A stretch of DNA of 64,000 nt from Agromyces albus (GTDB lineage: Bacteria > Actinomycetota > Actinomycetes > Actinomycetales > Microbacteriaceae), in contig NZ_SDPN01000004.1 of assembly GCF_004134825.1 (NCBI RefSeq), positions 1-64,000 of the forward strand. Reading direction: 5' to 3'. This document shows, piece by piece, positions 1-64,000 of this stretch. Numbering within the stretch: the first letter of the stretch is position 1; each line of letters starts with the position of its first letter. The notes below the pieces were generated by a model, which was not told the DNA's origin, did no database searches, and worked only from the letters and a program-made list of their open reading frames with translations. Position numbers and translations under genes: made by a program.

Positions 1-1
1 G

Positions 2-1204
2 CCGAAGCCCGCCCCGCCTGCCGTGCCGAAGCCCGCACCGCCGGCCGTGCCGACGCCGCACCCAGTGCACGAGGTCGCCGCGAATGCCGCGGCGGCGGCA
101 TCCGTCGCCGTCACCGCGACCATCGCCACCTCGGCCGGCGCGAAGGCGCCCGGCCCTGCGTCACCCGGCAGCTTCGACGAGCTCGACATCTTCGCCAGGA
201 ATTCGCCCGCGCCTTCGCCGACGTCGGCCGCCGCGTTGCCGTCGGCAGCACTGATGCCGACGATCGACGCGGGGCGCGCTTCACGCCGCGACGTGGCGAC
301 CTTGGTCGAGACCGAATCGCGCCGCCGCTCGTCGTCGTCATCTGCGTCGTCGGGCTCCGGGCGCCGAACCAACGACCACGCGACGCGCGGTCATGCGCCG
401 CGAGACCCGCGGTCGAACCACACTGGCATCCCGGCGATCCGCAACACGCGACCGACGCGTTCCACGACGGCGGCGGTTGCGGCCACGCCGCGCAAGCGCC
501 GCGGAGGCGCCCGTGTCGCGAGCGTCGTCGCGATGAGCTTCGCCGCGCTGCTCGCCGTCGCGACATCCGTGCCGTCGCTCTCGTTGCTCACCCCCGCCGA
601 CGTGCAGGCCATGGCCCTCGAGAGCGTGGCGACCGACGAGCCCGATGCCCAGCACGTCGAGATCACGGGTGGCGCGCTCGCGCAGAGCGTCAACCGCGAG
701 GGCTACAAGGCCCAGTCGATCGAGGAGTACGCCAAGGCGGCCGGCATTCGCGCTGAGGCCACGTTCACGAACAACCCGGCGGGCACGATCCAGTGGCCGT
801 TCGCCGTCGGCGTGCACATCGGCGACCGTTTCGGCTATCGCGACTGCTACGGCTGTTCCACGAACCACGGCGGCCAGGACTTCAATCCGGGCCTCGGTGC
901 CGAGATCCAGTCGATCGCCGACGGCACCGTGGTCGTCGCCGAGAACGGCGGCGGGTCACTCGGCGTCGTCATGATGATCGATCACGAGATCGACGGCCAG
1001 AAGGTCACGAGCGTCTACGCGCACATGGAGTACGACTCGATGCGCTTCGCGGTCGGCGACCAGGTGGGCGTCGGCGACGTCGTCGGCACCACGGGCGACA
1101 CCGGCATGTCCACCGGTCCTCACCTGCACTTCGAGATCCGCCTCGGCGGCGTCGACGGCATGAAGGTCGACCCGCTCGTCTGGCTCTACGAGAACACGAA
1201 CTGA
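2..1204 (+). CDS. M23 family metallopeptidase, 5' end outside window
   Basis: Peptidoglycan endopeptidase of the LytM/M23 type, probably acting on the cell wall outside the membrane. The reading frame is open from the window edge, so the true start lies to the left; an internal GTG at 23 is not a convincing start. The N-terminal half is Pro/Ala/Ser/Arg-rich and low-complexity. A single hydrophobic segment (about nt 520-590) follows an Arg/Lys-rich stretch, giving a membrane-anchor topology. The C-terminal catalytic domain shows the Zn ligands of NHGGQD (nt ~865) and HLHFE (nt ~1123), with a CYGC pair just before the first motif. M23 domains with long disordered tails are common in actinobacteria. 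The family call is firm; the substrate bond is not known. Confidence 0.9.
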   Translation, partial: PKPAPPAVPKPAPPAVPTPHPVHEVAANAAAAASVAVTATIATSAGAKAPGPASPGSFDELDIFARNSPAPSPTSAAALPSAALMPTIDAGRASRRDVATLVETESRRRSSSSSASSGSGRRTNDHATRGHAPRDPRSNHTGIPAIRNTRPTRSTTAAVAATPRKRRGGARVASVVAMSFAALLAVATSVPSLSLLTPADVQAMALESVATDEPDAQHVEITGGALAQSVNREGYKAQSIEEYAKAAGIRAEATFTNNPAGTIQWPFAVGVHIGDRFGYRDCYGCSTNHGGQDFNPGLGAEIQSIADGTVVVAENGGGSLGVVMMIDHEIDGQKVTSVYAHMEYDSMRFAVGDQVGVGDVVGTTGDTGMSTGPHLHFEIRLGGVDGMKVDPLVWLYENTN

Positions 1205-1295
1205 CGGCTCGCTCGCCCACACGTGAACGCCACGTCGGGCTCCGATCGCTCGACCCTGCTCGCGCTCGTGCCATTCATTGGCCGCGGCACCCGGA

Positions 1296-1354
1296 TGCAG
1301 GGGATTCACGATTATCCCGGCGCTGGGGCGGGGTATGACCGCGTTTCCCCTGCA
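1296..1354. repeat. Imperfect palindromic repeat, copy 1
   Basis: The left arm begins TGCAGGGGATTC and the right arm ends TTTCCCCTGCA, with GGGGTATGAC inside. Copy 2, on the far side of the DUF559 gene (2430-2488), shares TGCAGGGGATTC, GGGGTATGAC and CCCCTGCAG in the same order. This copy is degenerate in the middle of the stem. It lies in the 282-base gap between the peptidase and the DUF559 gene. Confidence 0.65.
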
Positions 1355-1486
1355 GTACTTCACAGCCGATGGGACTCTCGTCCATGCGGGGTTCGACGAG
1401 CCCTCCACAGGCGATCGGTGCGGGCCGTTCTCCACAGCGCGTTCGGCGCGCGGTCACAACGCCTCGAACGCGTCAAGACTCACGGG

Positions 1487-2398
1487 ATGACGCTCTCGGA
1501 CATGGAACCCGCGCGACTCATCCGTGCCAATGGAGGCGTGCTGCCTCGCCGCGCTCTCGAGCAGGCGGGAGTGAGTCGTGGCGTACTCCAGCGGGGAATC
1601 GCAAACGGCGCCGTCTTCGCGGTGCGCCGCGGCTGGTACGGCGTACCGGATGCTCCGTCCGCGGTCGTGAGGGCGGTGCGCGTCGGGGGCACGTTGACGG
1701 CGGCATCCGTCGCTCGACTCCACGGGCTCTGGACGCTCGACGATCCCATGCTCCACGTGCGCGTGGCGGGTGGTGCGTCGCGGCTCCGATCGCCCCTCGA
1801 CCGAGCCGTTCCGCTCGAGAAGTCGCACGGCGTCTGCGTCCACTACCGCGAGCGACCGAGTGGGCCGAACGACCTGCCGGCCCGCGACTCACTGCCACGC
1901 GCCCTCGCTGAGATGTTCACGTGCGCGGGCTCCCTGGCCGCGATGATCGCCGTGGACTCCGCGCTGAACCTGCGTGAGCTCTCGAGCGCCGGGCGAGCCG
2001 AGCTCCGCGCGCTCGTGCCCTCGTCGAAGCGACGACTCATCGACCACGCCGACCCCCACTGCGACTCTGGGCTCGAGACGATCGCGCGGATGCTCCCGAG
2101 CGGCAAGCGTCTGTCGCACCGCACGCAGGCGTACATTCCGGGCGTCGGGCACGTCGACCTGCTCATCGGAGATCGGCTCGTCATCGAACTCGACGGCGCA
2201 GGCTTCCACATGGACAGGAAGGACTTCGTCGAGGATCGCCGTCGCGGGTTCGAGCTCGTGATGCGTGGCTATCTCGTGGTGCGGCTGACGTACGACATGG
2301 TCGTGCACGACTGGGAGCGGACGCGAGGCGACCTGCTGGTGCTCATCGAGCGCGGCGAGCACCGCTGGGGCGCTCGGGCGCATGCCTGGGCGCGCTGA
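1487..2398 (+). CDS. DUF559 (VSR-like) domain protein with AbiEi-type N-terminus
   Basis: About 303 residues. The N-terminal part (RANGGVLPRRALEQAGVS) has the look of the winged-helix AbiEi antitoxin-like domain often joined to DUF559. The C-terminal 90 residues hold the DUF559/VSR-endonuclease-like core: GHVDLLIGDRLVIELDG (about residues 220-236), then RGFELVMRGYLVVRLTYDMV. The acidic/aspartate pattern of the nuclease fold is visible, but catalysis is unproven. An ATG at 1487 is chosen because homologous sequence begins there; the frame is open upstream but looks non-coding. No toxin partner is adjacent. It is flanked on both sides by related palindromic repeats. Confidence 0.75.
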   Translation: MTLSDMEPARLIRANGGVLPRRALEQAGVSRGVLQRGIANGAVFAVRRGWYGVPDAPSAVVRAVRVGGTLTAASVARLHGLWTLDDPMLHVRVAGGASRLRSPLDRAVPLEKSHGVCVHYRERPSGPNDLPARDSLPRALAEMFTCAGSLAAMIAVDSALNLRELSSAGRAELRALVPSSKRRLIDHADPHCDSGLETIARMLPSGKRLSHRTQAYIPGVGHVDLLIGDRLVIELDGAGFHMDRKDFVEDRRRGFELVMRGYLVVRLTYDMVVHDWERTRGDLLVLIERGEHRWGARAHAWAR

Positions 2399-2429
2399 CT
2401 GGTTGGCGCCTTACATCCGCGCCCCTGGA

Positions 2430-2488
2430 TGCAGGGGATTCCTCGTCATGCCTGCCGCATGAAGGGGTATGACGAGGAATCCCCTGCA
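2430..2488. repeat. Perfect 20-bp inverted repeat, copy 2
   Basis: The left arm TGCAGGGGATTCCTCGTCAT (2430-2449) and right arm (2469-2488) are exact reverse complements around a 19-base loop. Sequence blocks are shared with copy 1 at 1296-1354. It sits between two convergent genes, so it could also end transcription, but there is no T-tract and the similarity of copy 1 points to a dispersed REP-like element. Confidence 0.8.
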
Positions 2489-2584
2489 GAGTGGGTGCCG
2501 CCCGTGCACCGGGCGTCCGTTGACGGATGCTACGGACGGAAGCGGCGACCTGCAGAGCGAGCCAGGCGGCCGCGACGCCCGCAG

Positions 2585-4285
2585 CTACGCGCGGAGCCAG
2601 GCCGTGGTGTCGCCCGGCAGGGTGCGGCCGGTGAGCGCCTCGCTCGCGAGGAGCACGTCGCCGCTGGGCAGCTCCACGGGCGACGCGCCCGTGTTCGCCA
2701 CGGCGATGACGTCGCCGTTGCGGAGCGCGAGCACGTCGTCGCGGAATCCGGGCAGCCACTCGACTGCGCCCGAGCCGAGGTCGTGCTCACGGCGAAGACG
2801 GAGCAGCGACCGGTAGAGCTCGAGTGTCGAACCGTCGGTGCCGCGCTGGCGATCGCGGGCGAGTTCGCGCCACTGCGCGGGCTGCGGGAGCCAGGATGCC
2901 TCGCTCGGCCCGAATCCGTAGGACGGCGCGTCGGCCTCCCAGGGGATCGGCACGCGGCATCCGTCTCGCCCATAGCGCTCGCCGTTCGTGCGGAACCACG
3001 TGGGATCTTCGCGGGCGTCGTCGGGCAGGTCGATGACCTCGGGCAGGCCGAGCTCCTCGCCCTGGTAGAGGTAGGCCGAGCCGGGGAGCGCGAGCATGAG
3101 GGCGGTCGCGGCACGGGCGCGGCGCAGGCCGGCCTCGTACTCGGGCAGGCCCTTCGAGCGGGATCCGAGGCCGTGGCCCTGGGGGTTCGCCTCGGTGACC
3201 GAGAGGCGCGTCGCGTGGCGCACGACGTCGTGGTTCGAGAGCACCCACGTGCTCGGCGCGCCGACCGATCCGAAGGCGTCGAGCGAGGCGTCGATCACGT
3301 GACGGAGGGCCGCGGCATCCCACGGCGTCTCGAGGTAGGCGAAGTTGAAGGCCTGGTGCATCTCGTCGGGGCGCACCCAGTTGGCCACGCGGGGGAGCGG
3401 GTCGACCCACGCCTCGGCGGCGAGGATGCGCTCGCCCGGGTACTCGTCGAGGAGCTTGCGCCAGTCGCGGTAGATGTCGTGCACGCCGTCTTGGCCCCAA
3501 TAGGGCGCGAGGTCGCCGGGCTCCGAGCTGATCTCGGGCTCGAGGGGAACGCCGGCGGTCACGGCCGCGCCGCCGCCCATGCTGCCGCCGTCGGCGGGCG
3601 GGGTGTAGTCGGGCAGGCCGTCGGCCTTGATCATGCCGTGCGCCACGTCGACGCGGAAGCCGTCGACGCCGCGGTCGAGCCAGAAGCGCAGGATGTCGCG
3701 GAACTCCTCGCGCACCTCGTCGTTCGTCCAGTCGAAGTCGGGCTGCGAGCTGTCGAAGAGGTGCAGGTACCACTGGCCGGGAGTGCCGTCGGCCTCGGCG
3801 ACGCGGGTCCACGCGGGGCCGCCGAAGACGGACTCCCAGTTGTTCGGTGGCTCGTCGCCGGCCGGCCCGCGCCCGTCGCGGAAGAGATAGCGCGCCCGTT
3901 CGGCACTGCCCGGCCCTGCGGCGAGCGCCGCCTGGAACCACTCGTGCTCATCGGATGAGTGGTTCGGCACGAGGTCGATGATGACGCGGATGCCGCGGGC
4001 ATGCGCCTCGGCGAGCATCGCGTCGAAATCGGCGAGCGCGCCGAAGCGAGGGTCGACGTCGCAGTAGTCGGCGACGTCGTAGCCGGCATCGCGCTGGGGG
4101 GACGTGAAGAACGGCGAGAGCCAGATGGCGTCGATGCCGAGTTCCTGCAGGTCGTCGAGGCGCGAGGTGATGCCGGCGAGGTCGCCCATGCCATCGCCGT
4201 TCGCGTCGGCGAACGACCGGGGGTAGATCTGGTAGATCGCGGCGGTGCGCCACCAATCGGAAGTCATCTGCAAACTGTACGACAT
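2585..4285 (-). CDS. GH13 alpha-glucosidase (oligo-1,6-glucosidase type)
   Basis: Cytoplasmic glycoside hydrolase of 566 residues, the usual length, that would release glucose from malto- or isomalto-oligosaccharides. Visible family signatures are the N-terminal WWRTAAIYQIYPRSFAD, DLVPNHSSDEHEWF, the nucleophile Asp in GFRVDVAHGM (~residue 213), the acid/base Glu in ILAAEAWVDP (~290) and the NHD motif (~347). A GAGGTG-like ribosome site precedes the ATG at 4285; an ATG at 4267 is the alternative. It is transcribed divergently from the malE operon and shares with it two LacI-type operators, so the two units are probably co-regulated by maltodextrin. No signal peptide is seen. Confidence 0.9.
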   Translation of the reverse strand: MSYSLQMTSDWWRTAAIYQIYPRSFADANGDGMGDLAGITSRLDDLQELGIDAIWLSPFFTSPQRDAGYDVADYCDVDPRFGALADFDAMLAEAHARGIRVIIDLVPNHSSDEHEWFQAALAAGPGSAERARYLFRDGRGPAGDEPPNNWESVFGGPAWTRVAEADGTPGQWYLHLFDSSQPDFDWTNDEVREEFRDILRFWLDRGVDGFRVDVAHGMIKADGLPDYTPPADGGSMGGGAAVTAGVPLEPEISSEPGDLAPYWGQDGVHDIYRDWRKLLDEYPGERILAAEAWVDPLPRVANWVRPDEMHQAFNFAYLETPWDAAALRHVIDASLDAFGSVGAPSTWVLSNHDVVRHATRLSVTEANPQGHGLGSRSKGLPEYEAGLRRARAATALMLALPGSAYLYQGEELGLPEVIDLPDDAREDPTWFRTNGERYGRDGCRVPIPWEADAPSYGFGPSEASWLPQPAQWRELARDRQRGTDGSTLELYRSLLRLRREHDLGSGAVEWLPGFRDDVLALRNGDVIAVANTGASPVELPSGDVLLASEALTGRTLPGDTTAWLRA

Positions 4286-4297
4286 CCCGACACCTCA

Positions 4298-4311
4298 TGG
4301 AAACGCTTGCA
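4298..4311. promoter_or_regulatory. LacI-family operator 1 (maltodextrin locus)
   Basis: TGGAAACGCTTGCA, a half-conserved palindrome centred on CG, typical of LacI-family (MalR-like) sites. It lies 13 bp upstream of the alpha-glucosidase start. It matches operator 2 at 11 of 14 positions. The regulator gene is not in the window. Confidence 0.7.
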
Positions 4312-4394
4312 GCATCGCGGCGTAACCTGATGGTCACGAAGCTGTATCGATGCTGTCCACGTGGTTTTGGAATAGCGGCGACGCAGGGTATACC

Positions 4395-4408
4395 TGTAAT
4401 CGCTTGCA
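4395..4408. promoter_or_regulatory. LacI-family operator 2 (maltodextrin locus)
   Basis: TGTAATCGCTTGCA, same orientation and core (CGCTTGCA) as operator 1, 97 bp away. It lies in the 257-bp divergent region between the alpha-glucosidase and malE. Two sites in one divergent promoter suggest looping or separate control of each direction. Confidence 0.7.
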
Positions 4409-4542
4409 TAACGCGAGTACTCCACACGGAAGAACGGCCTTTCGGGCACGGTGCACGGTTCCACGGGAACCGGAACGGGGAACACAGCTCCGTCACCAGG
4501 CGAAGGCGCCGGACTCATGCACACTGAGAAGGGCACACACCA

Positions 4543-5769
4543 ATGAGGGTGAATACGAAGAGCCTCCTCGCTGCCGGGGCCGTCGCGGTCGTCGCGACGC
4601 TCGGTCTCGCGAGCTGCGCCGCCGGCGACGCCGGCTCCGAAGGCGATGCCGCAAGCAGCACGCTCACGGTCTGGGTCGACGCCGAACGCGTCGACGCGCT
4701 GCAGGGGGCAGCCGACGCCTATTCCGAGAAGAACGGCGTCAAGGTCGACCTCGTCGGCAAGGACAACGCCGACATCAAGGATGACTTCATCCAGCAGGTT
4801 CCGACCGGCAAGGGCCCCGACATCACGATGGGCGCCCACGACTGGCTCGGCGAGCTCTCGACGAACGGTGTCGTTGCACCGATCGAGCTCGGCGACTCGG
4901 CGGGCGACTACCTGCCCGTCGCGATCGATGCCTCCACATACGAGGGCACCGTCTACATGCTTCCCTACGCGGTCGAGAACATCGCGGTCATCCGCAACGC
5001 CGACCTCGTTCCCGAGGCCGCCACGAGCTTCGACGACATGATCGCGAAGGGCCAGGCCGCCGGCCTCACCCAGCCGTTCGTCGTCGAGCAGGGCGCAGAG
5101 GGCAACCCCTACCACCTCTACCCGTTCCAGACCGCGTTCGGCGCTCCCGTCTTCGGCAGCAACGACCAGGGCTACGACCCCGCCGACCTCCAGCTCGGCA
5201 ACGCGGGCGGCGAGCAGTTCGCCACGTGGCTCGCGAGCCAGGGCAAGAACGGCACGGGCGTCTTCAACACCGACGTCGACGGTGACATCGCCAAGCAGGC
5301 CTTCCTCGACGGCACCGCCGCGTTCTGGCTCACGGGCCCGTGGAACGTGGGTTCGGCCGTCGACGCCGGCCTCAATGTCGCGATCGACAGCGTGCCGAGC
5401 CCGACCGCCGAGGTCGCCTCGCCGTTCGCCGGCGTGAAGGGCTTCTTCGTCTCCTCCGAGTCGAAGAACAAGGTCGCCGCGAACGACTTCCTCGTCAACT
5501 ACCTCGGCACCGAAGACGTGCAGCTCGAGCTCTTCGAGGCGGGCAACGTGCTTCCGGCACTCTCGGCCGCCGCTGAGACCGCGTCGAGCGACCCGATCAT
5601 CGAGGGCTTCGCCGCCGTCGGTGCCGAGGCCGTTCCGATGCCGGCCATCCCGGCCATGGGTTCGGTCTGGCAGTACTGGGGCATCGCCGAGGCCGACATC
5701 ATCAACGGTGCCGACCCCGTCGCGACGTGGCAGAAGCTGACGGCCGACGTGCAGGCTGCGATCGGCTAA
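4543..5769 (+). CDS. malE: Maltodextrin ABC transporter substrate-binding lipoprotein
   Basis: 408 residues, the normal length for MalE. It has a lipoprotein signal peptide with the lipobox LASC (Cys25), so it would be anchored on the outer face of the membrane. The mature part shows the MalE-type start (LTVWVDAERVDALQGAADAYSEKNGVKVDLVGKD), GKGPDITMGAHDWLGEL, and a C-terminal segment with AIPAMGSVWQYWG. It is the first gene of malE-malF-malG-GH13. A strong 13-bp hairpin separates it from malF, which probably raises binding-protein expression over the permeases. Substrate specificity is inferred from family and from the flanking GH13 enzymes. Confidence 0.92.
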   Translation: MRVNTKSLLAAGAVAVVATLGLASCAAGDAGSEGDAASSTLTVWVDAERVDALQGAADAYSEKNGVKVDLVGKDNADIKDDFIQQVPTGKGPDITMGAHDWLGELSTNGVVAPIELGDSAGDYLPVAIDASTYEGTVYMLPYAVENIAVIRNADLVPEAATSFDDMIAKGQAAGLTQPFVVEQGAEGNPYHLYPFQTAFGAPVFGSNDQGYDPADLQLGNAGGEQFATWLASQGKNGTGVFNTDVDGDIAKQAFLDGTAAFWLTGPWNVGSAVDAGLNVAIDSVPSPTAEVASPFAGVKGFFVSSESKNKVAANDFLVNYLGTEDVQLELFEAGNVLPALSAAAETASSDPIIEGFAAVGAEAVPMPAIPAMGSVWQYWGIAEADIINGADPVATWQKLTADVQAAIG

Positions 5770-5781
5770 CAACGACGAGCC

Positions 5782-5822
5782 GCTCCGGGCCGGATGTCGC
5801 ACCACGGCGTCCGGCCCGGAGC
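5782..5822 (+). terminator. Intercistronic hairpin between malE and malF
   Basis: The arms 5782-5794 and 5810-5822 (13 bp, GCTCCGGGCCGGA) are perfect complements with a 15-base loop. There is no U-tract. Its place after the binding-protein gene and before the permeases fits an mRNA-stabilising or partial-terminator element. Confidence 0.75.
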
Positions 5823-5851
5823 ACTCACGTTCGACAGGAAGAGCGAGCAGG

Positions 5852-7470
<1,619 letters not shown>

Positions 7471-7471
<1 letters not shown>

Positions 7472-8457
7472 TGGCCGCGCAGCAGCCCGTTTCCGGAACG
7501 CCGATCGGCCTCGTCGCCGGTGAGATCGACGAGTTCGCGGATGCCTCGACCCGGGCGAGTACCGCCCTCGGCGCTCCCCGCCGCATCCAGCCCCGGCGGC
7601 CGTTCAACTTCGGCCGCTGGTTCGCGGCGACCGGCTGGCGCCACGTCGTGGGCGTCGTGATGGTGGCCTTCTCGCTGTTCCCGATCATCTTCGTGATCTC
7701 GTCGTCGCTCAACCCGCGCGGCACGCTCACCGGATCGAACGCCCTGTTCTCGAAGATCGGCCTCGACAGCTACGTGCGAATCCTCTCCGACCCGCAAGTG
7801 CCGTTCACGACGTGGTTCGGCAACACCCTCCTCATCTCGGGCATCACGGCCGTGGCCACGGTGTTCCTCGGGGCGCTCGCGGCGTATTCCTTCTCGCGCA
7901 TGCGGTTCACGGGGCGGCGCTTCGGCCTCATCTCGATCGTCGTCGTGCAGATGTTCCCGCAGCTGCTCGCCGTGGTCGCGATCTTCCTGCTCATGAGCGC
8001 GATCGGCGACTGGTTCCCGGCGATCGGCCTCAACACGCACGTCGGCCTGATCATGGTCTACCTCGGCGGTGCGCTCGGCGTGAACACCTATCTCATGTAC
8101 GGCTTCTTCAACACCGTGCCCGCGTCGATCGACGAGGCCGCGAAGATCGACGGAGCCGGCCATGCCCGCATCTTCTTCACGATCATCCTGCGGCTCGTCG
8201 CGCCGATCCTCGCGGTCGTGGCCCTGCTGTCGTTCATCGCGTCGGTGAACGAGTTCGTCGTGGCATCCGTGCTCCTGATCGATACCGAGCAGCAGACGCT
8301 CGCCGTGGGCCTCACGAAGCTCGTCTCGAACCCGCGCTACGCCGACTGGAGCGCCTTCTCGGCCGGCGCGGTCATCGCCGCGCTGCCCGTGGTCGCGCTG
8401 TTCCTCTTCCTGCAGAAGTACATCGTCGGCGGCCTCACGGCCGGTGCCGTCAAGTAG
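7471..8457 (+). CDS. malG: Maltodextrin ABC transporter permease MalG
   Basis: 328 residues with six predicted membrane helices. The EAA loop reads PASIDEAAKIDGAGHARIFFTIILRLVAP (~residue 219). The N-terminal 45 residues are a cytoplasmic tail. The start ATG overlaps the malF stop codon by one base, indicating translational coupling. It pairs with MalF to form the channel for maltose or maltodextrin. Confidence 0.92.
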
Positions 8458-8527
8458 GCGACGCGAAGCGGATGCCGCGGCACCCCCGGTTCTCCTGCCC
8501 GAAACCTGCGCGTGGAAAGGTGGGGGA

Positions 8528-10390
8528 ATGCCTTCGCGACTGACGCCGCACCACGACGGATCCCCACTGCACGTCTCGACGCAGACGCCCGCGCTCGGCG
8601 AGGTCGTTCGCGTGCGACTGCGCGTGCCGGCCTCGTTCGGGCCGCTCACGTGGGTCGGCACGCGATCGAACCCGAACCGCGAGCCGCAGTTCTCCGAGGC
8701 ATCCGTCGTCGGGTCTGCCGATGGCTGGCAGTGGTGGGAGGCGGCCATCGAAGTCGCGAATCCCGTGCACGGCTACCGGTGGCTGCTCGTCGGCGCCGAC
8801 GGCCGGCAGTACTGGCTGAACCAGGTCGGGCTCTTCACGACCGAGACGCGCGACCACGACGACTTCCGCCTCGTCGCGCACGAGCCGCCGCCCGAGTGGG
8901 CGGCGTCGAGCGTGCTGTACCAGGTGTTCCCCGACCGGTTCGCGAGGTCGGATCGCGCAGAGGCGCGTGAGCTGCCCGAGTGGGCGATCCCGGCGGAGTG
9001 GAGCGACCCCGTCGACGGCGACCCGCCCGGCCGCTCGCAGCAGTTCTACGGCGGCGACCTCGATGGCGTGCGCGAGCACCTCGATCACCTCGAGCAGCTC
9101 GGCGTGAACCTGCTCTACCTCACGCCCGTGTTTCCCGCGCGATCGAACCATCGCTACGACGCGTCGACGTTCGGCGAGGTCGACCCGCTGCTCGGCGGCG
9201 ACGACGCGCTCGTGCGGCTCGTCGAGGAGGCGCACCGCCGCGGCATCCGTGTCATCGGCGACCTCACGAGCAATCATTCGGGCGACGCGCACGAGTGGTT
9301 CAAGGAGGCGCAGGCCGACCCGGCGTCGCCCGAGCGTTCCTTCTATTACTTCCGCGATGAGGCAGACGGCGGCGGCTACGAGTCGTGGCTCGGCGTGCCG
9401 AGCCTGCCGAAGTTCGACTGGAGCTCGACCGAGCTGCGGCGCCGGTTCATCGAGGGCCGCGATTCGGTCGTCGCGCGCTACCTCGCCCCGCCGTTCAGCC
9501 TCGACGGCTGGCGCATCGACGTCGCGAATATGACCGGCCGGCTCGGCGCTGAAGACCTGAACGCCGAGGTGCGCCAGACGATCCGCCGCACGATGCTCGA
9601 CGTGAACCCCGACACGATCCTGCTCGGCGAGTCGACGAACGATGCGGCGAGCGACTTCCAGGGCGATGCGTGGCACGGGGCGATGACGTACACGCCGTTT
9701 ACGCGGCCGCTCTGGAGCTGGCTGCTCGAGCCGGGCAGTGCGGGCGGCGGCGGCATCGGGTTCGCCAACGCCGCGGTGCCGTCGTACACCGGCAGCGACT
9801 TCCTCGAGGCGCACATTCGGTTCAGCGCCGGGTTCCCGTGGCGCACGCGGCTTGCGACCATGAACGCGCTCGACACCCACGACACGCCGCGCTTCCGCAC
9901 CTCGGCTCGGCCGGGCACCGTGCCCGTCGCACTCGGACTCGCGGTGACACTGCCGGGCATCCCGGTCGTATGGGCCGGCGACGAGTTCGGGCTCACCGGC
10001 GTCGACGGCGAGGAATCGCGTACGCCGATCCCGTGGGGGAGCGAGGCAACGCCCGAGGTCGCGCCGGTGCTCGAGACGTACCGGTCGCTCTTGCGCCTGC
10101 GCCGCGACCACCCCGTGCTCGCGACCGGCGGCATCCGCTGGCTCGCGGTCGGCGACGACGCCGTGGCGTTCGTGCGCGAATCGGCCGACGAGCGGTTGCT
10201 GGTATTCGCCGCGCGGGGTGCTGCGACGCTCGAGCTCGCGGCAGAGACGGTCGAGGTGACGACGGATGCCGCGGCGCCGCTGTTCGGCGATGCCCGGCTC
10301 GAGGCATCCGATGGTCACGTGCACCTCGGTGCCGACGGTGCGAGTTTCACCGCGTGGCGACTGCCGGGGGTGAGCGCGCCTACCTGGTGA
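8528..10390 (+). CDS. GH13 maltodextrin hydrolase (neopullulanase/cyclomaltodextrinase-like)
   Basis: 620 residues, no signal peptide. An N-terminal beta-sandwich region (residues 1-115, with GPLTWVGTRSNPNREP) precedes the catalytic barrel, which starts SSVLYQVFPDRFARSD. Catalytic residues: Asp in GWRIDVAN (~330), Glu in ILLGESTND (~368), and the HD pair in ALDTHDTPRF (~449). This layout is that of intracellular cyclomaltodextrinase/maltogenic enzymes. The start is set by GGAAAGGTGGGGGA just before the ATG; the open frame extends 28 codons further up without homology. It is the last gene of the mal operon and would cut imported maltodextrins. Confidence 0.88.
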   Translation: MPSRLTPHHDGSPLHVSTQTPALGEVVRVRLRVPASFGPLTWVGTRSNPNREPQFSEASVVGSADGWQWWEAAIEVANPVHGYRWLLVGADGRQYWLNQVGLFTTETRDHDDFRLVAHEPPPEWAASSVLYQVFPDRFARSDRAEARELPEWAIPAEWSDPVDGDPPGRSQQFYGGDLDGVREHLDHLEQLGVNLLYLTPVFPARSNHRYDASTFGEVDPLLGGDDALVRLVEEAHRRGIRVIGDLTSNHSGDAHEWFKEAQADPASPERSFYYFRDEADGGGYESWLGVPSLPKFDWSSTELRRRFIEGRDSVVARYLAPPFSLDGWRIDVANMTGRLGAEDLNAEVRQTIRRTMLDVNPDTILLGESTNDAASDFQGDAWHGAMTYTPFTRPLWSWLLEPGSAGGGGIGFANAAVPSYTGSDFLEAHIRFSAGFPWRTRLATMNALDTHDTPRFRTSARPGTVPVALGLAVTLPGIPVVWAGDEFGLTGVDGEESRTPIPWGSEATPEVAPVLETYRSLLRLRRDHPVLATGGIRWLAVGDDAVAFVRESADERLLVFAARGAATLELAAETVEVTTDAAAPLFGDARLEASDGHVHLGADGASFTAWRLPGVSAPTW

Positions 10391-10452
10391 CCCGGGATGG
10401 TGGCCCGGCCCGATAGCATGGCGCGACCGAACCCACCTGCCGCTGGAGCCCC

Positions 10453-10800
10453 ATGGACACCCCCACCTCGATCGTTCCTCCCGCCGCACCGGCGGCCGCA
10501 CTCCCCGTGCCGTACGGAGGTGCGCCGGCAAGCCCTCCGCAGAACGTGCTCGCATGGGTGAGTCTCGGCCTCGCGTTGGGCTTCGTGTTCTTCAGCGTGC
10601 TCACCTCGATCCCGGCGATCATCTGCGGACACATCGCGCGAGCGCAGATCCGTCGCACCGGTGAACAGGGCGGCGCAGCGGCGCTCACCGGGCTGGTCCT
10701 CGGATACGTGTTCACGGCGCTCACCCTGGCCGGAATCGCCGTGTTCGTGACGTTCTTCATCGGCATCGCGGTCGCCGCTGGCGCCACCAGCACCGTGTGA
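10453..10800 (+). CDS. DUF4190-type small membrane protein
   Basis: 115 residues. After a Pro/Ala-rich cytoplasmic start come two hydrophobic hairpins (LAWVSLGLALGFVFFSVLTSIPAIICGHIARAQI and GLVLGYVFTALTLAGIAVFVTFFIGIAV). The GHIARAQIRRTGEQGG stretch is characteristic of the DUF4190 family, common in actinobacteria. Function is unknown. It stands alone, ahead of the tRNA pair. Confidence 0.8.
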   Translation: MDTPTSIVPPAAPAAALPVPYGGAPASPPQNVLAWVSLGLALGFVFFSVLTSIPAIICGHIARAQIRRTGEQGGAAALTGLVLGYVFTALTLAGIAVFVTFFIGIAVAAGATSTV

Positions 10801-10863
10801 CCGCCGGTTCGGAGGAGTACCCGCGAAGTGATATCCTCGTACGGTTGCCGGTTGCGGCAGCGC

Positions 10864-10935
<72 letters not shown>

Positions 10936-10969
10936 CTGGTTCTCTCGGCTCGCGCCGTGAAACCTGCCC

Positions 10970-11043
10970 GGCGGGGTAGCTCAGGTGGTTAGAGCACACG
11001 GCTCATAATCGTGGTGTCGCGGGTTCGAGTCCCGCCCTCGCTA
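10970..11043 (+). tRNA. tRNA-Met (CAT), integration site of the island
   Basis: 74 bases. Acceptor GGCGGGG/CCTCGCT (two G-U pairs), D arm GCTC/GAGC, anticodon loop CTCATAA (CAT), T arm GCGGG/CCCGC with loop TTCGAGT. The sequence fits elongator Met rather than initiator, but an Ile-lysidine tRNA with CAT cannot be fully excluded by eye. The 3' 35 bases of the gene plus one more base are repeated at 55337-55372, showing that this tRNA is the attachment site. The gene stays intact after integration. Confidence 0.93.
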
Positions 11044-11044
11044 C
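11009..11044 (+). repeat. attL (36-bp direct repeat, copy 1)
   Basis: Starts TCGTGGTGTCGCGGG and ends CCCTCGCTAC. It covers the 3' side of the anticodon stem through the acceptor stem of tRNA-Met. It is identical to 55337-55372, while bases outside differ on both sides (ATAA against GTCT before, TTCG against AACA after). Confidence 0.95.
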
Positions 11045-11102
11045 TTCGAACTTCGGTTGACCAGGGTTTCTTGTCCTAGATAGAAGGACAGGACTCGATG
11101 AG

Positions 11103-11120
11103 TTCAACGATTATTCAACG
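11103..11120. repeat. Candidate integrase arm-type sites near attL
   Basis: TTCAACG at 11103-11109 and TTATTCAACG at 11111-11120, about 60 bp inside attL. TTATTCAACG recurs exactly at 55175-55184, inside attR. Short repeats near both ends and nowhere obviously coding fit arm-binding sites of a tyrosine integrase, but this rests on position alone. Confidence 0.4.
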
Positions 11121-11213
11121 TTTATCCGTCAGCGACCGCGTTCGGCGGGCTTCTGTGGAGAAGGTGTTCGGCCCGTCCCGGGTCGCTTGGGGTGATCTGG
11201 CACACCTACGGGT

Positions 11214-11444
11214 ATGGACATCGAACGCCTCTCAGGACTCGGCCTGGAGCCGATTCTCACGACGAGCGAGCTCGCCGAGTATCTCGGCGTGCACGTGCAG
11301 GCGATCTACGACCTGCGCGCCGCCGGCCGGGGGCCTGCCGGCATCCATGTCGGACGCGAGATCCGTTACCGGGTCTCCGATGTCCACAGCTGGATGGACC
11401 GACTCCACGAGCCGGAACCCAGCCCCGCGAATCGTGCGGGGTGA
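11214..11444 (+). CDS. Excisionase-like MerR/HTH_17 DNA-binding protein
   Basis: 76 residues, nearly all a winged-helix domain: LTTSELAEYLGVHVQAIYDLRAAGRGPAGIHVGREIRYRVSDVHSWMDR. This is the pattern of helix-turn-helix excisionases (AlpA/Xis class) that direct an integrase toward excision. It lies 6 bp upstream of the integrase gene in the same direction, so the two are probably co-transcribed. The ORF is intact. Confidence 0.8.
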   Translation: MDIERLSGLGLEPILTTSELAEYLGVHVQAIYDLRAAGRGPAGIHVGREIRYRVSDVHSWMDRLHEPEPSPANRAG

Positions 11445-11450
11445 CCGCTG

Positions 11451-12638
11451 ATGGCCGGCCGACCGCGCCTGCCGATCGGCACCTTCGGCGAGATCAAGGC
11501 GAATCAAGTTGGCCAGGGACGGTTCCGTGCCTACACGCGCTTCCGCGACTGGGACGGTCGAACGCGGCAGGTCACCGCGAGCGGTTCGAGCCGGAGTGTT
11601 GCGAAGACTGCGCTCAAGGTCGAGCTTGCCGGGCGCATGCGCGTCGGTGATGCTGGTGATTCGCTCCGGGCGGACTCACCGTTCTCGGTTCTCGCGGAGG
11701 CCTGGCTCGAAGACTTGCAGCTGGACGTGGATCGGTCCGATGGCACCAAAGAGGTGTACGAGCGTGAGCTGCGGAGCCTTGTACTGCCGTTCTTCGAGCA
11801 TTTCACTGTTCGCGAGGTGACTGTCGGCCGTGTCGAGCGGTATCTGAGGGCACAACGTGCGCAGTCGTACGCGCGCGCGAAGCACTCGCGCACCATCCTG
11901 AGCATGGTCATGGCCCTCGCGGTGCGGCGAGAGGTCATCCCGCGTAACCCCGTCAAGGAGACGTCGCGACTGAAGAAGCCGAAGCACACCCCGAAGGCCA
12001 TCACGCCGGAGCAGATCACCGCGATTCGTACGGCGGCTCGCGAGTGGCGGACGGGCGACGATGTGAAGGGCCCGAGACCAGACGGACAGGTGAGGGATCT
12101 CATCGAAGTGATGCTCGGTACTGCAACACGCATCGGCGAGACGCTCGCGTTGAGGAAATGCGACGTGGACATGACGGCGGATCCGCCCCGAGTTCACGTC
12201 AGCGGGACGATCGTCGTGCGCAAGGGCGCCGGCGTGCTTCGTCAGTCGCACCCCAAGACCGATGAGTCGAACCGGCTCGTTGCCATTCCGGCATTCGCAG
12301 CGGAGGTCATTCGCCGAAGGCTGGCATTGATCGCCGGCGAGGATGGAGAGCACCTGCTCTTCTTCACCAAGAAGGGCACGCCGCTCGCACCGCACAACGC
12401 CAGACGCACGTTCCGCGACATCCTGAAAGACGCAGGCCTCGAGGGCATGGAGATCACTCCCCACGCATTCCGTCGCACGGGAGCCACGCTGCTCGCGAAT
12501 GAAGTTGGCATCGAGACGGCCGCCGACGTGCTCGGGCACACCTCGACGTCGACGACAAAGGAGCACTATGCGGAGCCCGATCGCTCGGTCAACCCAATAA
12601 CGGCAACAGTGCTGCAGCGCCTGGCGCCACGATCATGA
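11451..12638 (+). CDS. int: Tyrosine recombinase (site-specific integrase)
   Basis: 395 residues, full length. The N-terminal part (residues 1-60) resembles the arm-binding AP2-like domain and is followed by a SAM-like core-binding domain. The catalytic residues are visible: Arg in GTATRIGETLALRKCDV, His-x-x-Arg in TPHAFRRTGATLLA, His in VLGHTSTSTT, and the nucleophile Tyr in KEHYAE. It would join the 36-bp tRNA-Met site to the circular element. It has no frameshift, so excision may still be possible. Confidence 0.93.
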   Translation: MAGRPRLPIGTFGEIKANQVGQGRFRAYTRFRDWDGRTRQVTASGSSRSVAKTALKVELAGRMRVGDAGDSLRADSPFSVLAEAWLEDLQLDVDRSDGTKEVYERELRSLVLPFFEHFTVREVTVGRVERYLRAQRAQSYARAKHSRTILSMVMALAVRREVIPRNPVKETSRLKKPKHTPKAITPEQITAIRTAAREWRTGDDVKGPRPDGQVRDLIEVMLGTATRIGETLALRKCDVDMTADPPRVHVSGTIVVRKGAGVLRQSHPKTDESNRLVAIPAFAAEVIRRRLALIAGEDGEHLLFFTKKGTPLAPHNARRTFRDILKDAGLEGMEITPHAFRRTGATLLANEVGIETAADVLGHTSTSTTKEHYAEPDRSVNPITATVLQRLAPRS

Positions 12639-13094
12639 ACATGGTGGGCTCAGCTCGACCCGCGAGTCACGATTCGCTTGGACAACGTTCGACCGCCTGT
12701 CTGGCCTCGTCGAGAGGCGGTCCTGATCGCAGGCTGGCGAGTTCGGGCGTCCAGTGCGACCTGGGGCGACTGAGGCGCGCGTCACGCACGACACGGTGGT
12801 GCCGAATCGGCCGCACCGTGTGATCTGGGGTTTCCCGCTGTCGAATGAACTCGCGCGGTGTCGATTTGTCGTGCCGGCGATTGCCGCGCCAAGCAGAAAA
12901 CCCCTGATTCTCTCGCGTCGGCGCTTAGCAATCACGCTCATGTCAAGTAGGTGCTCAACCGCTCCCACGAGCAAAAACGTGCGCATCTGTCGTTGAGAGA
13001 AGCGGCCAGCCTGCAACTTCTCAGCCACGGAAGAACGCCACGCCTCTTGCAGATCGAGGGTGCGCACCTTCTCGGCGATGACGGGGGTGGCGCG
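12639..13094. other. 456-base gap between integrase and relaxase
   Basis: No gene is called. A long minus-strand frame crosses it and reads plausibly between about 12,800 and 13,110 (KLQAGRFSQRQMRTFLLVGAVEHLLDM) with a partly GC3-rich codon pattern, but it has no clear start, runs on under the relaxase, and matches nothing I recognise. An origin of transfer would be expected just upstream of a MobF relaxase; I see no unambiguous inverted repeat and nick site. Confidence 0.35.
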
Positions 13095-13856
13095 GTGACG
13101 GTGTCGATGCGGGTGATGAGTGCTGGCGACGGGTTCCGGTACCTGTTGCGCACGGTCGTAGTCAACGATGGGGAGAGGTCGATGTCGACGCCGTTGACTC
13201 GTTACTACGGTGCGAAGGGCACGCCACCAGGGCGCTGGATGGGTAGCGGACTTCCCAGCATCGGTGCCGGCGTCATTGCGGAGAGTGACGAGGTCACTGA
13301 ATCGCAGTTGCAGTTGCTCATCGGGATGGGCAGGGATCCGGCCACCGGGAAGCCACTCGGACGCGCATATCCGACCTACGAGCACTGCGACCGGCGGCGT
13401 CGTGCGGTTGCCGGGTACGATTTCACGTTCTCGATTCCGAAGTCGGCGAGTGTCCTGTGGGGGATTGCGGATGCTACGACGCAGGAGCGAATTGTGCGTG
13501 CGCACCAGGCTGCGGTTGCGCAGGCGCTGGCGTTTCTGGAGCGGGAGGTTGCGGCCACACGCACCGGTGCAACATCTCGCGATGGGGCCGTTGCGCAGAT
13601 CGATGTCACTGGCGTGGTTGCGGCGGCGTTCGATCATTTCGATAGTCGGGCGGGCGATCCGCATCTGCACACGCACGTCGTGATCAGCAACAAGGTGCAG
13701 GCCGTGCTCGCGATCGCGCGGCGAAAGTGCTCGGTGCGGATGCCTCAAGCTGGGCGCACCCTGCAACCGCGAACCCTGCACAGCGGGTGCTGCGAGCGGA
13801 TGATGTGCCTCTCGTCCAGATCGCCGCACTCGGCGCGAGGGTCACGGCGGCGGTGA
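13095..13856 (+). pseudogene. MobF (TrwC-type) relaxase, N-terminal fragment
   Basis: The first ~200 residues are a good TrwC relaxase domain: start region GTG ACG GTG TCG ATG (VTVSMRVMSAGDGFRYLL), the double tyrosine in TRYYGAKGTPPGRWMGSG, GYDFTFSIPKSASVLWG, and the metal-binding histidine triad HLHTHVVISNK. GGGGGTGG precedes the GTG start. Directly after SNKVQ (nt ~13,700) homology stops and the frame reads nonsense to 13856. The next recognisable relaxase segment (ARDRAAKVLGADASSW) follows at once in another frame, so roughly 200 codons are missing. Nicking of an origin of transfer would need the lost part. Confidence 0.85.
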
Positions 13857-16204
13857 GCGAGAAGCGCGCGACCTGGCGGCACTGGAACCTCGCCGCTGAA
13901 GCGGCCCGCCAGACCATGGGTTACCGATTCGGCACGGCATCTGACCGCGAAGCAATCATTGGGCTCGTCACTGATGCCGCCGAACGGAGGTCGTTGCGAC
14001 TCACGCCGCCGGAGCTTGCGTCGAGCCCGGCAGCCTTCCGACGGGAGGACGGAACCTCGGTGTTCCGCCCGAAGCACTCCACCGTGTTCACCTCGACAGC
14101 GCTGCTCGACGCTGAGTCCCGGTTGCTGGACCTGGCCGCTGACGAGTCGGGCGCACGCCTGGCGCCGACGGCGTTGCGGGAGGTCGCACGGAAGCGACTG
14201 CCAGGCGGGGGAGTGCTCGCCGACGACCAACTCCAGGCACTCGCGAGGATTGCCGGCTCTGGCCGTGTCGTCGACGTGCTCGTCGGCCCAGCCGGTGCGG
14301 GCAAGACGACCGCGATGAAGGCCCTCCGCCACGCCTGGGAACAGGTTCATGGTGGAGCATCCGTGATCGGCCTCGCGCCGTCTGCCGCCGCCGCGCATGT
14401 CCTCGCCGAGGATCTTGGCATCGCGACCGAGAACCTCGCGAAATGGTGGCATGACCATCAGACAGACGGCGAGACCTTCCGGACCGGGCAGCTCGTGATC
14501 GTCGACGAGGCGTCGCTTGCCGGCACCCTTCCACTCGACCGCGTCGCCACACTCGCCGCACAGGCGGGAGCGAAGGTGCTGCTCGTCGGTGACCCGGCTC
14601 AACTACAGTCGGTCGACGCAGGCGGTGCGTTCGCCCTGCTTGTCAACGACCGGCACGACGCGCCGGAACTTGTCGACGTGCACCGCTTCGTGAACGAGTG
14701 GGAGAAGGCGGCATCACTCGGTCTGCGTCGCGGTGATCCTGAATCGGTCGACCGGTACCTCGCGCACGGCCGGGTGCGCGAGGGCGACACCGATGCGATG
14801 GCGGATGCCGCGTACTTGGCCTGGCGGGCAGATGTCCGGGCTGGTCGGGCGACGGTGCTGATCAGTGACTCGAACGACGCGGTCGCCGCGCTGAACCAGC
14901 GTGCTCGTACCGAACTCATCCTCGATGGCCGCATCGATGCGCTCCTCGAGCTTGACCTGCACGACGGCACCCGAGTCGCAGTCGGCGACGCGATCATCAC
15001 CAGGCGCAACGACCGCGGGCTGCGCGCGGGGCGGCGGTGGGTGCGCAACGGCGACCGGTGGACGGTCGTCGCGGTGCATCGCAACGGGTTGCTCGAAGTA
15101 CGGCGGCCCGAGCATCGATGGGGGAGCACGGTGGTCCTGCCCGCCGCGTACGTTCGGCAGCACGTCGAGCTCGGATACGCAGTCACGTCCTACCGTGCTC
15201 AGGGCATCACGACCGACACGGCGCACGTCGTCGCTGCCCCCGGGATGACCAGGGAGAACTTCTACGTTGCGATGACCCGTGGCCGGGAATCGAACACCGC
15301 CTACGTCGCCATCGATCGCCCGGATGTCGCGCACGTCGGCCCGCGACCCGGTGATGACGGGGAGACGACCGCACGGAGCATCCTGTTCGGTGTCCTGCAG
15401 CATGAAGGCGCCGAGCTCTCTGCGCACGAGACGCTGACGGCGGAGCAGGACGCGTGGGGCTCGATCGTCCAACTCGCGGCCGAGTACGAGACTATCGCGG
15501 CCGCCGCGCAGCACGACCGATGGGTAGCGGTGATACGTGCGTCCGGGCTCACGCCCGGGCAGGCGGATGCGGCGATCGAGTCGGATGCCTTCGGGCCGTT
15601 GACGGCGGAACTGCGGCGGGCCGAGTCGCATCACTTCGAAGTCGAGCAACTGCTCGCGAGCGTGGTTCGCGTGCGTGGGTTCGAGGACGCGGCGGATGTC
15701 GCGGCAGTACTCCACGCGAGACTGGCAGCCGCCGTCGCACAGGGTGCCGGCGCGCACGCCGTTGCCGGCCGGGCGCGGCGGAGACCTCGTCTGATCGCCG
15801 GTCTCATCCCACAGGCAGTCGGCCCGATGGATGCCGAGATGCGGCGCGCCCTGCACGAACGCGCCAAGCTCATCGAGTCACGTGCCCGAGCCATCCTGGA
15901 CCAGTCATTGGTCGCGGGGGAGGCGTGGACTCGGGCTCTCGGCCAGCCGCCGAACGCAGACACAGCTGCCGCGGCTGCGTGGCGTCGTCACGCGCGCACG
16001 GTCGCGGCGTACCGCGACCGGTACCGCGTCGTCGGCACGTTGGCGCTCGGACCCGCACCGGAGGCAACAGCGCAGAAGCTGGATGCCGCCTGCGCCAACG
16101 CCGCGCTGGTGGCCAGTCGACAGCTGTCAGACCGGGGCGCCGCATCTGCCGCGCCAGGTTCAATTGTCACGGCGTGGGTTCCGCCTGTCCGTCGTGAGTT
16201 CTAG
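13727..16204 (+). pseudogene. MobF relaxase, C-terminal helicase part (frame-shifted)
   Basis: The 3' part of the same ancestral gene. It holds a RecD/TraI-like superfamily 1 helicase: Walker A VGPAGAGKTTAMKAL (nt ~14,284), Walker B LVIVDEASL, motif LLVGDPAQLQSVDAGG, and the late motifs GYAVTSYRAQGITTD and FYVAMTRGRES. It ends in an Ala/Arg-rich helical tail. In full MobF proteins this is fused to the relaxase domain in one chain of over 1,000 residues; here the frame changes at the deletion point near 13,700. The internal GTG at 13727 is not a natural start. Homology in this frame begins slightly upstream, near 13,700. Confidence 0.85.
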
Positions 16205-16256
16205 CCCTTCTCCTAAGGCAATCTCTCTTTCGCCCCGTCGCTCGTTGCGATGGTAC

Positions 16257-16425
16257 TTAAAGTGGCCCGAAGAAGCCGGCGGCGATAGTCGCACCGGTGA
16301 ACCCCACCATGCGCCGATCCACCCGCGGCCGCCCCGTCGCCTTCACCTTCGGGGACAGCGGCCCGATCGGAGCCCAGGATTGCGGCAAGCTGCCCGACGT
16401 CGCGACGCGGCCTCCGATCTCCGGG
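16257..16425 (-). pseudogene. Probable IS5-family transposase remnant
   Basis: Minus-strand reading SWAPIGPLSPKVKATGRPRVDRRMV resembles the N-terminus of IS5-type transposases (pattern W..I.PLLP....GRPR.D.R). It then degenerates and ends. No terminal inverted repeats or remainder of the gene are seen. It fills the 221-base gap between the relaxase helicase and the sugar permease and may be a scar of the rearrangement that joined them. Confidence 0.4.
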
Positions 16426-17670
16426 TCAGGCCCGGCCGTGCGAACTGCGGGAGCGACGGGCGACCGCATCGAGCGAGACCGCGATGAGCACGACGGCGCC
16501 GGTGACCATATAACGGATCGACGAGTCGAGGTTGAGCAACGTCAGGCCGCTCGAGATCGACTGGATGACCAGAATGCCGAGCAACGCCGCGAAGGCCGAG
16601 CCGCGCCCGCCGAACAGGCTCGTGCCGCCGATCACGGCGGCGGCGATCGCGTTGAGATTCACGTCACCGCCGCCGCTCGACTGCGCGGCCGATGCGAGGC
16701 GCCCGGCCGCGAGCAGCCCGCCGACGGCTGCGAGGGTGGTGCAGGCGATGAAGGCGGTCGTGTAGACCGCGGTGATGCGGATGCCGGAGCGTCGCGCCGC
16801 CTCGCGGTTGCCGCCGACCGCGAAGAGCGAACGGCCCCAGCTCGTGCGGGTCAGGGCGTAGTTCGCGAGCAGCACGAGTGCGACGAAGAAGACGACCATC
16901 CAGCCGACCCCACGCGCCTGGTAGAGGTACCAGACTGCGAAGGTGAGCAGTGCCGCGAGCAGCCCGGCGCGGATGAGGGTGAGGCTGAGGGCGGGCGCCG
17001 AGAGTCCCGCGTTGCGGCGGATGCGGGCGCGAAGCAAGCCGCCGACGAGCACCGCCGCCGCGGCGAGCGCAACGAGTGCGTACGCGAGCCATTGCGGTAC
17101 GAAGGCGAGCTGACCGAAGTGGACGAGGGGCGAATCGAACGGCAAATTGATCGTGCCCTTCGGACCGAGCACGAACAGTTGGAGTCCGAGGAAGCCGAGA
17201 AGCCCCGAGAGCGTGATGACGAACGAGGGGACGCCGATCCGGTTGTAGATGAAGCCGTAGGCGAAGCCAATCAGGACCGCGACGCCGACCGCCGCCGCGA
17301 TCGCGAGCGGCAGGGGCCAGCGGTTGTCGATGAAGTTGATCGCCATGATCGCGGCGGCGAGGCCGCTCACGGATCCCACCGACAGGTCGATCTCGCCGAC
17401 GAGAAGCACGAACACGATTCCGAGCGCGATGACGCCGACAGGGGCGGATTCCATGAGCAGGTTCGTGAGGTTGCCGCTCGAGAGGAAGTACGGGTTCAGG
17501 ATCTGGAAGATGGTCCAGATGATCGCGAGGCCGGCGATGACGGGCAGGAACCCGAGGTCGCCGCCGCGGATGCGGTCGATGCCGGCACGGATGGCTCCAC
17601 CCATGCCGGTGTCGGCACGGAGCCGCTCGTCTTGGAGATCGGTGGGGATCGGGGGGATTGTTGTGGTCAT
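16426..17670 (-). CDS. Sugar ABC transporter permease (XylH/RbsC class)
   Basis: 414 residues, about ten hydrophobic segments. Family signatures: NLTNLLMESAPVGVIALGIVFVLLVGEIDLSVGSVSGL and the C-terminal NAIAAAVIGGTSLFGGRGS. The length and the split in the middle match XylH-like permeases rather than the shorter RbsC. It is the last gene of SBP-ATPase-permease, and its ATG overlaps the ATPase stop by 4 bases. The substrate is unknown. Confidence 0.9.
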   Translation of the reverse strand: MTTTIPPIPTDLQDERLRADTGMGGAIRAGIDRIRGGDLGFLPVIAGLAIIWTIFQILNPYFLSSGNLTNLLMESAPVGVIALGIVFVLLVGEIDLSVGSVSGLAAAIMAINFIDNRWPLPLAIAAAVGVAVLIGFAYGFIYNRIGVPSFVITLSGLLGFLGLQLFVLGPKGTINLPFDSPLVHFGQLAFVPQWLAYALVALAAAAVLVGGLLRARIRRNAGLSAPALSLTLIRAGLLAALLTFAVWYLYQARGVGWMVVFFVALVLLANYALTRTSWGRSLFAVGGNREAARRSGIRITAVYTTAFIACTTLAAVGGLLAAGRLASAAQSSGGGDVNLNAIAAAVIGGTSLFGGRGSAFAALLGILVIQSISSGLTLLNLDSSIRYMVTGAVVLIAVSLDAVARRSRSSHGRA

Positions 17671-18530
17671 CGTTCCGCGTCCTCGGTGGTGATGGTGTGC
17701 GTGGTCGGGGATGCCGTGTCGCCGCGGGAGCGGCGTCTGCTGACGGCGTTGTCGGTTGCGCCGGTGATGGCGGAGATGATCTCCTCGGTCGTGACGTCGC
17801 CGACTCGGAACTCGCCGTTGTTGCGGCCGAGTCGCAGTACGACCACGCGGTCGGCGACGGCCTTCACGTCTTCCATGTTGTGGCTGATCAGGATGACCCC
17901 GTGGCCGCGTTCCCGCAGACGCTCGACGAGGTTCAGCACCTCCGCGGTCTGCGCGACGCCGAGCGCCGCGGTGGGCTCATCGAGGATGATGAGCTTCGGA
18001 TCGCCGAGGAGCGAACGAGCGATCGCGACGGTCTGGCGCTGGCCGCCCGACAGCGACGCGATCGGGATCCGCACCGAGGGGATCTTTGCCGAGAGCTGTC
18101 GGAGCAGTTCCCAGGCGCGCACCTCCATGCCGACTTCGTCGAGCTGGAACGGGCGGCGCTCGCGGCCGAGGAAGAGGTTCTGCACGACGTCGAGGTTGTC
18201 GCAGAGGGCGAGATCTTGGAACACGGTGGCGATGCCCCGCTCGAGTGCGGCCATCGGCGTCGGGAGGGTCACCCGCTCCCCGCCGAAGTCGATCGTGCCC
18301 GAGTCGGGTGCGTGCACGCCCGAGAGCACCTTGACGAGGGTCGACTTTCCCGCGCCGTTGTCGCCGACGATCGCGACGACCTCGCTCGAGGAGACGTCGA
18401 GGTCGATGTCAGTGAGGGCAGCCACGGCTCCGAAGCTCTTCGAGATCCCCCGCAGGGAGAGGACGGTGTGGAGATTGGGGCGCGCGCCATCCGGCGCGGC
18501 CGCGGTGTCGGTTGCGGTGGTTGCGTTCAC
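17667..18530 (-). CDS. Sugar ABC transporter ATP-binding protein (single-domain XylG/FrcA type)
   Basis: 287 residues with one nucleotide-binding domain. Walker A VGDNGAGKSTLVKVLSG, Q-loop region VFQDLALCDNLDVVQNLFLG, signature LSGGQRQTVAIARSLL, Walker B LIILDEPTAALG, switch His in ISHNMEDV. Classical RbsA/XylG proteins have two such domains, but single-domain forms that dimerise are common in actinobacteria. A Ser/Arg/Thr-rich tail follows the core. It overlaps the permease gene by 4 bases. Confidence 0.9.
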   Translation of the reverse strand: MNATTATDTAAAPDGARPNLHTVLSLRGISKSFGAVAALTDIDLDVSSSEVVAIVGDNGAGKSTLVKVLSGVHAPDSGTIDFGGERVTLPTPMAALERGIATVFQDLALCDNLDVVQNLFLGRERRPFQLDEVGMEVRAWELLRQLSAKIPSVRIPIASLSGGQRQTVAIARSLLGDPKLIILDEPTAALGVAQTAEVLNLVERLRERGHGVILISHNMEDVKAVADRVVVLRLGRNNGEFRVGDVTTEEIISAITGATDNAVSRRRSRGDTASPTTHTITTEDAER

Positions 18531-18589
18531 GGTGTGACCTCTTCGTCGGTGCAGTGCGGTGGCTCGGTTGTGGTGGCGGTTCGAGGATG

Positions 18590-18626
18590 TCGGATGCCGC
18601 CCACGGCGCGCGTGGACGGCATCCGA
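18590..18626 (-). terminator. Intercistronic hairpin after the sugar-binding protein gene
   Basis: The arms TCGGATGCCG (18590-18599) and 18617-18626 are perfectly complementary, with an inner CCACG/CGTGG stem. It lies between the binding-protein stop and the ATPase start, the same relative place as the hairpins at 5782-5822 and 61808-61839. Confidence 0.7.
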
Positions 18627-18630
18627 TCGA

Positions 18631-19710
18631 TCAGGCGATGCCGAGCGCCTCGCAGGCGGGCGCGTACTCTGCCGTGCACACCTGGTCGACGGTGTAGATA
18701 CCGCCGTCGAAGATGATCTCCTTGACGTTCTCCTGCGTCACAACCTCGGGCGTGAAGAGCGTGGAAGGGGTGTCGAAGAGCGTCGTCTCACCCTCGGGCG
18801 GGTTGCCAGTGAGGAAGGCGTAGGCGACCTCTGCCGCGGCCTCGGCGACGATGCTGATCGGCTTGGAGATGGTGTTGTACTGGTCGCCGGCGATGATGCG
18901 CTGGATCGCGGCGATCTCGGCATCGTTGCCCGTGACGGGCGGCGTCGGCGCGACTCCTGCCGCCTTGAAGGCGGCGATGGATCCGCCGCCCGTTCCGTCG
19001 TTCGCCGCGACGACGCCGACGATCTGCGAGCCGAACTGCGTGATCTGGCCCGAGACCCAGTCCTGCGCCTTCTGGGGGTCCCAGCCGGGGGTGTCGAACT
19101 CGGCGAGCACCTCGAAGCCGCTGGAGTCGACGCCGGTGTGGATGCCCTTCTTGATGAGCTGGGCTGCGTCGTCGGTGGGCGAGCCGTTGACGATGAGCAC
19201 GCCGCCGCTGGCACCCGCCGCCGTGAGGCCGTCGACGAGGGAGGTGCTGATGAGCTCGCCGATGCCCTCGTTGTCGAACGACACGTAGTAGTCGGCGGGC
19301 GTATCGACGATGGGCCGGTCGTAGGTGATGACCGGGATGTTCTGCGACTGGGCGTTCACGACGATGGACGCCGCGGCCTTCGTGTCGACGGCGTCGAGCA
19401 CGATGACCTTCACGCCCTGCGCGATCGCGGAGTCGGCCTGCTGCTGCTGCTTCGCGGGGTCGGAGTCAGCGTTCTGGTAGATGACCTCGCAGTCGGGGCA
19501 CAGCTCCTCCATCTTCGCTGTGAAGAGCGGGCTGTCCTGCTGCTCGTACCTGGTGGATGCGAGGTCGGGCATGAGGAACGCGACCTTGCCGGATTCCGCG
19601 CCGTCGCCGGTGCCCCCCGAGCCGGTGGCGTCGGCCGAACATGCCGCGAGCGCTGTGGCGAGTGTGATCGACCCGAGTACTGCTGCGAGTCGCACATGGG
19701 ATTTCTTCAT
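18631..19710 (-). CDS. Sugar ABC transporter substrate-binding lipoprotein (XylF/RbsB class)
   Basis: 359 residues. Lipoprotein signal with lipobox LAAC (Cys24). The mature part follows the XylF pattern: VAFLMPDLASTRYEQQD, GVKVIVLDAVDTKAAASIV, IPVITYDRPIVDTPADYYVSFDNEGIG, and VVAANDGTGGGSIAAFKAAG. The start at 19710 has GAGGAGATTCA just before the ATG; the open frame upstream is not coding-like. It is the first gene of a minus-strand transporter operon divergent from the DeoR-led operon, so the two probably serve one sugar or polyol. Confidence 0.92.
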   Translation of the reverse strand: MKKSHVRLAAVLGSITLATALAACSADATGSGGTGDGAESGKVAFLMPDLASTRYEQQDSPLFTAKMEELCPDCEVIYQNADSDPAKQQQQADSAIAQGVKVIVLDAVDTKAAASIVVNAQSQNIPVITYDRPIVDTPADYYVSFDNEGIGELISTSLVDGLTAAGASGGVLIVNGSPTDDAAQLIKKGIHTGVDSSGFEVLAEFDTPGWDPQKAQDWVSGQITQFGSQIVGVVAANDGTGGGSIAAFKAAGVAPTPPVTGNDAEIAAIQRIIAGDQYNTISKPISIVAEAAAEVAYAFLTGNPPEGETTLFDTPSTLFTPEVVTQENVKEIIFDGGIYTVDQVCTAEYAPACEALGIA

Positions 19711-19923
19711 TGAATCTCCTCGGTGAGTCCCCGGGCGGGGACGGTGTGGGTGCAAGGGCGTCCCGGGATGTTTCGACGCAACCATCGGGCCGTTGCGGGG
19801 AACTATACCAACACTCACGTTATAAATGTCAACATCTTTGGTAAATTGGCTCGTGATTGATTGTTGGTGCTGGTCGTTCTCGCGATCCGGTTGGTAGAGT
19901 TCGGCAAGTTCGAAGGAGGACCC
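19711..19923. promoter_or_regulatory. AT-rich divergent promoter region, transporter/DeoR
   Basis: 213 bp. The segment 19801-19860 is strikingly AT-rich for this genome. Read on the minus strand it contains ATAACGTGAGTGTT; a related ATAACATTGTGCGTGTT occurs at about 20766-20782, before the dehydrogenase gene. The shared GTGnGTGTT element is a candidate DeoR-type site serving both promoters. Confidence 0.4.
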
Positions 19924-20730
19924 ATGAGTCCGAACACCCCCGGCCCATCTTCACGTAGCGCCAGGCAACGGATGATCCTCGATCATGTGCTCGCCGCCGG
20001 ATCCGCGACCGCGGCGGAGCTGGCGGAGCTCACCGGCCGCAGCCCCATGACCGTGCACCGGGACCTCGAGGATCTCGCGGCCCGCCAGCTCGTGCGGAAG
20101 TTCCACGGCGGCGTCTCCGCCCTGCCGACGAGCGTGTTCGAATCGAGCTCCGAGTTCCGCCTGCATCGCCGAGCCGAGGAGAAGGCGGCACTCGCCCAGG
20201 TCGCCGAGACGTTCGTCGAGCCGGGCATGTCGGTCATGCTCGACGACTCCACGACCGTGCTCGCACTCGCCGGCCTCGTGAAGGACAAGGCGCCGCTCAC
20301 CGTCGTCTCCAACTACCGGCAGGTGCTGGAGACACTCCGCGAAACCCCTGACGTGCACCTCATCATGATCGGCGGCGCGTACTCGCGCACCCACGATTCG
20401 TTCATCGGGCCGCCCGACCAGACGAACCTCGAGGCCTACGCGGTCGATATCGCGTTCCAGTCGACGTCGACCATGGACGAACGCATGACGTACCACCAGG
20501 AGCAGGACATCGTCAGCATGAAGCGCGTCATGCTGCAGACCGGCCGGCGCCGCGTCCTCATGATGGACGGGTCGAAGGTCGGACACACCTCGCTCCACCG
20601 CTTCGTGCCGATCGCCGAGTTCACGGACGTGATCCTCACCGACGATGTCGACCCCGGCGTGGTGGAGCGCATCGGCGAGCACGCGACCGTGCATGTCGCT
20701 GCGGTCCCGTCCCGCGCCGGCATCCGCTGA
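19924..20730 (+). CDS. DeoR-family transcriptional regulator
   Basis: 268 residues. The N-terminal HTH reads RQRMILDHVLAAGSATAAELAELTGRSPMTVHRDLEDLAARQLVRKFHGGVSA, the standard DeoR start. The C-terminal effector domain has MLDDSTTVLALAGLV, VVSNYRQVLETL, MIGGAYSRTHDSFIGP and LMMDGSKVGHTSLHRFV, the last being the phosphosugar-binding signature. AGGAGG lies just before the ATG at 19924. DeoR proteins usually sense a phosphorylated sugar, which fits the two kinases downstream. Confidence 0.9.
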   Translation: MSPNTPGPSSRSARQRMILDHVLAAGSATAAELAELTGRSPMTVHRDLEDLAARQLVRKFHGGVSALPTSVFESSSEFRLHRRAEEKAALAQVAETFVEPGMSVMLDDSTTVLALAGLVKDKAPLTVVSNYRQVLETLRETPDVHLIMIGGAYSRTHDSFIGPPDQTNLEAYAVDIAFQSTSTMDERMTYHQEQDIVSMKRVMLQTGRRRVLMMDGSKVGHTSLHRFVPIAEFTDVILTDDVDPGVVERIGEHATVHVAAVPSRAGIR

Positions 20731-20738
20731 TCTTCGAT

Positions 20739-20760
20739 ACCAGTCCACATCATGACTGGT
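20739..20760. promoter_or_regulatory. Inverted repeat between deoR and the dehydrogenase gene
   Basis: ACCAGT (20739-20744) and ACTGGT (20755-20760) pair, followed by TAAAAATAAC. It could be a weak terminator for the regulator gene or an operator for the next gene. The AT-rich stretch behind it probably carries the downstream promoter. Confidence 0.35.
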
Positions 20761-20842
20761 AAAAATAACATTGTGCGTGTTACGCTCGGCTCGATTCGAC
20801 CGATGCACCCGCACGGTCTGCTGCACTGCAGGAAGGCGCGCA

Positions 20843-21910
20843 ATGACGCACATCTTGATCGCGGGCGACCACTTCGTCACCTCTGGACTGTTCCGGGCCG
20901 CGCTCGACCGTGAGCTGGCAGAGACAGGGTCACGACCGCGGTACACCGAGCTCACCCTTCCCTGGCCGCACGAGCCCTTCGGTGACATCGCGACCGTGCA
21001 CGAGGCGAGCGGCACCATCGATGAGACGATCGCCGCACTCGATGGCGTCGACATCGCCGTGACGCAGATGGCGCCGTTCACCGCAGAGGTGTTCGCCGCC
21101 AGCCCGGAGCTCCGCTTCATCGGCGTGTGCCGCGGCGGCCCCGTCAACGTCGACCTCGACGCAGCGACGGCAGCCGGCGTGCTCGTGACCTTCGCGCCCG
21201 GACGGAACGCCCAAGCGGCGGCCGAGTTCACCATCGGCCTCATCCTCGCGGCCATGCGCGGCATCCCGATGACGGATGCCGCGCTGAAGCAGGGCGACTG
21301 GCGCGGAGACCACTACGCGTGGGAGAACGTCGGCGGGGAGCTCGGCGGCGCCACGGTCGGCCTCGTGGGATACGGGGCGATCGGTCGTATCGTCGCCCGC
21401 ATCCTCCGCGCATTCGGTGCCGACGTGGTCGCCTTCGATCCGTACACGGACCCGGCGGCGCTGGCGTCGGATGGCGTGGCGTCCGTGGAGCTCGACGATC
21501 TCCTCCGGCGCAGCTCGGTCGTGAGCCTGCACGCCCGGCTCACGAGCGAGACGCGGCACCTCATCGACCGGCGCGCACTCGACCTCATGCCCGAGGGCGC
21601 CGTGCTCGTGAACTCCGCCCGCGGCGGACTCCTCGACTACGCCCCGCTCCCCGAGCTGTTGCGCTCCGGGCGCCTCGGCGGGCTCGCCCTCGACGTGTAC
21701 GACGTCGAGCCGCCCCCCGCCGACTGGCCGCTCTTCAGCGCCCCCAACGTGGTCGTTTCGCCGCACCTCGCGGGCGCCACCCGCCAGACGGCGATGCGCG
21801 CGGCCGATATCGTCGCCGGCGACGTCGCCGACTTCCTCGCCGGCCGTACACCCGAGCACCTTGCCAATCCGGCCGTGCTCGAGCGGCTGCGGCCTGGAGT
21901 CGCGCGATGA
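20843..21910 (+). CDS. D-isomer-specific 2-hydroxyacid dehydrogenase (phosphoglycerate dehydrogenase-like)
   Basis: 355 residues. NAD-binding motif LVGYGAIGRIVARILRAFGADVVAFDPY, then the catalytic triad of the family: Arg in NSARGGLLDY, Glu in DVYDVEPPP, and His in SPHLAGATRQT. GGAAGG precedes the ATG at 20843. Members of this branch are often labelled phosphoglycerate dehydrogenase but act on diverse 2-hydroxyacids. Its place ahead of two sugar kinases under a DeoR regulator suggests a role in the same catabolic route, not serine synthesis. It overlaps the next gene by 4 bases (ATGA). Confidence 0.85.
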   Translation: MTHILIAGDHFVTSGLFRAALDRELAETGSRPRYTELTLPWPHEPFGDIATVHEASGTIDETIAALDGVDIAVTQMAPFTAEVFAASPELRFIGVCRGGPVNVDLDAATAAGVLVTFAPGRNAQAAAEFTIGLILAAMRGIPMTDAALKQGDWRGDHYAWENVGGELGGATVGLVGYGAIGRIVARILRAFGADVVAFDPYTDPAALASDGVASVELDDLLRRSSVVSLHARLTSETRHLIDRRALDLMPEGAVLVNSARGGLLDYAPLPELLRSGRLGGLALDVYDVEPPPADWPLFSAPNVVVSPHLAGATRQTAMRAADIVAGDVADFLAGRTPEHLANPAVLERLRPGVAR

Positions 21911-23418
21911 CCATCGCGACGCCCGCCACCACGGCCACCCTGTGCGTCGACGCCGGCACGACGCTCATCAAAGCCGTGGTCTTCGACCATGCCGGCCGGG
22001 AGCTCGTCGTCACACGGCGCACCACCGCGATCCGCTCCCCACAACCGGGCTGGTCCGAGCAGGACATGCACGAGGTGCTCGGCGCGGTGCTCGAGTGCGT
22101 CGAGGAGGCCGCCCGCCAGTCGCCCCTACCGATCGGCGCGCTCGCCCTCACCGCCCAGGGCGACGGCGCCTGGATGCTCGATGCCGAAGGCCGGCCGGCC
22201 GGGAACGCCGTGCTCTGGAACGACGCCCGCGCCCACGACGTCATCGATCGATGGACTCGCGACGGCGTGCTCGAGGCGGCGTTCCGCATCAACGGCTCCC
22301 TCGGCAACCTCGGCCTGCCGCACGCGATCCTCGCGTGGACCCGGGAGAACAACCCGCGCGCCCTCGACGGCGTCGCCGAGGTCACGACGTGCGGCAGCTG
22401 GATCTTCGGTTCCCTCACGGGCACGCACGGACTGCACGCGTCGGAGGCATCTGTGCCCTGGCTCGATATCGCCACGGGAACGATCTCCGACGAGCTCCTC
22501 GAACTCTATGGACTCACCGAATTGCGATCGCTCGTGCCCGCGGTGCTGCACGACGACGAACTCACCCGGCCGCTCCTGCCTGAGGTCGCCGAGCGACTCG
22601 GCCTCCCCGCGGGCGTCTCGGTCACCCTCGCCGCGTACGACGTCGTAACGACGGCCTTCGGCGGCGGCTCGGTCGCCCCCGGCTCGGCGTTCTGCATCCT
22701 CGGCACGACGCTCTGCACCGGCATCCTCCTCGACACCCCCGACACCACGGGCGAGCCCTCGGGGCTCACTCTCCTCGGCGGTCGCGACGACGCCGTCGTG
22801 CGTGCGTTCCCGACGCTCGCCGGCACGGGCGTCATCGAATGGATGCGCGCGCTCCTCGGTCTCGCGGATGCCGCCGAGCTCACCACCCTGGCGGGCGAGT
22901 CGGAGCCCGGGGCATCCGGAGTGCGCGTCTGGCCGTACTTCTCCCCCGCCGGCGAACGTGCGCCCTTCCTCGACCCGACCGCCCGCGGCGTCATCGCGGG
23001 CATGTCGTTCGAGCACACCCGGGCCGACCTCGCGCGCGCCACGGTGGAGGGGCTCGCGCACGTGATCCGCGATTGCCTCGCGGCATCCGGAGCTTCGCCT
23101 TCGGAGCTCGTGCTCTCGGGTGGAGGCTCGGCGAGCGAACTCTGGTGCCGGAGCATCGCCGACATCACGGGCGTGACGACGAGGCGCGTCGACGGCACCC
23201 AGGTTGGCGCGAAGGGAGCGCTGCTCGCCGCGCTCGTGGCCTCGGGCCGCTACTCCTCACTCGCGGATGCCGCGGAGGCGCTCGTGGCGACGAGCGGCGT
23301 CTTCGAACCGGATGCCTCCCGCCGAGCATTCTTCGATGAACGCCACGACGACTTCCTCGCCACACGCACGGCACTCGCCGAGCGGTGGACCGCATGGGCC
23401 GCGGAGCCACGCCCGTGA
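21907..23418 (+). CDS. FGGY-family carbohydrate kinase 1
   Basis: 503 residues, full length. The N-terminal phosphate-binding loop is LCVDAGTTLIKAVVFD; TAQGDGAWMLD and LWNDARAHDVID are the substrate-domain signatures; the C-terminal FGGY signature region is ELVLSGGGSASELWCRSIADITG. It would phosphorylate a ketose or polyol with ATP. I cannot tell the substrate; xylulose, L-xylulose, erythritol and AI-2 kinases share this fold. It is translationally coupled on both sides (ATGA and GTGA overlaps). Confidence 0.87.
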   Translation: MTIATPATTATLCVDAGTTLIKAVVFDHAGRELVVTRRTTAIRSPQPGWSEQDMHEVLGAVLECVEEAARQSPLPIGALALTAQGDGAWMLDAEGRPAGNAVLWNDARAHDVIDRWTRDGVLEAAFRINGSLGNLGLPHAILAWTRENNPRALDGVAEVTTCGSWIFGSLTGTHGLHASEASVPWLDIATGTISDELLELYGLTELRSLVPAVLHDDELTRPLLPEVAERLGLPAGVSVTLAAYDVVTTAFGGGSVAPGSAFCILGTTLCTGILLDTPDTTGEPSGLTLLGGRDDAVVRAFPTLAGTGVIEWMRALLGLADAAELTTLAGESEPGASGVRVWPYFSPAGERAPFLDPTARGVIAGMSFEHTRADLARATVEGLAHVIRDCLAASGASPSELVLSGGGSASELWCRSIADITGVTTRRVDGTQVGAKGALLAALVASGRYSSLADAAEALVATSGVFEPDASRRAFFDERHDDFLATRTALAERWTAWAAEPRP

Positions 23419-24908
23419 GCGAGCCGGCCTGGGTCGGCATCGATCTCGGCACCCAAAGCGTCCGCGCGATCGCACTCGACGACGAGGGCCGCAGGCTCAC
23501 CGTAGCGGCGTCTCCAATCCGAAGCTCCCGGCACGGCGACCGGCACGAGCAGGACCCCGAGACCTGGTGGTCGGCCGTAGTGTCCGTGCTCGGCGAGGTC
23601 ACGTCGCAACTGCCCGCCGGCGTGGTCGCCCGCGCCGTCGCCGTTTCGGGAACCTCCGGCACCGTGGTTCCCGTCGACCCCGCCACCGGCCGCGCAGCCG
23701 GCCCTGCGGTGATGTACGACGACCGCAGGGGCGCCCACCACCTCGACCCCGTGCAGTCAGCAGGGTCCGCGGTCTGGACGCGACTCGGCTACCGCATGCA
23801 GGCATCGTGGGCGCTTCCCAAGCTCTTGGCAATGCTCGAGGAGGGCGCACTGGCGTCGGTGAGCGCAATCGCCCACCAGCCCGACGTGATCACGAGTCGC
23901 CTTGCCGGGCGCCGGATGCCGAGCGACCTGAGCTCCGCCCTCAAGTCGGGCGCCGACCTCGACACGGTCACGTGGCCCGTCGGCGTGTTCGACGAACTCG
24001 GCCTCGCGGTCGAGCGGATGCCGCAGCTCGCGTCCGCAGGAACGCGAATCGGCGAGGTGAGCCACGCCGCCGCCCTGGAGACCGGTCTTCCCGTCGGCTG
24101 CACGATCGTGGCCGGCATGACGGACGGCTGCGCCGCCCAGATCGCCGCCGGAGCACTAACACCGGGCGCCTGGAACTCCGTGCTCGGCACGACCCTCGTG
24201 CTGAAGGGCGTCGCGCTCGAACGCCGGGTGGACCCGAGCGGTGCCGTGTACTCGCACCGCGCCCCGTTCGGCACCGGCTGGTACCCGGGCGGCGCGTCGA
24301 GCACGGGCGCGGGAGCCATCTCGACATGGCTGCCGGGCCGGGACCTCGATGCGCTGACCCGGGCCTTCGACCCCGCCTCTCCGCCGCCGATCGCCTACCC
24401 GCTCGTCGGGCGAGGCGAGCGGTTCCCATTCGTCTCGTCCGACGCAGAGGCCGTTCTGCCCGGTGCTGTCGACGACGCTTCGATGTTCGCCGCGATCCTG
24501 CACGGGGTCGCGTTCGTCGAGCGCCTCGCCTTCGATCTGCTCGGCGACACGGGCTACGACATCAGCGGGCCCGTGCTGGTCACGGGCGGCGGCTCGCGGA
24601 ATCCCGTGTGGACACAGCTTCGCGCCGACATGCTCGGCCGACCGGTTCACCTGCCCGAGCACGGCGAGGGCGCGGCCGGGATGGCCATCCTCGCAGCCGC
24701 AGGTGTCGGCGCAGGCGAAGGCGCGGCCACTCTCGACCCGCTGGCGACAGCCGCGGCGCGGATGCTCCGTCCGCCGCGCATCGTGCCTTCCGACACGGAT
24801 CGGCACCAGCGCCTGATGCCCGTCTACACCCGGTTCGTCGACGTGCTCGAGGAGCGCGGCTGGATCGGCCCGGAACTCGCGACATCCGCTCGGGAACCGA
24901 GCACCTGA
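23415..24908 (+). CDS. FGGY-family carbohydrate kinase 2
   Basis: 497 residues starting at GTG 23415, which overlaps the preceding stop by 4 bases; a longer frame start at 23385 lies inside the previous gene and is less likely. Loop WVGIDLGTQSVRAIALDD, GTSGTVVPVD, VMYDDRRG, and VLVTGGGSRNPVWTQLRADMLGRPV are the FGGY hallmarks. It is clearly diverged from kinase 1, so this is not a recent duplication. Two kinases in one operon suggest two related substrates, or one for each of two entry points. Confidence 0.87.
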   Translation: MSEPAWVGIDLGTQSVRAIALDDEGRRLTVAASPIRSSRHGDRHEQDPETWWSAVVSVLGEVTSQLPAGVVARAVAVSGTSGTVVPVDPATGRAAGPAVMYDDRRGAHHLDPVQSAGSAVWTRLGYRMQASWALPKLLAMLEEGALASVSAIAHQPDVITSRLAGRRMPSDLSSALKSGADLDTVTWPVGVFDELGLAVERMPQLASAGTRIGEVSHAAALETGLPVGCTIVAGMTDGCAAQIAAGALTPGAWNSVLGTTLVLKGVALERRVDPSGAVYSHRAPFGTGWYPGGASSTGAGAISTWLPGRDLDALTRAFDPASPPPIAYPLVGRGERFPFVSSDAEAVLPGAVDDASMFAAILHGVAFVERLAFDLLGDTGYDISGPVLVTGGGSRNPVWTQLRADMLGRPVHLPEHGEGAAGMAILAAAGVGAGEGAATLDPLATAAARMLRPPRIVPSDTDRHQRLMPVYTRFVDVLEERGWIGPELATSAREPST

Positions 24909-25540
24909 TGACGACCGTGCATCTCACGCGCCACGGCGAGACCACGTGGCACGCGGAGAACCGCTACGCGGGCTCCAGCGACGTGCCGCTCACCGCCCGT
25001 GGCAGGGAGCAGGGTGACGCGCTCGCCCGGTGGGCGGCAACAGCTGCCATCGACGTGGTGGCGACCTCCGACCTCTCGCGAGCGGTCGAGACCGGAGACG
25101 CGGCTGCGAAGATGCTCGGCGTCAACGTCGTGATCGATGCCCGCCTGCGCGAGGTCCACTTCGGTGCGGGCGAGGGCCGTACCCGCGCCGAGATGGCCGA
25201 GCTCTTTCCCGAGCAGCTCGCGGCGTTCGTCGATTCTCCGGCATCGTCGCCGCTTCCGGGCGCTGAATCGGGAACGGCGGCAGTCGCGCGGGGGCTCGAC
25301 GCGCTCGCCGATCTCATCCGCGTCGCGGGTCCCGACGGCGGCGTGCTCGTCGTGGCGCACTCGACGCTCATCCGACTGGTGCTCTGTCGGGTGCTCGGGC
25401 TGCCGCTCGACGACTACCGGCGTCGCTTCCCCGGACTCGCGAACACCGCCGTGACGACGGTCGAGCTGCCGCCTGCCGCCGAGGCCGCCGGACTCGTCGG
25501 CGCAGGGGCGCTCATCCGGTTCAACGCTGGCGTGGCATGA
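24908..25540 (+). CDS. Histidine phosphatase / phosphoglycerate mutase-like protein
   Basis: 210 residues. The phosphohistidine motif is LTRHGETTWHAENRYAGSSDVPLT; the second catalytic His is in VLVVAHSTLIRLVL. The Glu in LREVHFGAGEG is the usual proton donor. As the last gene of the DeoR operon (start overlaps the preceding stop by one base), it could dephosphorylate a sugar phosphate that would otherwise build up, or be a cofactor-dependent mutase. It is more like the small-molecule phosphatase branch than true Gpm. Confidence 0.85.
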   Translation: MTTVHLTRHGETTWHAENRYAGSSDVPLTARGREQGDALARWAATAAIDVVATSDLSRAVETGDAAAKMLGVNVVIDARLREVHFGAGEGRTRAEMAELFPEQLAAFVDSPASSPLPGAESGTAAVARGLDALADLIRVAGPDGGVLVVAHSTLIRLVLCRVLGLPLDDYRRRFPGLANTAVTTVELPPAAEAAGLVGAGALIRFNAGVA

Positions 25541-25564
25541 CGTGACCATTCAGGGAATGGTTAC

Positions 25565-25592
25565 TGACTCTCCTCAGTTATGAGTGGAGTCA
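25565..25592. promoter_or_regulatory. 28-bp palindromic operator before the MDR-SnoaL gene
   Basis: TGACTCTCCTCA and TGAGTGGAGTCA pair with two mismatches around GTTA. Size and symmetry suit a TetR-type dimer. A decayed TetR gene lies just past the downstream gene, so this operator may have lost its repressor. Confidence 0.55.
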
Positions 25593-25653
25593 ACTAACGT
25601 GTGGGCAAGCCGCATCGACGGTACGGGCCCCGAGAACAGAATGGAACGAAACC

Positions 25654-27381
25654 ATGCGAGCCATCAGCCAGGACACCTACGGAACCCCCGAGGTGCTCAA
25701 GGAGATCGACGTTCCCAAGCCGGCGCCGGGGATCAGCGAGATCCTTGTCGCCGTCCGCGCCGCCGGCGTGAACCCGACCGATTGGAGCAACCGTGCCCGG
25801 GTCACCACGATCGCCCGGATGCCCATCGTGCTCGGGTGGGATGTCTCGGGCGTCGTCGAGGCTGTCGGCCTGGGCGTCACGCTGTTCAAGCCCGGCGACG
25901 AGGTCTTCGGCATGCTGCCCTACCCCCAGGGGGTCGGTTCGCATGCCGAGTATGTGACTGCACCGGCCCGCGTCTTCACGCACAAGCCCGCCGGTATCGA
26001 CCACGTGCAGGCCGGCGCCCTGCCGCTCGCCGCGCTCACCGCATACCAGGCGCTGGTCGAAACGGCCGGCCTCCGGGCTGGGCAGCGGGTCCTGATCCAC
26101 GCCGCGGCCGGCGGAGTCGGTCACCTCGCCGTGCAGATCGCCCAGTCCCGCGGCGCCTATGTGATCGGCACCGCCAGTGCCGCCAAGCACGACTTCGTCC
26201 GATCCCTCGGCGCTGACGAGGTGATCGACTACCACACGGTCGATGTCGCCGAGGCCGTCTCCGACATCGACGTGGTGCTCGACCCGATCTCGTTCGACTC
26301 CGCTGGCCGCGCACGCTCCCTCGCCGTTCTCCGTACGGGTGGCACGCTCGTCGCCCTCCTGCCCGTGCCCGTCGACGCCGCCGAGTTGGCGGCGATCGCC
26401 GAGCGTGGCATCCGCTTCGAGTCGATCCTCGTCGAGGCCGACCACGCCGGCATGCAAGCCATCGCCGACCTCGTCGAGTCGGGCACCCTGCGACCCCACA
26501 TCGAGGCCACCTTCCCGCTCGCCGAGGCCGCCAAGGCCCACGCCCTCGGCGAGACCGGCCGCACCACCGGCAAGATCGTGCTGACAATGGAGGAGACCAG
26601 GAAGGCGCAGGTCGCCGTGGAGGCTCTCAAAGACCTGTTCGCGGGGGACGACATGGCCGTGATCGACCGGGTCGTACGGCCGGACTACATCCAGCACAAC
26701 CCGCTCGCCCCCGACGGCCCCGAGGCGATGAAGGCCTTCGGCGCCGGCTTCTTGCAGCAATTCCCCGAAGCCGAGTACGTCGAGAAGCGGGCGATCTCCG
26801 AGGGTGACCTCGTGGTCCTGCACTCCAACATCATCTTGGCCCCCGGCGCCCCCGGGCTCGCTGTCTTCGACATCTTCCGCTTCCAGGACGGGAAGATCGC
26901 CGAGCACTGGGACATCCTCCAGAACGTGTCCGCCACTACGGTCAACGGCAACGACATGTTCTCAACACTCAGCCGGCCGCAGACCCAGTCGCCCGGACAG
27001 CGGTGGTTGACCGCGTACAACAAGAAGCTCGTCACCGCGTTCGTCGACCAGCTCCTGGTCCGGAAGGACCTGGCCGTCATCGACACGTACGTCGGCAGCG
27101 AGTACCACGAGCACAGCCCGAACAGCTCCGACGGGGCAAAAGGCCTGAAGGCCGGTCTTGGGGCGAGCTTCCAGCGCTTCCCGCAGCTGAGCGTGGTGCC
27201 GAAGCGGGTCATCGCCGAGGGTGATCTGATCGCCGTCCACAGCCACTACATCGACGCACCCGGCCAGCGCGGCCGGGCGGTCATCGATCTCTTCCGGGTA
27301 CAGGACGGAAAGATCGTCGAGCACTGGGATGCCTCCCAGGACGTGCCCGAAGCCTCCGCCAACGACAACACGATGTTCTGA
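25654..27381 (+). CDS. Fusion: medium-chain reductase plus two SnoaL-like domains
   Basis: 575 residues in one uninterrupted frame. Residues 1-310 are a zinc-free medium-chain NAD(P)H oxidoreductase (quinone oxidoreductase type): GVNPTDWSNRAR, GWDVSGVVEAVG, nucleotide motif VLIHAAAGGVGHLAVQIAQSRGAYVIGTAS. Residues ~315-430 and ~445-575 are two SnoaL-like (NTF2-fold) domains similar to each other: both carry VIDR/VIDT..V...Y..H.P...DG...LKA/MKAFGA.F.Q.FP followed by RFQDGKI.EHWD. The fusion boundary shows no stop or start. Such SnoaL proteins normally stand alone, so the three-domain chain is unusual. Substrate unknown. Confidence 0.85.
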   Translation: MRAISQDTYGTPEVLKEIDVPKPAPGISEILVAVRAAGVNPTDWSNRARVTTIARMPIVLGWDVSGVVEAVGLGVTLFKPGDEVFGMLPYPQGVGSHAEYVTAPARVFTHKPAGIDHVQAGALPLAALTAYQALVETAGLRAGQRVLIHAAAGGVGHLAVQIAQSRGAYVIGTASAAKHDFVRSLGADEVIDYHTVDVAEAVSDIDVVLDPISFDSAGRARSLAVLRTGGTLVALLPVPVDAAELAAIAERGIRFESILVEADHAGMQAIADLVESGTLRPHIEATFPLAEAAKAHALGETGRTTGKIVLTMEETRKAQVAVEALKDLFAGDDMAVIDRVVRPDYIQHNPLAPDGPEAMKAFGAGFLQQFPEAEYVEKRAISEGDLVVLHSNIILAPGAPGLAVFDIFRFQDGKIAEHWDILQNVSATTVNGNDMFSTLSRPQTQSPGQRWLTAYNKKLVTAFVDQLLVRKDLAVIDTYVGSEYHEHSPNSSDGAKGLKAGLGASFQRFPQLSVVPKRVIAEGDLIAVHSHYIDAPGQRGRAVIDLFRVQDGKIVEHWDASQDVPEASANDNTMF

Positions 27382-27388
27382 CAGGCGC

Positions 27389-27415
27389 GGGGTCGTCGCA
27401 ATCTGCGACGACCCC
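27389..27415 (+). terminator. Rho-independent-type hairpin
   Basis: The arms GGGGTCGTCGCA (27389-27400) and 27404-27415 are perfect 12-bp complements with a 3-base loop, 7 bp past the MDR-SnoaL stop. The following sequence is GAGCCGCGTTTCTC, so the T-tract is weak. Confidence 0.8.
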
Positions 27416-27436
27416 GAGCCGCGTTTCTCCCGCCGG

Positions 27437-27745
27437 TCATGACGGGGTGCTGTGCAGTGACAGGGTGACCTCTACCTGTTCGCGGATGTCGCTGAGCATG
27501 GCGTCGTCACTGCGGTGCAGGTAGACGGTGGCGGTGCTGATGTGGATGATCGCCGTGATGACGCGCGCGAGTGTCGCCGCATCCCGGCCGTCGATGCGCT
27601 CGTCGCGGGTCAGCTGGCGCGCGATACCGTCTTTGAGACGCGCTGAGAGGGCGAGTCCTTCGCGTCGGTAGGCTCGGCAGGATCCCCGAAGACGAGCTCG
27701 TGCGGATACGTGCGTCCGTTCTCGACGTGCTCACGCGCGCGCCAC
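27437..27745 (-). pseudogene. TetR-family regulator, decayed C-terminal part
   Basis: The minus strand reads WRAREHVENGRTYPHELVFGDPAEP, the typical TetR C-terminal segment, then shifts frame into AYRREGLALSARLKDG..., DERIDGRDAATLARVITAIIHISTATVYLH and EVTLSLHSTPS followed by a stop. The N-terminal HTH is absent; upstream bases to 27,860 read only as fragments. The frame break near 27,690 and the missing DNA-binding domain make it non-functional. It probably once repressed the neighbouring MDR-SnoaL gene through the palindrome at 25565-25592. The rest of the 27,416-27,923 interval holds nothing else I recognise. Confidence 0.65.
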
Positions 27746-27923
27746 GACCGGGCGGATGAGCGCGATGACGCCGTCCAGCGGGCCTTGCCCTATCTGCACC
27801 TGGGTTGGGCACACGTGCGACCGCGCCCTGAGCTTGCCCTTGAGACGCGTAGGCGCACACGGCGATAGTCCCGCTGAGCCGCGGGAGGCCGCGCGCTCGC
27901 CCGACCTCGTTCGGGGCTGCAGC

Positions 27924-28778
27924 TCACTCCGCCAGGAATGCCAGCACCTGACGCACGAAATTGTCGAGGTGCTGGAACAGGAAGGCGTGTCCGGCGTCGC
28001 TGTAGAGGACGAGCCTCGCGTTGGGCAGCTCCTGCACTGCGGCGTAGGAGCTGTAGGCGTCGATCATCACGTCGTGCACGCCACCGGCGTACAGCACTGG
28101 GGCTGTGATCGCCTTCAGGTCGAGCACGACATCCTCCCAGGGCCGCGCCATCGCGGCCATGCTCGCTGCGAGCTGACCCATTGCGGCATCCTGGGTGACC
28201 TGTGGCGCCCCCTCGGGCATGTCGGCCTGGACGCGTCCGAAGTGGTCGAGCCCGCGAGCTCTGGCCGCTTCGGTCTCGGGGTAGAAGAGGTAGAGGACGT
28301 CCTCGAGGCTGGACTCAGGCTGCTGCTGGATGGCGAGAACGCGTTCGGGGATGCCGGGCATCCCTGGCGCGGCACCCGAGCCACTGCCCGCGATCACGAT
28401 GCGGCGAACCTGCTCGGGGTAGATCACCGCGAGCCGCTGTGCCACGACACCCCCGAAGGACCAACCCAGCACGTCGACCTGCGACAGGCCGAGGGCCTCG
28501 ATGATCTCTGCGGCTCCGTCGGCGAACCCGTCAACGGTCGTCAAAGGATCACCCTCGGTGTAGCCGATACCGATGTTGTCGAACAGGATGATGTCGCGCT
28601 CGGCCGCCAGCGCCTCGATGAAGCGCGGGTCCCACCAGTCCATGGTGGCGCGGAACCGGTGCAGGAGCAGCAGCGGTACGCCGCCGACCGGCCCCAGCCG
28701 GCGGTAGGCGAACCTCGCCGATTTCGTCTCGACGTACTGCGTCGATGCGGTGGATGCTGCATAGGTCGTGGTGCTCAT
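27924..28778 (-). CDS. Alpha/beta-hydrolase
   Basis: 284 residues. The nucleophile elbow is GWSFGG; the catalytic His is in YSDAGHAFLFQH and an acid follows VLYAGGVHDVMID. The oxyanion-hole region reads LLLLHRFRATMDWWDPRF, where HRF replaces the usual HG, a variant seen in one clade of these hydrolases. The start at 28778 is set by AAGGAG; an upstream ATG at 28811 overlaps the previous gene's end. It is the last gene of a five-gene minus-strand operon. Confidence 0.85.
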   Translation of the reverse strand: MSTTTYAASTASTQYVETKSARFAYRRLGPVGGVPLLLLHRFRATMDWWDPRFIEALAAERDIILFDNIGIGYTEGDPLTTVDGFADGAAEIIEALGLSQVDVLGWSFGGVVAQRLAVIYPEQVRRIVIAGSGSGAAPGMPGIPERVLAIQQQPESSLEDVLYLFYPETEAARARGLDHFGRVQADMPEGAPQVTQDAAMGQLAASMAAMARPWEDVVLDLKAITAPVLYAGGVHDVMIDAYSSYAAVQELPNARLVLYSDAGHAFLFQHLDNFVRQVLAFLAE

Positions 28779-28807
28779 GGCGTTCTCCTTGGTGTGAATG
28801 GTGGGGG

Positions 28808-29635
28808 TCACAGCTGTTGGTTGGCCTGGGCGATGTACTCGCCCATGCGGTACTCGAAGTCGAGCCCGACCTCGGCGCCGATGCGCGCGGTGGCGGCCGC
28901 CCGGGCTTGGAAACCCGGCCGCCCCAGCGACTGGAGGAACTCGCCGAACGCGGCGATCAAGTCGCCATGGGGCGGCAGGGTGGACCGGTTGACGGCGGCC
29001 TTGGCCGCGGCAAGGGCCTGGGGGTCCGAGGCGGCCAGTCGGGCGACGATGTCGTCGACGAACGCGTCCAGCTCGGCGTCTCGCAATGCACGGGTCACCC
29101 AGCCCCAGTGCTCGGCCTGGGCCGCGTCGTAGTCGCTGCTGGTCAAGATGGCCTCGAGGGCTCGGTCACGGCCCATGAGCCGGGGGAGGTGCTCGCTGCC
29201 CCCGCCGCCGGGCAGGATCCCGATGCCGACCTCGGGCTGGCCGAAGGACGCGTTGTCGATGCTCGCGTAGCGAAGGTCCAGGGCCAGGGCCAGCTCGTTG
29301 CCGGCGCCTCGGGTGCGGCCGCGGATCGATCCCACGGTGATGTAGGGGGCGGTCGAGAGCCGGACCACGAGATCGGTCCAGATCGGGAGCTCGCCCTCTG
29401 CCGGGATCGGCAGGTCACCGACGGCGGCGAGGTCGAAGTGGTTCAGGAAGAAGTCGGGTACGTCGCTCTTGAAGACGACGACCTGGACGTCCGAGTCGCT
29501 CTCGAGCTCCGTGACGATCTCGTTGAGCCGGAGGGCAGTTTCTGCAGTCACGACGTTGGCCGGCGGGTTGGAGAAGGTGATCGTGACGACCTTCGGGTTC
29601 GGACGATCGAGAATGACGGTGCTGGGCGTGCTCAT
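28808..29635 (-). CDS. Enoyl-CoA hydratase/isomerase family protein
   Basis: 275 residues of crotonase fold. The oxyanion-hole segments are visible (FFLNHFDLAAVGDL and ITVGSIRGRTRGAGNELALALDLRYAS), and the ASFGQPEVGIGILPGGGGSEHLPRLMG stretch carries the catalytic Glu. There is no acyl-CoA ligase or thiolase beside it, so it may not act in beta-oxidation; crotonase-fold enzymes also do hydrolyses and dehalogenations. It is separated from the GFA gene by 58 bp and has an AAGGAG site. Confidence 0.85.
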   Translation of the reverse strand: MSTPSTVILDRPNPKVVTITFSNPPANVVTAETALRLNEIVTELESDSDVQVVVFKSDVPDFFLNHFDLAAVGDLPIPAEGELPIWTDLVVRLSTAPYITVGSIRGRTRGAGNELALALDLRYASIDNASFGQPEVGIGILPGGGGSEHLPRLMGRDRALEAILTSSDYDAAQAEHWGWVTRALRDAELDAFVDDIVARLAASDPQALAAAKAAVNRSTLPPHGDLIAAFGEFLQSLGRPGFQARAAATARIGAEVGLDFEYRMGEYIAQANQQL

Positions 29636-29693
29636 GCGGTGCTCCTTCGAAGTGTGGGTGATCGTTGGGGACGCCGTGGCGTCCGGGGACTGC

Positions 29694-30236
29694 TCAACCG
29701 CCGCGCAGCACGCGCCCGATCATTCGTGCGATCGCGAGTTGGCTGCTGGCGAAGTAGTGGTGCTTGGGCAGGTCGTCGGCGACGTCCTGTTCGCGCAGGC
29801 GGTAGTAGATGTGGCGTTGCACGGGTGGCAGGGCGTCCTGGTCCTCGAAGTTGGCGCTCGGGATGAACACCATCCCGGCGGACCCCCCGATGGTCTCGAT
29901 GAACGGCTGTCCGCAGTCGTCGCACCGGCCGCGGTCCAGGGGGGCGCATTTGGCGAAGCGGCCCTTGTCGGGGTTGCCGAACCGCGAGCCGCGCCCGTGG
30001 GCGAAGCCGGATGGCAGCAGCTTCGGGTTGTCGAACGTCGCGTGCTCGCCGTTGATCACCACGTTCTTGGCGCGGACGAAGGTGACGTCGGTGAACGGCT
30101 TGCCCATGAACTGCTGGCAGTACAGGCAGTGGCAGTAGAACCGCTGCATGCCGACACCTGCCTTCACCTCGAAGGTGTTCGCGCCGCAGCTGCACGAGCC
30201 ACGCATCACGGTGGCTGCTGTGGAATTGGTTGTCAT
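29694..30236 (-). CDS. GFA-family (CENP-V type) zinc protein
   Basis: 180 residues. Zinc ligands are seen in GSCSCGANTF, FYCHCLYCQQFMG and RCDDCGQPF, the pattern of glutathione-dependent formaldehyde-activating-like proteins. Actinobacteria usually lack glutathione, so mycothiol adduct binding or another aldehyde role is more likely than the family name suggests. It sits directly after the aldehyde dehydrogenase gene, consistent with aldehyde handling. Confidence 0.82.
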   Translation of the reverse strand: MTTNSTAATVMRGSCSCGANTFEVKAGVGMQRFYCHCLYCQQFMGKPFTDVTFVRAKNVVINGEHATFDNPKLLPSGFAHGRGSRFGNPDKGRFAKCAPLDRGRCDDCGQPFIETIGGSAGMVFIPSANFEDQDALPPVQRHIYYRLREQDVADDLPKHHYFASSQLAIARMIGRVLRGG

Positions 30237-30270
30237 GAGACTGACTCCATGTCTGTTCGGGGGTGGGTGA

Positions 30271-31713
30271 TCAGCGGAGGAAGAGGTTGAGGACGGTGTC
30301 GGCGGTCTTGCCGAATGGCGCGCGCATGAGGCGCATGCTGTTCCAGCGGCCCTGCACGTAGATGCCCTTGGGGTGGCTGAGCGTCCGGAAGCCTTCGATC
30401 CCGTGGTACTTGCCCATCCCGCTGGCGCCGACGCCGCCGAACGGGAGGTCGTCCTGTCCGACGTGCATGATCGTGCCGTTGATGGTGACGTTGCCCGACG
30501 TCGTCGAGCTGAGCACCGTGCGCCGGTCCGCGTCGTTCGCGCCGAAGTAGTACAGCGCGAGCGGCCGGGGCCGCGCGTTCACGTAGTCGATGGCGTCGTT
30601 GATGTCGCCGTAGGCGAAGATCGGCAGGATGGGGCCGAAGATCTCCTCGTGGGCGATCCGCATGTCGTCGGTGACGCCGAGCACGACGGTCGGGGCGAGG
30701 GTGTGCGGACGGCGGGAGGCGTCGCCCGGACGGTGCCCGACCTCGATGGTCCGTGCGCCGTGGGCGCGGGCGTCCTCGATGAGGTCGACCAGGTGCTGGT
30801 ACTCCTTGTCGTTGACGATCGAGGTGTAGTCCTTGCTCGTGGGCCCGTCGGGGTAGGCGGCCTTCACCAGCCTGTCGTAGCTGGCGACGAAGGCGTCGAC
30901 GTCGGACTCCTGCACCAGGGCGTAGTCGGGGGCGATGCAGGTCTGCCCGCCGCTGAGCAGCTTTCCGAAGACGATGTCGGACACCACCCGGTCTCGCACG
31001 TTCCCCTTGGCGACGATGGCCGGCGACTTGCCGCCGAGTTCGAGGGTGACCGGGACGAGGTTTTCGCTGGCGGCCCTCATTACGGACCGTCCGACCGCGG
31101 TGCTGCCGGTGAAGACGAGGTGGTCGAACGCTAGGGCGGAGAACGCTGAGCCGTCTCCGCTGACGATGGTGACCTGTTCGGCGGAGAAGGTCTCGCTCAG
31201 GATCGTGGCGAGGACGGCGTTGGTGGCCGGGACCAGCTTCGATGGCTTGAGCATCACGCGGTTGCCGGCGGCGATGGCGGTGACCACGGGCATCAGGGAC
31301 AGGTTCACCGGGTAGTTCCACGGCGAGATGACGCCGACCACGCCGAGCGGCTGGTACTCGACGCGTCCGCTGCTGAACCGCATGTAGGGGGCGACGTGCC
31401 GGTTGCTCGGTCGCATGAACCGGCCTAGGCGTCGTTCCAGGTAGTCGATGCCCTGGACCACGCCCATGACCTCCATCATCGCCGTCTCGTGCCGCGAGCG
31501 ATTGCCGAAGTCGGCGCTGATCGCGTCCTCGATCGCGCCGCGGTGGGCGACCAGCGCCGCCTTGAGCCTCTTCAGGTCGCCGCGCCGTCTCGCCAGTGAC
31601 GGCGCGCCGTCGCGGAGATAGGCGGCGCGCTGGGCCGCGAGGATGTCGCCGAAGCGTTCGGCGTCCGTGCGTTCGGCGTCCGTGCGCTGGGGGGCCACTG
31701 CTGTGGAAGTCAT
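30271..31713 (-). CDS. Coniferyl-type aldehyde dehydrogenase
   Basis: 480 residues. The catalytic Cys is in SGGQTCIAPDY, the general base Glu in TLELGGKSPAIV, and the cofactor loop is FTGSTAVGRSV; PWNYPVNLSLMPVVTAIAAGNRVMLKPSK is typical. The membrane-proximal C-terminal tail and the SGGQTCIAPDY sequence match the coniferyl-aldehyde/fatty-aldehyde dehydrogenase branch. It would oxidise a long-chain or aromatic aldehyde to the acid with NAD(P). The start at 31713 has AAGGAACAAGG before it; the frame is open further up without homology. Confidence 0.88.
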   Translation of the reverse strand: MTSTAVAPQRTDAERTDAERFGDILAAQRAAYLRDGAPSLARRRGDLKRLKAALVAHRGAIEDAISADFGNRSRHETAMMEVMGVVQGIDYLERRLGRFMRPSNRHVAPYMRFSSGRVEYQPLGVVGVISPWNYPVNLSLMPVVTAIAAGNRVMLKPSKLVPATNAVLATILSETFSAEQVTIVSGDGSAFSALAFDHLVFTGSTAVGRSVMRAASENLVPVTLELGGKSPAIVAKGNVRDRVVSDIVFGKLLSGGQTCIAPDYALVQESDVDAFVASYDRLVKAAYPDGPTSKDYTSIVNDKEYQHLVDLIEDARAHGARTIEVGHRPGDASRRPHTLAPTVVLGVTDDMRIAHEEIFGPILPIFAYGDINDAIDYVNARPRPLALYYFGANDADRRTVLSSTTSGNVTINGTIMHVGQDDLPFGGVGASGMGKYHGIEGFRTLSHPKGIYVQGRWNSMRLMRAPFGKTADTVLNLFLR

Positions 31714-31808
31714 GTCCTTGTTCCTTGGGTCGTGTGGGTGCTGGGCTGGTGGCGGTGCGGGAGTGCTGGGCTGGTGCGGGTGGTTCTGACGGACGGGCGG
31801 GAGGGTGG

Positions 31809-32597
31809 TCAGCGGCGCGCGAGTCGGCCCATGAGCTGGACGGCTTGGCGGCGCGGGAGCAGCTTGGTGACCAGGGCCACCGGCCGGCCGTTGGTGATCA
31901 CGGACGGCGGTGCGGACCGGCGCCCGAGGGTGTCGAGGGCGGTCCTGACGACCATCTCGGGGGTGACGCGCCGGGCGCCGTAGTCGGCGGTCTGGCTGCC
32001 GGCGGCGTCGTAGAACTCGGTCCGCGTGGCGCCGGGGCACAGCGCGAGGACGCGCAGTCCGGTGCCGCGGGTCTCCTCCCAGAGTGATTCGGTGAAGCTG
32101 AGGACGAAGGCCTTGGTGGCGCCGTAGACGCTCATGTAGGGGGTCGGCTGGTGGCCCAGCAAGCTCGCGACGTTGATCAGGAAGCCGGTGCCGGTTGCGG
32201 TCAACGGCTCGACGTAGGCGCGGCTGAGGTCGACGAGGGAGCTGATGTTCAGCGCGATCATGCTCTGCAGGCGCTCGGGGTCCTCGTTCGTGAAGGCGTC
32301 GTGGGTGCCGAAGCCCGCGTTGTTGATCAGCCCGGTCGCGTGGATGCCGCGCGACTCGAGCTCGGCGCGGAGGGTGCGGCCGGCGTCGGGCCGACCGAGG
32401 TCGCGGGCGACGACGGTGACCGTGATGCCGTGGGCGCGGGTGAGCTCGTCGGCAAGGCTCTTGAGCCGGTCGGCCCGTCGGGCGACGAGGACCAGGTTCG
32501 AGCCTCGCCCGGCCAGCTGGCGGGCGAATTCTGCACCGAGGCCGGAGCTGGCCCCGGTGACGATGGTGGTCTGGTTGCGGTAGTCGATGGTTGCCAT
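31809..32597 (-). CDS. Short-chain dehydrogenase/reductase
   Basis: 262 residues. Cofactor motif TGASSGLGAEFARQL, LINNAGFGTH, catalytic Ser in NVASLLGH and the YGATK tetrad element. The ARRADRL segment after the second strand suggests NADP preference. The start at 32597 is chosen because homology begins at MATIDYRNQTTIV; no strong ribosome site is seen, so the message may be nearly leaderless. It is first in the operon SDR-ALDH-GFA-enoyl-CoA hydratase-hydrolase and divergent from a TetR gene. Confidence 0.88.
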   Translation of the reverse strand: MATIDYRNQTTIVTGASSGLGAEFARQLAGRGSNLVLVARRADRLKSLADELTRAHGITVTVVARDLGRPDAGRTLRAELESRGIHATGLINNAGFGTHDAFTNEDPERLQSMIALNISSLVDLSRAYVEPLTATGTGFLINVASLLGHQPTPYMSVYGATKAFVLSFTESLWEETRGTGLRVLALCPGATRTEFYDAAGSQTADYGARRVTPEMVVRTALDTLGRRSAPPSVITNGRPVALVTKLLPRRQAVQLMGRLARR

Positions 32598-32619
32598 GAA
32601 TGCATGATACGCACATTCG

Positions 32620-32632
32620 TGCACACTGTGCA
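32620..32632. promoter_or_regulatory. Perfect palindrome TGCACACTGTGCA (TetR operator candidate)
   Basis: TGCACACTGTGCA is a perfect 13-bp palindrome 23 bp from the SDR start and 38 bp from the tetR start, inside a 72-bp divergent region. It is the only such symmetry there, so it is the probable target of the adjacent TetR. Confidence 0.6.
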
Positions 32633-32669
32633 AGTTGCTACACGAAATGAATCGACGTACCATTGGTGC

Positions 32670-33260
32670 ATGAACCAGAAGCAGACCCCCCTTCGCGAGC
32701 AAACCCGCAACGTGGTTCGCTCCTTGCTGGCCCGGACCGCGATCGAGCTGTTCGCATCCCAGGGGTACGACGACACGACGCTGGACGAGGTCGCCGCGGC
32801 GGCCGGCGTCTCCCGGCGGACCCTGTACAACTTCTTCCGCAACAAGGAAGACCTCGCACTCAGCAGCCTGGCCGAGCAGGGCGACCTGATCGCCGCGCGC
32901 TTCGCCGAGCGCCCGGCCGACGAGGACCCGTGGGTCTCGCTACGCGCGGCGTTCCAGGTCCTCGAGGAGATTGAGATCAGGGGCGAACAGCGGCTCGAGA
33001 TGGTCAGACTCCTGTTCGGCAACGAGACCCTGCGCGCCGGCCACGCCGAGAAACAAGCCCGCTGGCAGGACTTGCTCGCACCACTGATCGAACCGCGGCT
33101 ACCCCCCGGGGACGGCCGGGAATTCCAAGCGCGCACGATCGCGGCCACCGCCATCACCTGCCTCCAGGCCGCCACCGAGGAATGGATGCGCCGAGGCGGA
33201 AAGGCCGACCTGCCCGACCTCTACGACGAAGCCATACGAGCCGTTCGCGGCCCGGCCTGA
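32670..33260 (+). CDS. TetR-family regulator of the aldehyde operon
   Basis: 196 residues. HTH: LLARTAIELFASQGYDDTTLDEVAAAAGVSRRTLYNFFRNKEDLA. The remainder is all-helical and effector-binding. The divergent arrangement with the SDR-led operon, and the palindrome between them, indicate that it controls that operon and itself. The ligand is unknown; an aldehyde or lipophilic substrate of the operon is likely. Confidence 0.88.
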   Translation: MNQKQTPLREQTRNVVRSLLARTAIELFASQGYDDTTLDEVAAAAGVSRRTLYNFFRNKEDLALSSLAEQGDLIAARFAERPADEDPWVSLRAAFQVLEEIEIRGEQRLEMVRLLFGNETLRAGHAEKQARWQDLLAPLIEPRLPPGDGREFQARTIAATAITCLQAATEEWMRRGGKADLPDLYDEAIRAVRGPA

Positions 33261-33365
33261 ACCACAGAAACGGAAGACACGACAACCAGGGCGACCTCCT
33301 CGCGGCGGAGCCCGGGGACGCGGCGCCGGCCGCCGAAGTCGGGCAGCCCGGACCTGACTGGTGGC

Positions 33366-33977
33366 CTACGCGCATGCGCTTGGGCCGCTAGGCACAGAGA
33401 AGAAGCGTGACGCGAAGGAGTCCCAGACAGCGAGCATGTCGACGCTTGGATCGGCCACCCACAGGGTCTCCAGTCCCGTCCAGAACGCGTAGATCTCTCG
33501 GGCTGCGAGGATCGGTGCGGGCTTCCAGGCGAGTATCGCTGTGAACGAATCGATGGTGCTCTGCTCGCGGTTCCGGAAGTACGCATGCGCAGGGTGGCTC
33601 GGGTCGATCGCCTCGACCCTGAGGACGGCGTAGAGGCGAACCAGTTCGCGGTGCTGCGCGTTGTGTTCGACGGTTCCGCGAAAGAATGCGCTCGCCGCTG
33701 CCGGATCGGCAAGTTCCTCCAAGGGCGGTTGCACCGGTGCCGCCATCTCGTCGCGGTAGGCGAGCACCGCGGCGAGCAGATCGACCATCGACGGAAAGTG
33801 GTGGAGCACCGACGACTTGCGGATTTCGCACGCCTCCGCGATGTCATTGAGCGACACGGCGTTGAAGCCGGCGGCGGATACCAGCCTGGCCGCCTCGACG
33901 ACGATCTGACGTCGTCTGACCTCGGGGGCGAGGCGTCGCTGGACCCGAGGAGCGGGGGCTTCGGTCGCTGCTTGCAT
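33366..33977 (-). CDS. TetR-family regulator of the glycoside module
   Basis: 203 residues. HTH: RRRQIVVEAARLVSAAGFNAVSLNDIAEACEIRKSSVLHHFPSMVDLLAAVLAYRDEM. The C-terminal part has FWTGLETLWVADPSVDMLAVWDSF. An AAGGAG site precedes the ATG. It is divergent from the MFS gene, and two TetR-like operators fill the space between. Control of a glycosidase cluster by TetR, and not LacI or AraC, is noteworthy. Confidence 0.88.
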   Translation of the reverse strand: MQAATEAPAPRVQRRLAPEVRRRQIVVEAARLVSAAGFNAVSLNDIAEACEIRKSSVLHHFPSMVDLLAAVLAYRDEMAAPVQPPLEELADPAAASAFFRGTVEHNAQHRELVRLYAVLRVEAIDPSHPAHAYFRNREQSTIDSFTAILAWKPAPILAAREIYAFWTGLETLWVADPSVDMLAVWDSFASRFFSVPSGPSACA

Positions 33978-34020
33978 CGGCGTCTCCTTGGCGACTTGAC
34001 GGACGTGTTCCTCCAGCGTA

Positions 34021-34038
34021 ATCTACCGCGCGGTAGAT
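34021..34038. promoter_or_regulatory. TetR operator A, perfect 18-bp palindrome
   Basis: ATCTACCGCGCGGTAGAT, perfectly symmetrical. A consensus -10 box TATAAT (34038-34043) begins at its edge, so a bound repressor would block the MFS/GH promoter. Confidence 0.8.
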
Positions 34039-34041
34039 ATA

Positions 34042-34059
34042 ATCTATCGATCGGTAGAT
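34042..34059. promoter_or_regulatory. TetR operator B, near-perfect 18-bp palindrome
   Basis: ATCTATCGATCGGTAGAT, one mismatch in symmetry. It shares ATCTA and GGTAGAT with operator A. The centres are 21 bp apart, two helical turns, so two dimers would bind on one face of the DNA. Confidence 0.8.
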
Positions 34060-34083
34060 TACGACGTGACAAAGGAGTTACCA

Positions 34084-35511
34084 GTGAATCATTCGCAGCG
34101 CGCGCCCGATTCCCGTTCAGCTGCGGTCGAGCACCCGCCCGCCCTCGTCACCCGTGACGGAGGTGAAGCCCTCGAGGTGCCGTCTCCGGTGCCGTCCCCG
34201 TCGTCACCGCCGTTCAATGAGGCGGCCGTCATCGGGGAACAGCTGACGCATCACGAGGGCAAAACAGCAGAGGACCGGCCGAAGGTCGGCGCCTCCTACA
34301 TCTGGCTCGTGGTGCTCGCGACCTTCGGGTCGATCATGGCGCTGGTCGGCCCCATCGGGTACTCGCTGGCGGTGCTGGTCAACCGCATCGCCCCGGACAA
34401 CCAGGAGTTCCTCGGCTACGTGACCGGTGTGGGCGCGCTCGTGGTGGTCCTGGTCGGCCCCCTCGTGGGTATCCTGAGCGACCGGACTCGTTCCCGTCTC
34501 GGCCGCCGGCGGCCCTGGATCGCCGCGCTGACGCTCGTCGGCCTTGGGGGCCTGCTCATCGTCGCCTTCGCTTCCAACCTCGCGATCGCCATGCTCGGCT
34601 GGGCGGTGACGCAGCTCGGCTTCGGCATCGCCGGACTGCAGGTCGTGAGCTCAATGGGTGACCGCCTTCCAGAGTCCCAGCGTGGAAAGGTTGCCGGGCT
34701 GACCGGCGTGGCAACCATGCTGGCCTCCATCGTCGGCGTCACGCTCGCGAGTGTCTTCACCGGTTCGGACGTCCTGATCTTCATGGTCCCCGGCGCCATC
34801 GGCGCCGTGCTGATCTTCCTCTTCGTCCTCTTCGTCAAGGAGCCGGACGGCCGGGATGCGCCGCAGCAGGCGCGGGCGACCATCGGCTCGCTAGTCGCCG
34901 GCTACGGATACAACGTCAAGCGCTACGCCGACTTCTCGTGGAACTGGCTCGGCCGGTTCTTCTTCAACTTCGGGCTCACGATGGCTACCACGTTCACCAC
35001 GTTCTTCTTCGCGACGAAGCTCGGTGTGCCCGTTACGGAGATCGGCGGACTCATCGCAATCTCGGGCCTGGTGGGGATCGTCGGCACCGTGGGAGGTGCC
35101 GTACTCAGCGGCTTCCTGTCCGACCGGCTCAAGCGGCGCAAGTCGTTCATCATCTTCGCCGCGGTGCTGTTCGCGGCGGGGACCGTCATCTCGGCGTTCG
35201 CCCCTGACCTGACCGTGCTGCTGGTCGGCATGCTGGTCTGGAACATCGGACTCGGGGTCTTCTCGGCGGTCGACCAGGCGCTCTACCTGGATGTGCTGCC
35301 GGAGCAGGACACTCAGGCCGGCCGGTTCGTCGCGATCAACCAGTTCTCGACGTCCATTCCGCAGTTCGCGGCGCCGCTGCTCGCTCCGGTGTTCCTTCTG
35401 ATCGGCGTCGCATCGGGTGAGAGCAACTACCCACTGCTGTACGTGGTCTCGGGTGTATTCGCCCTCCTGGGCGGCCTGATCATCCTGCTGCGAGTCAAGA
35501 GCGTGCGCTGA
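34084..35511 (+). CDS. MFS transporter, putative glycoside importer
   Basis: 475 residues, twelve predicted membrane helices after a 75-residue hydrophilic N-terminus. The loop between helices 2 and 3 carries [18 protein letters not shown], the D-R-x-G-R-R motif of sugar-cation symporter-like MFS proteins; a second half-motif is SGFLSDRLKRRKSF. AAGGAG is 6 bp before the GTG at 34084, which fixes the start. It leads the operon MFS-GH2-GH3-GH1-SGNH-GH78. Because those enzymes have no signal peptides, import of intact glycosides is inferred. Confidence 0.88.
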   Translation: MNHSQRAPDSRSAAVEHPPALVTRDGGEALEVPSPVPSPSSPPFNEAAVIGEQLTHHEGKTAEDRPKVGASYIWLVVLATFGSIMALVGPIGYSLAVLVNRIAPDNQEFLGYVTGVGALVVVLVGPLVGILSDRTRSRLGRRRPWIAALTLVGLGGLLIVAFASNLAIAMLGWAVTQLGFGIAGLQVVSSMGDRLPESQRGKVAGLTGVATMLASIVGVTLASVFTGSDVLIFMVPGAIGAVLIFLFVLFVKEPDGRDAPQQARATIGSLVAGYGYNVKRYADFSWNWLGRFFFNFGLTMATTFTTFFFATKLGVPVTEIGGLIAISGLVGIVGTVGGAVLSGFLSDRLKRRKSFIIFAAVLFAAGTVISAFAPDLTVLLVGMLVWNIGLGVFSAVDQALYLDVLPEQDTQAGRFVAINQFSTSIPQFAAPLLAPVFLLIGVASGESNYPLLYVVSGVFALLGGLIILLRVKSVR

Positions 35512-35598
35512 CCGGACTGGTGGGCCAGGCAACCGTCGGTCCACCACTCGGTTCTCCGACCCAAATTCGAACGTGATATCTGAGACGAGGAACAGCAG

Positions 35599-38067
35599 AT
35601 GAGCAGGACATCCTTCAACCAGGACTGGCGGGTACGGCCGAAGGTCAGCCAGTTCGCCCAGCTGCAGGGCGGAGCGGACGAGGGCGCGCCGGTGACCCTC
35701 CCGCACGACGCGATCCTCGCCCTGCCGCGGAGCGCTGACGCAGTGTCCGGCGGCCGCGCCGCCTACTTCCCGGGTGGCGCGTTCGAGTACCGCAAGACCT
35801 TCGATGTCCCGGAGGACTGGCGGGGTAAACGGGTGTCCGTCGAGTTTCAGGGCGTCTACCGCGACGCAATGGTGTACGTGAACGGAACCTTCGCAGGTCA
35901 GCGTCCCTCAGGCTATTCGCCCTTCACGGTGGCACTGGACCCCTTCCTCCGCTACGGGGAGCCGAACACCATCCGGGTCGACGCTCGAGCGCACGACGAC
36001 TCCCGCTGGTACTCCGGCGCCGGCATCTACCGGGACGTCACCCTGATCGTCACCGAGCTCGTGCACCTGGGAGCTGTGCGCATCAGCACGCCGGACATCG
36101 ACGCCGAGCGGGCCGTCGTCGAGGTCGCCACGGCTGTGACGAATGAGAGCGTCGACACGCAGACCGTTCGGATCCGCACGGAGCTGCGTGGCCCGGACGG
36201 CGCCGTCGTCGCCCGCGACTCCGCACCGCTGACCCTGCGCGCAGGAGCCTCAGGCCTCGCGCGGCAGCGGCTCTACCTCGCGGCGCCCGCGCTCTGGAGC
36301 GTCGAGGCGCCCAACCTGCACCTTGCGCACACCGTGCTCGAGGACATCGTCGATGTCCTCGACGAGACGACGACCACCTTCGGCATCCGCTCGCTCCAGC
36401 TGGATCCGACCCACGGTCTCCGGATCAACGGCGAGTCGGTGAAGATTCGCGGCGCATGCATCCACTCCGACAACGGCCCGCTCGGTGCCGCGACCATCGC
36501 CCGAGCGGAGGAACGACGGGTCGAGCTGCTCAAGGACGCCGGCTTCAACGCCATCCGCAGCTCGCACAACCCGCTCAGCCGAGCGATGCTCGACGCCTGC
36601 GATCGCCTCGGGATGCTCGTCATGGACGAGACGTTCGACACATGGACCGAGGGCAAGTCATCGTTCGACTACTCCCTGGCGTTCCCCGAGTGGTGGGAGC
36701 GCGACGTCGAGGCACTGGTCGCCAACGACTACAACCACCCCAGCGTGATCTTCTACTCCATCGGCAACGAGATCTTCGAGACCGGCGACGCACTCGGCTC
36801 TGAGTGGGGCCGTGCGCTCGCCGAGAAGGTGCGCTCGCTCGACAACACCCGCTTCGTCACCAACGCTGTCAACCCATTCGTCTCCGTCCTCAGCGACGTC
36901 CTCGGGATGATGCAGGCCAATGTGAGTGCGCCCGCCGACGGCGGCGTGAACGCGATGATGAACGTCGCCGACTTCATGGGCCAGCTCAGCGCCGCGCCAA
37001 TGGTCACCGAACGCACCGAGGCGTCCTTCTCGGTACTCGACGTGGCCGGTTTGAACTACGGCGAGGCCCGGTACGAATTGGACCGCGAGCAGTTCCCCAA
37101 CCGGGTCATCGTCGGCACCGAGACCTACCCGCCCCGGATCGCCCACAACTGGCGCCTCGTCCGCGAGAACTCCCACGTGCTCGGCGACTTCACGTGGACA
37201 GGGTGGGACTACCTCGGCGAGGTCGGCGTCGGCCGGATCCGGTACGCGGACGCGCCCCTCGAATTCGAGGCACCGTTCCCGTGGCTCACGGCTCAGGTCG
37301 GCGACATCGACATCACCGGACACCGCCGGCCGATCTCCCACTATCGCGAGATCGTATTCGGGCTGCGAGCGCAGCCCTACATCTCGGTGCTCCGCCCCGA
37401 AAATCACGGCCGCCAGGTGATCCCCGGCATGTGGGGGTGGAGCGACTCGATCGCCAGCTGGACCTGGGACGTCCGGAGCGGCACCCCCATCGCGGTCGAG
37501 GTCTATAGCGATGCTGACGAGATCGAGCTGCTGCTGAACGGACGGCTCGTCGGCCGGTCGGCTCCCGGCGCAAGCAAGCAGTTCGTCGCCGAATTCGACC
37601 TCGCATACGAGCCGGGCGAGCTCGTGGCGGTCGGCTATCGGGATGGCGCCGAGGTGGGTCGGTCGGTTCTGCGTTCGGCTGAGGGGCCGGCGAGGCTCAC
37701 CGCGGTTGCTGATCGAGCGGTGTTGCACGCCGACGACACGGAATTGAGCTACATCACGATCGAGCTTCAAGACGAGGAGGGAACGGTCGCAACCGCACGG
37801 GATGTGACGATTCGCGTGTCGGTCGAGGGGCCCGGAGTTCTGCAGGCGCTGGCCAGCGCGCGCCCCGACACCGAGGAGCGGTTCGACGCGCCCGAGTGCA
37901 CCACGTTCGACGGCCGGGCGCTCGCCATCGTGCGACCGACAGGAGCCGGGCAGATCAGCGTGACCGTAGAGAGCGACGGCCTCGACGCGGTGGTGCTGCG
38001 GCTGGAGGCCATCGAGGTGGACGAGCCGGCTCCTGCCAGTGGCGTCCCGCTCCTGGCCAGAGGGTGA
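35599..38067 (+). CDS. GH2 glycoside hydrolase (beta-galactosidase type)
   Basis: 822 residues. N-terminal sugar-binding jelly roll (GGAFEYRKTFDVPEDWRGKRVSVEFQGVYRDAMVYVNG), Ig-like domain, then the barrel with acid/base Glu in VIFYSIGNEIFE and nucleophile Glu in VIVGTETYPP. The C-terminal ~220 residues form DUF4982-like and Ig-like domains (WTWDVRSGTPIAVEVYSDADEIELLLNG), as in GH2 enzymes acting on plant or xenobiotic glycosides. No signal peptide. GAGGAA precedes the ATG. It would remove a beta-galactosyl or similar residue; the sugar is not provable here. Confidence 0.88.
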   Translation: MSRTSFNQDWRVRPKVSQFAQLQGGADEGAPVTLPHDAILALPRSADAVSGGRAAYFPGGAFEYRKTFDVPEDWRGKRVSVEFQGVYRDAMVYVNGTFAGQRPSGYSPFTVALDPFLRYGEPNTIRVDARAHDDSRWYSGAGIYRDVTLIVTELVHLGAVRISTPDIDAERAVVEVATAVTNESVDTQTVRIRTELRGPDGAVVARDSAPLTLRAGASGLARQRLYLAAPALWSVEAPNLHLAHTVLEDIVDVLDETTTTFGIRSLQLDPTHGLRINGESVKIRGACIHSDNGPLGAATIARAEERRVELLKDAGFNAIRSSHNPLSRAMLDACDRLGMLVMDETFDTWTEGKSSFDYSLAFPEWWERDVEALVANDYNHPSVIFYSIGNEIFETGDALGSEWGRALAEKVRSLDNTRFVTNAVNPFVSVLSDVLGMMQANVSAPADGGVNAMMNVADFMGQLSAAPMVTERTEASFSVLDVAGLNYGEARYELDREQFPNRVIVGTETYPPRIAHNWRLVRENSHVLGDFTWTGWDYLGEVGVGRIRYADAPLEFEAPFPWLTAQVGDIDITGHRRPISHYREIVFGLRAQPYISVLRPENHGRQVIPGMWGWSDSIASWTWDVRSGTPIAVEVYSDADEIELLLNGRLVGRSAPGASKQFVAEFDLAYEPGELVAVGYRDGAEVGRSVLRSAEGPARLTAVADRAVLHADDTELSYITIELQDEEGTVATARDVTIRVSVEGPGVLQALASARPDTEERFDAPECTTFDGRALAIVRPTGAGQISVTVESDGLDAVVLRLEAIEVDEPAPASGVPLLARG

Positions 38068-38077
38068 GGCCGCTGCC

Positions 38078-40411
38078 ATGACGACAACTCCCGACACCAC
38101 GACGGCCCCTGCCGCATCCACCCCGAACGAGATGATGACCGATTTCCCATACCGGAACGCCGCCCTGCCCGTCGACGAGCGCGTGGCCGACCTGCTCTGG
38201 CGACTGACACTCGAGGAGAAGGCCGGACAGCTGACCCAGTTCTTCTACCTCAGCGTCGGAGAGCTGCCCGACGACTTCGACCTCGAGTCGGTTCCCGAGG
38301 AGCAGCGCGTGTACGCCGAGCAGCCGAAGATGGTCGAGGCGGCCGCGGCCGGCGGCGGCACAGGATCCGTGCTGTTCGCCAAAGACGCCGCGACGACGAA
38401 CCGGTTGCAGCGACTCGCGGTCGAGCAGAGCCGTCACGGTATCCCGCTGCTCTTCGGGTTCGATGTGATCCATGGGCTCCGCACCGTGTTCCCAGTGCCA
38501 ATCGCCCTTGCCGCGAGCTGGTGCGAGCGAACCATCGAGCAAACCCAAGCCGCAGCTGCGCGCGAGGCCCGCGCCGTAGGCATCCACTGGACATTTGCAC
38601 CCATGGTCGACGTCGCCCGCGATCCGCGGTGGGGTCGAGTTCTCGAAGGCGCCGGTGAGGATCCGTTCCTGGGCGCCGCGGTCGCGGCGGCACAGGTGCG
38701 CGGCTTCCAGGGCGACCTCGGCCCCGACCGGATCCTTTCCGGCCCGAAGCATCTCGTCGGCTACGGAGCCGCGCGCGGGGGACGTGACTACGACGACGTA
38801 GACATCTCGGATTCCGAGCTGTGGAACGTATACCTCCCGCCCTTCCGTGCGGCCATCGAGGCCGGCGCGCGGAACGTCATGAGCGCCTACATGGACTTCA
38901 ACGGCGTTCCCGCTTCGGCGAACCGCGAGCTTCTCACCGACACGCTTCGCGGCGAGCTCGGCTTCGACGGTTTCGTGGTCTCCGACGCCAGTGCCGTCCG
39001 GTCGCTCGAGACGCAGCATTTCGCGAAGGACCTGACCGACGCGGCCGCGCGCGCGGTGTCGGCGGGGCTCGACATGGAGATGTGCATGTTCGACCCGGCC
39101 TTCTCCCGCCTGCCGCAGGCGGTCGCTGAGGGGAAGGTCAGCGAAGAGGCGATCGATCAGGCGGTACGACGAGTACTCACTGCCAAGTTTGAGCTTGGCC
39201 TGTTTGAGAACCCCTACGCCGACGAGGACGCCGCGGCGCCGACCCTGGACGCCGTCGAACGGCGCGAGTTGGCCAAGACAGCAGCCGAGCGATCGATGGT
39301 GCTCCTCAAGAACGAGGGTGGCCTACTGCCGTTGGCAACCGACGCATTGCAGGCCGTTGCGGTGATCGGGCAGCTGGCCGACAGCAAGCGGGACACGCTC
39401 GGACCGTGGGTCTTCGACCACCGAACCGAGGAGACGGTCACGGTGCTCGAGGCGCTCCGGGATCGCCTCGACGATGGCGTCCGGATCAAGCATGCGCCCG
39501 GCGCAGGCATCCCGAGGCGGGTCTTCCCTTCCATGTTCGACAGGATGGACCCCACCGTCGTAGACACGGCGGCGGACCATGACGACGACACCGAGATCGA
39601 CCGCGCGGTCCAGCTCGCCGCTTCCGCCGACGTCGCGGTCGTCGTCGTGGGGCAGCGCCAGAACCAGATCGGTGAGAACGCCTCCACTGCGACGCTGGAG
39701 CTGTCTGGACGCCAGCTTGAGCAGCTGCAGCGGATCACCGAGACCGGCACACCGGTCGTGCTGGTGGTCATGTCCGGCCGTCCGCTCGACCTGCGATGGG
39801 CGGACGAGCACGTCCCCGCGATCGTGCAGGCCTGGTATCCGGGCACCCGCGGGGGAGCGGCCGTCGCGTCTATCCTGCTCGGGGACGCATCTCCGGCGGG
39901 ACGACTCCCGTTCAGCTGGCCCCGGCACGTGGGCCAGCTTCCCCTGATCTATTCGCACTACCGCACGTTCCAGCCGGAGAACCAGGCCGCGCGGTACTTC
40001 GAGGAGGAGAGCACACCGCTCTACCCGTTCGGCCACGGCCTCTCCTACGCGACGTTCGAGTACTCGAACGTGAGGCTCGACCGGCCGGTGGTCGGACTCG
40101 GTGATACGGCCATGGTATCGGTTGACGTCCGCAACACCTCGGATCGCGACGCCGACGAGGTCGTGCAGCTGTACATCCACCAGCGCTACGGCAGCTCCTC
40201 CCGCCCGATCCGGGAGCTGAAGGGTTTCGAGCGCGTGACGATCGCCGAGGGGGAGACGCGCACCGTCAGCTTTGAGCTCGGCCCCGACCACCTGCGCTAC
40301 TGGAGTGCGGCCACAAAGGGTTACGTGCAGGACGAGACGACGCTCGACATCTGGGTCGGCGGAAGCTCCGTCGCCGAACTGACGACAGTGCTGGAAGTGA
40401 CCACATCATGA
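38078..40411 (+). CDS. GH3 beta-glucosidase/beta-xylosidase
   Basis: 777 residues with the three GH3 domains. N-terminal barrel: LTLEEKAGQLTQFF, LFGFDVIHGLRTVFPVPIALAASW, GPKHLVGYGAARGGRDYDDVDIS, and the nucleophile Asp in GFDGFVVSDASAV. The alpha/beta sandwich follows, ending in NQIGENASTATLELSGRQ, and a C-terminal fibronectin-III-like domain (EVVQLYIHQRYGSSSRPIRELKGFERV). The GRDYDDVD stretch is BglX-like. No signal peptide. The start lies 10 bp past the GH2 stop. Confidence 0.9.
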   Translation: MTTTPDTTTAPAASTPNEMMTDFPYRNAALPVDERVADLLWRLTLEEKAGQLTQFFYLSVGELPDDFDLESVPEEQRVYAEQPKMVEAAAAGGGTGSVLFAKDAATTNRLQRLAVEQSRHGIPLLFGFDVIHGLRTVFPVPIALAASWCERTIEQTQAAAAREARAVGIHWTFAPMVDVARDPRWGRVLEGAGEDPFLGAAVAAAQVRGFQGDLGPDRILSGPKHLVGYGAARGGRDYDDVDISDSELWNVYLPPFRAAIEAGARNVMSAYMDFNGVPASANRELLTDTLRGELGFDGFVVSDASAVRSLETQHFAKDLTDAAARAVSAGLDMEMCMFDPAFSRLPQAVAEGKVSEEAIDQAVRRVLTAKFELGLFENPYADEDAAAPTLDAVERRELAKTAAERSMVLLKNEGGLLPLATDALQAVAVIGQLADSKRDTLGPWVFDHRTEETVTVLEALRDRLDDGVRIKHAPGAGIPRRVFPSMFDRMDPTVVDTAADHDDDTEIDRAVQLAASADVAVVVVGQRQNQIGENASTATLELSGRQLEQLQRITETGTPVVLVVMSGRPLDLRWADEHVPAIVQAWYPGTRGGAAVASILLGDASPAGRLPFSWPRHVGQLPLIYSHYRTFQPENQAARYFEEESTPLYPFGHGLSYATFEYSNVRLDRPVVGLGDTAMVSVDVRNTSDRDADEVVQLYIHQRYGSSSRPIRELKGFERVTIAEGETRTVSFELGPDHLRYWSAATKGYVQDETTLDIWVGGSSVAELTTVLEVTTS

Positions 40412-40422
40412 AGGAGAACGCA

Positions 40423-41661
40423 ATGACCGGTTTCCCGCCCGGCTTCCTCTGGGGCGCGTCTACCTCGGCGCACCAGACGGAGGGCAACGACGTCAGCAGC
40501 GACTGGTGGGCACGCGAAGGCCTCATGCCCGGGATGGAGCCCAGCGGCGACGCCGTGGACAGCTACCACCGCTATCGGGAGGACATGGAGCTGCTGGCCG
40601 GAGCCGGCTGCACCGCTTACCGCTTCGGGATCGAGTGGGCGCGGATCGAACCGCGCCCGGGTCAGGTGTCCCGCGCGGAGCTCGCGCACTACCGGCGGAT
40701 GATCGACACCGCGGTGCAGCTCGGGCTCGAGCCCGTCGTTACGCTGCAGCACTTCACCGCCCCGGCCTGGTTCGCCGCGGAGGGCGGCTGGATGGGGGAG
40801 AGGGCGATCGAGCGGTTCTCGTCTTACGTGACCACCGCCACCCAGATCCTCGGCGGAGTGAACTGGGTCGCCACCATCAACGAGCCGAACATGCAGGCGA
40901 TGATGGTGATGCTCGAGGAGGCCATGCGCGCCGGGAAGCTCGAGGAATGGATGAGCCCGACCGTCGACGGCGGAGAGGAGGCACAGCGGGAGCGGATCGC
41001 CGCGAATCTCCCCGTCCCCCAGCCGCGCTTCGGGCACCGAATGGTCGAAGTCCACCACGCCGCCCGCGACAACCTGCGCGAGCGCACCGACGCCAAGGTG
41101 GGCTGGACGATCGCGAACGGCGCCCTCACTGCGTCGCCGGGTAACGAGGAGAAGCTCGTCGAGGTCCGCTACAACTACGAGGACCTCTACCTCGAGGGCT
41201 CGCGCGGCGACGATTGGGTGGGCGTGCAGTCCTACTCGAGCCAGCAGGTCGACGCGAACGGCATAGTCGGACACCCCGAGCACCCGGACAACACCCTGAC
41301 CGGCGCGGCCTACCGGCCCGACGCTCTCGGAATGGCCGTCCGGCACACCTGGGAGAAGACCGGTCTGCCGATCCTCGTCACCGAGAACGGCATCGCGACC
41401 GGCGACGACGAGCGCCGCATCGCCTATACAACCGAGGCCCTCCGAACGCTGGTGTCGGCGATGGAGGATGGGGCGGAGGTGCGCGGCTACCTCCACTGGA
41501 GCCTGCTCGACAACTACGAGTGGGGCCACTGGGGACCGACCTTCGGGCTCATCGCCGTCGACCGGGAGACCTTCGAGCGGAAGCCCAAGCCCAGCCTCGC
41601 CTGGCTCGGGCAGGTCGCCAGCACGAACGGAAGCGTCCTCACCGAAGCCCTCGCACGGTGA
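40423..41661 (+). CDS. GH1 beta-glucosidase
   Basis: 412 residues, a standard GH1 length. Signatures: FPPGFLWGASTSAHQTEG, YRFGIEWARIEPRPGQ, acid/base Glu in TINEPNM, nucleophile Glu in ILVTENGIAT, and HWSLLDNYEWGHWGPTFGL. The start at 40423 is used because AAGGAG lies directly upstream; the ATG at 40408, overlapping the GH3 stop, is an alternative. Cytoplasmic. It would cleave terminal beta-glucose or a related sugar from an imported glycoside or its aglycone. Confidence 0.92.
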   Translation: MTGFPPGFLWGASTSAHQTEGNDVSSDWWAREGLMPGMEPSGDAVDSYHRYREDMELLAGAGCTAYRFGIEWARIEPRPGQVSRAELAHYRRMIDTAVQLGLEPVVTLQHFTAPAWFAAEGGWMGERAIERFSSYVTTATQILGGVNWVATINEPNMQAMMVMLEEAMRAGKLEEWMSPTVDGGEEAQRERIAANLPVPQPRFGHRMVEVHHAARDNLRERTDAKVGWTIANGALTASPGNEEKLVEVRYNYEDLYLEGSRGDDWVGVQSYSSQQVDANGIVGHPEHPDNTLTGAAYRPDALGMAVRHTWEKTGLPILVTENGIATGDDERRIAYTTEALRTLVSAMEDGAEVRGYLHWSLLDNYEWGHWGPTFGLIAVDRETFERKPKPSLAWLGQVASTNGSVLTEALAR

Positions 41662-41678
41662 CGACGGGACGCCGTCAC

Positions 41679-42476
41679 ATGACCCGCCGGCCGCGGCCGC
41701 TGACCCCGCGAGAGTTCCTACGCAGGCGAGGAACGGACGCGACGACGGTGATCGCCTGCGTCGGTGACAGCATCACGCGCGGCGTCATGAGCGCGGACTG
41801 GGTCCGGCTGCTGAGTGATGATCTCGGCGACGCCGCCCAAGTCATCAACGCCGGCGTCGGCGGCGACCTCGCCGAGAACGTGCTCCGTCGCCTGGACGAC
41901 GTGATCGCATGCAACCCAGACGTCGTCACCGTGCTGGTCGGCACCAACGACGTCGCCGCCCTCATCTCGAACGAATGGATGCGCGGCTACGAGCGCGCTC
42001 AAAAGCCGTCCGAGCGCCCGAGCATCGAGGTCTACCGCCGGATGCTGGAACGGATCGTGGCGCGCCTGCGGTACGAGACGGAGGCACAGATCGCCCTGCT
42101 CGAGATTCCGATCCTCGGCGAGGATCTCGGCAGTGCGGAGAACGAGAGGGTCCGAGCGTACAACGCGGTGGTGCACGCCGTCGCCGACACCGCGGGCGTT
42201 TCGGTGCTGCCGCTGTTCCAGCCGATGGCGGACGTCCTCCCGAAGGGGCACCGTGCGCCGCACTTCGGGGGCTCGAAGCGGCTGATGGGTCGCGCGATGA
42301 TCCGTCACCTGCTGCTGCGCCAGTCGTGGGAGAGCATCGCCCGACGGTACGGCTTCGCGCTGCTCGTCGACCACGTGCACCTCGCCGACGCGGCGGCGCA
42401 GCTGATCGAGGGTCAGGTGGCGCGGTTCGTCTGCACGGCACTGTCCCTGCCCGACCGTACGGCGGTGGAGAGATGA
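41679..42476 (+). CDS. SGNH/GDSL hydrolase (probable carbohydrate esterase)
   Basis: 265 residues. Block I with the catalytic Ser is CVGDSITRG; block II Gly in NAGVGGD; block III Asn in VLVGTNDV; the Asp-His pair near the end is DHVHLADAAA. SGNH proteins inside glycosidase operons are usually deacetylases acting on acylated sugars or glycosides. A GTG at 41658 overlapping the GH1 stop is an alternative start. It overlaps the next gene by 4 bases (ATGA). Confidence 0.85.
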   Translation: MTRRPRPLTPREFLRRRGTDATTVIACVGDSITRGVMSADWVRLLSDDLGDAAQVINAGVGGDLAENVLRRLDDVIACNPDVVTVLVGTNDVAALISNEWMRGYERAQKPSERPSIEVYRRMLERIVARLRYETEAQIALLEIPILGEDLGSAENERVRAYNAVVHAVADTAGVSVLPLFQPMADVLPKGHRAPHFGGSKRLMGRAMIRHLLLRQSWESIARRYGFALLVDHVHLADAAAQLIEGQVARFVCTALSLPDRTAVER

Positions 42477-42820
42477 CGGAGGAGCCGGTCCGAATCGGGG
42501 TGCTCGGCGCTGCTCGCATCGTCCGCGGCGCCCTCCTTCAGCCCAGCACGGCGGTGAGAGGTGTCGAGGTCGTGGCGATCGCAGCGCGCGATCCTGACCG
42601 CGCTGCCGGGTACGCGGCAAAGCACCGGATCCCCAGGGTGCACAGCTCCTATGCAGAGCTCCTCGATGACCCCGACATCGACGCTGTGTACGTCCCGATG
42701 CTTCGGGAGGTCATCGACGCGATCAGACGCGGTCACCTCCAGCACCCGCGGCATTCCGCCGCCGACACCCTGGCCGTGTTCCGCACCATCGACGTCATCT
42801 TCCAGCAGCTCCGAGCCTGA
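42473..42820 (+). pseudogene. Gfo/Idh/MocA oxidoreductase with large internal deletion
   Basis: 115 residues against the usual 320-390. The first ~75 residues are the Rossmann start (IGVLGAARIVRGALLQPS...VVAIAARDPDRAAGYAAKHRIPRVHSSYAELLDDPDIDAVYVPM). The sequence then jumps straight to the extreme C-terminus (LREVIDAIRRGHLQHPRHSAADTLAVFRTIDVIFQQL). The EKP catalytic lysine motif and the whole substrate domain are missing. The deletion is in frame, so a short protein may still be made, but catalysis is not expected. It is coupled to the SGNH gene by an ATGA overlap. Confidence 0.8.
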
Positions 42821-42847
42821 GCGCCGGGACCATTCGAAAGGACTCTC

Positions 42848-45337
42848 ATGCCCACTTCCTGGCAGGCCTCCTTCATCTCCACCGGCTCGCCAGCTCGGGC
42901 GGGAGATCCGGCTCCGTACTTCCGCAGGGAGGTTGCGGTCGGCGACGGCCTCGTCCGCGCGACACTCTTCGTCACTGCGCTCGGCATCGTCGAGCCGTAC
43001 GTGAACGGCGTCCGGGTCGGGGACGAGATGCTCGCTCCCGGCTGGACGTCATACCGGCACCGGCTCAATGTCAGCAGCCACGATGTCACGACGCTGCTGC
43101 AGGTGGGCGCAAACGCGGTGGGAGCGATCGTCGGTGAGGGTTGGGCCGTCGGGCGGCTCGGCTGGGAGAACCGCCGCAACCACTACACCGACCGTCCGGC
43201 GCTCCTGCTGCAGCTGGAACTGGAGTACCCTGACCGCACCGACGTGGTCGGCACCGACGACAGCTTCCGCGTCGGCACCGGGGCGGTGCTGGCCAACAGC
43301 ATCTACGACGGCGAGACCTACGACGCCCGGCTGGAACCCGCGGGGTGGACTCGGCCCGAGTTCGACGACAGCGGATGGGTGAGCGCTGAACTGCTCGACT
43401 GGGATATGGCGGCCCTGCGGTCACCGGTGGGCCCGCCGATCCGTCAAATCGAGGAGCTGGCGCCAGTCGAAATCCGAACGAGTCCGAGCGGCAAGACGAT
43501 CGTCGACTTCGGCCAAAACCACTCCGGGTGGGTGCGGATCACCGTCGCCGGCGAGGCTGGACGCACAGTCACCCTCAGCCACGCGGAGCTGCTGACCCCC
43601 GCCGGCGAGCTCGAGACGGAGACGAACCGCACCGCCGAAGCGACTGACCGCTACATCCTTCGCGGTGGCGGGGCTGAGACCTGGGAGCCTCGGTTCACTT
43701 TCCACGGCTTCCGCTACGTCCAGGTCGACGGGTGGCCGGGCGAGCTCACTGCCTCCTCGATCACGGCCATCGTGGTCCACTGCGACATGGTGCGCACCGG
43801 ATGGTTCGAGACTTCGAACGAACTGATCACCAAGCTTCACGCCAACACGGCGTGGTCGATGCGTGGCAACTTCGTCGGCGTCCCCACCGACTGCCCGCAG
43901 CGCGACGAGCGGCTCGGGTGGACGGGCGATCTCAACGCCTTCGCTCCGACCGCAGCCTTCCTGTACGACGTCCGCGGCATGCTCCGCTCGTGGCTCGAGG
44001 ACCTCGCCGCCGAGCAGCATACGAAGGGGTACGTCCCGTGGGTGGTTCCGGATGTGCTGCCGAACCCGTCATCGCCGACCGCGCTATGGAGCGACGTCGC
44101 CGTGAGCCTCCCGTGGGCGCTGTACCAGGAGTACGGCGAGCTCGACATCCTTCGCCGGAGCTACAACTCCATGGCAGCCTTCGTCCGCCAGGTCGAGGGC
44201 CTCCTGGACGAAACCGGGCTGTGGAGCTCCGGGTTCCAGTACGGCGACTGGCTGGACCCCGACGCGCCGGCCGGAAACCCAGCGGGCGGCAAGACCGACC
44301 GGCACCTGGTCGCTTCCGCCTACCTCTGCAAGACCACGCGCGAGATGGCGCAGACGGCGGCGCTCCTGGGCAAGGCCGAAGACGCCGCGCACTTCCTCGC
44401 GCTCGCAGACCAGGTGCGGGCGGCCTTCCGCGCGGAGTTCGTCACCCGGACGGGCCGGATCGTGAACGAATCCGCGACCGCCTACGCGCTCGCCATCGCG
44501 TTCGGAATCCTCGACGAGGATCAGAAGCGCAAGGCAGGCGCCCGCCTCGCTGCCCTCGTCGCGCAAGCCGGCTACAAGATCTCCACCGGGTTCGCCGGTA
44601 CCCCGCTGGTCACCGACGCGCTGAGCAGCACCGGGCACCTCGATGAGGCCTACCTGCTCCTCACCGAGACCGGCTGCCCGTCGTTCCTCTACCCGGTGAC
44701 CATGGGTGCCACCACGACCTGGGAGCGGTGGGACTCGGTTCTCCCCGACGGCACACTGAACTCCAGCGGGATGACCTCGCTCAATCACTATGCCCTCGGG
44801 GCGGTCGCCGATTGGCTGCACCGAGTGGTCGGCGGTCTCGAGCGGACGGAGCCGGGCTACCGGCAGATGCGCATCGCGCCGCGGCCGGGCGGAGGACTGA
44901 CGTCCGCGGAAGTCGTGCACGAGACGGTGCACGGCCGGGCGGAAGTCCGCTGGCGGATCGAGGATGGGGAGGCGCTACTCGAGGTCACGATCCCTACGGG
45001 CACGACGGCCACGGTGGTGTTGCCGCTTCATCCGGATGGCATCAGCGAGGATATCGAGGCCGGCAGGCACTCCTGGCGCTACGCCGTCGTCGCACCGGGC
45101 GAAGCAGACGTTGAATACACCATGGATACCCCCCTGCGGCAGCTCTCCGCGGACGCCGCAACCTGGCGCAATGTCACTGAGGCATTCCACAAGCACTTCC
45201 CGGGCGCCCCGCTTGATGCTTCCGCTCCGGAGGCGGCCGCGCTTTCGCTCAATCTCCTGCTCCAGTACATCCCGGGCGCATCGGCGGAGTTGGAGCGTGA
45301 CTTCCGGAGCGCTATCGTGCCGGACGGACGTCGTTGA
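42848..45337 (+). CDS. GH78 alpha-L-rhamnosidase
   Basis: 829 residues. N-terminal carbohydrate-binding and beta-sandwich domains (YFRREVAVGDGLVRATLFVTALGIVEPYVNGVRVGDEMLAPGWTSY), then the (alpha/alpha)6 barrel with the family signature GVPTDCPQRDERLGWTGDLNAFAPTAAF, where the catalytic acids lie, and GATTTWERWDS. The C-terminal sandwich is followed by ~70 extra residues (LSADAATWRNVTEAFHKHFPG...). AAAGGA precedes the ATG. No signal peptide. It would release L-rhamnose from flavonoid, saponin or pectin-derived glycosides inside the cell. Confidence 0.92.
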   Translation: MPTSWQASFISTGSPARAGDPAPYFRREVAVGDGLVRATLFVTALGIVEPYVNGVRVGDEMLAPGWTSYRHRLNVSSHDVTTLLQVGANAVGAIVGEGWAVGRLGWENRRNHYTDRPALLLQLELEYPDRTDVVGTDDSFRVGTGAVLANSIYDGETYDARLEPAGWTRPEFDDSGWVSAELLDWDMAALRSPVGPPIRQIEELAPVEIRTSPSGKTIVDFGQNHSGWVRITVAGEAGRTVTLSHAELLTPAGELETETNRTAEATDRYILRGGGAETWEPRFTFHGFRYVQVDGWPGELTASSITAIVVHCDMVRTGWFETSNELITKLHANTAWSMRGNFVGVPTDCPQRDERLGWTGDLNAFAPTAAFLYDVRGMLRSWLEDLAAEQHTKGYVPWVVPDVLPNPSSPTALWSDVAVSLPWALYQEYGELDILRRSYNSMAAFVRQVEGLLDETGLWSSGFQYGDWLDPDAPAGNPAGGKTDRHLVASAYLCKTTREMAQTAALLGKAEDAAHFLALADQVRAAFRAEFVTRTGRIVNESATAYALAIAFGILDEDQKRKAGARLAALVAQAGYKISTGFAGTPLVTDALSSTGHLDEAYLLLTETGCPSFLYPVTMGATTTWERWDSVLPDGTLNSSGMTSLNHYALGAVADWLHRVVGGLERTEPGYRQMRIAPRPGGGLTSAEVVHETVHGRAEVRWRIEDGEALLEVTIPTGTTATVVLPLHPDGISEDIEAGRHSWRYAVVAPGEADVEYTMDTPLRQLSADAATWRNVTEAFHKHFPGAPLDASAPEAAALSLNLLLQYIPGASAELERDFRSAIVPDGRR

Positions 45338-45391
45338 CGCCGATCGGTATGTAACTCGTCACCAACTGCATCGCAGAGCCGGGATGTCGGC

Positions 45392-45517
45392 CTGCCGCCG
45401 ATCGGAGCGATCAGCCTCGGCGGATTGGCATTCCGGACGGCGGTCCATCGCATCATCGCCGAGGTACCGGCGATCCGAGCAGTCATCCTGAGGACTCGGG
45501 GAGCGGTGGCCGGCTGA
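45392..45517 (+). pseudogene. Short C-terminal gene remnant, unidentified
   Basis: A 41-codon open stretch ending in TGA reads LPPIGAISLGGLAFRTAVHR followed by IIAEVPAIRAVILRTRGAV. It has protein-like composition but no start, and lies in the 189-base space between two convergent operons. It looks like the tail of a deleted gene; I cannot name the family. Confidence 0.3.
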
Positions 45518-45526
45518 CCCTCTCTG

Positions 45527-46201
45527 TCAGTAGGTCGCCCGGCCGCCGCTGATGTCGTATACCGCGCCCGTGGAGAAGCTCACTTTTTCCGAGGCGAGCC
45601 AGGCCACCAGCTCCGCGACCTCCTCTGGCTGCCCGATCCGCTTCATCGGGATCAGGTTGGTGATGTGAGCGAGCGCCTCCGGGGCGGTCTCCGCGTTCAT
45701 GGGCGTCGAGATGACAGCGGGGGCGATCGCGTTGACCAGCACTCCGGTGGTTGCGAGCTCCTTGCCTGCTGCCTTCGTGAGGGCGATCACGGCGGCCTTG
45801 GAGGCCGAATAGATGGCGAGGTTGGGGTTGCCGTCCTTTCCGGCCATGCTGGCGAAGTTGACCACCCGTCCCCAGCCGCGCTCGACCATTCCGGGGACGA
45901 AGGCGCGCATGGTCGCGACCGTCCCGAGCACGTTGACCTCGAGCACCTTGCGCCAGTCCTCCGCACGGGTCTCAACCAGCGGCACGCCGGGTCCGACGAT
46001 GCCCGCCGAGTTGATCAGGATGTCGACCGTACCGATCTCCGCCGCGACCGACTCGAGTGCGCCATCATCTGTTACGTCCAACTGATAATCGACGTCGCCC
46101 GCCAGGTCCAGCGTCACGACGCGCACTCCATCCTGGCGCAGGCGCTCGGCGGTGGCGGCTCCGAGGCCCCGGGCTCCTCCCGTGATGACGGCAGTCTTCA
46201 T
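45527..46201 (-). CDS. SDR, probable 2-keto-3-deoxyaldonate dehydrogenase
   Basis: 224 residues. TGGARGLGAATAERL, an acidic Asp at the end of strand 2 (TLDLAGDVDY) suggesting NAD, NSAGIVG, SMAG, YSASKAAV, and AVISTPMNAE. In non-phosphorylative L-rhamnose, L-fucose and pentose pathways an SDR of this size oxidises the C4 hydroxyl of the 2-keto-3-deoxyaldonate to a 2,4-diketo acid, the substrate of the FAH-type hydrolase two genes upstream. That role is inferred from context. It is the last gene of a five-gene operon joined by 4-base overlaps. Confidence 0.85.
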   Translation of the reverse strand: MKTAVITGGARGLGAATAERLRQDGVRVVTLDLAGDVDYQLDVTDDGALESVAAEIGTVDILINSAGIVGPGVPLVETRAEDWRKVLEVNVLGTVATMRAFVPGMVERGWGRVVNFASMAGKDGNPNLAIYSASKAAVIALTKAAGKELATTGVLVNAIAPAVISTPMNAETAPEALAHITNLIPMKRIGQPEEVAELVAWLASEKVSFSTGAVYDISGGRATY

Positions 46202-47238
46202 GTGTTGCTCTCCTTGCTACTGGCGTCGGCGGCGATGCCGACGTGGATCTTGGGTCCGGGGCCGGCGCCCCGCGGGCGCTCGCCCGCCAGGATCGGGGCG
46301 AGTTCGCTCAAGCCCACGGTGGCTGCGATGAGCGGACGTGGGTCCACATCGCCGCGCGCGTAGGCGTCGATGGTGCCACTGAGTCCGGGAGAGGCGCTCA
46401 GGATCCCGACGGCCGTGACATCCTTCAGGGCCATCGTCCGCGTGTCGATCAGGCTGGTACTCCCCGCCAGGCCCACGTAGACGACCCGCCGGCCCGGCTG
46501 GACAAGGTCGAGCGCCTTCGCGGGCAGGTGCGGGGCGTTCGACGCGTCGATCACCGCGTCCCAAGGCAGCTCGGGCAGGGCGTCCTCCGTCCAGACGCCC
46601 TCGAAACCGAGTGATCGGGCGAACTCGAGGGAGCGCTCGCTGCGCCCGAGGAGGTGCACCTCCGCACCCGCCGCTCGCGCGAACATCGCCGCGAGCAGCC
46701 CGATCGTTCCAGGCCCCAGGATGAGCGCCCGATCGCCCGCAGCCAGAGCGGCCGCCTGAACGGACCGGAGCGCGTTGCCGCCGGGTTCGACGAGAGCGCC
46801 GAGCGCGTCGTCGACCTCGTCGGGAAGCTCACGGAGGGAGGTGGCCGGGACAGCCACCTGTTCCGCCAGCGCACCCGGCCGGCCGTCACGAACGCCGAGC
46901 TCGCCGCGGAACTCGCACACGTGCTGGTAGCCGCCCCGGCAGCGGCGGCAGACGCCGCAGCCGAGCATCGTGTCGCCCGTGACGCGGCGGCCGAGCCAGC
47001 GCCGATCGACCCCCTCGCCGACGGCGGACACGGTGCCCATCCACTCGTGGCCGATGCGGATGGGGTACGTCGTGTGGCCATCGGCGAGGTATTGCATCTC
47101 GCCCGTATAGAGCTCGATGTCGGTTCCGCAGACCCCCGCGCGCTGCACGTCGACGACGACGTCGCCCGGGCCGGCGCTCGGCGCTGCGACATCCTGCACG
47201 GATGCCTCGCCTGGGCCGGTGATGACGAAGGCCTTCAT
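46198..47238 (-). CDS. Zinc-dependent alcohol/sugar dehydrogenase
   Basis: 346 residues. The catalytic zinc ligands are Cys in GVCGTDIE and His in IGHEW; the structural zinc cysteines are in CGVCRRCRGGYQHVC; the nucleotide motif is ALILGPGTIGLLAAMFARAAGAEVHLLG. Dehydrogenases of this family in such clusters oxidise an aldose at C1 to the lactone, or a polyol. As the only candidate for the first oxidation step here, it is proposed as the aldose dehydrogenase. It overlaps both neighbours by 4 bases. Confidence 0.87.
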   Translation of the reverse strand: MKAFVITGPGEASVQDVAAPSAGPGDVVVDVQRAGVCGTDIELYTGEMQYLADGHTTYPIRIGHEWMGTVSAVGEGVDRRWLGRRVTGDTMLGCGVCRRCRGGYQHVCEFRGELGVRDGRPGALAEQVAVPATSLRELPDEVDDALGALVEPGGNALRSVQAAALAAGDRALILGPGTIGLLAAMFARAAGAEVHLLGRSERSLEFARSLGFEGVWTEDALPELPWDAVIDASNAPHLPAKALDLVQPGRRVVYVGLAGSTSLIDTRTMALKDVTAVGILSASPGLSGTIDAYARGDVDPRPLIAATVGLSELAPILAGERPRGAGPGPKIHVGIAADASSKESNT

Positions 47239-48095
47239 CGGGGCGCGAGCACGTTCTGCCGTTGGGAGCCGAGTCCGTCGATGCCGAGCTCCATCACATC
47301 ACCTGGATGGAGCCAGATCGGTGGCCGGAAGCCCATGCCCACTCCCGGCGGCGTGCCCGTGTTGATGAGGTCGCCCGACTCGAGCACGAGGAACTGGCTG
47401 AGGTAGTGGACGATGAAGTACGGATCGAAGATCATCGTCGACGTCGAGCCCGTCTGGCGGCGCACCCCGTTGACGTCCAGCCACATGCCGAGGTCGAGCA
47501 CATCATCGATCTCGTCGGGAGTGACCAGCCACGGGCCGGCCGGGTTGAACGTCTCCGCCGACTTGCCCTTCGCCCACTGACCGTTGCGTTCCAACTGGAA
47601 TGCGCGCTCGCTCACATCGTTGACCACGACGAAGCCTGCGATGGCGTCGCGGGCCTGCTCGACGGAGTCCAGGTAGCTCGTGCGAGAGCCGATGACAATG
47701 CCGAGTTCGACCTCCCAGTCGGGCTTCGTCGAGCCGCGGGGGATGCGCACGTCGTCGTTCGGCCCGATGAGCGTGTTGGGGGACTTGGTGAAGAGGATCG
47801 GTTCGTCGGGCACGGCCTGCCCGGTCTCGGCGGCGTGGTCGCTGTAGTTGAGCCCGATGCAGAGGATCTGGTGCGGCCGTGCGATCGGCGCCCCGATGCG
47901 CTGGCCGCCGAGTTCGAGCGACTGGCCGGATGCCGCACGCGACGCGACGACGGGGCGGATCCGCTCGAGCCCGCCGCCGCCGAAGAAGCGCTCATCGAAA
48001 TCGTCGACGACGTCGGACAAGTCGACATAGCGACCGTCGGCGAGTAGCGCGGCGGGCCTCTCAGCGCCGAAGGCACCGATGCGGAGGAGTTTCAT
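47235..48095 (-). CDS. Fumarylacetoacetate hydrolase-family protein, probable diketo-acid hydrolase
   Basis: 286 residues. Family signatures: ILCIGLNYSDHAAETGQAVPDEPILFTKSPN, the metal-binding Glu pair in DWEVELGIVIG, NDVSERAFQLERNGQWAKGKSAETFNPAGPWLV, and LINTGTPPGVGMGF. This is the subgroup that includes 2,4-diketo-3-deoxy-L-rhamnonate/fuconate hydrolase, giving pyruvate plus lactate; related enzymes cut 5-hydroxy-2,4-diketopentanoate to pyruvate plus glycolate. The location next to an SDR and a lactonase supports that use over tyrosine breakdown. Confidence 0.87.
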   Translation of the reverse strand: MKLLRIGAFGAERPAALLADGRYVDLSDVVDDFDERFFGGGGLERIRPVVASRAASGQSLELGGQRIGAPIARPHQILCIGLNYSDHAAETGQAVPDEPILFTKSPNTLIGPNDDVRIPRGSTKPDWEVELGIVIGSRTSYLDSVEQARDAIAGFVVVNDVSERAFQLERNGQWAKGKSAETFNPAGPWLVTPDEIDDVLDLGMWLDVNGVRRQTGSTSTMIFDPYFIVHYLSQFLVLESGDLINTGTPPGVGMGFRPPIWLHPGDVMELGIDGLGSQRQNVLAPR

Positions 48096-49003
48096 GGAAC
48101 CTCACTGGTGTCGGGGCCGGAGAACCCGGCCCACAGCGGTTGGGGGAGCCCACGCACGCCGGGCCGGACGGTGAAGACCCGCCCTGAGTGCGGGAACAGT
48201 TCGAGCTGCTCATCGTCGAGGTCTTGGGTGGCCGTCGTGATCACCAGCACGTCGAGGTCGACTCCGGCGAAGGCGACGCTCGACGTGTGCGGCGCCGGAA
48301 CCTCGATGGAGGCGACCAGCTCGCCAGAAGGCGAGTACCGATCGATGCGACCGAGGCCCCACATCGCGATCCAGAGGTGCTCCTCGGCATCGATGCATAA
48401 GCCGTCGGGGTATCCGTCGTCGAACGAGAGATGCACCGAGCGCGGGCCCACCCGGCCGCTGGCGACATCGTAGGCACGAACCAGTACGCGCCGGCGTTCG
48501 GTGTCGACCGAGTAGAGGCGCGACCCATCGCGCGACCAGGCGAGGCCATTCGAGAGTGTGAGGTCGTCGTCGATCACCTCGATCGATCGGTCGAGGCCGA
48601 CCTGGACGAGCTGCTCCTGGTTCGAGGGCCCGGCGAGGCTAAGTGAGCCGACCAAATACCGGCCGAGCGGATCAGGCTTGCCGTCGTTGAGCCTTCGCGA
48701 GCCGGCGCTTGAGATCAGCCGCGGCCCCGGATGCAGCTCTCCTGCCTCATCGCGGACGTACAACCGCTCAGCTCCGGCGATCAACCAGGCACCCGAGGCA
48801 GATACGGCGATCGCGCCGACGGTCTCGTCGAGATCGAGTTCGTCACGGATCTCGAGAAGTCCGTCAGGGCTGAGGTCGGCCGAGTACACACGGCCGCGCC
48901 GGATGTTCACCCACAGCAGACGTTCCCGGATCGGATCCCAGAACGGGCCCTCGGCGAGCTCGTGTACCTGCGGGTGTGCGACGCGTATGCTGCCCTGGTT
49001 CAT
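48092..49003 (-). CDS. SMP-30/gluconolactonase-like aldonolactonase
   Basis: 303 residues, six-bladed propeller. The metal ligands expected for SMP-30 are visible: Glu in AEGPFWD, Asn in RRLNDGKPDPLGRYLVGSL, Asn in LSNGLAWSRDG, and Asp in YPDGLCIDAEEHLWIAMW. It would open the aldonolactone made by the dehydrogenase to the aldonate. It lies between the IclR and FAH genes with 4-base overlaps on both sides. Confidence 0.87.
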   Translation of the reverse strand: MNQGSIRVAHPQVHELAEGPFWDPIRERLLWVNIRRGRVYSADLSPDGLLEIRDELDLDETVGAIAVSASGAWLIAGAERLYVRDEAGELHPGPRLISSAGSRRLNDGKPDPLGRYLVGSLSLAGPSNQEQLVQVGLDRSIEVIDDDLTLSNGLAWSRDGSRLYSVDTERRRVLVRAYDVASGRVGPRSVHLSFDDGYPDGLCIDAEEHLWIAMWGLGRIDRYSPSGELVASIEVPAPHTSSVAFAGVDLDVLVITTATQDLDDEQLELFPHSGRVFTVRPGVRGLPQPLWAGFSGPDTSEVP

Positions 49004-49797
49004 GCGGTCCTCTCTCGGATTCCGGTCGTCTCGGCGATGATTGTGCGGATCTCATCGACCGATTCCAAAAGGGCAGGGAGCGGCGTGCGATAGGCCAACG
49101 CGCTGACACTCACCGCGCCCGACGGCTCCGTCGGTGACGAGAGATAGACCGGGAACGCGACGCAGTTGATACCCATCTCGTTCTCCTGGTCATCGACTGC
49201 GAAGCCGTTGCGGCGCGCCTCGTCGAGGCGCAGGTGCAGGTCGGTGGCCGTCACTGCGGTGTTCGGCGTCCGGGCTTCGAGCACGCGGTCCCCGATCCAG
49301 GAGACGACATCGCGTTCCGTGCGCACACGGGCAGCGAGGAGCGCCTTGCCGACACCCGTGCTGTGAACGGGGTTGCGCCCACCGATCGTCGAGGTCAGCC
49401 GCACAGCGCCGACCGACGGTTCGACTTTGGCGCGGTAGACGACCTCGGTGCCATCCATGACCGCGAAGTGCGCGGTCTCGCCGAATCGTGCTGCGAGACG
49501 CTCGAGGAGAGGTCGGACGCGGACATGCTCGGGCCGCGCCTCGTGGTGGGCGAAAGCCAGCCGGAGAAACTCATCGCCGAGAATGTAGTGCCCGCGACCG
49601 TCCTGCGAGGCGAGGCCCGCACGCCGAAGCGATGCGAGAGCTCGGTGCACCGTCGACTTCGGATTTCCAGTGAACCGGACCATCTCGTCGAGGCTCGCCC
49701 CAGCCGGATGGGAGGCGAGTTCCATGAGCACCGAGAGCACACGGTCGGAACCCACGAGCCGATCTCCGGCCCCTTCGATCTCCGTCATGCCTGTCAT
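49000..49797 (-). CDS. IclR-family regulator
   Basis: 265 residues from the start at 49797, where GCAGGA lies 5 bp upstream; an ATG at 49830 without a ribosome site would add 11 residues. HTH: VLSVLMELASHPAGASLDEMVRFTGNPKSTVHRALASLRRAGLASQDGRGHY. The effector domain holds TIGGRNPVHSTGVGKALLA and MGINCVAFPVY. It heads its operon and is divergent from the dehydratase gene; a palindromic region between them is its probable site. IclR proteins in sugar-acid clusters usually respond to a pathway 2-keto acid. Confidence 0.88.
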   Translation of the reverse strand: MTGMTEIEGAGDRLVGSDRVLSVLMELASHPAGASLDEMVRFTGNPKSTVHRALASLRRAGLASQDGRGHYILGDEFLRLAFAHHEARPEHVRVRPLLERLAARFGETAHFAVMDGTEVVYRAKVEPSVGAVRLTSTIGGRNPVHSTGVGKALLAARVRTERDVVSWIGDRVLEARTPNTAVTATDLHLRLDEARRNGFAVDDQENEMGINCVAFPVYLSSPTEPSGAVSVSALAYRTPLPALLESVDEIRTIIAETTGIRERTA

Positions 49798-49827
49798 TGG
49801 TCCTGCCTTCCGATCGCCTATGCTAAC

Positions 49828-49874
49828 CATAGTTTCATCAATTAGACCAACATTCCGAAAGTTGGAAAACTATG
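49828..49874. promoter_or_regulatory. Divergent promoter with nested inverted repeats (IclR site candidate)
   Basis: The outer arms CATAGTTT (49828-49835) and AAACTATG (49867-49874) and inner arms CCAAC (49847-49851) and GTTGG (49861-49865) are complementary. The outer right arm overlaps the dehydratase start codon at 49872, leaving no normal leader or ribosome site for that gene. Confidence 0.55.
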
Positions 49875-51584
49875 AAGTCTCTGCGGAGCTCCGAGTGGTA
49901 CTCGGGCGATGACAGAAACGCCTATATCCATCGCGCATGGATGCGCCGTGGTCTGCCGGGCGACTTTCACCACCGCCCGCAAATCGCCATCGCGAACACC
50001 GCCTCCGACTTGACGCCCTGCAACAGTCACCTCGATGAGGTCGCGCAGTCGGTGAAGAACGGCATCTACGAAGCCGGCGGAATTCCACTCGAACTTCCGG
50101 TCGTCTCACTCGGCGAGACCCAGGTGCGCCCCACGGCGATGCTGTGGCGGAACATGGCGGCGATGGCGACGGAAGAGATGCTCCGGGCCAACCCGATCGA
50201 CGGCGTGGTCCTGCTCGGCGGATGCGACAAGACCATCCCGGCTCTGCTCATGGCGGCTGCGTCCGTGGACATTCCCGCCGTCGTGGTACCCGGTGGCCCG
50301 ATGATCACCGGTCACTTCCGCGGTGAAGCGCTCGGTTGCGGCACCGATGTCTGGCGGCTCAGCGAGGAGGTGCGGGCCGGCGAGTTGAGCGAGCAGCTGT
50401 TCCTCCGGTCGGAGTCCGCCATGATCCGCAGTCGCGGGCACTGCAACACCATGGGTACGGCGTCGACCATGGCCCTCGTCGCAGAGGCGCTCGGCACCGT
50501 GCTCCCGGGGCTGGCGGGTACACCGGCACCCGACAGCCGGCTCCTCGAAGGAGCGCAGGAGACCGGCAGGCTCGCCGTGCAACTCGTCGCCCAAGACCGT
50601 CGCCCGAGCACCGTCCTCACCCGGGCGTCGTTCCACAACGCGATCGTTGCACTGGCAGCGATCGGAGGTTCGACCAACGCCGTCGTGCATCTCCTCGCGA
50701 TCGCGGGCCGGCTCGGCATCAACCTGACCGTCGACGATTTCGATCGCATTGGCGCAGAGGTGCCGCTCCTGGTCAACCTGCAACCCGCCGGGCGATACCT
50801 GATGGACGACCTGTACCGGGCAGGCGGGTTCCACGCTGTCCTGCGGGAGGTGCGGGATCTGCTCGACCCCGACGCTCTGACCATCACAGGGAAGCCGCTC
50901 GTGGACTATCTCGACGACGCCAAGATCTGGGACGCCGACGTTATCACCCCGCGCGAACAGCCCCTACTACCGGCAGCCGGAATCTCCGTGCTGCGCGGTT
51001 CGCTGGCGCCCGGCGGCGCGATCATCAAGCCCGCCGCGGCATCCCCGCACCTGCTCAAACACCGCGGCCAAGCGGTCGTGTTCGACAGCATCGAGGACTT
51101 CCATGCCCGCATCGACGACCCCGAGCTCGACATCGATGAGAACTCGGTGATGATCCTCCGCGGCTGCGGTCCGATGGGATACCCGGGCATGCCCGAAGTC
51201 TCGAACATGCCGCTGCCGAAAAAGCTCCTCGAGCAGGGCGTGCGCGACATGGTACGCATCTGCGACGGTCGGATGTCGGGTACCGCCTACGGCACCGTCA
51301 TCCTGCACGTCACGCCCGAGGCGGCCGCCGGAGGCCCTCTCGCGCGCGTGCACACGGGCGACTGGATCAACCTCGACGTACGCAACCGTCGCCTCGACGT
51401 CGAGGTCCCTGCCGATGAGATGGAAGCCCGCGGCGTGAACGAGGCGACCGTGAAAGGGTTCGCCAACCCCCGCCGCGGCTGGGAACGCCTCTACGTCGAC
51501 CACGTCATGCAAGCCGACACCGGCGCCGACCTCGACTTCCTCGTCGGCTCGAGCGGTTCGAAGGTCAGCCGTGAGTCACACTGA
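49872..51584 (+). CDS. IlvD/Edd-family sugar-acid dehydratase
   Basis: 570 residues. The start LRSSEWYSGDDRNAYIHRAWMRRGLPGD is that of aldonate dehydratases (L-arabinonate/D-xylonate type), not of branched-chain IlvD. Fe-S cysteines are in LTPCNSH, LGGCDKTIPALLMA and RSRGHCNTMGTAST; GRMSGTAYGTVILHV is the C-terminal substrate region. It would dehydrate an aldonate to its 2-keto-3-deoxy acid. It is divergent from the IclR operon and overlaps the next gene by 14 bases. The substrate could be a pentonate or 6-deoxyhexonate. Confidence 0.9.
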   Translation: MKSLRSSEWYSGDDRNAYIHRAWMRRGLPGDFHHRPQIAIANTASDLTPCNSHLDEVAQSVKNGIYEAGGIPLELPVVSLGETQVRPTAMLWRNMAAMATEEMLRANPIDGVVLLGGCDKTIPALLMAAASVDIPAVVVPGGPMITGHFRGEALGCGTDVWRLSEEVRAGELSEQLFLRSESAMIRSRGHCNTMGTASTMALVAEALGTVLPGLAGTPAPDSRLLEGAQETGRLAVQLVAQDRRPSTVLTRASFHNAIVALAAIGGSTNAVVHLLAIAGRLGINLTVDDFDRIGAEVPLLVNLQPAGRYLMDDLYRAGGFHAVLREVRDLLDPDALTITGKPLVDYLDDAKIWDADVITPREQPLLPAAGISVLRGSLAPGGAIIKPAAASPHLLKHRGQAVVFDSIEDFHARIDDPELDIDENSVMILRGCGPMGYPGMPEVSNMPLPKKLLEQGVRDMVRICDGRMSGTAYGTVILHVTPEAAAGGPLARVHTGDWINLDVRNRRLDVEVPADEMEARGVNEATVKGFANPRRGWERLYVDHVMQADTGADLDFLVGSSGSKVSRESH

Positions 51585-54396
51585 CGCCCCCACGACACTC
51601 GAGGACGCGGGTGCGGAACTCCTCGAGGCGCTGGGCTCGACAGGTGTGCTCGTCAAAGCACGGGCGACTGACAGGCTCGCGGCCGCCCACGACGCCTCCC
51701 ACTACCAGTTCACTCCCCGGGCGATCGTCGTGCCGAGCTCCGTTGAAGAGGTCGCCGCCGTACTGGCGGAGAGCCGCCGGCTCGGCATTCCGGCGACCTT
51801 CCGATCCGGCGGCACGAGCCTCAGCGGACAGGCAGGATCAGCCGGCATCCTCATCGACACTCGCCGCAACTTTCGCCAGATCACCGTGCTCGACCACGGC
51901 CAGCGTTTGCGCACCGGCCCTGGCGCCACCGTGCGCGCGGTCAACACCCGTCTGCTCCGGCACAAGCGGAAGCTCGGGCCTGATCCGGCGAGCGAGATCG
52001 CCTGCACGATCGGCGGCGTGGTCGCGAACAACTCCAGCGGCATGGCCTGCGGCACCGAACACAACACCTACCGAACCCTCGAATCCACACTCCTCGTGCT
52101 GCCCAGCGGCACCATCGTCGACACTTCTCTTCCCGATGCCGATGACCTACTCCGGCTAGCCGAGCCCGCGATTCACGCCGGTCTCGAAGCCCTGCGCGAC
52201 CGCGTCCGTACGAATGAGGACTCCGTGGCACGGCTCGAACAGCTCTACGCGATCAAGAACACCATGGGCTACACACTCAACTCGTTTCTCGACCACGACC
52301 GCCCGGTGGACATCCTTGAGCACCTCGTCGTCGGAAGCGAGGGCACGCTCGCGTTCGTCGCCGAGGCGACGTTCCGCACGATCCCGCTCAAGACTCACCT
52401 GGCCACGGGCCTGCTCGTATTTCCCGACCTGGCGGCCGCGACGCTGTCCATCCCAGCGCTCGTGGCATCCGGGTTCGCGACGATCGAACTGCTCGACGCG
52501 ACCAGCCTCCGGGTGGCCCAACGCGACCCCGAAGCCACCGACGCGCTGCTCTCCCTGCAGGTCATCGATCACGCCGCGCTGCTCGTCGAATACCAGGAGG
52601 AGTCGGCCGAAGCGCTCGAACTCCGAGTCGCCCAATCCGTCGAAGTGCTGCGCACCCTCCCGCTCGCCTATCCATCGGCGCTGTCAACCGACCCGACGAC
52701 ACGAGCCCAACTCTGGCACATCAGGAAGGGCCTGTTCACGGCCGTGGCTGGCAGCCGGCCCTCCGGAACCAGCGCACTCCTCGAGGACATCGCCGTGCCG
52801 GTCGACCGGCTCTACCAGACCTGTATCGACCTGACCCGGCTGTTCGAACTCCACGGCTACGAGGACAGCGTGATCTTCGGGCACGCCAAAGACGGCAACA
52901 TCCACTTCCTCCTGAACGAACGCTTCGACGACCCGGCCTGTCTTATCCGCTACGAGGCGTTCACGGAGGACATGGTCGACCTCGTGCTCGCCCAGGGCGG
53001 CACCCTCAAGGCTGAACACGGGACCGGCAGAATCATGGCGCCGTTCGTTCGCCGCCAGATCGGCGACGAACTGTACGAGATCACACGGGCGGTGAAACGC
53101 CTCATCGATCCCGACGGCGTGCTGAACCCGGGCGTGCTCGTCTCGGACGACCCGCACGCGCACATCCGGGATCTGAAGACCACCGCCACCGTCGAAGGCG
53201 AGGTCGATCGCTGCGTCGAATGCGGGTACTGCGAACCCGTCTGCCCGAGCAAGGACTTGACCCTCACACCTCGGGAACGCATCGTCCTGCGTCGCGAGAT
53301 GGCCCGGGCTGAAGGGGCCGGGGACACAGCGCTGCTGCGCCAGCTCCGAACCGAGTACGACTACGACGGCGTGCAGACCTGCGCCGTCGACGGGATGTGC
53401 CAAACGGCCTGCCCGGTGCTCATCAACACGGGCGACCTCGTCCGTCGCCTCCGAGCGGAGAATCAGAACAGCGTGCAGGAGTCGACGTGGAGCGTCGCCG
53501 CGAGGCACTGGGATGCTGTCACCAACGTCGCCGGCGTCGCACTGACGATCACTGACCGCGTACCCGCGGCTCTTCCCCGACTGGCCACGGATGTCGCGCG
53601 CGCCGTCGTCGGCAAGGAAGTCGTTCCTCGGTACACTGCCGACCTTCCGAAGGGTGGGCGCCGTCGTCCGCGGCTGACCTCGGATTCTCCCGCAGCCGTG
53701 TACTTCTCGAGCTGCACGACAGCGATGTTCGGCGCGGCTGGGGACTACCACGGGGTCGCGGAGTCATTCGTGCAGCTCTGCAACCGTGTCGGCGTCGACC
53801 TCGTGACGCCCGACGACCTGCCGTCGCTCTGTTGCGGAACCCCGTGGAAGTCGAAGGGGCTCACGGTCGGCTACACCGAGATGAAGGAACGCGTGACCGC
53901 GTCGCTCCGACGGGCGACACGCGAAGGAATCCTTCCCGTCGTCTGCGACGCATCCTCCTGCACCGAAGGGTTGGAGGTGCTGCTGGAGTCGGCCGGTGCC
54001 CTCGGCATCCGGGTGATCGACGCAGTGGCTTTCGTCGACGAGCACGTGCTTCCGCTGCTGCCAGCGGGCGACAAAGTGGCTTCGCTCACGCTGCATCCGA
54101 CGTGTTCGTCCACGCGCCTCGGAATCAACGGGGCGCTCTCGCGGGTCGCGGCCGCCATTGCTGAGGAGGTCGTCGTTCCGGACGAGTGGAGCTGCTGCGC
54201 ATTCGCCGGCGACCGAGGCATGCTGCACCCGGAGTTGACCGCGTCGGCCACCGCCGGAGAGGCAGCTGAGGCGGGCGCTGCGGCATCCGTTGCTCACGCT
54301 TCCCTCAACCGCACGTGCGAACTCGGGATGACGAGGGCCACCTCGACGCCGTACCAGCACGTGCTGCAGCTGCTCAACCAGGTGACGCGCGACTAA
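51571..54396 (+). CDS. FAD-linked 2-hydroxyacid dehydrogenase with Fe-S and CCG domains
   Basis: 941 residues; a natural fusion equivalent to GlcD plus GlcF. The N-terminal FAD domain shows FRSGGTSLSGQAGSAGILID and CTIGGVVANNSSGMACGTEHNTYRTL; the cap domain carries GHAKDGNIHF and LKAEHGTGRIMAPFV. Two 4Fe-4S ligand sets follow (CVECGYCEPVCPSK and CAVDGMCQTACPV), then the cysteine-rich modules (SLCCGTPWKSKG, LHPTCSSTRLG, WSCCAFAGDRG). The GTG start at 51571 lies within the dehydratase gene. Members oxidise D-lactate or glycolate and feed electrons to the quinone pool; which of the two depends on the upstream sugar. Confidence 0.88.
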   Translation: MSHTDAPTTLEDAGAELLEALGSTGVLVKARATDRLAAAHDASHYQFTPRAIVVPSSVEEVAAVLAESRRLGIPATFRSGGTSLSGQAGSAGILIDTRRNFRQITVLDHGQRLRTGPGATVRAVNTRLLRHKRKLGPDPASEIACTIGGVVANNSSGMACGTEHNTYRTLESTLLVLPSGTIVDTSLPDADDLLRLAEPAIHAGLEALRDRVRTNEDSVARLEQLYAIKNTMGYTLNSFLDHDRPVDILEHLVVGSEGTLAFVAEATFRTIPLKTHLATGLLVFPDLAAATLSIPALVASGFATIELLDATSLRVAQRDPEATDALLSLQVIDHAALLVEYQEESAEALELRVAQSVEVLRTLPLAYPSALSTDPTTRAQLWHIRKGLFTAVAGSRPSGTSALLEDIAVPVDRLYQTCIDLTRLFELHGYEDSVIFGHAKDGNIHFLLNERFDDPACLIRYEAFTEDMVDLVLAQGGTLKAEHGTGRIMAPFVRRQIGDELYEITRAVKRLIDPDGVLNPGVLVSDDPHAHIRDLKTTATVEGEVDRCVECGYCEPVCPSKDLTLTPRERIVLRREMARAEGAGDTALLRQLRTEYDYDGVQTCAVDGMCQTACPVLINTGDLVRRLRAENQNSVQESTWSVAARHWDAVTNVAGVALTITDRVPAALPRLATDVARAVVGKEVVPRYTADLPKGGRRRPRLTSDSPAAVYFSSCTTAMFGAAGDYHGVAESFVQLCNRVGVDLVTPDDLPSLCCGTPWKSKGLTVGYTEMKERVTASLRRATREGILPVVCDASSCTEGLEVLLESAGALGIRVIDAVAFVDEHVLPLLPAGDKVASLTLHPTCSSTRLGINGALSRVAAAIAEEVVVPDEWSCCAFAGDRGMLHPELTASATAGEAAEAGAAASVAHASLNRTCELGMTRATSTPYQHVLQLLNQVTRD

Positions 54397-54422
54397 GCGA
54401 TAGGCCCTTTGTGGCGCGACTT

Positions 54423-54461
54423 GATCCGCGCACGTCTATTCAACAATATCGTCCGAGATCG
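54423..54461. repeat. Diverged ~39-bp repeat, copy A
   Basis: GATCCGCGCACGTCTATTCA followed by ACAATATCGTCCGAGATC is similar along its length to 55162-55200, which contains the TTATTCAACG element. The following bases repeat CGTCCGAGAT. Possible duplicated arm-site region or end of a lost element. Confidence 0.4.
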
Positions 54462-54500
54462 TCCGAGATCGCCCGGGGCGTCCCGTTATCGACCGCGACT

Positions 54501-54710
54501 ATGCCGGTCGTGTACCTCCCCGAGACGTGGGGCGGGATCGGACAGTCGCTGCCGCCAGGTGCGCTGTCGACGCTCCTGCGTAACGTCGCGTACTTGCCCA
54601 ACGCGGCCAATTCGCCGTCTGCCTGGATCGTCCTGTGTGCCTGGGCCGCTGCTGCCGTCATTGCACTCGTGGTGTTCGCCTCGCGACGCCAATCGATAAG
54701 GGCCGTGTTC
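54501..54710 (+). pseudogene. ABC-2/YhgE-like membrane protein, C-terminal remnant
   Basis: The frame reads VYLPETWGGIGQSLPPGALSTLLRNVAYLPNAANSPSAWIVLCAWAAAAVIALVVFASRR, the last loop and helix of YhgE/Pip-like or ABC-2 permeases (pattern P..W...G..LPPGA....R...YF). Everything before it is missing, and after it the frame reads Arg-rich nonsense. Remnant only. Confidence 0.5.
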
Positions 54711-54772
54711 GACGACCGGTCCCCACCTTGCCGGCGACAGAGCGGCCAGGTGGACCAGTTCAGGAGAGTCCG

Positions 54773-55010
54773 AACTGACATCGGGTCATCGCGTCGAACC
54801 AGCGATCCGGCAGCCGGCTCAGGGCGACGGCAGTTCCCGCGCCGCGACCGACCCGGTAGCGAACATGCAGGCGGGGAGTGGTCGCAGCGATTGCGATGGC
54901 GGCCGCGACGACGTCCGGTTCGCTCGTGATCGCGGAAGTCTGCGCGGAACGGTGGTAGCGGGCTACCGTCGCTCCATCTAGTGGCGCGGCGAAGACCTCA
55001 CTCCCGGCAT
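54773..55010 (-). pseudogene. Short-chain dehydrogenase, C-terminal remnant
   Basis: Minus-strand reading SEPDVVAAAIAIAATTPRLHVRYRVGRGAGTAVALSRLPDRWFDAMTRCQFGLS followed by a stop is the usual end of NAD(P)-dependent SDRs of the RYRVG.GA......R.LPDR.FD type. The Rossmann part is absent. It lies tail to tail with the permease remnant at 54501. Confidence 0.55.
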
Positions 55011-55068
55011 GGCGTCCTTGGCTTACGCGTGTTCTGTTGTTGGGCCGACGTCCCAACGCCCTCCCACC

Positions 55069-55140
55069 GTCACCGATGTCCTGAGACATCAACTGTCACC
55101 GACGTCCTGCGGCAGGACTGTCACCGAAGTCCCGGGACAT
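55069..55140. repeat. Three tandem ~25-bp repeats resembling IS481-type ends
   Basis: GTCACCGATGTCCTGAGACA (55069), GTCACCGACGTCCTGCGGCA (55095) and GTCACCGAAGTCCCGGGACA (55120) follow at 26 and 25 bp. The motif resembles terminal sequences of actinobacterial IS481-family elements, but no transposase is nearby. Probably a scar of a lost insertion sequence. Confidence 0.55.
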
Positions 55141-55161
55141 GAAAGGGGAGGGGCAGTACTT

Positions 55162-55200
55162 GATGCGCACACGCTTATTCAACGAATATCGATCCGAATC
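55162..55200. repeat. Diverged ~39-bp repeat, copy B, with candidate arm site
   Basis: Contains TTATTCAACG (55175-55184), identical to 11111-11120 near attL. It sits about 150 bp inside attR, a position suitable for an integrase arm site. Similar along its length to 54423-54461. Confidence 0.4.
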
Positions 55201-55336
55201 CACCCCAGACGTTCCCAGCTCTCCCTAGTAGAGTCGCTTCCGCAACATCCGTTCTCTCAAGGAATCCCGGGCCAGTCCGAGACCATCCGAGATTTCGGGT
55301 TCGAGGAGAAAGACTCGAGAACGGCCCCCGGCGTCT

Positions 55337-55372
55337 TCGTGGTGTCGCGGGTTCGAGTCCCGCCCTCGCTAC
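55337..55372 (+). repeat. attR (36-bp direct repeat, copy 2)
   Basis: Exact copy of the tRNA-Met 3' end (11009-11044). Only the 3' part is present and the 5' half of the tRNA is absent, so this is the island's right junction and not a second tRNA gene. Confidence 0.95.
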
Positions 55373-55376
55373 AACA

Positions 55377-55406
55377 GGCCCGGCTTTCTGCGAAAGTTTC
55401 CGGGCC
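55377..55406 (+). terminator. Original tRNA-Met terminator hairpin
   Basis: GGCCCGG (55377-55383) pairs with CCGGGCC (55400-55406), with CTTTC/GAAAG adding to the stem. It follows attR by 4 bases. Before the island arrived it would have lain directly downstream of tRNA-Met; the island has displaced it by 44 kb. Confidence 0.75.
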
Positions 55407-55514
55407 ATTCGTGCCCCTCCTTCGGGGTATGGCGGGGAACGGCAGCCGCGCTCTACGCTCCGGGTGTCCGGGGTCGTCGACCCGTCGCGGGCACTGCACG
55501 TGAAGGGTGTCGAC

Positions 55515-56348
55515 ATGACTCCGGAAGAGCATGCGCGATCGTACGCGAGCGCGTTTCCCCGATTCGTCAGTGACGGCGGGGTGAGGGAGACCTGGGACCA
55601 GAAGTGCGGGTCACTGGTCTTCAGGTACATCAACCACGAATTCGGATGGTCGCCGTTTCCGACCGCCGACATCAGCAGCGCCCGCCGCGCCGCCGACAAT
55701 TCGGGGCAGCTCAACTCGAACGCAGCGGACGCGCCCGCGCTCGCATTCCATTTCTGGGACATCGCAGGCATCGACAACGGCCACGTCGGCGTCGGCATGA
55801 CGCGCGGCGCCGCCAAGCTCTTCATGGCCAATGCCTCGGTGACGGAAGACCTCGGCGACGCAATCGGGTTCGCCTCGGTCGACCACTACACGACCGCGAA
55901 GTCCCCACGAGCCACGTATCTCGGCTGGGCGACGAACTATGCCGGCGGCCGACCCGACCCGACCGCGGCAGCGGCCGCCGTCGGCCGCTTCCGAAAGAAG
56001 AAGAAGGAGTACCCCATGTTCTCCATCATCCCTGTCGTCGACGGCGGGATCTGGGCGCAATCGACGGTCACCGGACGTCGCACGCACATACTCACGCCCT
56101 ATCACCTCGGGTTGCTTCAGCGAGTACGTGACAACGACGGCGCAGACACCATGTTCGAATCGGAACTCGACATCGTCCGCGTCTACCTGGAAGGGATCGG
56201 CCCCGACGAACTCACCGCCGTCTCCGCCAACGAACTCATCGAGGAGTTCCGACCCGAATTCGACAAGCTCGGGCCGGTCGCGAATACGACACCGCTCGAA
56301 CTCGACGAAGTGTTCGCGGGTCGTATCAGGTCGCGTGGCACGCAGTGA
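55515..56348 (+). CDS. CHAP-like phage-type protein
   Basis: 277 residues, no relatives named with certainty. The N-terminal ~150 residues look like a CHAP/NlpC-type amidase fold: Cys in WDQKCGSLVFRYINHEFGW, His in GIDNGHVGVGM, and LGWATNYAGG at the end, as in actinophage lysins. The C-terminal part (MFSIIPVVDGGIWAQSTVTGRRTHILTPYHLGLLQRV) recalls small phage proteins. The ATG at 55515 follows GAAGGG. It lies just outside attR, so it belongs to the host side or to an older element at the same tRNA. Confidence 0.5.
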   Translation: MTPEEHARSYASAFPRFVSDGGVRETWDQKCGSLVFRYINHEFGWSPFPTADISSARRAADNSGQLNSNAADAPALAFHFWDIAGIDNGHVGVGMTRGAAKLFMANASVTEDLGDAIGFASVDHYTTAKSPRATYLGWATNYAGGRPDPTAAAAAVGRFRKKKKEYPMFSIIPVVDGGIWAQSTVTGRRTHILTPYHLGLLQRVRDNDGADTMFESELDIVRVYLEGIGPDELTAVSANELIEEFRPEFDKLGPVANTTPLELDEVFAGRIRSRGTQ

Positions 56349-56374
56349 TGGCGTTCGGCTTCAACGCCGACTGA

Positions 56375-58344
<1,970 letters not shown>

Positions 58345-58345
<1 letters not shown>

Positions 58346-58382
58346 GCAATCGGTTGACAACCTGAAAACCGAGTGCTTCACT
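58345..58382 (+). promoter_or_regulatory. Promoter/operator P2 upstream of binding protein 1
   Basis: GGCAATCGGTTGACAA with the palindrome GGTTGACAACC; -35 TTGACA (58354-58359), 17-bp spacer, -10 TTCACT (58377-58382). The operator begins on the last base of the uidA stop codon, so this promoter sits immediately behind uidA. Confidence 0.8.
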
Positions 58383-58430
58383 GGTTTTCGATCAGCAGTG
58401 CCCAGTGTCCATCGACGAAGGAGTCAGACC

Positions 58431-59987
58431 ATGCTCAAGAGATCACGGCTCAAGAGATCACGCGACGGGCGAGGAAGAGCTGTCGGAGCCCTGGCGGCCC
58501 TCGCGCTCATCCTGTCCACCGCAGCCTGCTCGCCTGCAGCGGAGTCCGGCGGCGAGGGTGAGGCTGCCACGCTCACCCTCGCAATCCAAGCCGCGCCGCC
58601 TTCCCTCGATCCGGCGCAGCTCGACGAGGGGGCCGGAACATTCGTCTGGTCGTCGCTCTTCGACACACTGCTCAAGGTCGACAATGACGGCACCATCCAG
58701 CCCAACGCCGCCGAGGCTTGGGAATACTCCGAGGATCTGCTGACCCTGACGCTGACGCTTCGCGACGGCCTGTCGCTCAGCACGGGCGACACGATCACGG
58801 CGGAGATGGCGGCCGCGAACCTCGAGCGCACGCGCGTGACCCCCGGTCCGCAGCAGCCGAAGCTCGCCAATGTGGAGTCGATCACGGCACCCGACGACAA
58901 GACGGTTGCGCTGAAGCTCACGCAGCCCGACCCGTCGCTGGTCAACTACCTGGCGCAGGCAACGGGCGTCGTCGCGGATGCCGCCACGTTCGACGATCCC
59001 GCCGCGGCGCTGCGCCCGGTGGGCTCCGGGCCGTACACGTTGTCGGACACCACGGCCGACGGAACGAGCTACGTGCTCGAGCGTCGAGACGACTACTGGA
59101 ACGCCGAGGAGTACCCGTTCGAGACGGTGACCGTCAAGGTCATCCAGGACTCGACGGCGATCTTCAACGCGTTGCAGACGGGAGAGGTGACCGCCGCGGC
59201 AGTCCAAGCACCACAGCGGGAGCAGGCTGAAGGCGCCGGCCTCACCGTCACCGAGGTGAAATCGGCGGGCACCATGTTGCTGCTGCTCGCCGATCGCGAA
59301 GGCACGATCGTTCCCGCCCTAGCAGATGAGCGCGTTCGGAAGGCCATCAACCTGGCGTTCGATCGCGAGCTCTACGTCTCGTCGCTCCTCGGAGGGGTCG
59401 CGCAGCCGACCGAGCAGTCCTTCAACATCAATGGCGCCGCGTACGACGCCGCTCTCGAGGGCACCTACGACTACGACCCGGAAGCTGCGCGCGAGCTGCT
59501 CGCCGAGGCAGGGTACGCAGACGGCTTCACGCTGAAGATGCCGAGCACGGTCGTCTCGACGACCTTCGAGCCGGCGGTCACCCAGTCGCTCGCCGACATC
59601 GGCATCACCGTGGAGTGGGATCCGGTCCCGCCGCAGAACATTGCGAGCTCGCTCACGTCCGCGGAGTACGGCGCAGTCGTGTGGTTCGAGGGAACGAACC
59701 TCGCCGGACGAGAGATGGCCAACTACTTCTCACCCTCCGGCTTCCTCAACCCATTCCATTGGCAGACGCCCGAATTCGATCAACTGCTGAGCGACATCGC
59801 CAATGAGCGCGATCTGGACGCGCAGGCGGACCTCTACAAGAAGGCGACCGCATACACCGTCGAGAATGCCCTCAACGCTCCCATCGCGTCGATCGGAGCG
59901 CTGTGGGCCACGGCAGACGGAATCGAGCTCGCCACCGACATCAACGTGCCGAAGACCGTCCGCATGTTCGCGCCTCCTTCGGACTAG
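58431..59987 (+). CDS. ABC transporter substrate-binding lipoprotein 1 (peptide/glycoside class, SBP_bac_5)
   Basis: 518 residues from the ATG at 58431, fixed by AAGGAG. Lys/Arg-rich start, hydrophobic core and lipobox TAAC (Cys33). Mature protein: LTLAIQAAPPSLDPAQLDEGAGTFVWSSLFDTLL, LRDGLSLSTGDTITAEM, RPVGSGPYTL, RKAINLAFDRELYV and YDYDPEAARELLAEAGYADGFTLKM are the family-5 pattern. Despite the dipeptide-type name, members near uidA-like genes often bind oligosaccharides or glycosides. A 14-bp hairpin follows the gene. Confidence 0.9.
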   Translation: MLKRSRLKRSRDGRGRAVGALAALALILSTAACSPAAESGGEGEAATLTLAIQAAPPSLDPAQLDEGAGTFVWSSLFDTLLKVDNDGTIQPNAAEAWEYSEDLLTLTLTLRDGLSLSTGDTITAEMAAANLERTRVTPGPQQPKLANVESITAPDDKTVALKLTQPDPSLVNYLAQATGVVADAATFDDPAAALRPVGSGPYTLSDTTADGTSYVLERRDDYWNAEEYPFETVTVKVIQDSTAIFNALQTGEVTAAAVQAPQREQAEGAGLTVTEVKSAGTMLLLLADREGTIVPALADERVRKAINLAFDRELYVSSLLGGVAQPTEQSFNINGAAYDAALEGTYDYDPEAARELLAEAGYADGFTLKMPSTVVSTTFEPAVTQSLADIGITVEWDPVPPQNIASSLTSAEYGAVVWFEGTNLAGREMANYFSPSGFLNPFHWQTPEFDQLLSDIANERDLDAQADLYKKATAYTVENALNAPIASIGALWATADGIELATDINVPKTVRMFAPPSD

Positions 59988-60000
59988 GGCAATCGACCGA

Positions 60001-60037
60001 TGAGCGGGCGCCCGGTCGGGGATCGGGCGCCCGCTCA
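60001..60037 (+). terminator. Strong hairpin after binding protein 1
   Basis: TGAGCGGGCGCCCG (60001-60014) and 60024-60037 are perfect 14-bp complements with a 9-base loop, 13 bp after the stop. It isolates binding-protein gene 1 from the next promoter. Confidence 0.85.
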
Positions 60038-60112
60038 TCGCCGGTATCGCCGCAGGGCGAGCGGATGCCGCGGAGCATCCGTCACACTTCGATAACGACG
60101 AAACCGAATTGT

Positions 60113-60150
60113 GGCAATCGGTTGTCAAACCGGATGGATGGTGGTTTACT
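60113..60150 (+). promoter_or_regulatory. Promoter/operator P3 upstream of binding protein 2
   Basis: GGCAATCGGTTGTCAAACCG, containing the perfect CGGTT-GTCA-AACCG repeat; -35 TTGTCA (60122-60127), 17-bp spacer, -10 TTTACT (60145-60150). A further GGTTGTCAAGCGG at 60188-60200, in the leader, may be a second operator. Confidence 0.8.
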
Positions 60151-60238
60151 GGCCGCTAGACCCGGCGAGTCCGACCGTTCGGCACAGGTTGTCAAGCGGT
60201 TGCGCAGATTCGGTTTTCATTCAAAGGAGTATGAACAC

Positions 60239-61801
60239 ATGTCGACTTTCCGTACGGATCGCCGGGCCCGCCGGCTGGCCGTCCTCCCCGCGGCCGCCCT
60301 CGCCGCGGCCCTGGCGATCACCGGCTGCGCCGGCTCACCGTCTCCTGCTGCGACCGACTCGGCCGCGCCGATCGAGGAGAAGGATCTGGCTGTCGCGGCG
60401 GTGTCCGCACCGAACTCGCTCGATCCCGCCCAGGTGGTCGACGGGCAGCAGATGTTCGTGTGGTCGTCGATCCTCGACACCCTCCTGCGGAAGAGTCCCG
60501 AGACCGGCGAGCTCGAGCCCGGTGCCGCTGAGGCCTGGGAGTACAACGAGGAAGGCACCGAGCTGACCCTCACGCTTCGCGAGGGGATGACGTTCAGTTC
60601 GGGCGACCCCGTCACCGCAGACGCCGTGGCGGCGACGCTGCTGCGTTCGAAGGCCACTCCGGGCAGCGTGCAGAGCCGCCTCGCCGCGGTGGAAGACGTC
60701 GTCGCGACTGATGACCTCACTGTCGTCATCACGTTCTCGCACTTCGACCCGCAGTTCCTCGACAACCTCGCTCAGGGGCCCGGCGCCATCGGCGACCCGG
60801 CAACGATGGACGAGGAGCGCACCGCGACCGATCCCGTCGGATCGGGTCCGTTCACGCTCGACGTCGCGAAGACCGTACCCGGCAGCAGCTACGTGCTCAC
60901 GAAGCGCGATGACTACTGGGATGCCGAGAACGTGCCGTTCAAGACCCTGACGGTGAAGGTGCTCCAAGACCCGACTGCGTCCTTCAACGCGCTGCAGGCC
61001 GGCGAGATCAACGCTGCGACCGTGCAGTCGCAGCTCGTCGCGCAGCTCAACCCCGATCAGTTCACGATCACCCCGAACGAGGCCGTCGCCGTCGCCTACC
61101 TCAACATTCTCGACCGCGGGGGCGAGACCTGGCCCGCGCTCGGAGACAAGCGCGTTCGCCAGGCGATCAACCTCGCCATCGATCGAGAGGGCGTGCTCAA
61201 GGGCCTCTTCAGCGACATGGGGCTCGTGACGACCCAGCTGGTGAGCCCCTACGGCGCGATCTACGACGAGTCGCTCAACGAAACCTACGAATACGACCCC
61301 GAGGCCGGCAAGGAGCTCGTGGAAGAGGCCGGCTACGCGGGCGAGACCTTCAAGATTCCGAGCACGTTCCTCAGCACGACGATCGAGCCGGTCCTGACGC
61401 AGGCGTTCTCGGATATCGGACTCACGCTCGAATGGGTGGCGGTGCCGCCGCAGCAGGCGCAGTCCGCGGCTCGCTCGGGCGAGTACGGCCTGTACTACCA
61501 GATCCTCGGGTTCAACTCCGACTCGGCAGACCTCGCGACGACGATCGGCCCGGCAGGGTTCGGCAACCCTCGGGCCTACACCGACCCGACGCTCGACAAG
61601 CTCTTCGGCGAGATCGACTCGACCGTCGACTTCGAGGCCGCGCTGCCCGCCTACCAGGAGCTCAACGAGTACGTCGTCGACGAGGCGTTCGTCGCGCCGA
61701 TCGTCTACATGGGAGCCAACTGGGCGACCGGCGATGGGATCACCTACGCGGGGAAGGCGAACACCCTCTCGACGATCCGCCTGTTCGCCGTCACCGAGTA
61801 G
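60239..61801 (+). CDS. ABC transporter substrate-binding lipoprotein 2 (SBP_bac_5)
   Basis: 520 residues. AAGGAG 9 bp before the ATG at 60239; lipobox ITGC (Cys30). It is a paralogue of binding protein 1 along its whole length: LAVAAVSAPNSLDPAQVVDGQQMFVWSSILDTLL, LREGMTFSSGDPVTADAV, DPVGSGPFTLD, RQAINLAIDREGVL, YEYDPEAGKELVEEAGYAGETFKI. It is clearly diverged, so the two probably bind different ligands with one shared permease set. It is the first gene of the transporter operon that follows. Confidence 0.9.
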   Translation: MSTFRTDRRARRLAVLPAAALAAALAITGCAGSPSPAATDSAAPIEEKDLAVAAVSAPNSLDPAQVVDGQQMFVWSSILDTLLRKSPETGELEPGAAEAWEYNEEGTELTLTLREGMTFSSGDPVTADAVAATLLRSKATPGSVQSRLAAVEDVVATDDLTVVITFSHFDPQFLDNLAQGPGAIGDPATMDEERTATDPVGSGPFTLDVAKTVPGSSYVLTKRDDYWDAENVPFKTLTVKVLQDPTASFNALQAGEINAATVQSQLVAQLNPDQFTITPNEAVAVAYLNILDRGGETWPALGDKRVRQAINLAIDREGVLKGLFSDMGLVTTQLVSPYGAIYDESLNETYEYDPEAGKELVEEAGYAGETFKIPSTFLSTTIEPVLTQAFSDIGLTLEWVAVPPQQAQSAARSGEYGLYYQILGFNSDSADLATTIGPAGFGNPRAYTDPTLDKLFGEIDSTVDFEAALPAYQELNEYVVDEAFVAPIVYMGANWATGDGITYAGKANTLSTIRLFAVTE

Positions 61802-61807
61802 CCGCCC

Positions 61808-61839
61808 GGTGGGGGTGTGCCGGGAGGCGCACCCCCACC
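61808..61839 (+). terminator. Intercistronic hairpin after binding protein 2
   Basis: GGTGGGGGTGTGC (61808-61820) and GCGCACCCCCACC (61827-61839) pair with one G-T wobble. It lies 7 bp after the stop and before the permease, like the hairpins in the malE and xylF-like operons. Confidence 0.75.
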
Positions 61840-61859
61840 CCGAACCTCCGGAGCCAACG

Positions 61860-62801
61860 ATGCCCGTTTACATCATCCGTCGTCTCGGCGCGGGCCTGGT
61901 GCTCGCCCTCCTGGTGACGTTCATCACCTTCCTGCTGCTCAGCACGTCGTTCGAGGACGTCGCGCGCACGATCCTCGGCCCCTCGGCCACTCCCGAGGTG
62001 ACCGAGGCCCTCATCGCCGAGCGCGGGTGGGACAGGCCCGTCTTCGTGCAGTACGTCGACTGGCTGGTCAACGCCGCCCAGGGGAACTTCGGCGTTTCCG
62101 TGTACACCTCGCTGCCGGTCGGCCCGACCGTGCTGCAACGCCTGGCGGTCACGCTCTCGGTGATCATTCCGGCTCTCATCCTGACCGTGATCCTCTCGAC
62201 GATCCTCGGGGTCTGGTCGGCGTCTCGCGGGGGTGCCGTCGATCGACTGGCGCAGGGCATCTCGCTCGTCGGCTACATCGTCCCGGGGCTGCTCCTCGCG
62301 ATCGGGCTGGTGGTGATCTTCGCGGTGCAGCTCAAATGGCTTCCCGCCACGGGATACACGCCGCCGGGCGAGGATCCAGCCGCGTGGGCCCGCAGCATCA
62401 CCATTCCGGTCATCGTCCTGGTGATCGGCGGCGTCGCCAACATGGCTGCACAGGTGCGCGGCCGCATGATCGACGAGCTCCGCCGCGACTACGTCCGCAC
62501 ACTGCGCACGCGAGGAACGTCGACGACGTCCATCGTCCTCCGGCACGCCCTGCGCAACGCAGCGAGCCCGGCGTTGACGGTCATGTCGCTCGAGTTCATC
62601 GGCATGTTCGGCGGCGCGCTCATCATCGAGAACGTCTTCGCCCTGCCCGGCTACGGCAGCTTCGCCTTCAACGCGTCGCTGCAGGGCGACATCCCCGTGA
62701 TCATGGGCATCACCGCATTCGGGGTGCTCCTCGTCACTGGCGTCAATCTCCTGACCGACCTGGCCAACGGCTGGCTCAATCCGAAAGCGAGAGTCCATTG
62801 A
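61860..62801 (+). CDS. ABC transporter permease (DppB class)
   Basis: 313 residues, six predicted helices. N-terminus MPVYIIRRLGAGLVLALLVTFITFLLL, conserved ERGWDRPVFVQYVDWL, and the coupling loop DYVRTLRTRGTSTTSIVLRHALRNAASPALTV. GGAG precedes the ATG at 61860. The stop codon TGA overlaps a possible TTG start of the next gene. It would form half of the channel for the substrate delivered by binding proteins 1 and 2. Confidence 0.9.
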   Translation: MPVYIIRRLGAGLVLALLVTFITFLLLSTSFEDVARTILGPSATPEVTEALIAERGWDRPVFVQYVDWLVNAAQGNFGVSVYTSLPVGPTVLQRLAVTLSVIIPALILTVILSTILGVWSASRGGAVDRLAQGISLVGYIVPGLLLAIGLVVIFAVQLKWLPATGYTPPGEDPAAWARSITIPVIVLVIGGVANMAAQVRGRMIDELRRDYVRTLRTRGTSTTSIVLRHALRNAASPALTVMSLEFIGMFGGALIIENVFALPGYGSFAFNASLQGDIPVIMGITAFGVLLVTGVNLLTDLANGWLNPKARVH

Positions 62802-62821
62802 GCAACGAACGGGGACCCATC

Positions 62822-64000
62822 ATGGAGGCGATGACGGCGCCGAGTACCGAGCACATCCTCGCCATCGAGGATGCCGCGGCCACTTCTCGCATCCCGATCT
62901 GGAAGCGGCTCCTGAAAGACCCGCAGGCCGTCGTCACCGCCGGCATCCTGGTCATCATCTTCCTCCTCGGGATCCTCACGCCGTTCCTCACGCAACATGG
63001 GCCGAACGACGCCGACCTCTCGATGGTCAACGCGCCGGTCGGTACCCCCGGCTACCTGCTGGGCGCCGACGAAACCGGTCGTGACATCTGGACGAGGCTG
63101 CTGCACTCGATCAACACCGCGGCGATCTCCGCGATCATCGGCGCGGGCGTGGCGCTCGTGGTCGGCGTCATCGCGGGACTCATCGGAGGCTACTTCGGGG
63201 CGGTCACGCGAGCGTCGACCGAGTGGATCTTCAATCTCGTCATGACCTTCCCCGGCATCCTCCTGCTCATCATCCTGATGCCGGTCACCGGCGGCGACTA
63301 CCGGTTCACGATGCTGATCTTCGGGGTGCTGCTTTCGCCCGGCATCTACCGGATCGTGCGGAACCTCGTCGTCGGGGTGAAGAACGAGCTCTTCGTGGAT
63401 GCCGCGCGCGTGTCGGGGCTCGGCAATCTCCGCATTCTCCGTCGTCACGTGCTCTTCGTGGTCCGCGGCCCCATCATCATCGCTGCGGCCTTCATGGCCG
63501 GATCCGCGATCGCCGTGCAATCCGGCCTCGCGTTCCTCGGCGTCGGCTCCCTGGAGATCCCGAGCTTCGGCGCCATGATCGCGTCGGGCTTCCGCAACCT
63601 GTACATCGCGCCCACCCAGTTCCTGTGGCCCAGCCTCCTGCTCGGCGTCATCACGGCCTCGCTCGTGCTGCTCGGGAACGCGCTGCGCGACACGCTCGAA
63701 GGTTCGAAGCCCACGCCCGTCAAGGTGGGCATCGGCCAGAAGGTGGCGCCAGGCAATGACGTGAAGGCGCGGGATGCTTCGGCGCTGCTGGAGGTCACCG
63801 ACCTCGGCATCGCCTACCGCGGCCCCAGTGGTCAGCCTCGCGAGGTCGTTCGCGGCGTGTCACTCTCCGTCGCGCGCGGCGAGGTGGTCGGCGTGGTCGG
63901 CGAGTCGGGGTCGGGCAAGACGCAGACCGCGTTCGCGACGCTCGGGGTGCTCCCGGCGGAGGCGATCATCACGCGCGGCTCGATCCTCTTCGACGGCAAG
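62822..64000 (+). CDS. Fused ABC permease (DppC class) and ATPase, 3' end outside window
   Basis: 393 codons are visible and the frame is open to the window edge. Residues ~25-310 are a DppC-type permease: LGADETGRDIWTRLLHSINTA, loop ELFVDAARVSGLGNLRILRRHVLFV. After a linker (~310-325) the same frame enters an ATP-binding domain: LLEVTDLGIAYRGPSGQPREVVRGVSLSVARGEVVGVVGESGSGKTQTAFATLGVLP, with Walker A GESGSGKT. Permease and ATPase are normally separate proteins; the fusion is known in some actinobacteria. The start at ATG 62822 follows GGGGAC; TTG at 62798 is an alternative. Confidence 0.88.
   Translation, partial: MEAMTAPSTEHILAIEDAAATSRIPIWKRLLKDPQAVVTAGILVIIFLLGILTPFLTQHGPNDADLSMVNAPVGTPGYLLGADETGRDIWTRLLHSINTAAISAIIGAGVALVVGVIAGLIGGYFGAVTRASTEWIFNLVMTFPGILLLIILMPVTGGDYRFTMLIFGVLLSPGIYRIVRNLVVGVKNELFVDAARVSGLGNLRILRRHVLFVVRGPIIIAAAFMAGSAIAVQSGLAFLGVGSLEIPSFGAMIASGFRNLYIAPTQFLWPSLLLGVITASLVLLGNALRDTLEGSKPTPVKVGIGQKVAPGNDVKARDASALLEVTDLGIAYRGPSGQPREVVRGVSLSVARGEVVGVVGESGSGKTQTAFATLGVLPAEAIITRGSILFDGK

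Follow-up and report, generated by a model that had tools for sequence, protein, structure and literature searches.

A tRNA-Met island carrying catabolic genes in Agromyces albus, probably a decayed integrative and conjugative element with a preserved excision module

The clc element of Pseudomonas is a self-transmissible, tRNA-borne catabolic ICE. Among actinobacteria, the T4SS-based ICEs described by Ghinet et al. (2011, PMC3218068) combine an integrase gene (int), a T4CP, a VirB4 protein and a MOBF relaxase. Decayed derivatives of ICEs or IMEs that retain their att sites are referred to as CIMEs in a 2017 review (PMC5704250), according to which no canonical IME with a MobF relaxase was then known. 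Titles and opening lines of abstracts retrieved from the literature contained no description of the tRNA-Met island locus analysed here. This island lies in a stretch of 64,000 nucleotides of the A. albus genome (hereinafter, the window) and is very probably a decayed T4SS-type actinobacterial ICE, inserted in the 3' end of tRNA-Met, which has kept its excision module.

Boundaries of the island in tRNA-Met

The A. albus element is 44.3 kb long and is bounded by an exact 36-bp repeat corresponding to the 3' end of tRNA-Met (Table 1). No match to this repeat with up to three mismatches was retrieved in 100 dinucleotide shuffles, and its 29-bp core is located at only two sites of the whole genome (a 4.29-Mb assembly of 111 contigs), so that the repeat is not a dispersed tRNA fragment; both a chance repeat and a dispersed tRNA repeat are thus ruled out. 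The initial annotation, which had proposed a repeat-bounded island in tRNA-Met and had named a many-copy tRNA fragment as the finding that would speak against it, is borne out, and that contrary finding does not apply. The displaced terminator that it had placed behind attR is also there: a terminator-like stem lies directly 3' of attR, and its homologue directly follows tRNA-Met in 7 of 60 Agromyces genomes, in six of which no second repeat was found. An empty site, for which a search had been suggested, exists in relatives, the close relative G007 being devoid of the island; in G067, a terminator-like stem follows tRNA-Met despite a second repeat 9.8 kb further on. Direct repeats at the edges, an integrase inside one edge and an empty site in relatives, i.e., the features of site-specific tRNA genomic islands, are all present, confirming that the island is site-specific in tRNA-Met. 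As the sequence comparison shows, this arrangement is the outcome of a recombination, catalysed by the integrase, between a 36-bp attP and the tRNA gene, after which the complete tRNA is found at attL and its terminator beyond attR.

Table 1. Features of the tRNA-Met island and of its edges (positions in the window).
Feature	Position	Strand	Evidence
tRNA-Met (CAT), integration target	10970..11044	+	ARAGORN
attL (3' 36 bp of tRNA-Met)	11009-11044	+	Exact repeat; two-copy 29-bp core in genome
Left inner arm, putative integrase/excisionase arm sites	11045..11213	+	Similar arms in other Agromyces
HTH_17 excisionase-like protein, 76 aa	11214..11444	+	Pfam 1.5e-13
Tyrosine integrase, 395 aa, intact	11451..12638	+	Phage_integrase, Pfam 1.6e-20
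Broken MOBF (TrwC) relaxase/helicase gene	12951..16204	+	TrwC 2.3e-56, AAA_30 6.7e-62
Module A: ABC importer, DeoR regulator, 2-hydroxyacid dehydrogenase, two FGGY kinases	16421..25527	.	Pfam, NCBIfam models
Module B: ADH/SnoaL-domain ORF, alpha/beta hydrolase, enoyl-CoA hydratase, GFA, aldehyde dehydrogenase, SDR, TetR	25654..33977	.	
Module C: MFS permease, GH2, GH3, GH1, GDSL esterase, GH78 alpha-L-rhamnosidase	34066..45337	+	
Module D: SDR, Zn-ADH, 2,4-diketo-3-deoxy-rhamnonate-hydrolase-like FAA hydrolase, SMP-30 lactonase	45527..54396	.	
Module D (continued): IclR, sugar-acid dehydratase, FAD/Fe-S D-lactate-dehydrogenase-like protein	45527..54396	.	
Right inner arm with second TTATTCAACG (55175)	55158..55336	+	Likeness beside second repeats elsewhere
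attR (second copy of tRNA-Met 3' end)	55337..55372	+	Exact repeat; two-copy core
Displaced tRNA-Met terminator	55373..55410	+	Homologous stem directly after tRNA-Met in 7/60 genomes

The inner ends of the island recur in other Agromyces, where they enclose different contents. The left arm contains an inverted repeat (TTGTCCT...AGGACAG) and 11-bp-spaced TTCAACGATTA/TTCAACGTTTA repeats, which might represent the arm sites of integrase and excisionase. Among 34 other genomes compared, similar left arms were disclosed in G069, G020, G032, G013 and G012 (z between 26 and 61 against 60 base shuffles), and a weak likeness in G082 (z 7.6); the same order of motifs is found after the tRNA in many loci of Cryobacterium, Leifsonia and Naasia. 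The right arm is 83-86% identical to DNA adjoining the second repeat in G034, G063 and G082, with a weaker likeness in G020 (z 15.6). G069 has the left end in common with the island, but its right arm gave no match. In the 162-kb contig TTATTCAACG is present in exactly two copies, one at each end of the island.

Excision module, relaxase remnant and related elements

The presence of an integrase and of an excisionase-like gene inside the left end, already recognised in the initial annotation, is corroborated by the Pfam matches of Table 1. The integrase shares 52-73% identity with ten aligned relatives, and a homologue of the HTH_17 protein (33-85% identical) is present in 78 of 80 named integrase loci. 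Att sites, both arms, HTH protein and integrase, which make up the excision module, are all intact, and excision of the island as a circle is predicted on this basis. At tRNA-Met, no other intact copy of the island integrase was found in 60 Agromyces genomes (in G012 and G027 the site is near a contig end), which suggests that such elements are fossilised at this site and that the island itself may no longer move. No integrase related to this family was found at the tRNA-Met of G020, G082, G063, G034 and G030.

Downstream of the integrase, the poorly coding stretch from 12.6 to 16.2 kb contains a TrwC relaxase/helicase gene that the initial annotation had overlooked. Two open frames, 12951-13856 and 13727-16204, are all that is left of its reading frame, and the gene is shorter by about 370 bp than that of G067, owing to a deletion; hence, the MOBF relaxase that is intact in T4SS-based actinobacterial ICEs is present here in a broken form. 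No coupling protein is encoded inside the island, the only PF12696 (TraG-type) match of the genome being located on contig C39, and no VirB4-like ATPase was detected among the island ORFs covered by the general Pfam scan. With a broken relaxase and the sole TraG-type match on another contig, transfer would require outside help. In this respect, three contigs of the same genome, C16, C39 and C20, carry an integrase (66% identical), a relaxase whose helicase part is 87% identical and a coupling protein, which probably form one related ICE. The reading as a well-bounded, site-specific island is supported, but its description as one transferable unit is not supported for the present day.

The relaxase remnant beside the integrase also points to conjugation rather than to a phage. 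A phage-derived or satellite island appears extremely improbable: related integrases do occur in 282 phage records, but the best-ranked one is only 37.6% identical and all fall below 60%, and no structural or packaging gene was found among the Pfam-scanned ORFs. A plasmid origin of the integrase was rejected as well, the best-ranked of 25 plasmid records sharing just 46% identity. As for the helicase piece of the relaxase, its best-ranked plasmid record (Microbacterium) is 58% identical, and one of 2192 records falls in the 60-80% band. Nine of the 80 named loci show relaxase homology in the stretch available behind the integrase, which is 5 kb or less.

Eight other genomes harbor an integrase 65-73% identical to that of the island. 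The search for a coupling protein covered five of them (G007, G020, G022, G029 and G075), and in all five a TraG-type protein is encoded 1.4 to 16 kb behind the integrase. In G029 a VirB4-like ATPase adjoins it, while the frame matching the coupling protein and a third frame have no PDB sequence match. The other three, G004, G036 and G061, gave no relaxase match at E<=1e-60, so not every sister element is an ICE. A different organization is that of G067, where a 21.9-kb element in tRNA-Thr carries an integrase 62% identical to that of the island and an intact MOBF relaxase (helicase part 88%); neither a coupling protein nor any T4SS family was found in its nine scanned ORFs, and PF12696 is unmatched throughout that genome. 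Since the island shows the same integrase-relaxase order, it might have been an IME from the beginning, i.e., an element devoid of a T4SS from the outset, for which its MOBF relaxase and the machinery of a helper sufficed to move. This origin is considered rather unlikely, because the five checked elements with closer integrases (65-71%) all encode a coupling protein, and the canonical IMEs covered by the 2017 review (PMC5704250) lacked a MobF relaxase. A decayed ICE thus remains the preferred explanation.

Catabolic cargo and its homologues

The cargo consists of four catabolic modules of separate origins, with genes for the use of sugars and aldehydes, in agreement with the mainly catabolic content originally attributed to the island. 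The three transport or uptake units that had been counted are reduced to two in the scanned ORFs, i.e., the ABC importer of module A, with its xylF-like binding protein (16426-19818, minus strand), and the MFS permease of module C (34066-35511). The statement that defence genes are missing holds for ten proteins (nine cargo ORFs and the integrase), none of which had a PADLOC match.

In module A, the xylF and XylB models were matched below their cut-offs. For the 2-hydroxyacid dehydrogenase (20771-21910), matches to vanH-type NCBIfam models stay far under the cut-off and reflect only the enzyme superfamily, and a vanH-type identity was discarded. A 9.1-kb block 89% identical to this module is located in G007 and G020 at another chromosomal locus, shared between genomes, where the module is absent in A. 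albus; being native to the genus, this portion of the cargo is not clearly foreign DNA. In module B, the region 27.9-33.2 kb is 80% identical in G007 (C3) and the region 29.7-33.2 kb is 75% identical in G076. Homologues of the MFS, GH2, GH1 and GH3 genes of module C (66-77%) are clustered, in a changed order, in G008 (C2), G015 (C12) and G061 (C19). The segment 45.5-51.6 kb of module D is found as a single block, 85% identical, in G027; one may speculate that the substrate of this module is a 6-deoxy-D-sugar rather than L-rhamnose. Many island genes are also found elsewhere on the chromosome of neighbouring species. The four modules would have been gathered between the two ends, and for at least one of them close relatives possess a native locus on the chromosome. 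A catabolic cargo is not a property of all such elements: that of the G067 tRNA-Thr element comprises RHS/HINT, AbiEii and Fic genes, and in the G069 element several ORFs, presumably IS-like, are repeated at equal length.

The tRNA-Met locus in Agromyces and comparison with known elements

The tRNA-Met gene is a hotspot of the genus, a pair of direct repeats being present in 11 of 60 genomes. This count excludes G081 (27 bp, 92 kb away), the extra single copies on other contigs of G063 (C20) and G067 (C14), and G032, which was dropped as a 34-kb direct-repeat element since its second copy lies on the opposite strand. Among the matches in 59 other Agromyces genomes, the same cargo was never found at this locus in vertical order without the integrase, the outcome that would have contradicted the initial annotation; only single homologues or a paralogous pair lie near tRNA-Met. 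In particular, a GH3 homologue (72%) is about 18 kb from it in G006, an FAA hydrolase homologue (68%) about 5 kb in G032, and a paralogous ADH-IlvD pair 2.8 kb in G007; the corresponding distance of this pair is about 89.5 kb in A. albus.

The DNA right of attR (from 55.4 to about 100 kb) also varies between genomes: about 45 kb, for the most part not shared, precede the ADH-IlvD pair and the shared gene order. Thus, the core genome does not start at attR and, the flank being itself variable, in no relative is tRNA-Met joined to this flank in its entirety. The gene at 55464-56348, previously regarded as CHAP-like and as the right neighbour of the empty site, yielded no Pfam hit at E<=0.001, nor is it the neighbour conserved on the right side. 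Together with the genus-native part of the cargo, the position of attR weakens the interpretation of the whole as a single unit. It is somewhat more probable than the contrary that the 44-kb segment was the last to be inserted in an accretion region, with older, decayed elements to its right, an interpretation compatible with that of a decayed ICE. The variable flank is in agreement with it, as is the tandem of G067, in which the second repeat is directly followed by a left arm of the island's family, and tandem accretion with CIMEs is on record in the review cited above (PMC5704250). However, a third att copy, which might mark the right edge of a larger variable region, is absent from the 162-kb contig within 10 substitutions.

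The relevance of the locus lies in its exact ends, in the elements that have the same ends around varying nutrient-use cargo at a single tRNA gene, and in module A, which is missing from its native locus in the same genome whose island carries it. Taken together, these features render the movement of actinobacterial catabolic genes on and off such elements testable in soil bacteria. A tentative and rather doubtful extension is that the tRNA-Met elements of Agromyces and its kin act as exchangers of catabolic genes, with constant ends and interchangeable modules, some captured from native loci with possible loss there, module A being an example caught in the process.

The kind of element is already known, and this instance of it is well bounded. 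The island shares with the actinobacterial T4SS-based ICEs the tyrosine integrase, the tRNA site and the TrwC/MOBF family of the relaxase, and five sister elements also encode a T4CP and one of these (G029) a VirB4-like ATPase; the island differs from those ICEs in the broken relaxase, in the lack of an internal coupling protein and in the large sugar-catabolic cargo. Like CIMEs, it retains att sites and cargo and has lost transfer functions; unlike a strict CIME, it has an intact integrase and HTH gene, and a better fit to that class is offered by the elements that occupy this tRNA-Met in G020, G082, G063, G034 and G030. With the clc element it has in common the organization as a site-specific island with carbon-use genes, whereas phylum, integrase and transfer system are different.

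Integration site of the island and the tRNA-Met hotspot

The element is best read as a decayed tRNA-integrated ICE turned into a catabolic island, a kind that is already known, and the evidence for its boundaries is good. The exact 36-bp repeat reported in the initial annotation is real: the last 36 bases of tRNA-Met are copied without change at attR, no occurrence was obtained in 100 shuffles, and the 29-bp core exists in two copies in the whole 4.29-Mb genome, both at these att positions. With attL included in full and attR left out, the element measures 44,328 bp (the features are listed in the table below).

Features of the island and its surroundings (contig positions)
Feature	Position	Content
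tRNA-Met	10970-11044
attL	11009-11044	tRNA-Met 3' end
Left arm	~170 bp directly 3' of attL	inverted repeat and 11-bp-spaced TTCAACG repeats
TTATTCAACG, left copy	11111
HTH_17 gene, then integrase gene		3' of the left arm; tyrosine integrase of 395 aa
Relaxase piece	12951-13856	TrwC relaxase match, 2.3e-56
Helicase piece	13727-16204	helicase part of a TrwC-type gene, 6.7e-62; different frame
Module A	16421-25527	ABC importer with xylF-like binding protein (assignment below the model's cut-off), DeoR regulator, 2-hydroxyacid dehydrogenase, two FGGY kinases
Module B	25654-33977	content resembling aldehyde, ketone, and acyl turnover
Module C	34066-45337	MFS permease, GH2, GH3, GH1, GDSL esterase, GH78
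Module D	45527-54396	lactonase, IlvD-type dehydratase, dehydrogenases, FAA hydrolase
D-lactate-dehydrogenase-like protein	51571-54396	FAD/Fe-S protein
Conserved right end	55158-55372	215 bp up to the end of attR
TTATTCAACG, right copy	55175
attR	55337-55372	exact 36-bp copy
Mostly non-shared DNA	55464-100500	further GH2 and GH1 homologues (loci L113, L114)
Probable insertion sequence	82106-83900	stretch of ~860 bp (locus L113)
ADH-IlvD pair	100.5-103.3 kb

A repeat pair at this tRNA-Met is present in 11 of the 60 Agromyces genomes (A. albus, G020, G026, G030, G034, G035, G063, G067, G069, G071, and G082), with intervals ranging from 3.2 to 51 kb. For a pair to count, both copies had to share contig and strand; fragmented assemblies may conceal further pairs. 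An intact copy of the island integrase lies only in the A. albus interval. That of G069 harbors fragments of the integrase and helicase, and in those of G026, G035, G067, and G071 a remote integrase homologue (28-33%) runs in the opposite orientation; in the remaining five (G020, G030, G034, G063, and G082), the integrases of this family used as queries retrieved none at E ≤ 1e-3, a search that an unrelated integrase could escape.

The conserved right end shares 83-86% identity with the DNA adjoining the second repeat in G034, G063, and G082; at that length, no further match exists in the 60 genomes, G032 and G071 having only pieces of 49-75 bp. The right arm of G020 shows a weaker similarity (z = 15.6 against 60 base shuffles), and the similarity is absent from six of the ten other repeat-pair genomes. 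TTATTCAACG occurs exactly twice in the 162-kb contig (both strands), once per arm and in the same orientation, and the arms bearing it are putative integrase arm sites.

On the left side, 240 stretches encoding relatives of the integrase were retrieved from named genomes; the best 80 of these were taken further, with identities of up to 77%, and 78 of the 80 also contain an HTH homologue. The left-arm motif recurs in many of the named-genome integrase loci listed. A tRNA scan covering 35 of the best 80 loci placed tRNA-Met just upstream of the integrase in 22 cases, at a spacing of 403-413 bp in 21 loci and 466 bp in one (407 bp in the island); tRNA-Arg (4), tRNA-Thr (4), or tRNA-Lys (1) holds this position in other loci, and no tRNA was found there in 4/35.

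The idea, put forward in the initial annotation, that the tRNA terminator was displaced behind attR is backed by a homologue of the post-attR stem-loop directly 3' of tRNA-Met in 7/60 genomes (G072, G074, G019, G060, G008, G015, and G067). All of these except G067 have a single repeat copy; G067 is not an empty site, since its second repeat sits 9.8 kb farther on, followed by a left arm of the island type in a tandem arrangement. The genes past the terminator vary among the species of these seven genomes. The CHAP-like gene is not the original right neighbor; its long DNA homologues turned up only in G082 and G002. In the close relative G007, tRNA-Met is only 2.8 kb from the ADH-IlvD pair, and long collinearity with A. 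albus (92%) begins at 110 kb of the contig; therefore, about 45 kb beyond attR is mostly non-shared DNA, with the exception of a stretch at 82.1-84.9 kb. No third att copy was found for this region. The ~860-bp stretch at L113 is 94-97% identical to G007 and G020 (background 90-92%) with a sharp shared edge, and is probably an insertion sequence.

Catabolic cargo and its origin

Module D looks like a non-phosphorylative sugar-acid route. The best match of its FAA hydrolase, both in NCBIfam (below cut-off) and in PDB, is 2,4-diketo-3-deoxy-L-rhamnonate hydrolase; on the basis of these matches and of the nearby GH78 rhamnosidase, L-rhamnose is a fair guess for a candidate substrate. Next to this 2,4-diketo-3-deoxy sugar-acid pathway, the D-lactate-dehydrogenase-like protein would be in keeping with a 6-deoxy-D-sugar as the source of D-lactate; L-rhamnose would yield L-lactate.

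Module A is the informative case, as the native locus without the module exists in the same genome that bears the island copy. It forms a single 9.1-kb block (89% identity) in G007 and G020, with flanks common to both; the same flanks lie ~0.8 kb apart on contig C2 of A. albus, with no module A between them. The island copy is 89.5-89.9% identical to the copies of these two relatives, vs. 91.5% between G007 and G020, and the core block is 91.9-92.9% identical among the three genomes; therefore, to judge from these identities, the island copy probably originated within this clade or in a closely related congener. The module may have been transferred from C2 onto the island, or it may have been lost and later regained; telling these two histories apart would require a rooted tree.

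Blocks on other contigs correspond to part of module B (G007, 80%) and to most of module D (G027, 85%). The MFS, GH2, GH1, and GH3 homologues of module C (66-77%) are clustered in G008, G015, and G061. A clean origin story is argued against by a GH3 homologue (72%) 18 kb from tRNA-Met in G006, by an FAA hydrolase (68%) 5 kb from tRNA-Met in G032, and by the G007 ADH-IlvD pair beside tRNA-Met, which is paralogous to module D.

Cargo of related elements

Among the larger ORFs scanned, nutrient use appears as the common theme of the related elements. The G020 element (51 kb; 10 ORFs scanned, 2 without family) contains GH95, GH36, GH27-like, GH13, GH49, and sugar importers; that of G063 (26 kb; 6 ORFs, 2 without family) aldehyde dehydrogenase, glutamine-synthetase-like, PucR, and flavin reductase genes; that of G082 (11 kb; 4 ORFs) M24 and M20 peptidases and two amino-acid permeases; and G032, of which only the left end was surveyed (10 ORFs, 2 without family), sugar ABC parts, LacI, AKR, FAA hydrolase, and GFO/IDH. 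Perhaps a second catabolic element of A. albus is located on contig C16 (L133/L134), where another integrase of the family (66% identical; C16:22057-23241), in a different tRNA-Met, is followed by GH20, GH3, GH2 (75% DNA identity to the island GH2), GH106, and an Opp-type importer.

The theme is departed from by a repeat-bounded 21.9-kb element in tRNA-Thr of G067 (A. humatus; L142/L160), harboring an intact MOBF relaxase and integrase together with RHS/HINT, AbiEii, and Fic genes, in which no T4CP was found. In G020 (C1:1527500-1607499; L139, L157-L159), a 72.8-kb repeat-bounded region occupies the second tRNA-Met; toward its right end it carries genes for a coupling protein, an unbroken relaxase, and type I restriction-modification, and another att copy lies 6.3 kb farther on.

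Transfer genes and comparison with known elements

The island has neither a functional relaxase nor a coupling protein. Relative to G067, ~370 bp are absent between its relaxase and helicase pieces. Relatives of the helicase piece (E ≤ 1e-60) are present in 22/60 genomes, A. albus included, whose contig C20 carries one that is 87% identical and whose reading frame stays open over 1182 codons. The TraG-type coupling protein (PF12696) was searched for in eight genomes (A. albus, G020, G029, G007, G022, G075, G067, and G015); the single A. albus match is on contig C39, there is none in G067 or G015, and in the other five the match follows an integrase of the family at a distance of 1.4 to 16 kb. 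In G029 it is adjoined by a VirB4-like ATPase (8.8e-8 to 4ag5), two further frames having no match in PDB. G004, G036, and G061 also have integrases 65-73% identical to that of the island, and no relaxase match in the helicase-piece search (E ≤ 1e-60).

This locus does not appear in the titles and abstract openings of the papers retrieved on Agromyces/Microbacteriaceae islands, catabolic tRNA-Met hotspots, and Microbacterium ICEs, nor in those on IMEs and MOBF among the matches listed. CIMEs and tandem accretion are defined in a passage of the 2017 IME review (PMC5704250), which also states that no canonical IME known by then had a MobF relaxase, although later papers may differ. Provided that the ORF scan reflects its true gene content, the G067 tRNA-Thr element is possibly a MOBF-type IME, a class that the review gave as unknown at the time; a 2021 Mycolicibacterium survey, in the portion concerned, speaks of MOBF on plasmids. 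The sister elements of G020, G029, G007, G022, and G075, all five with integrase and coupling protein, resemble the T4SS-based ICEs of Actinobacteria described by Ghinet et al. (2011; PMC3218068).
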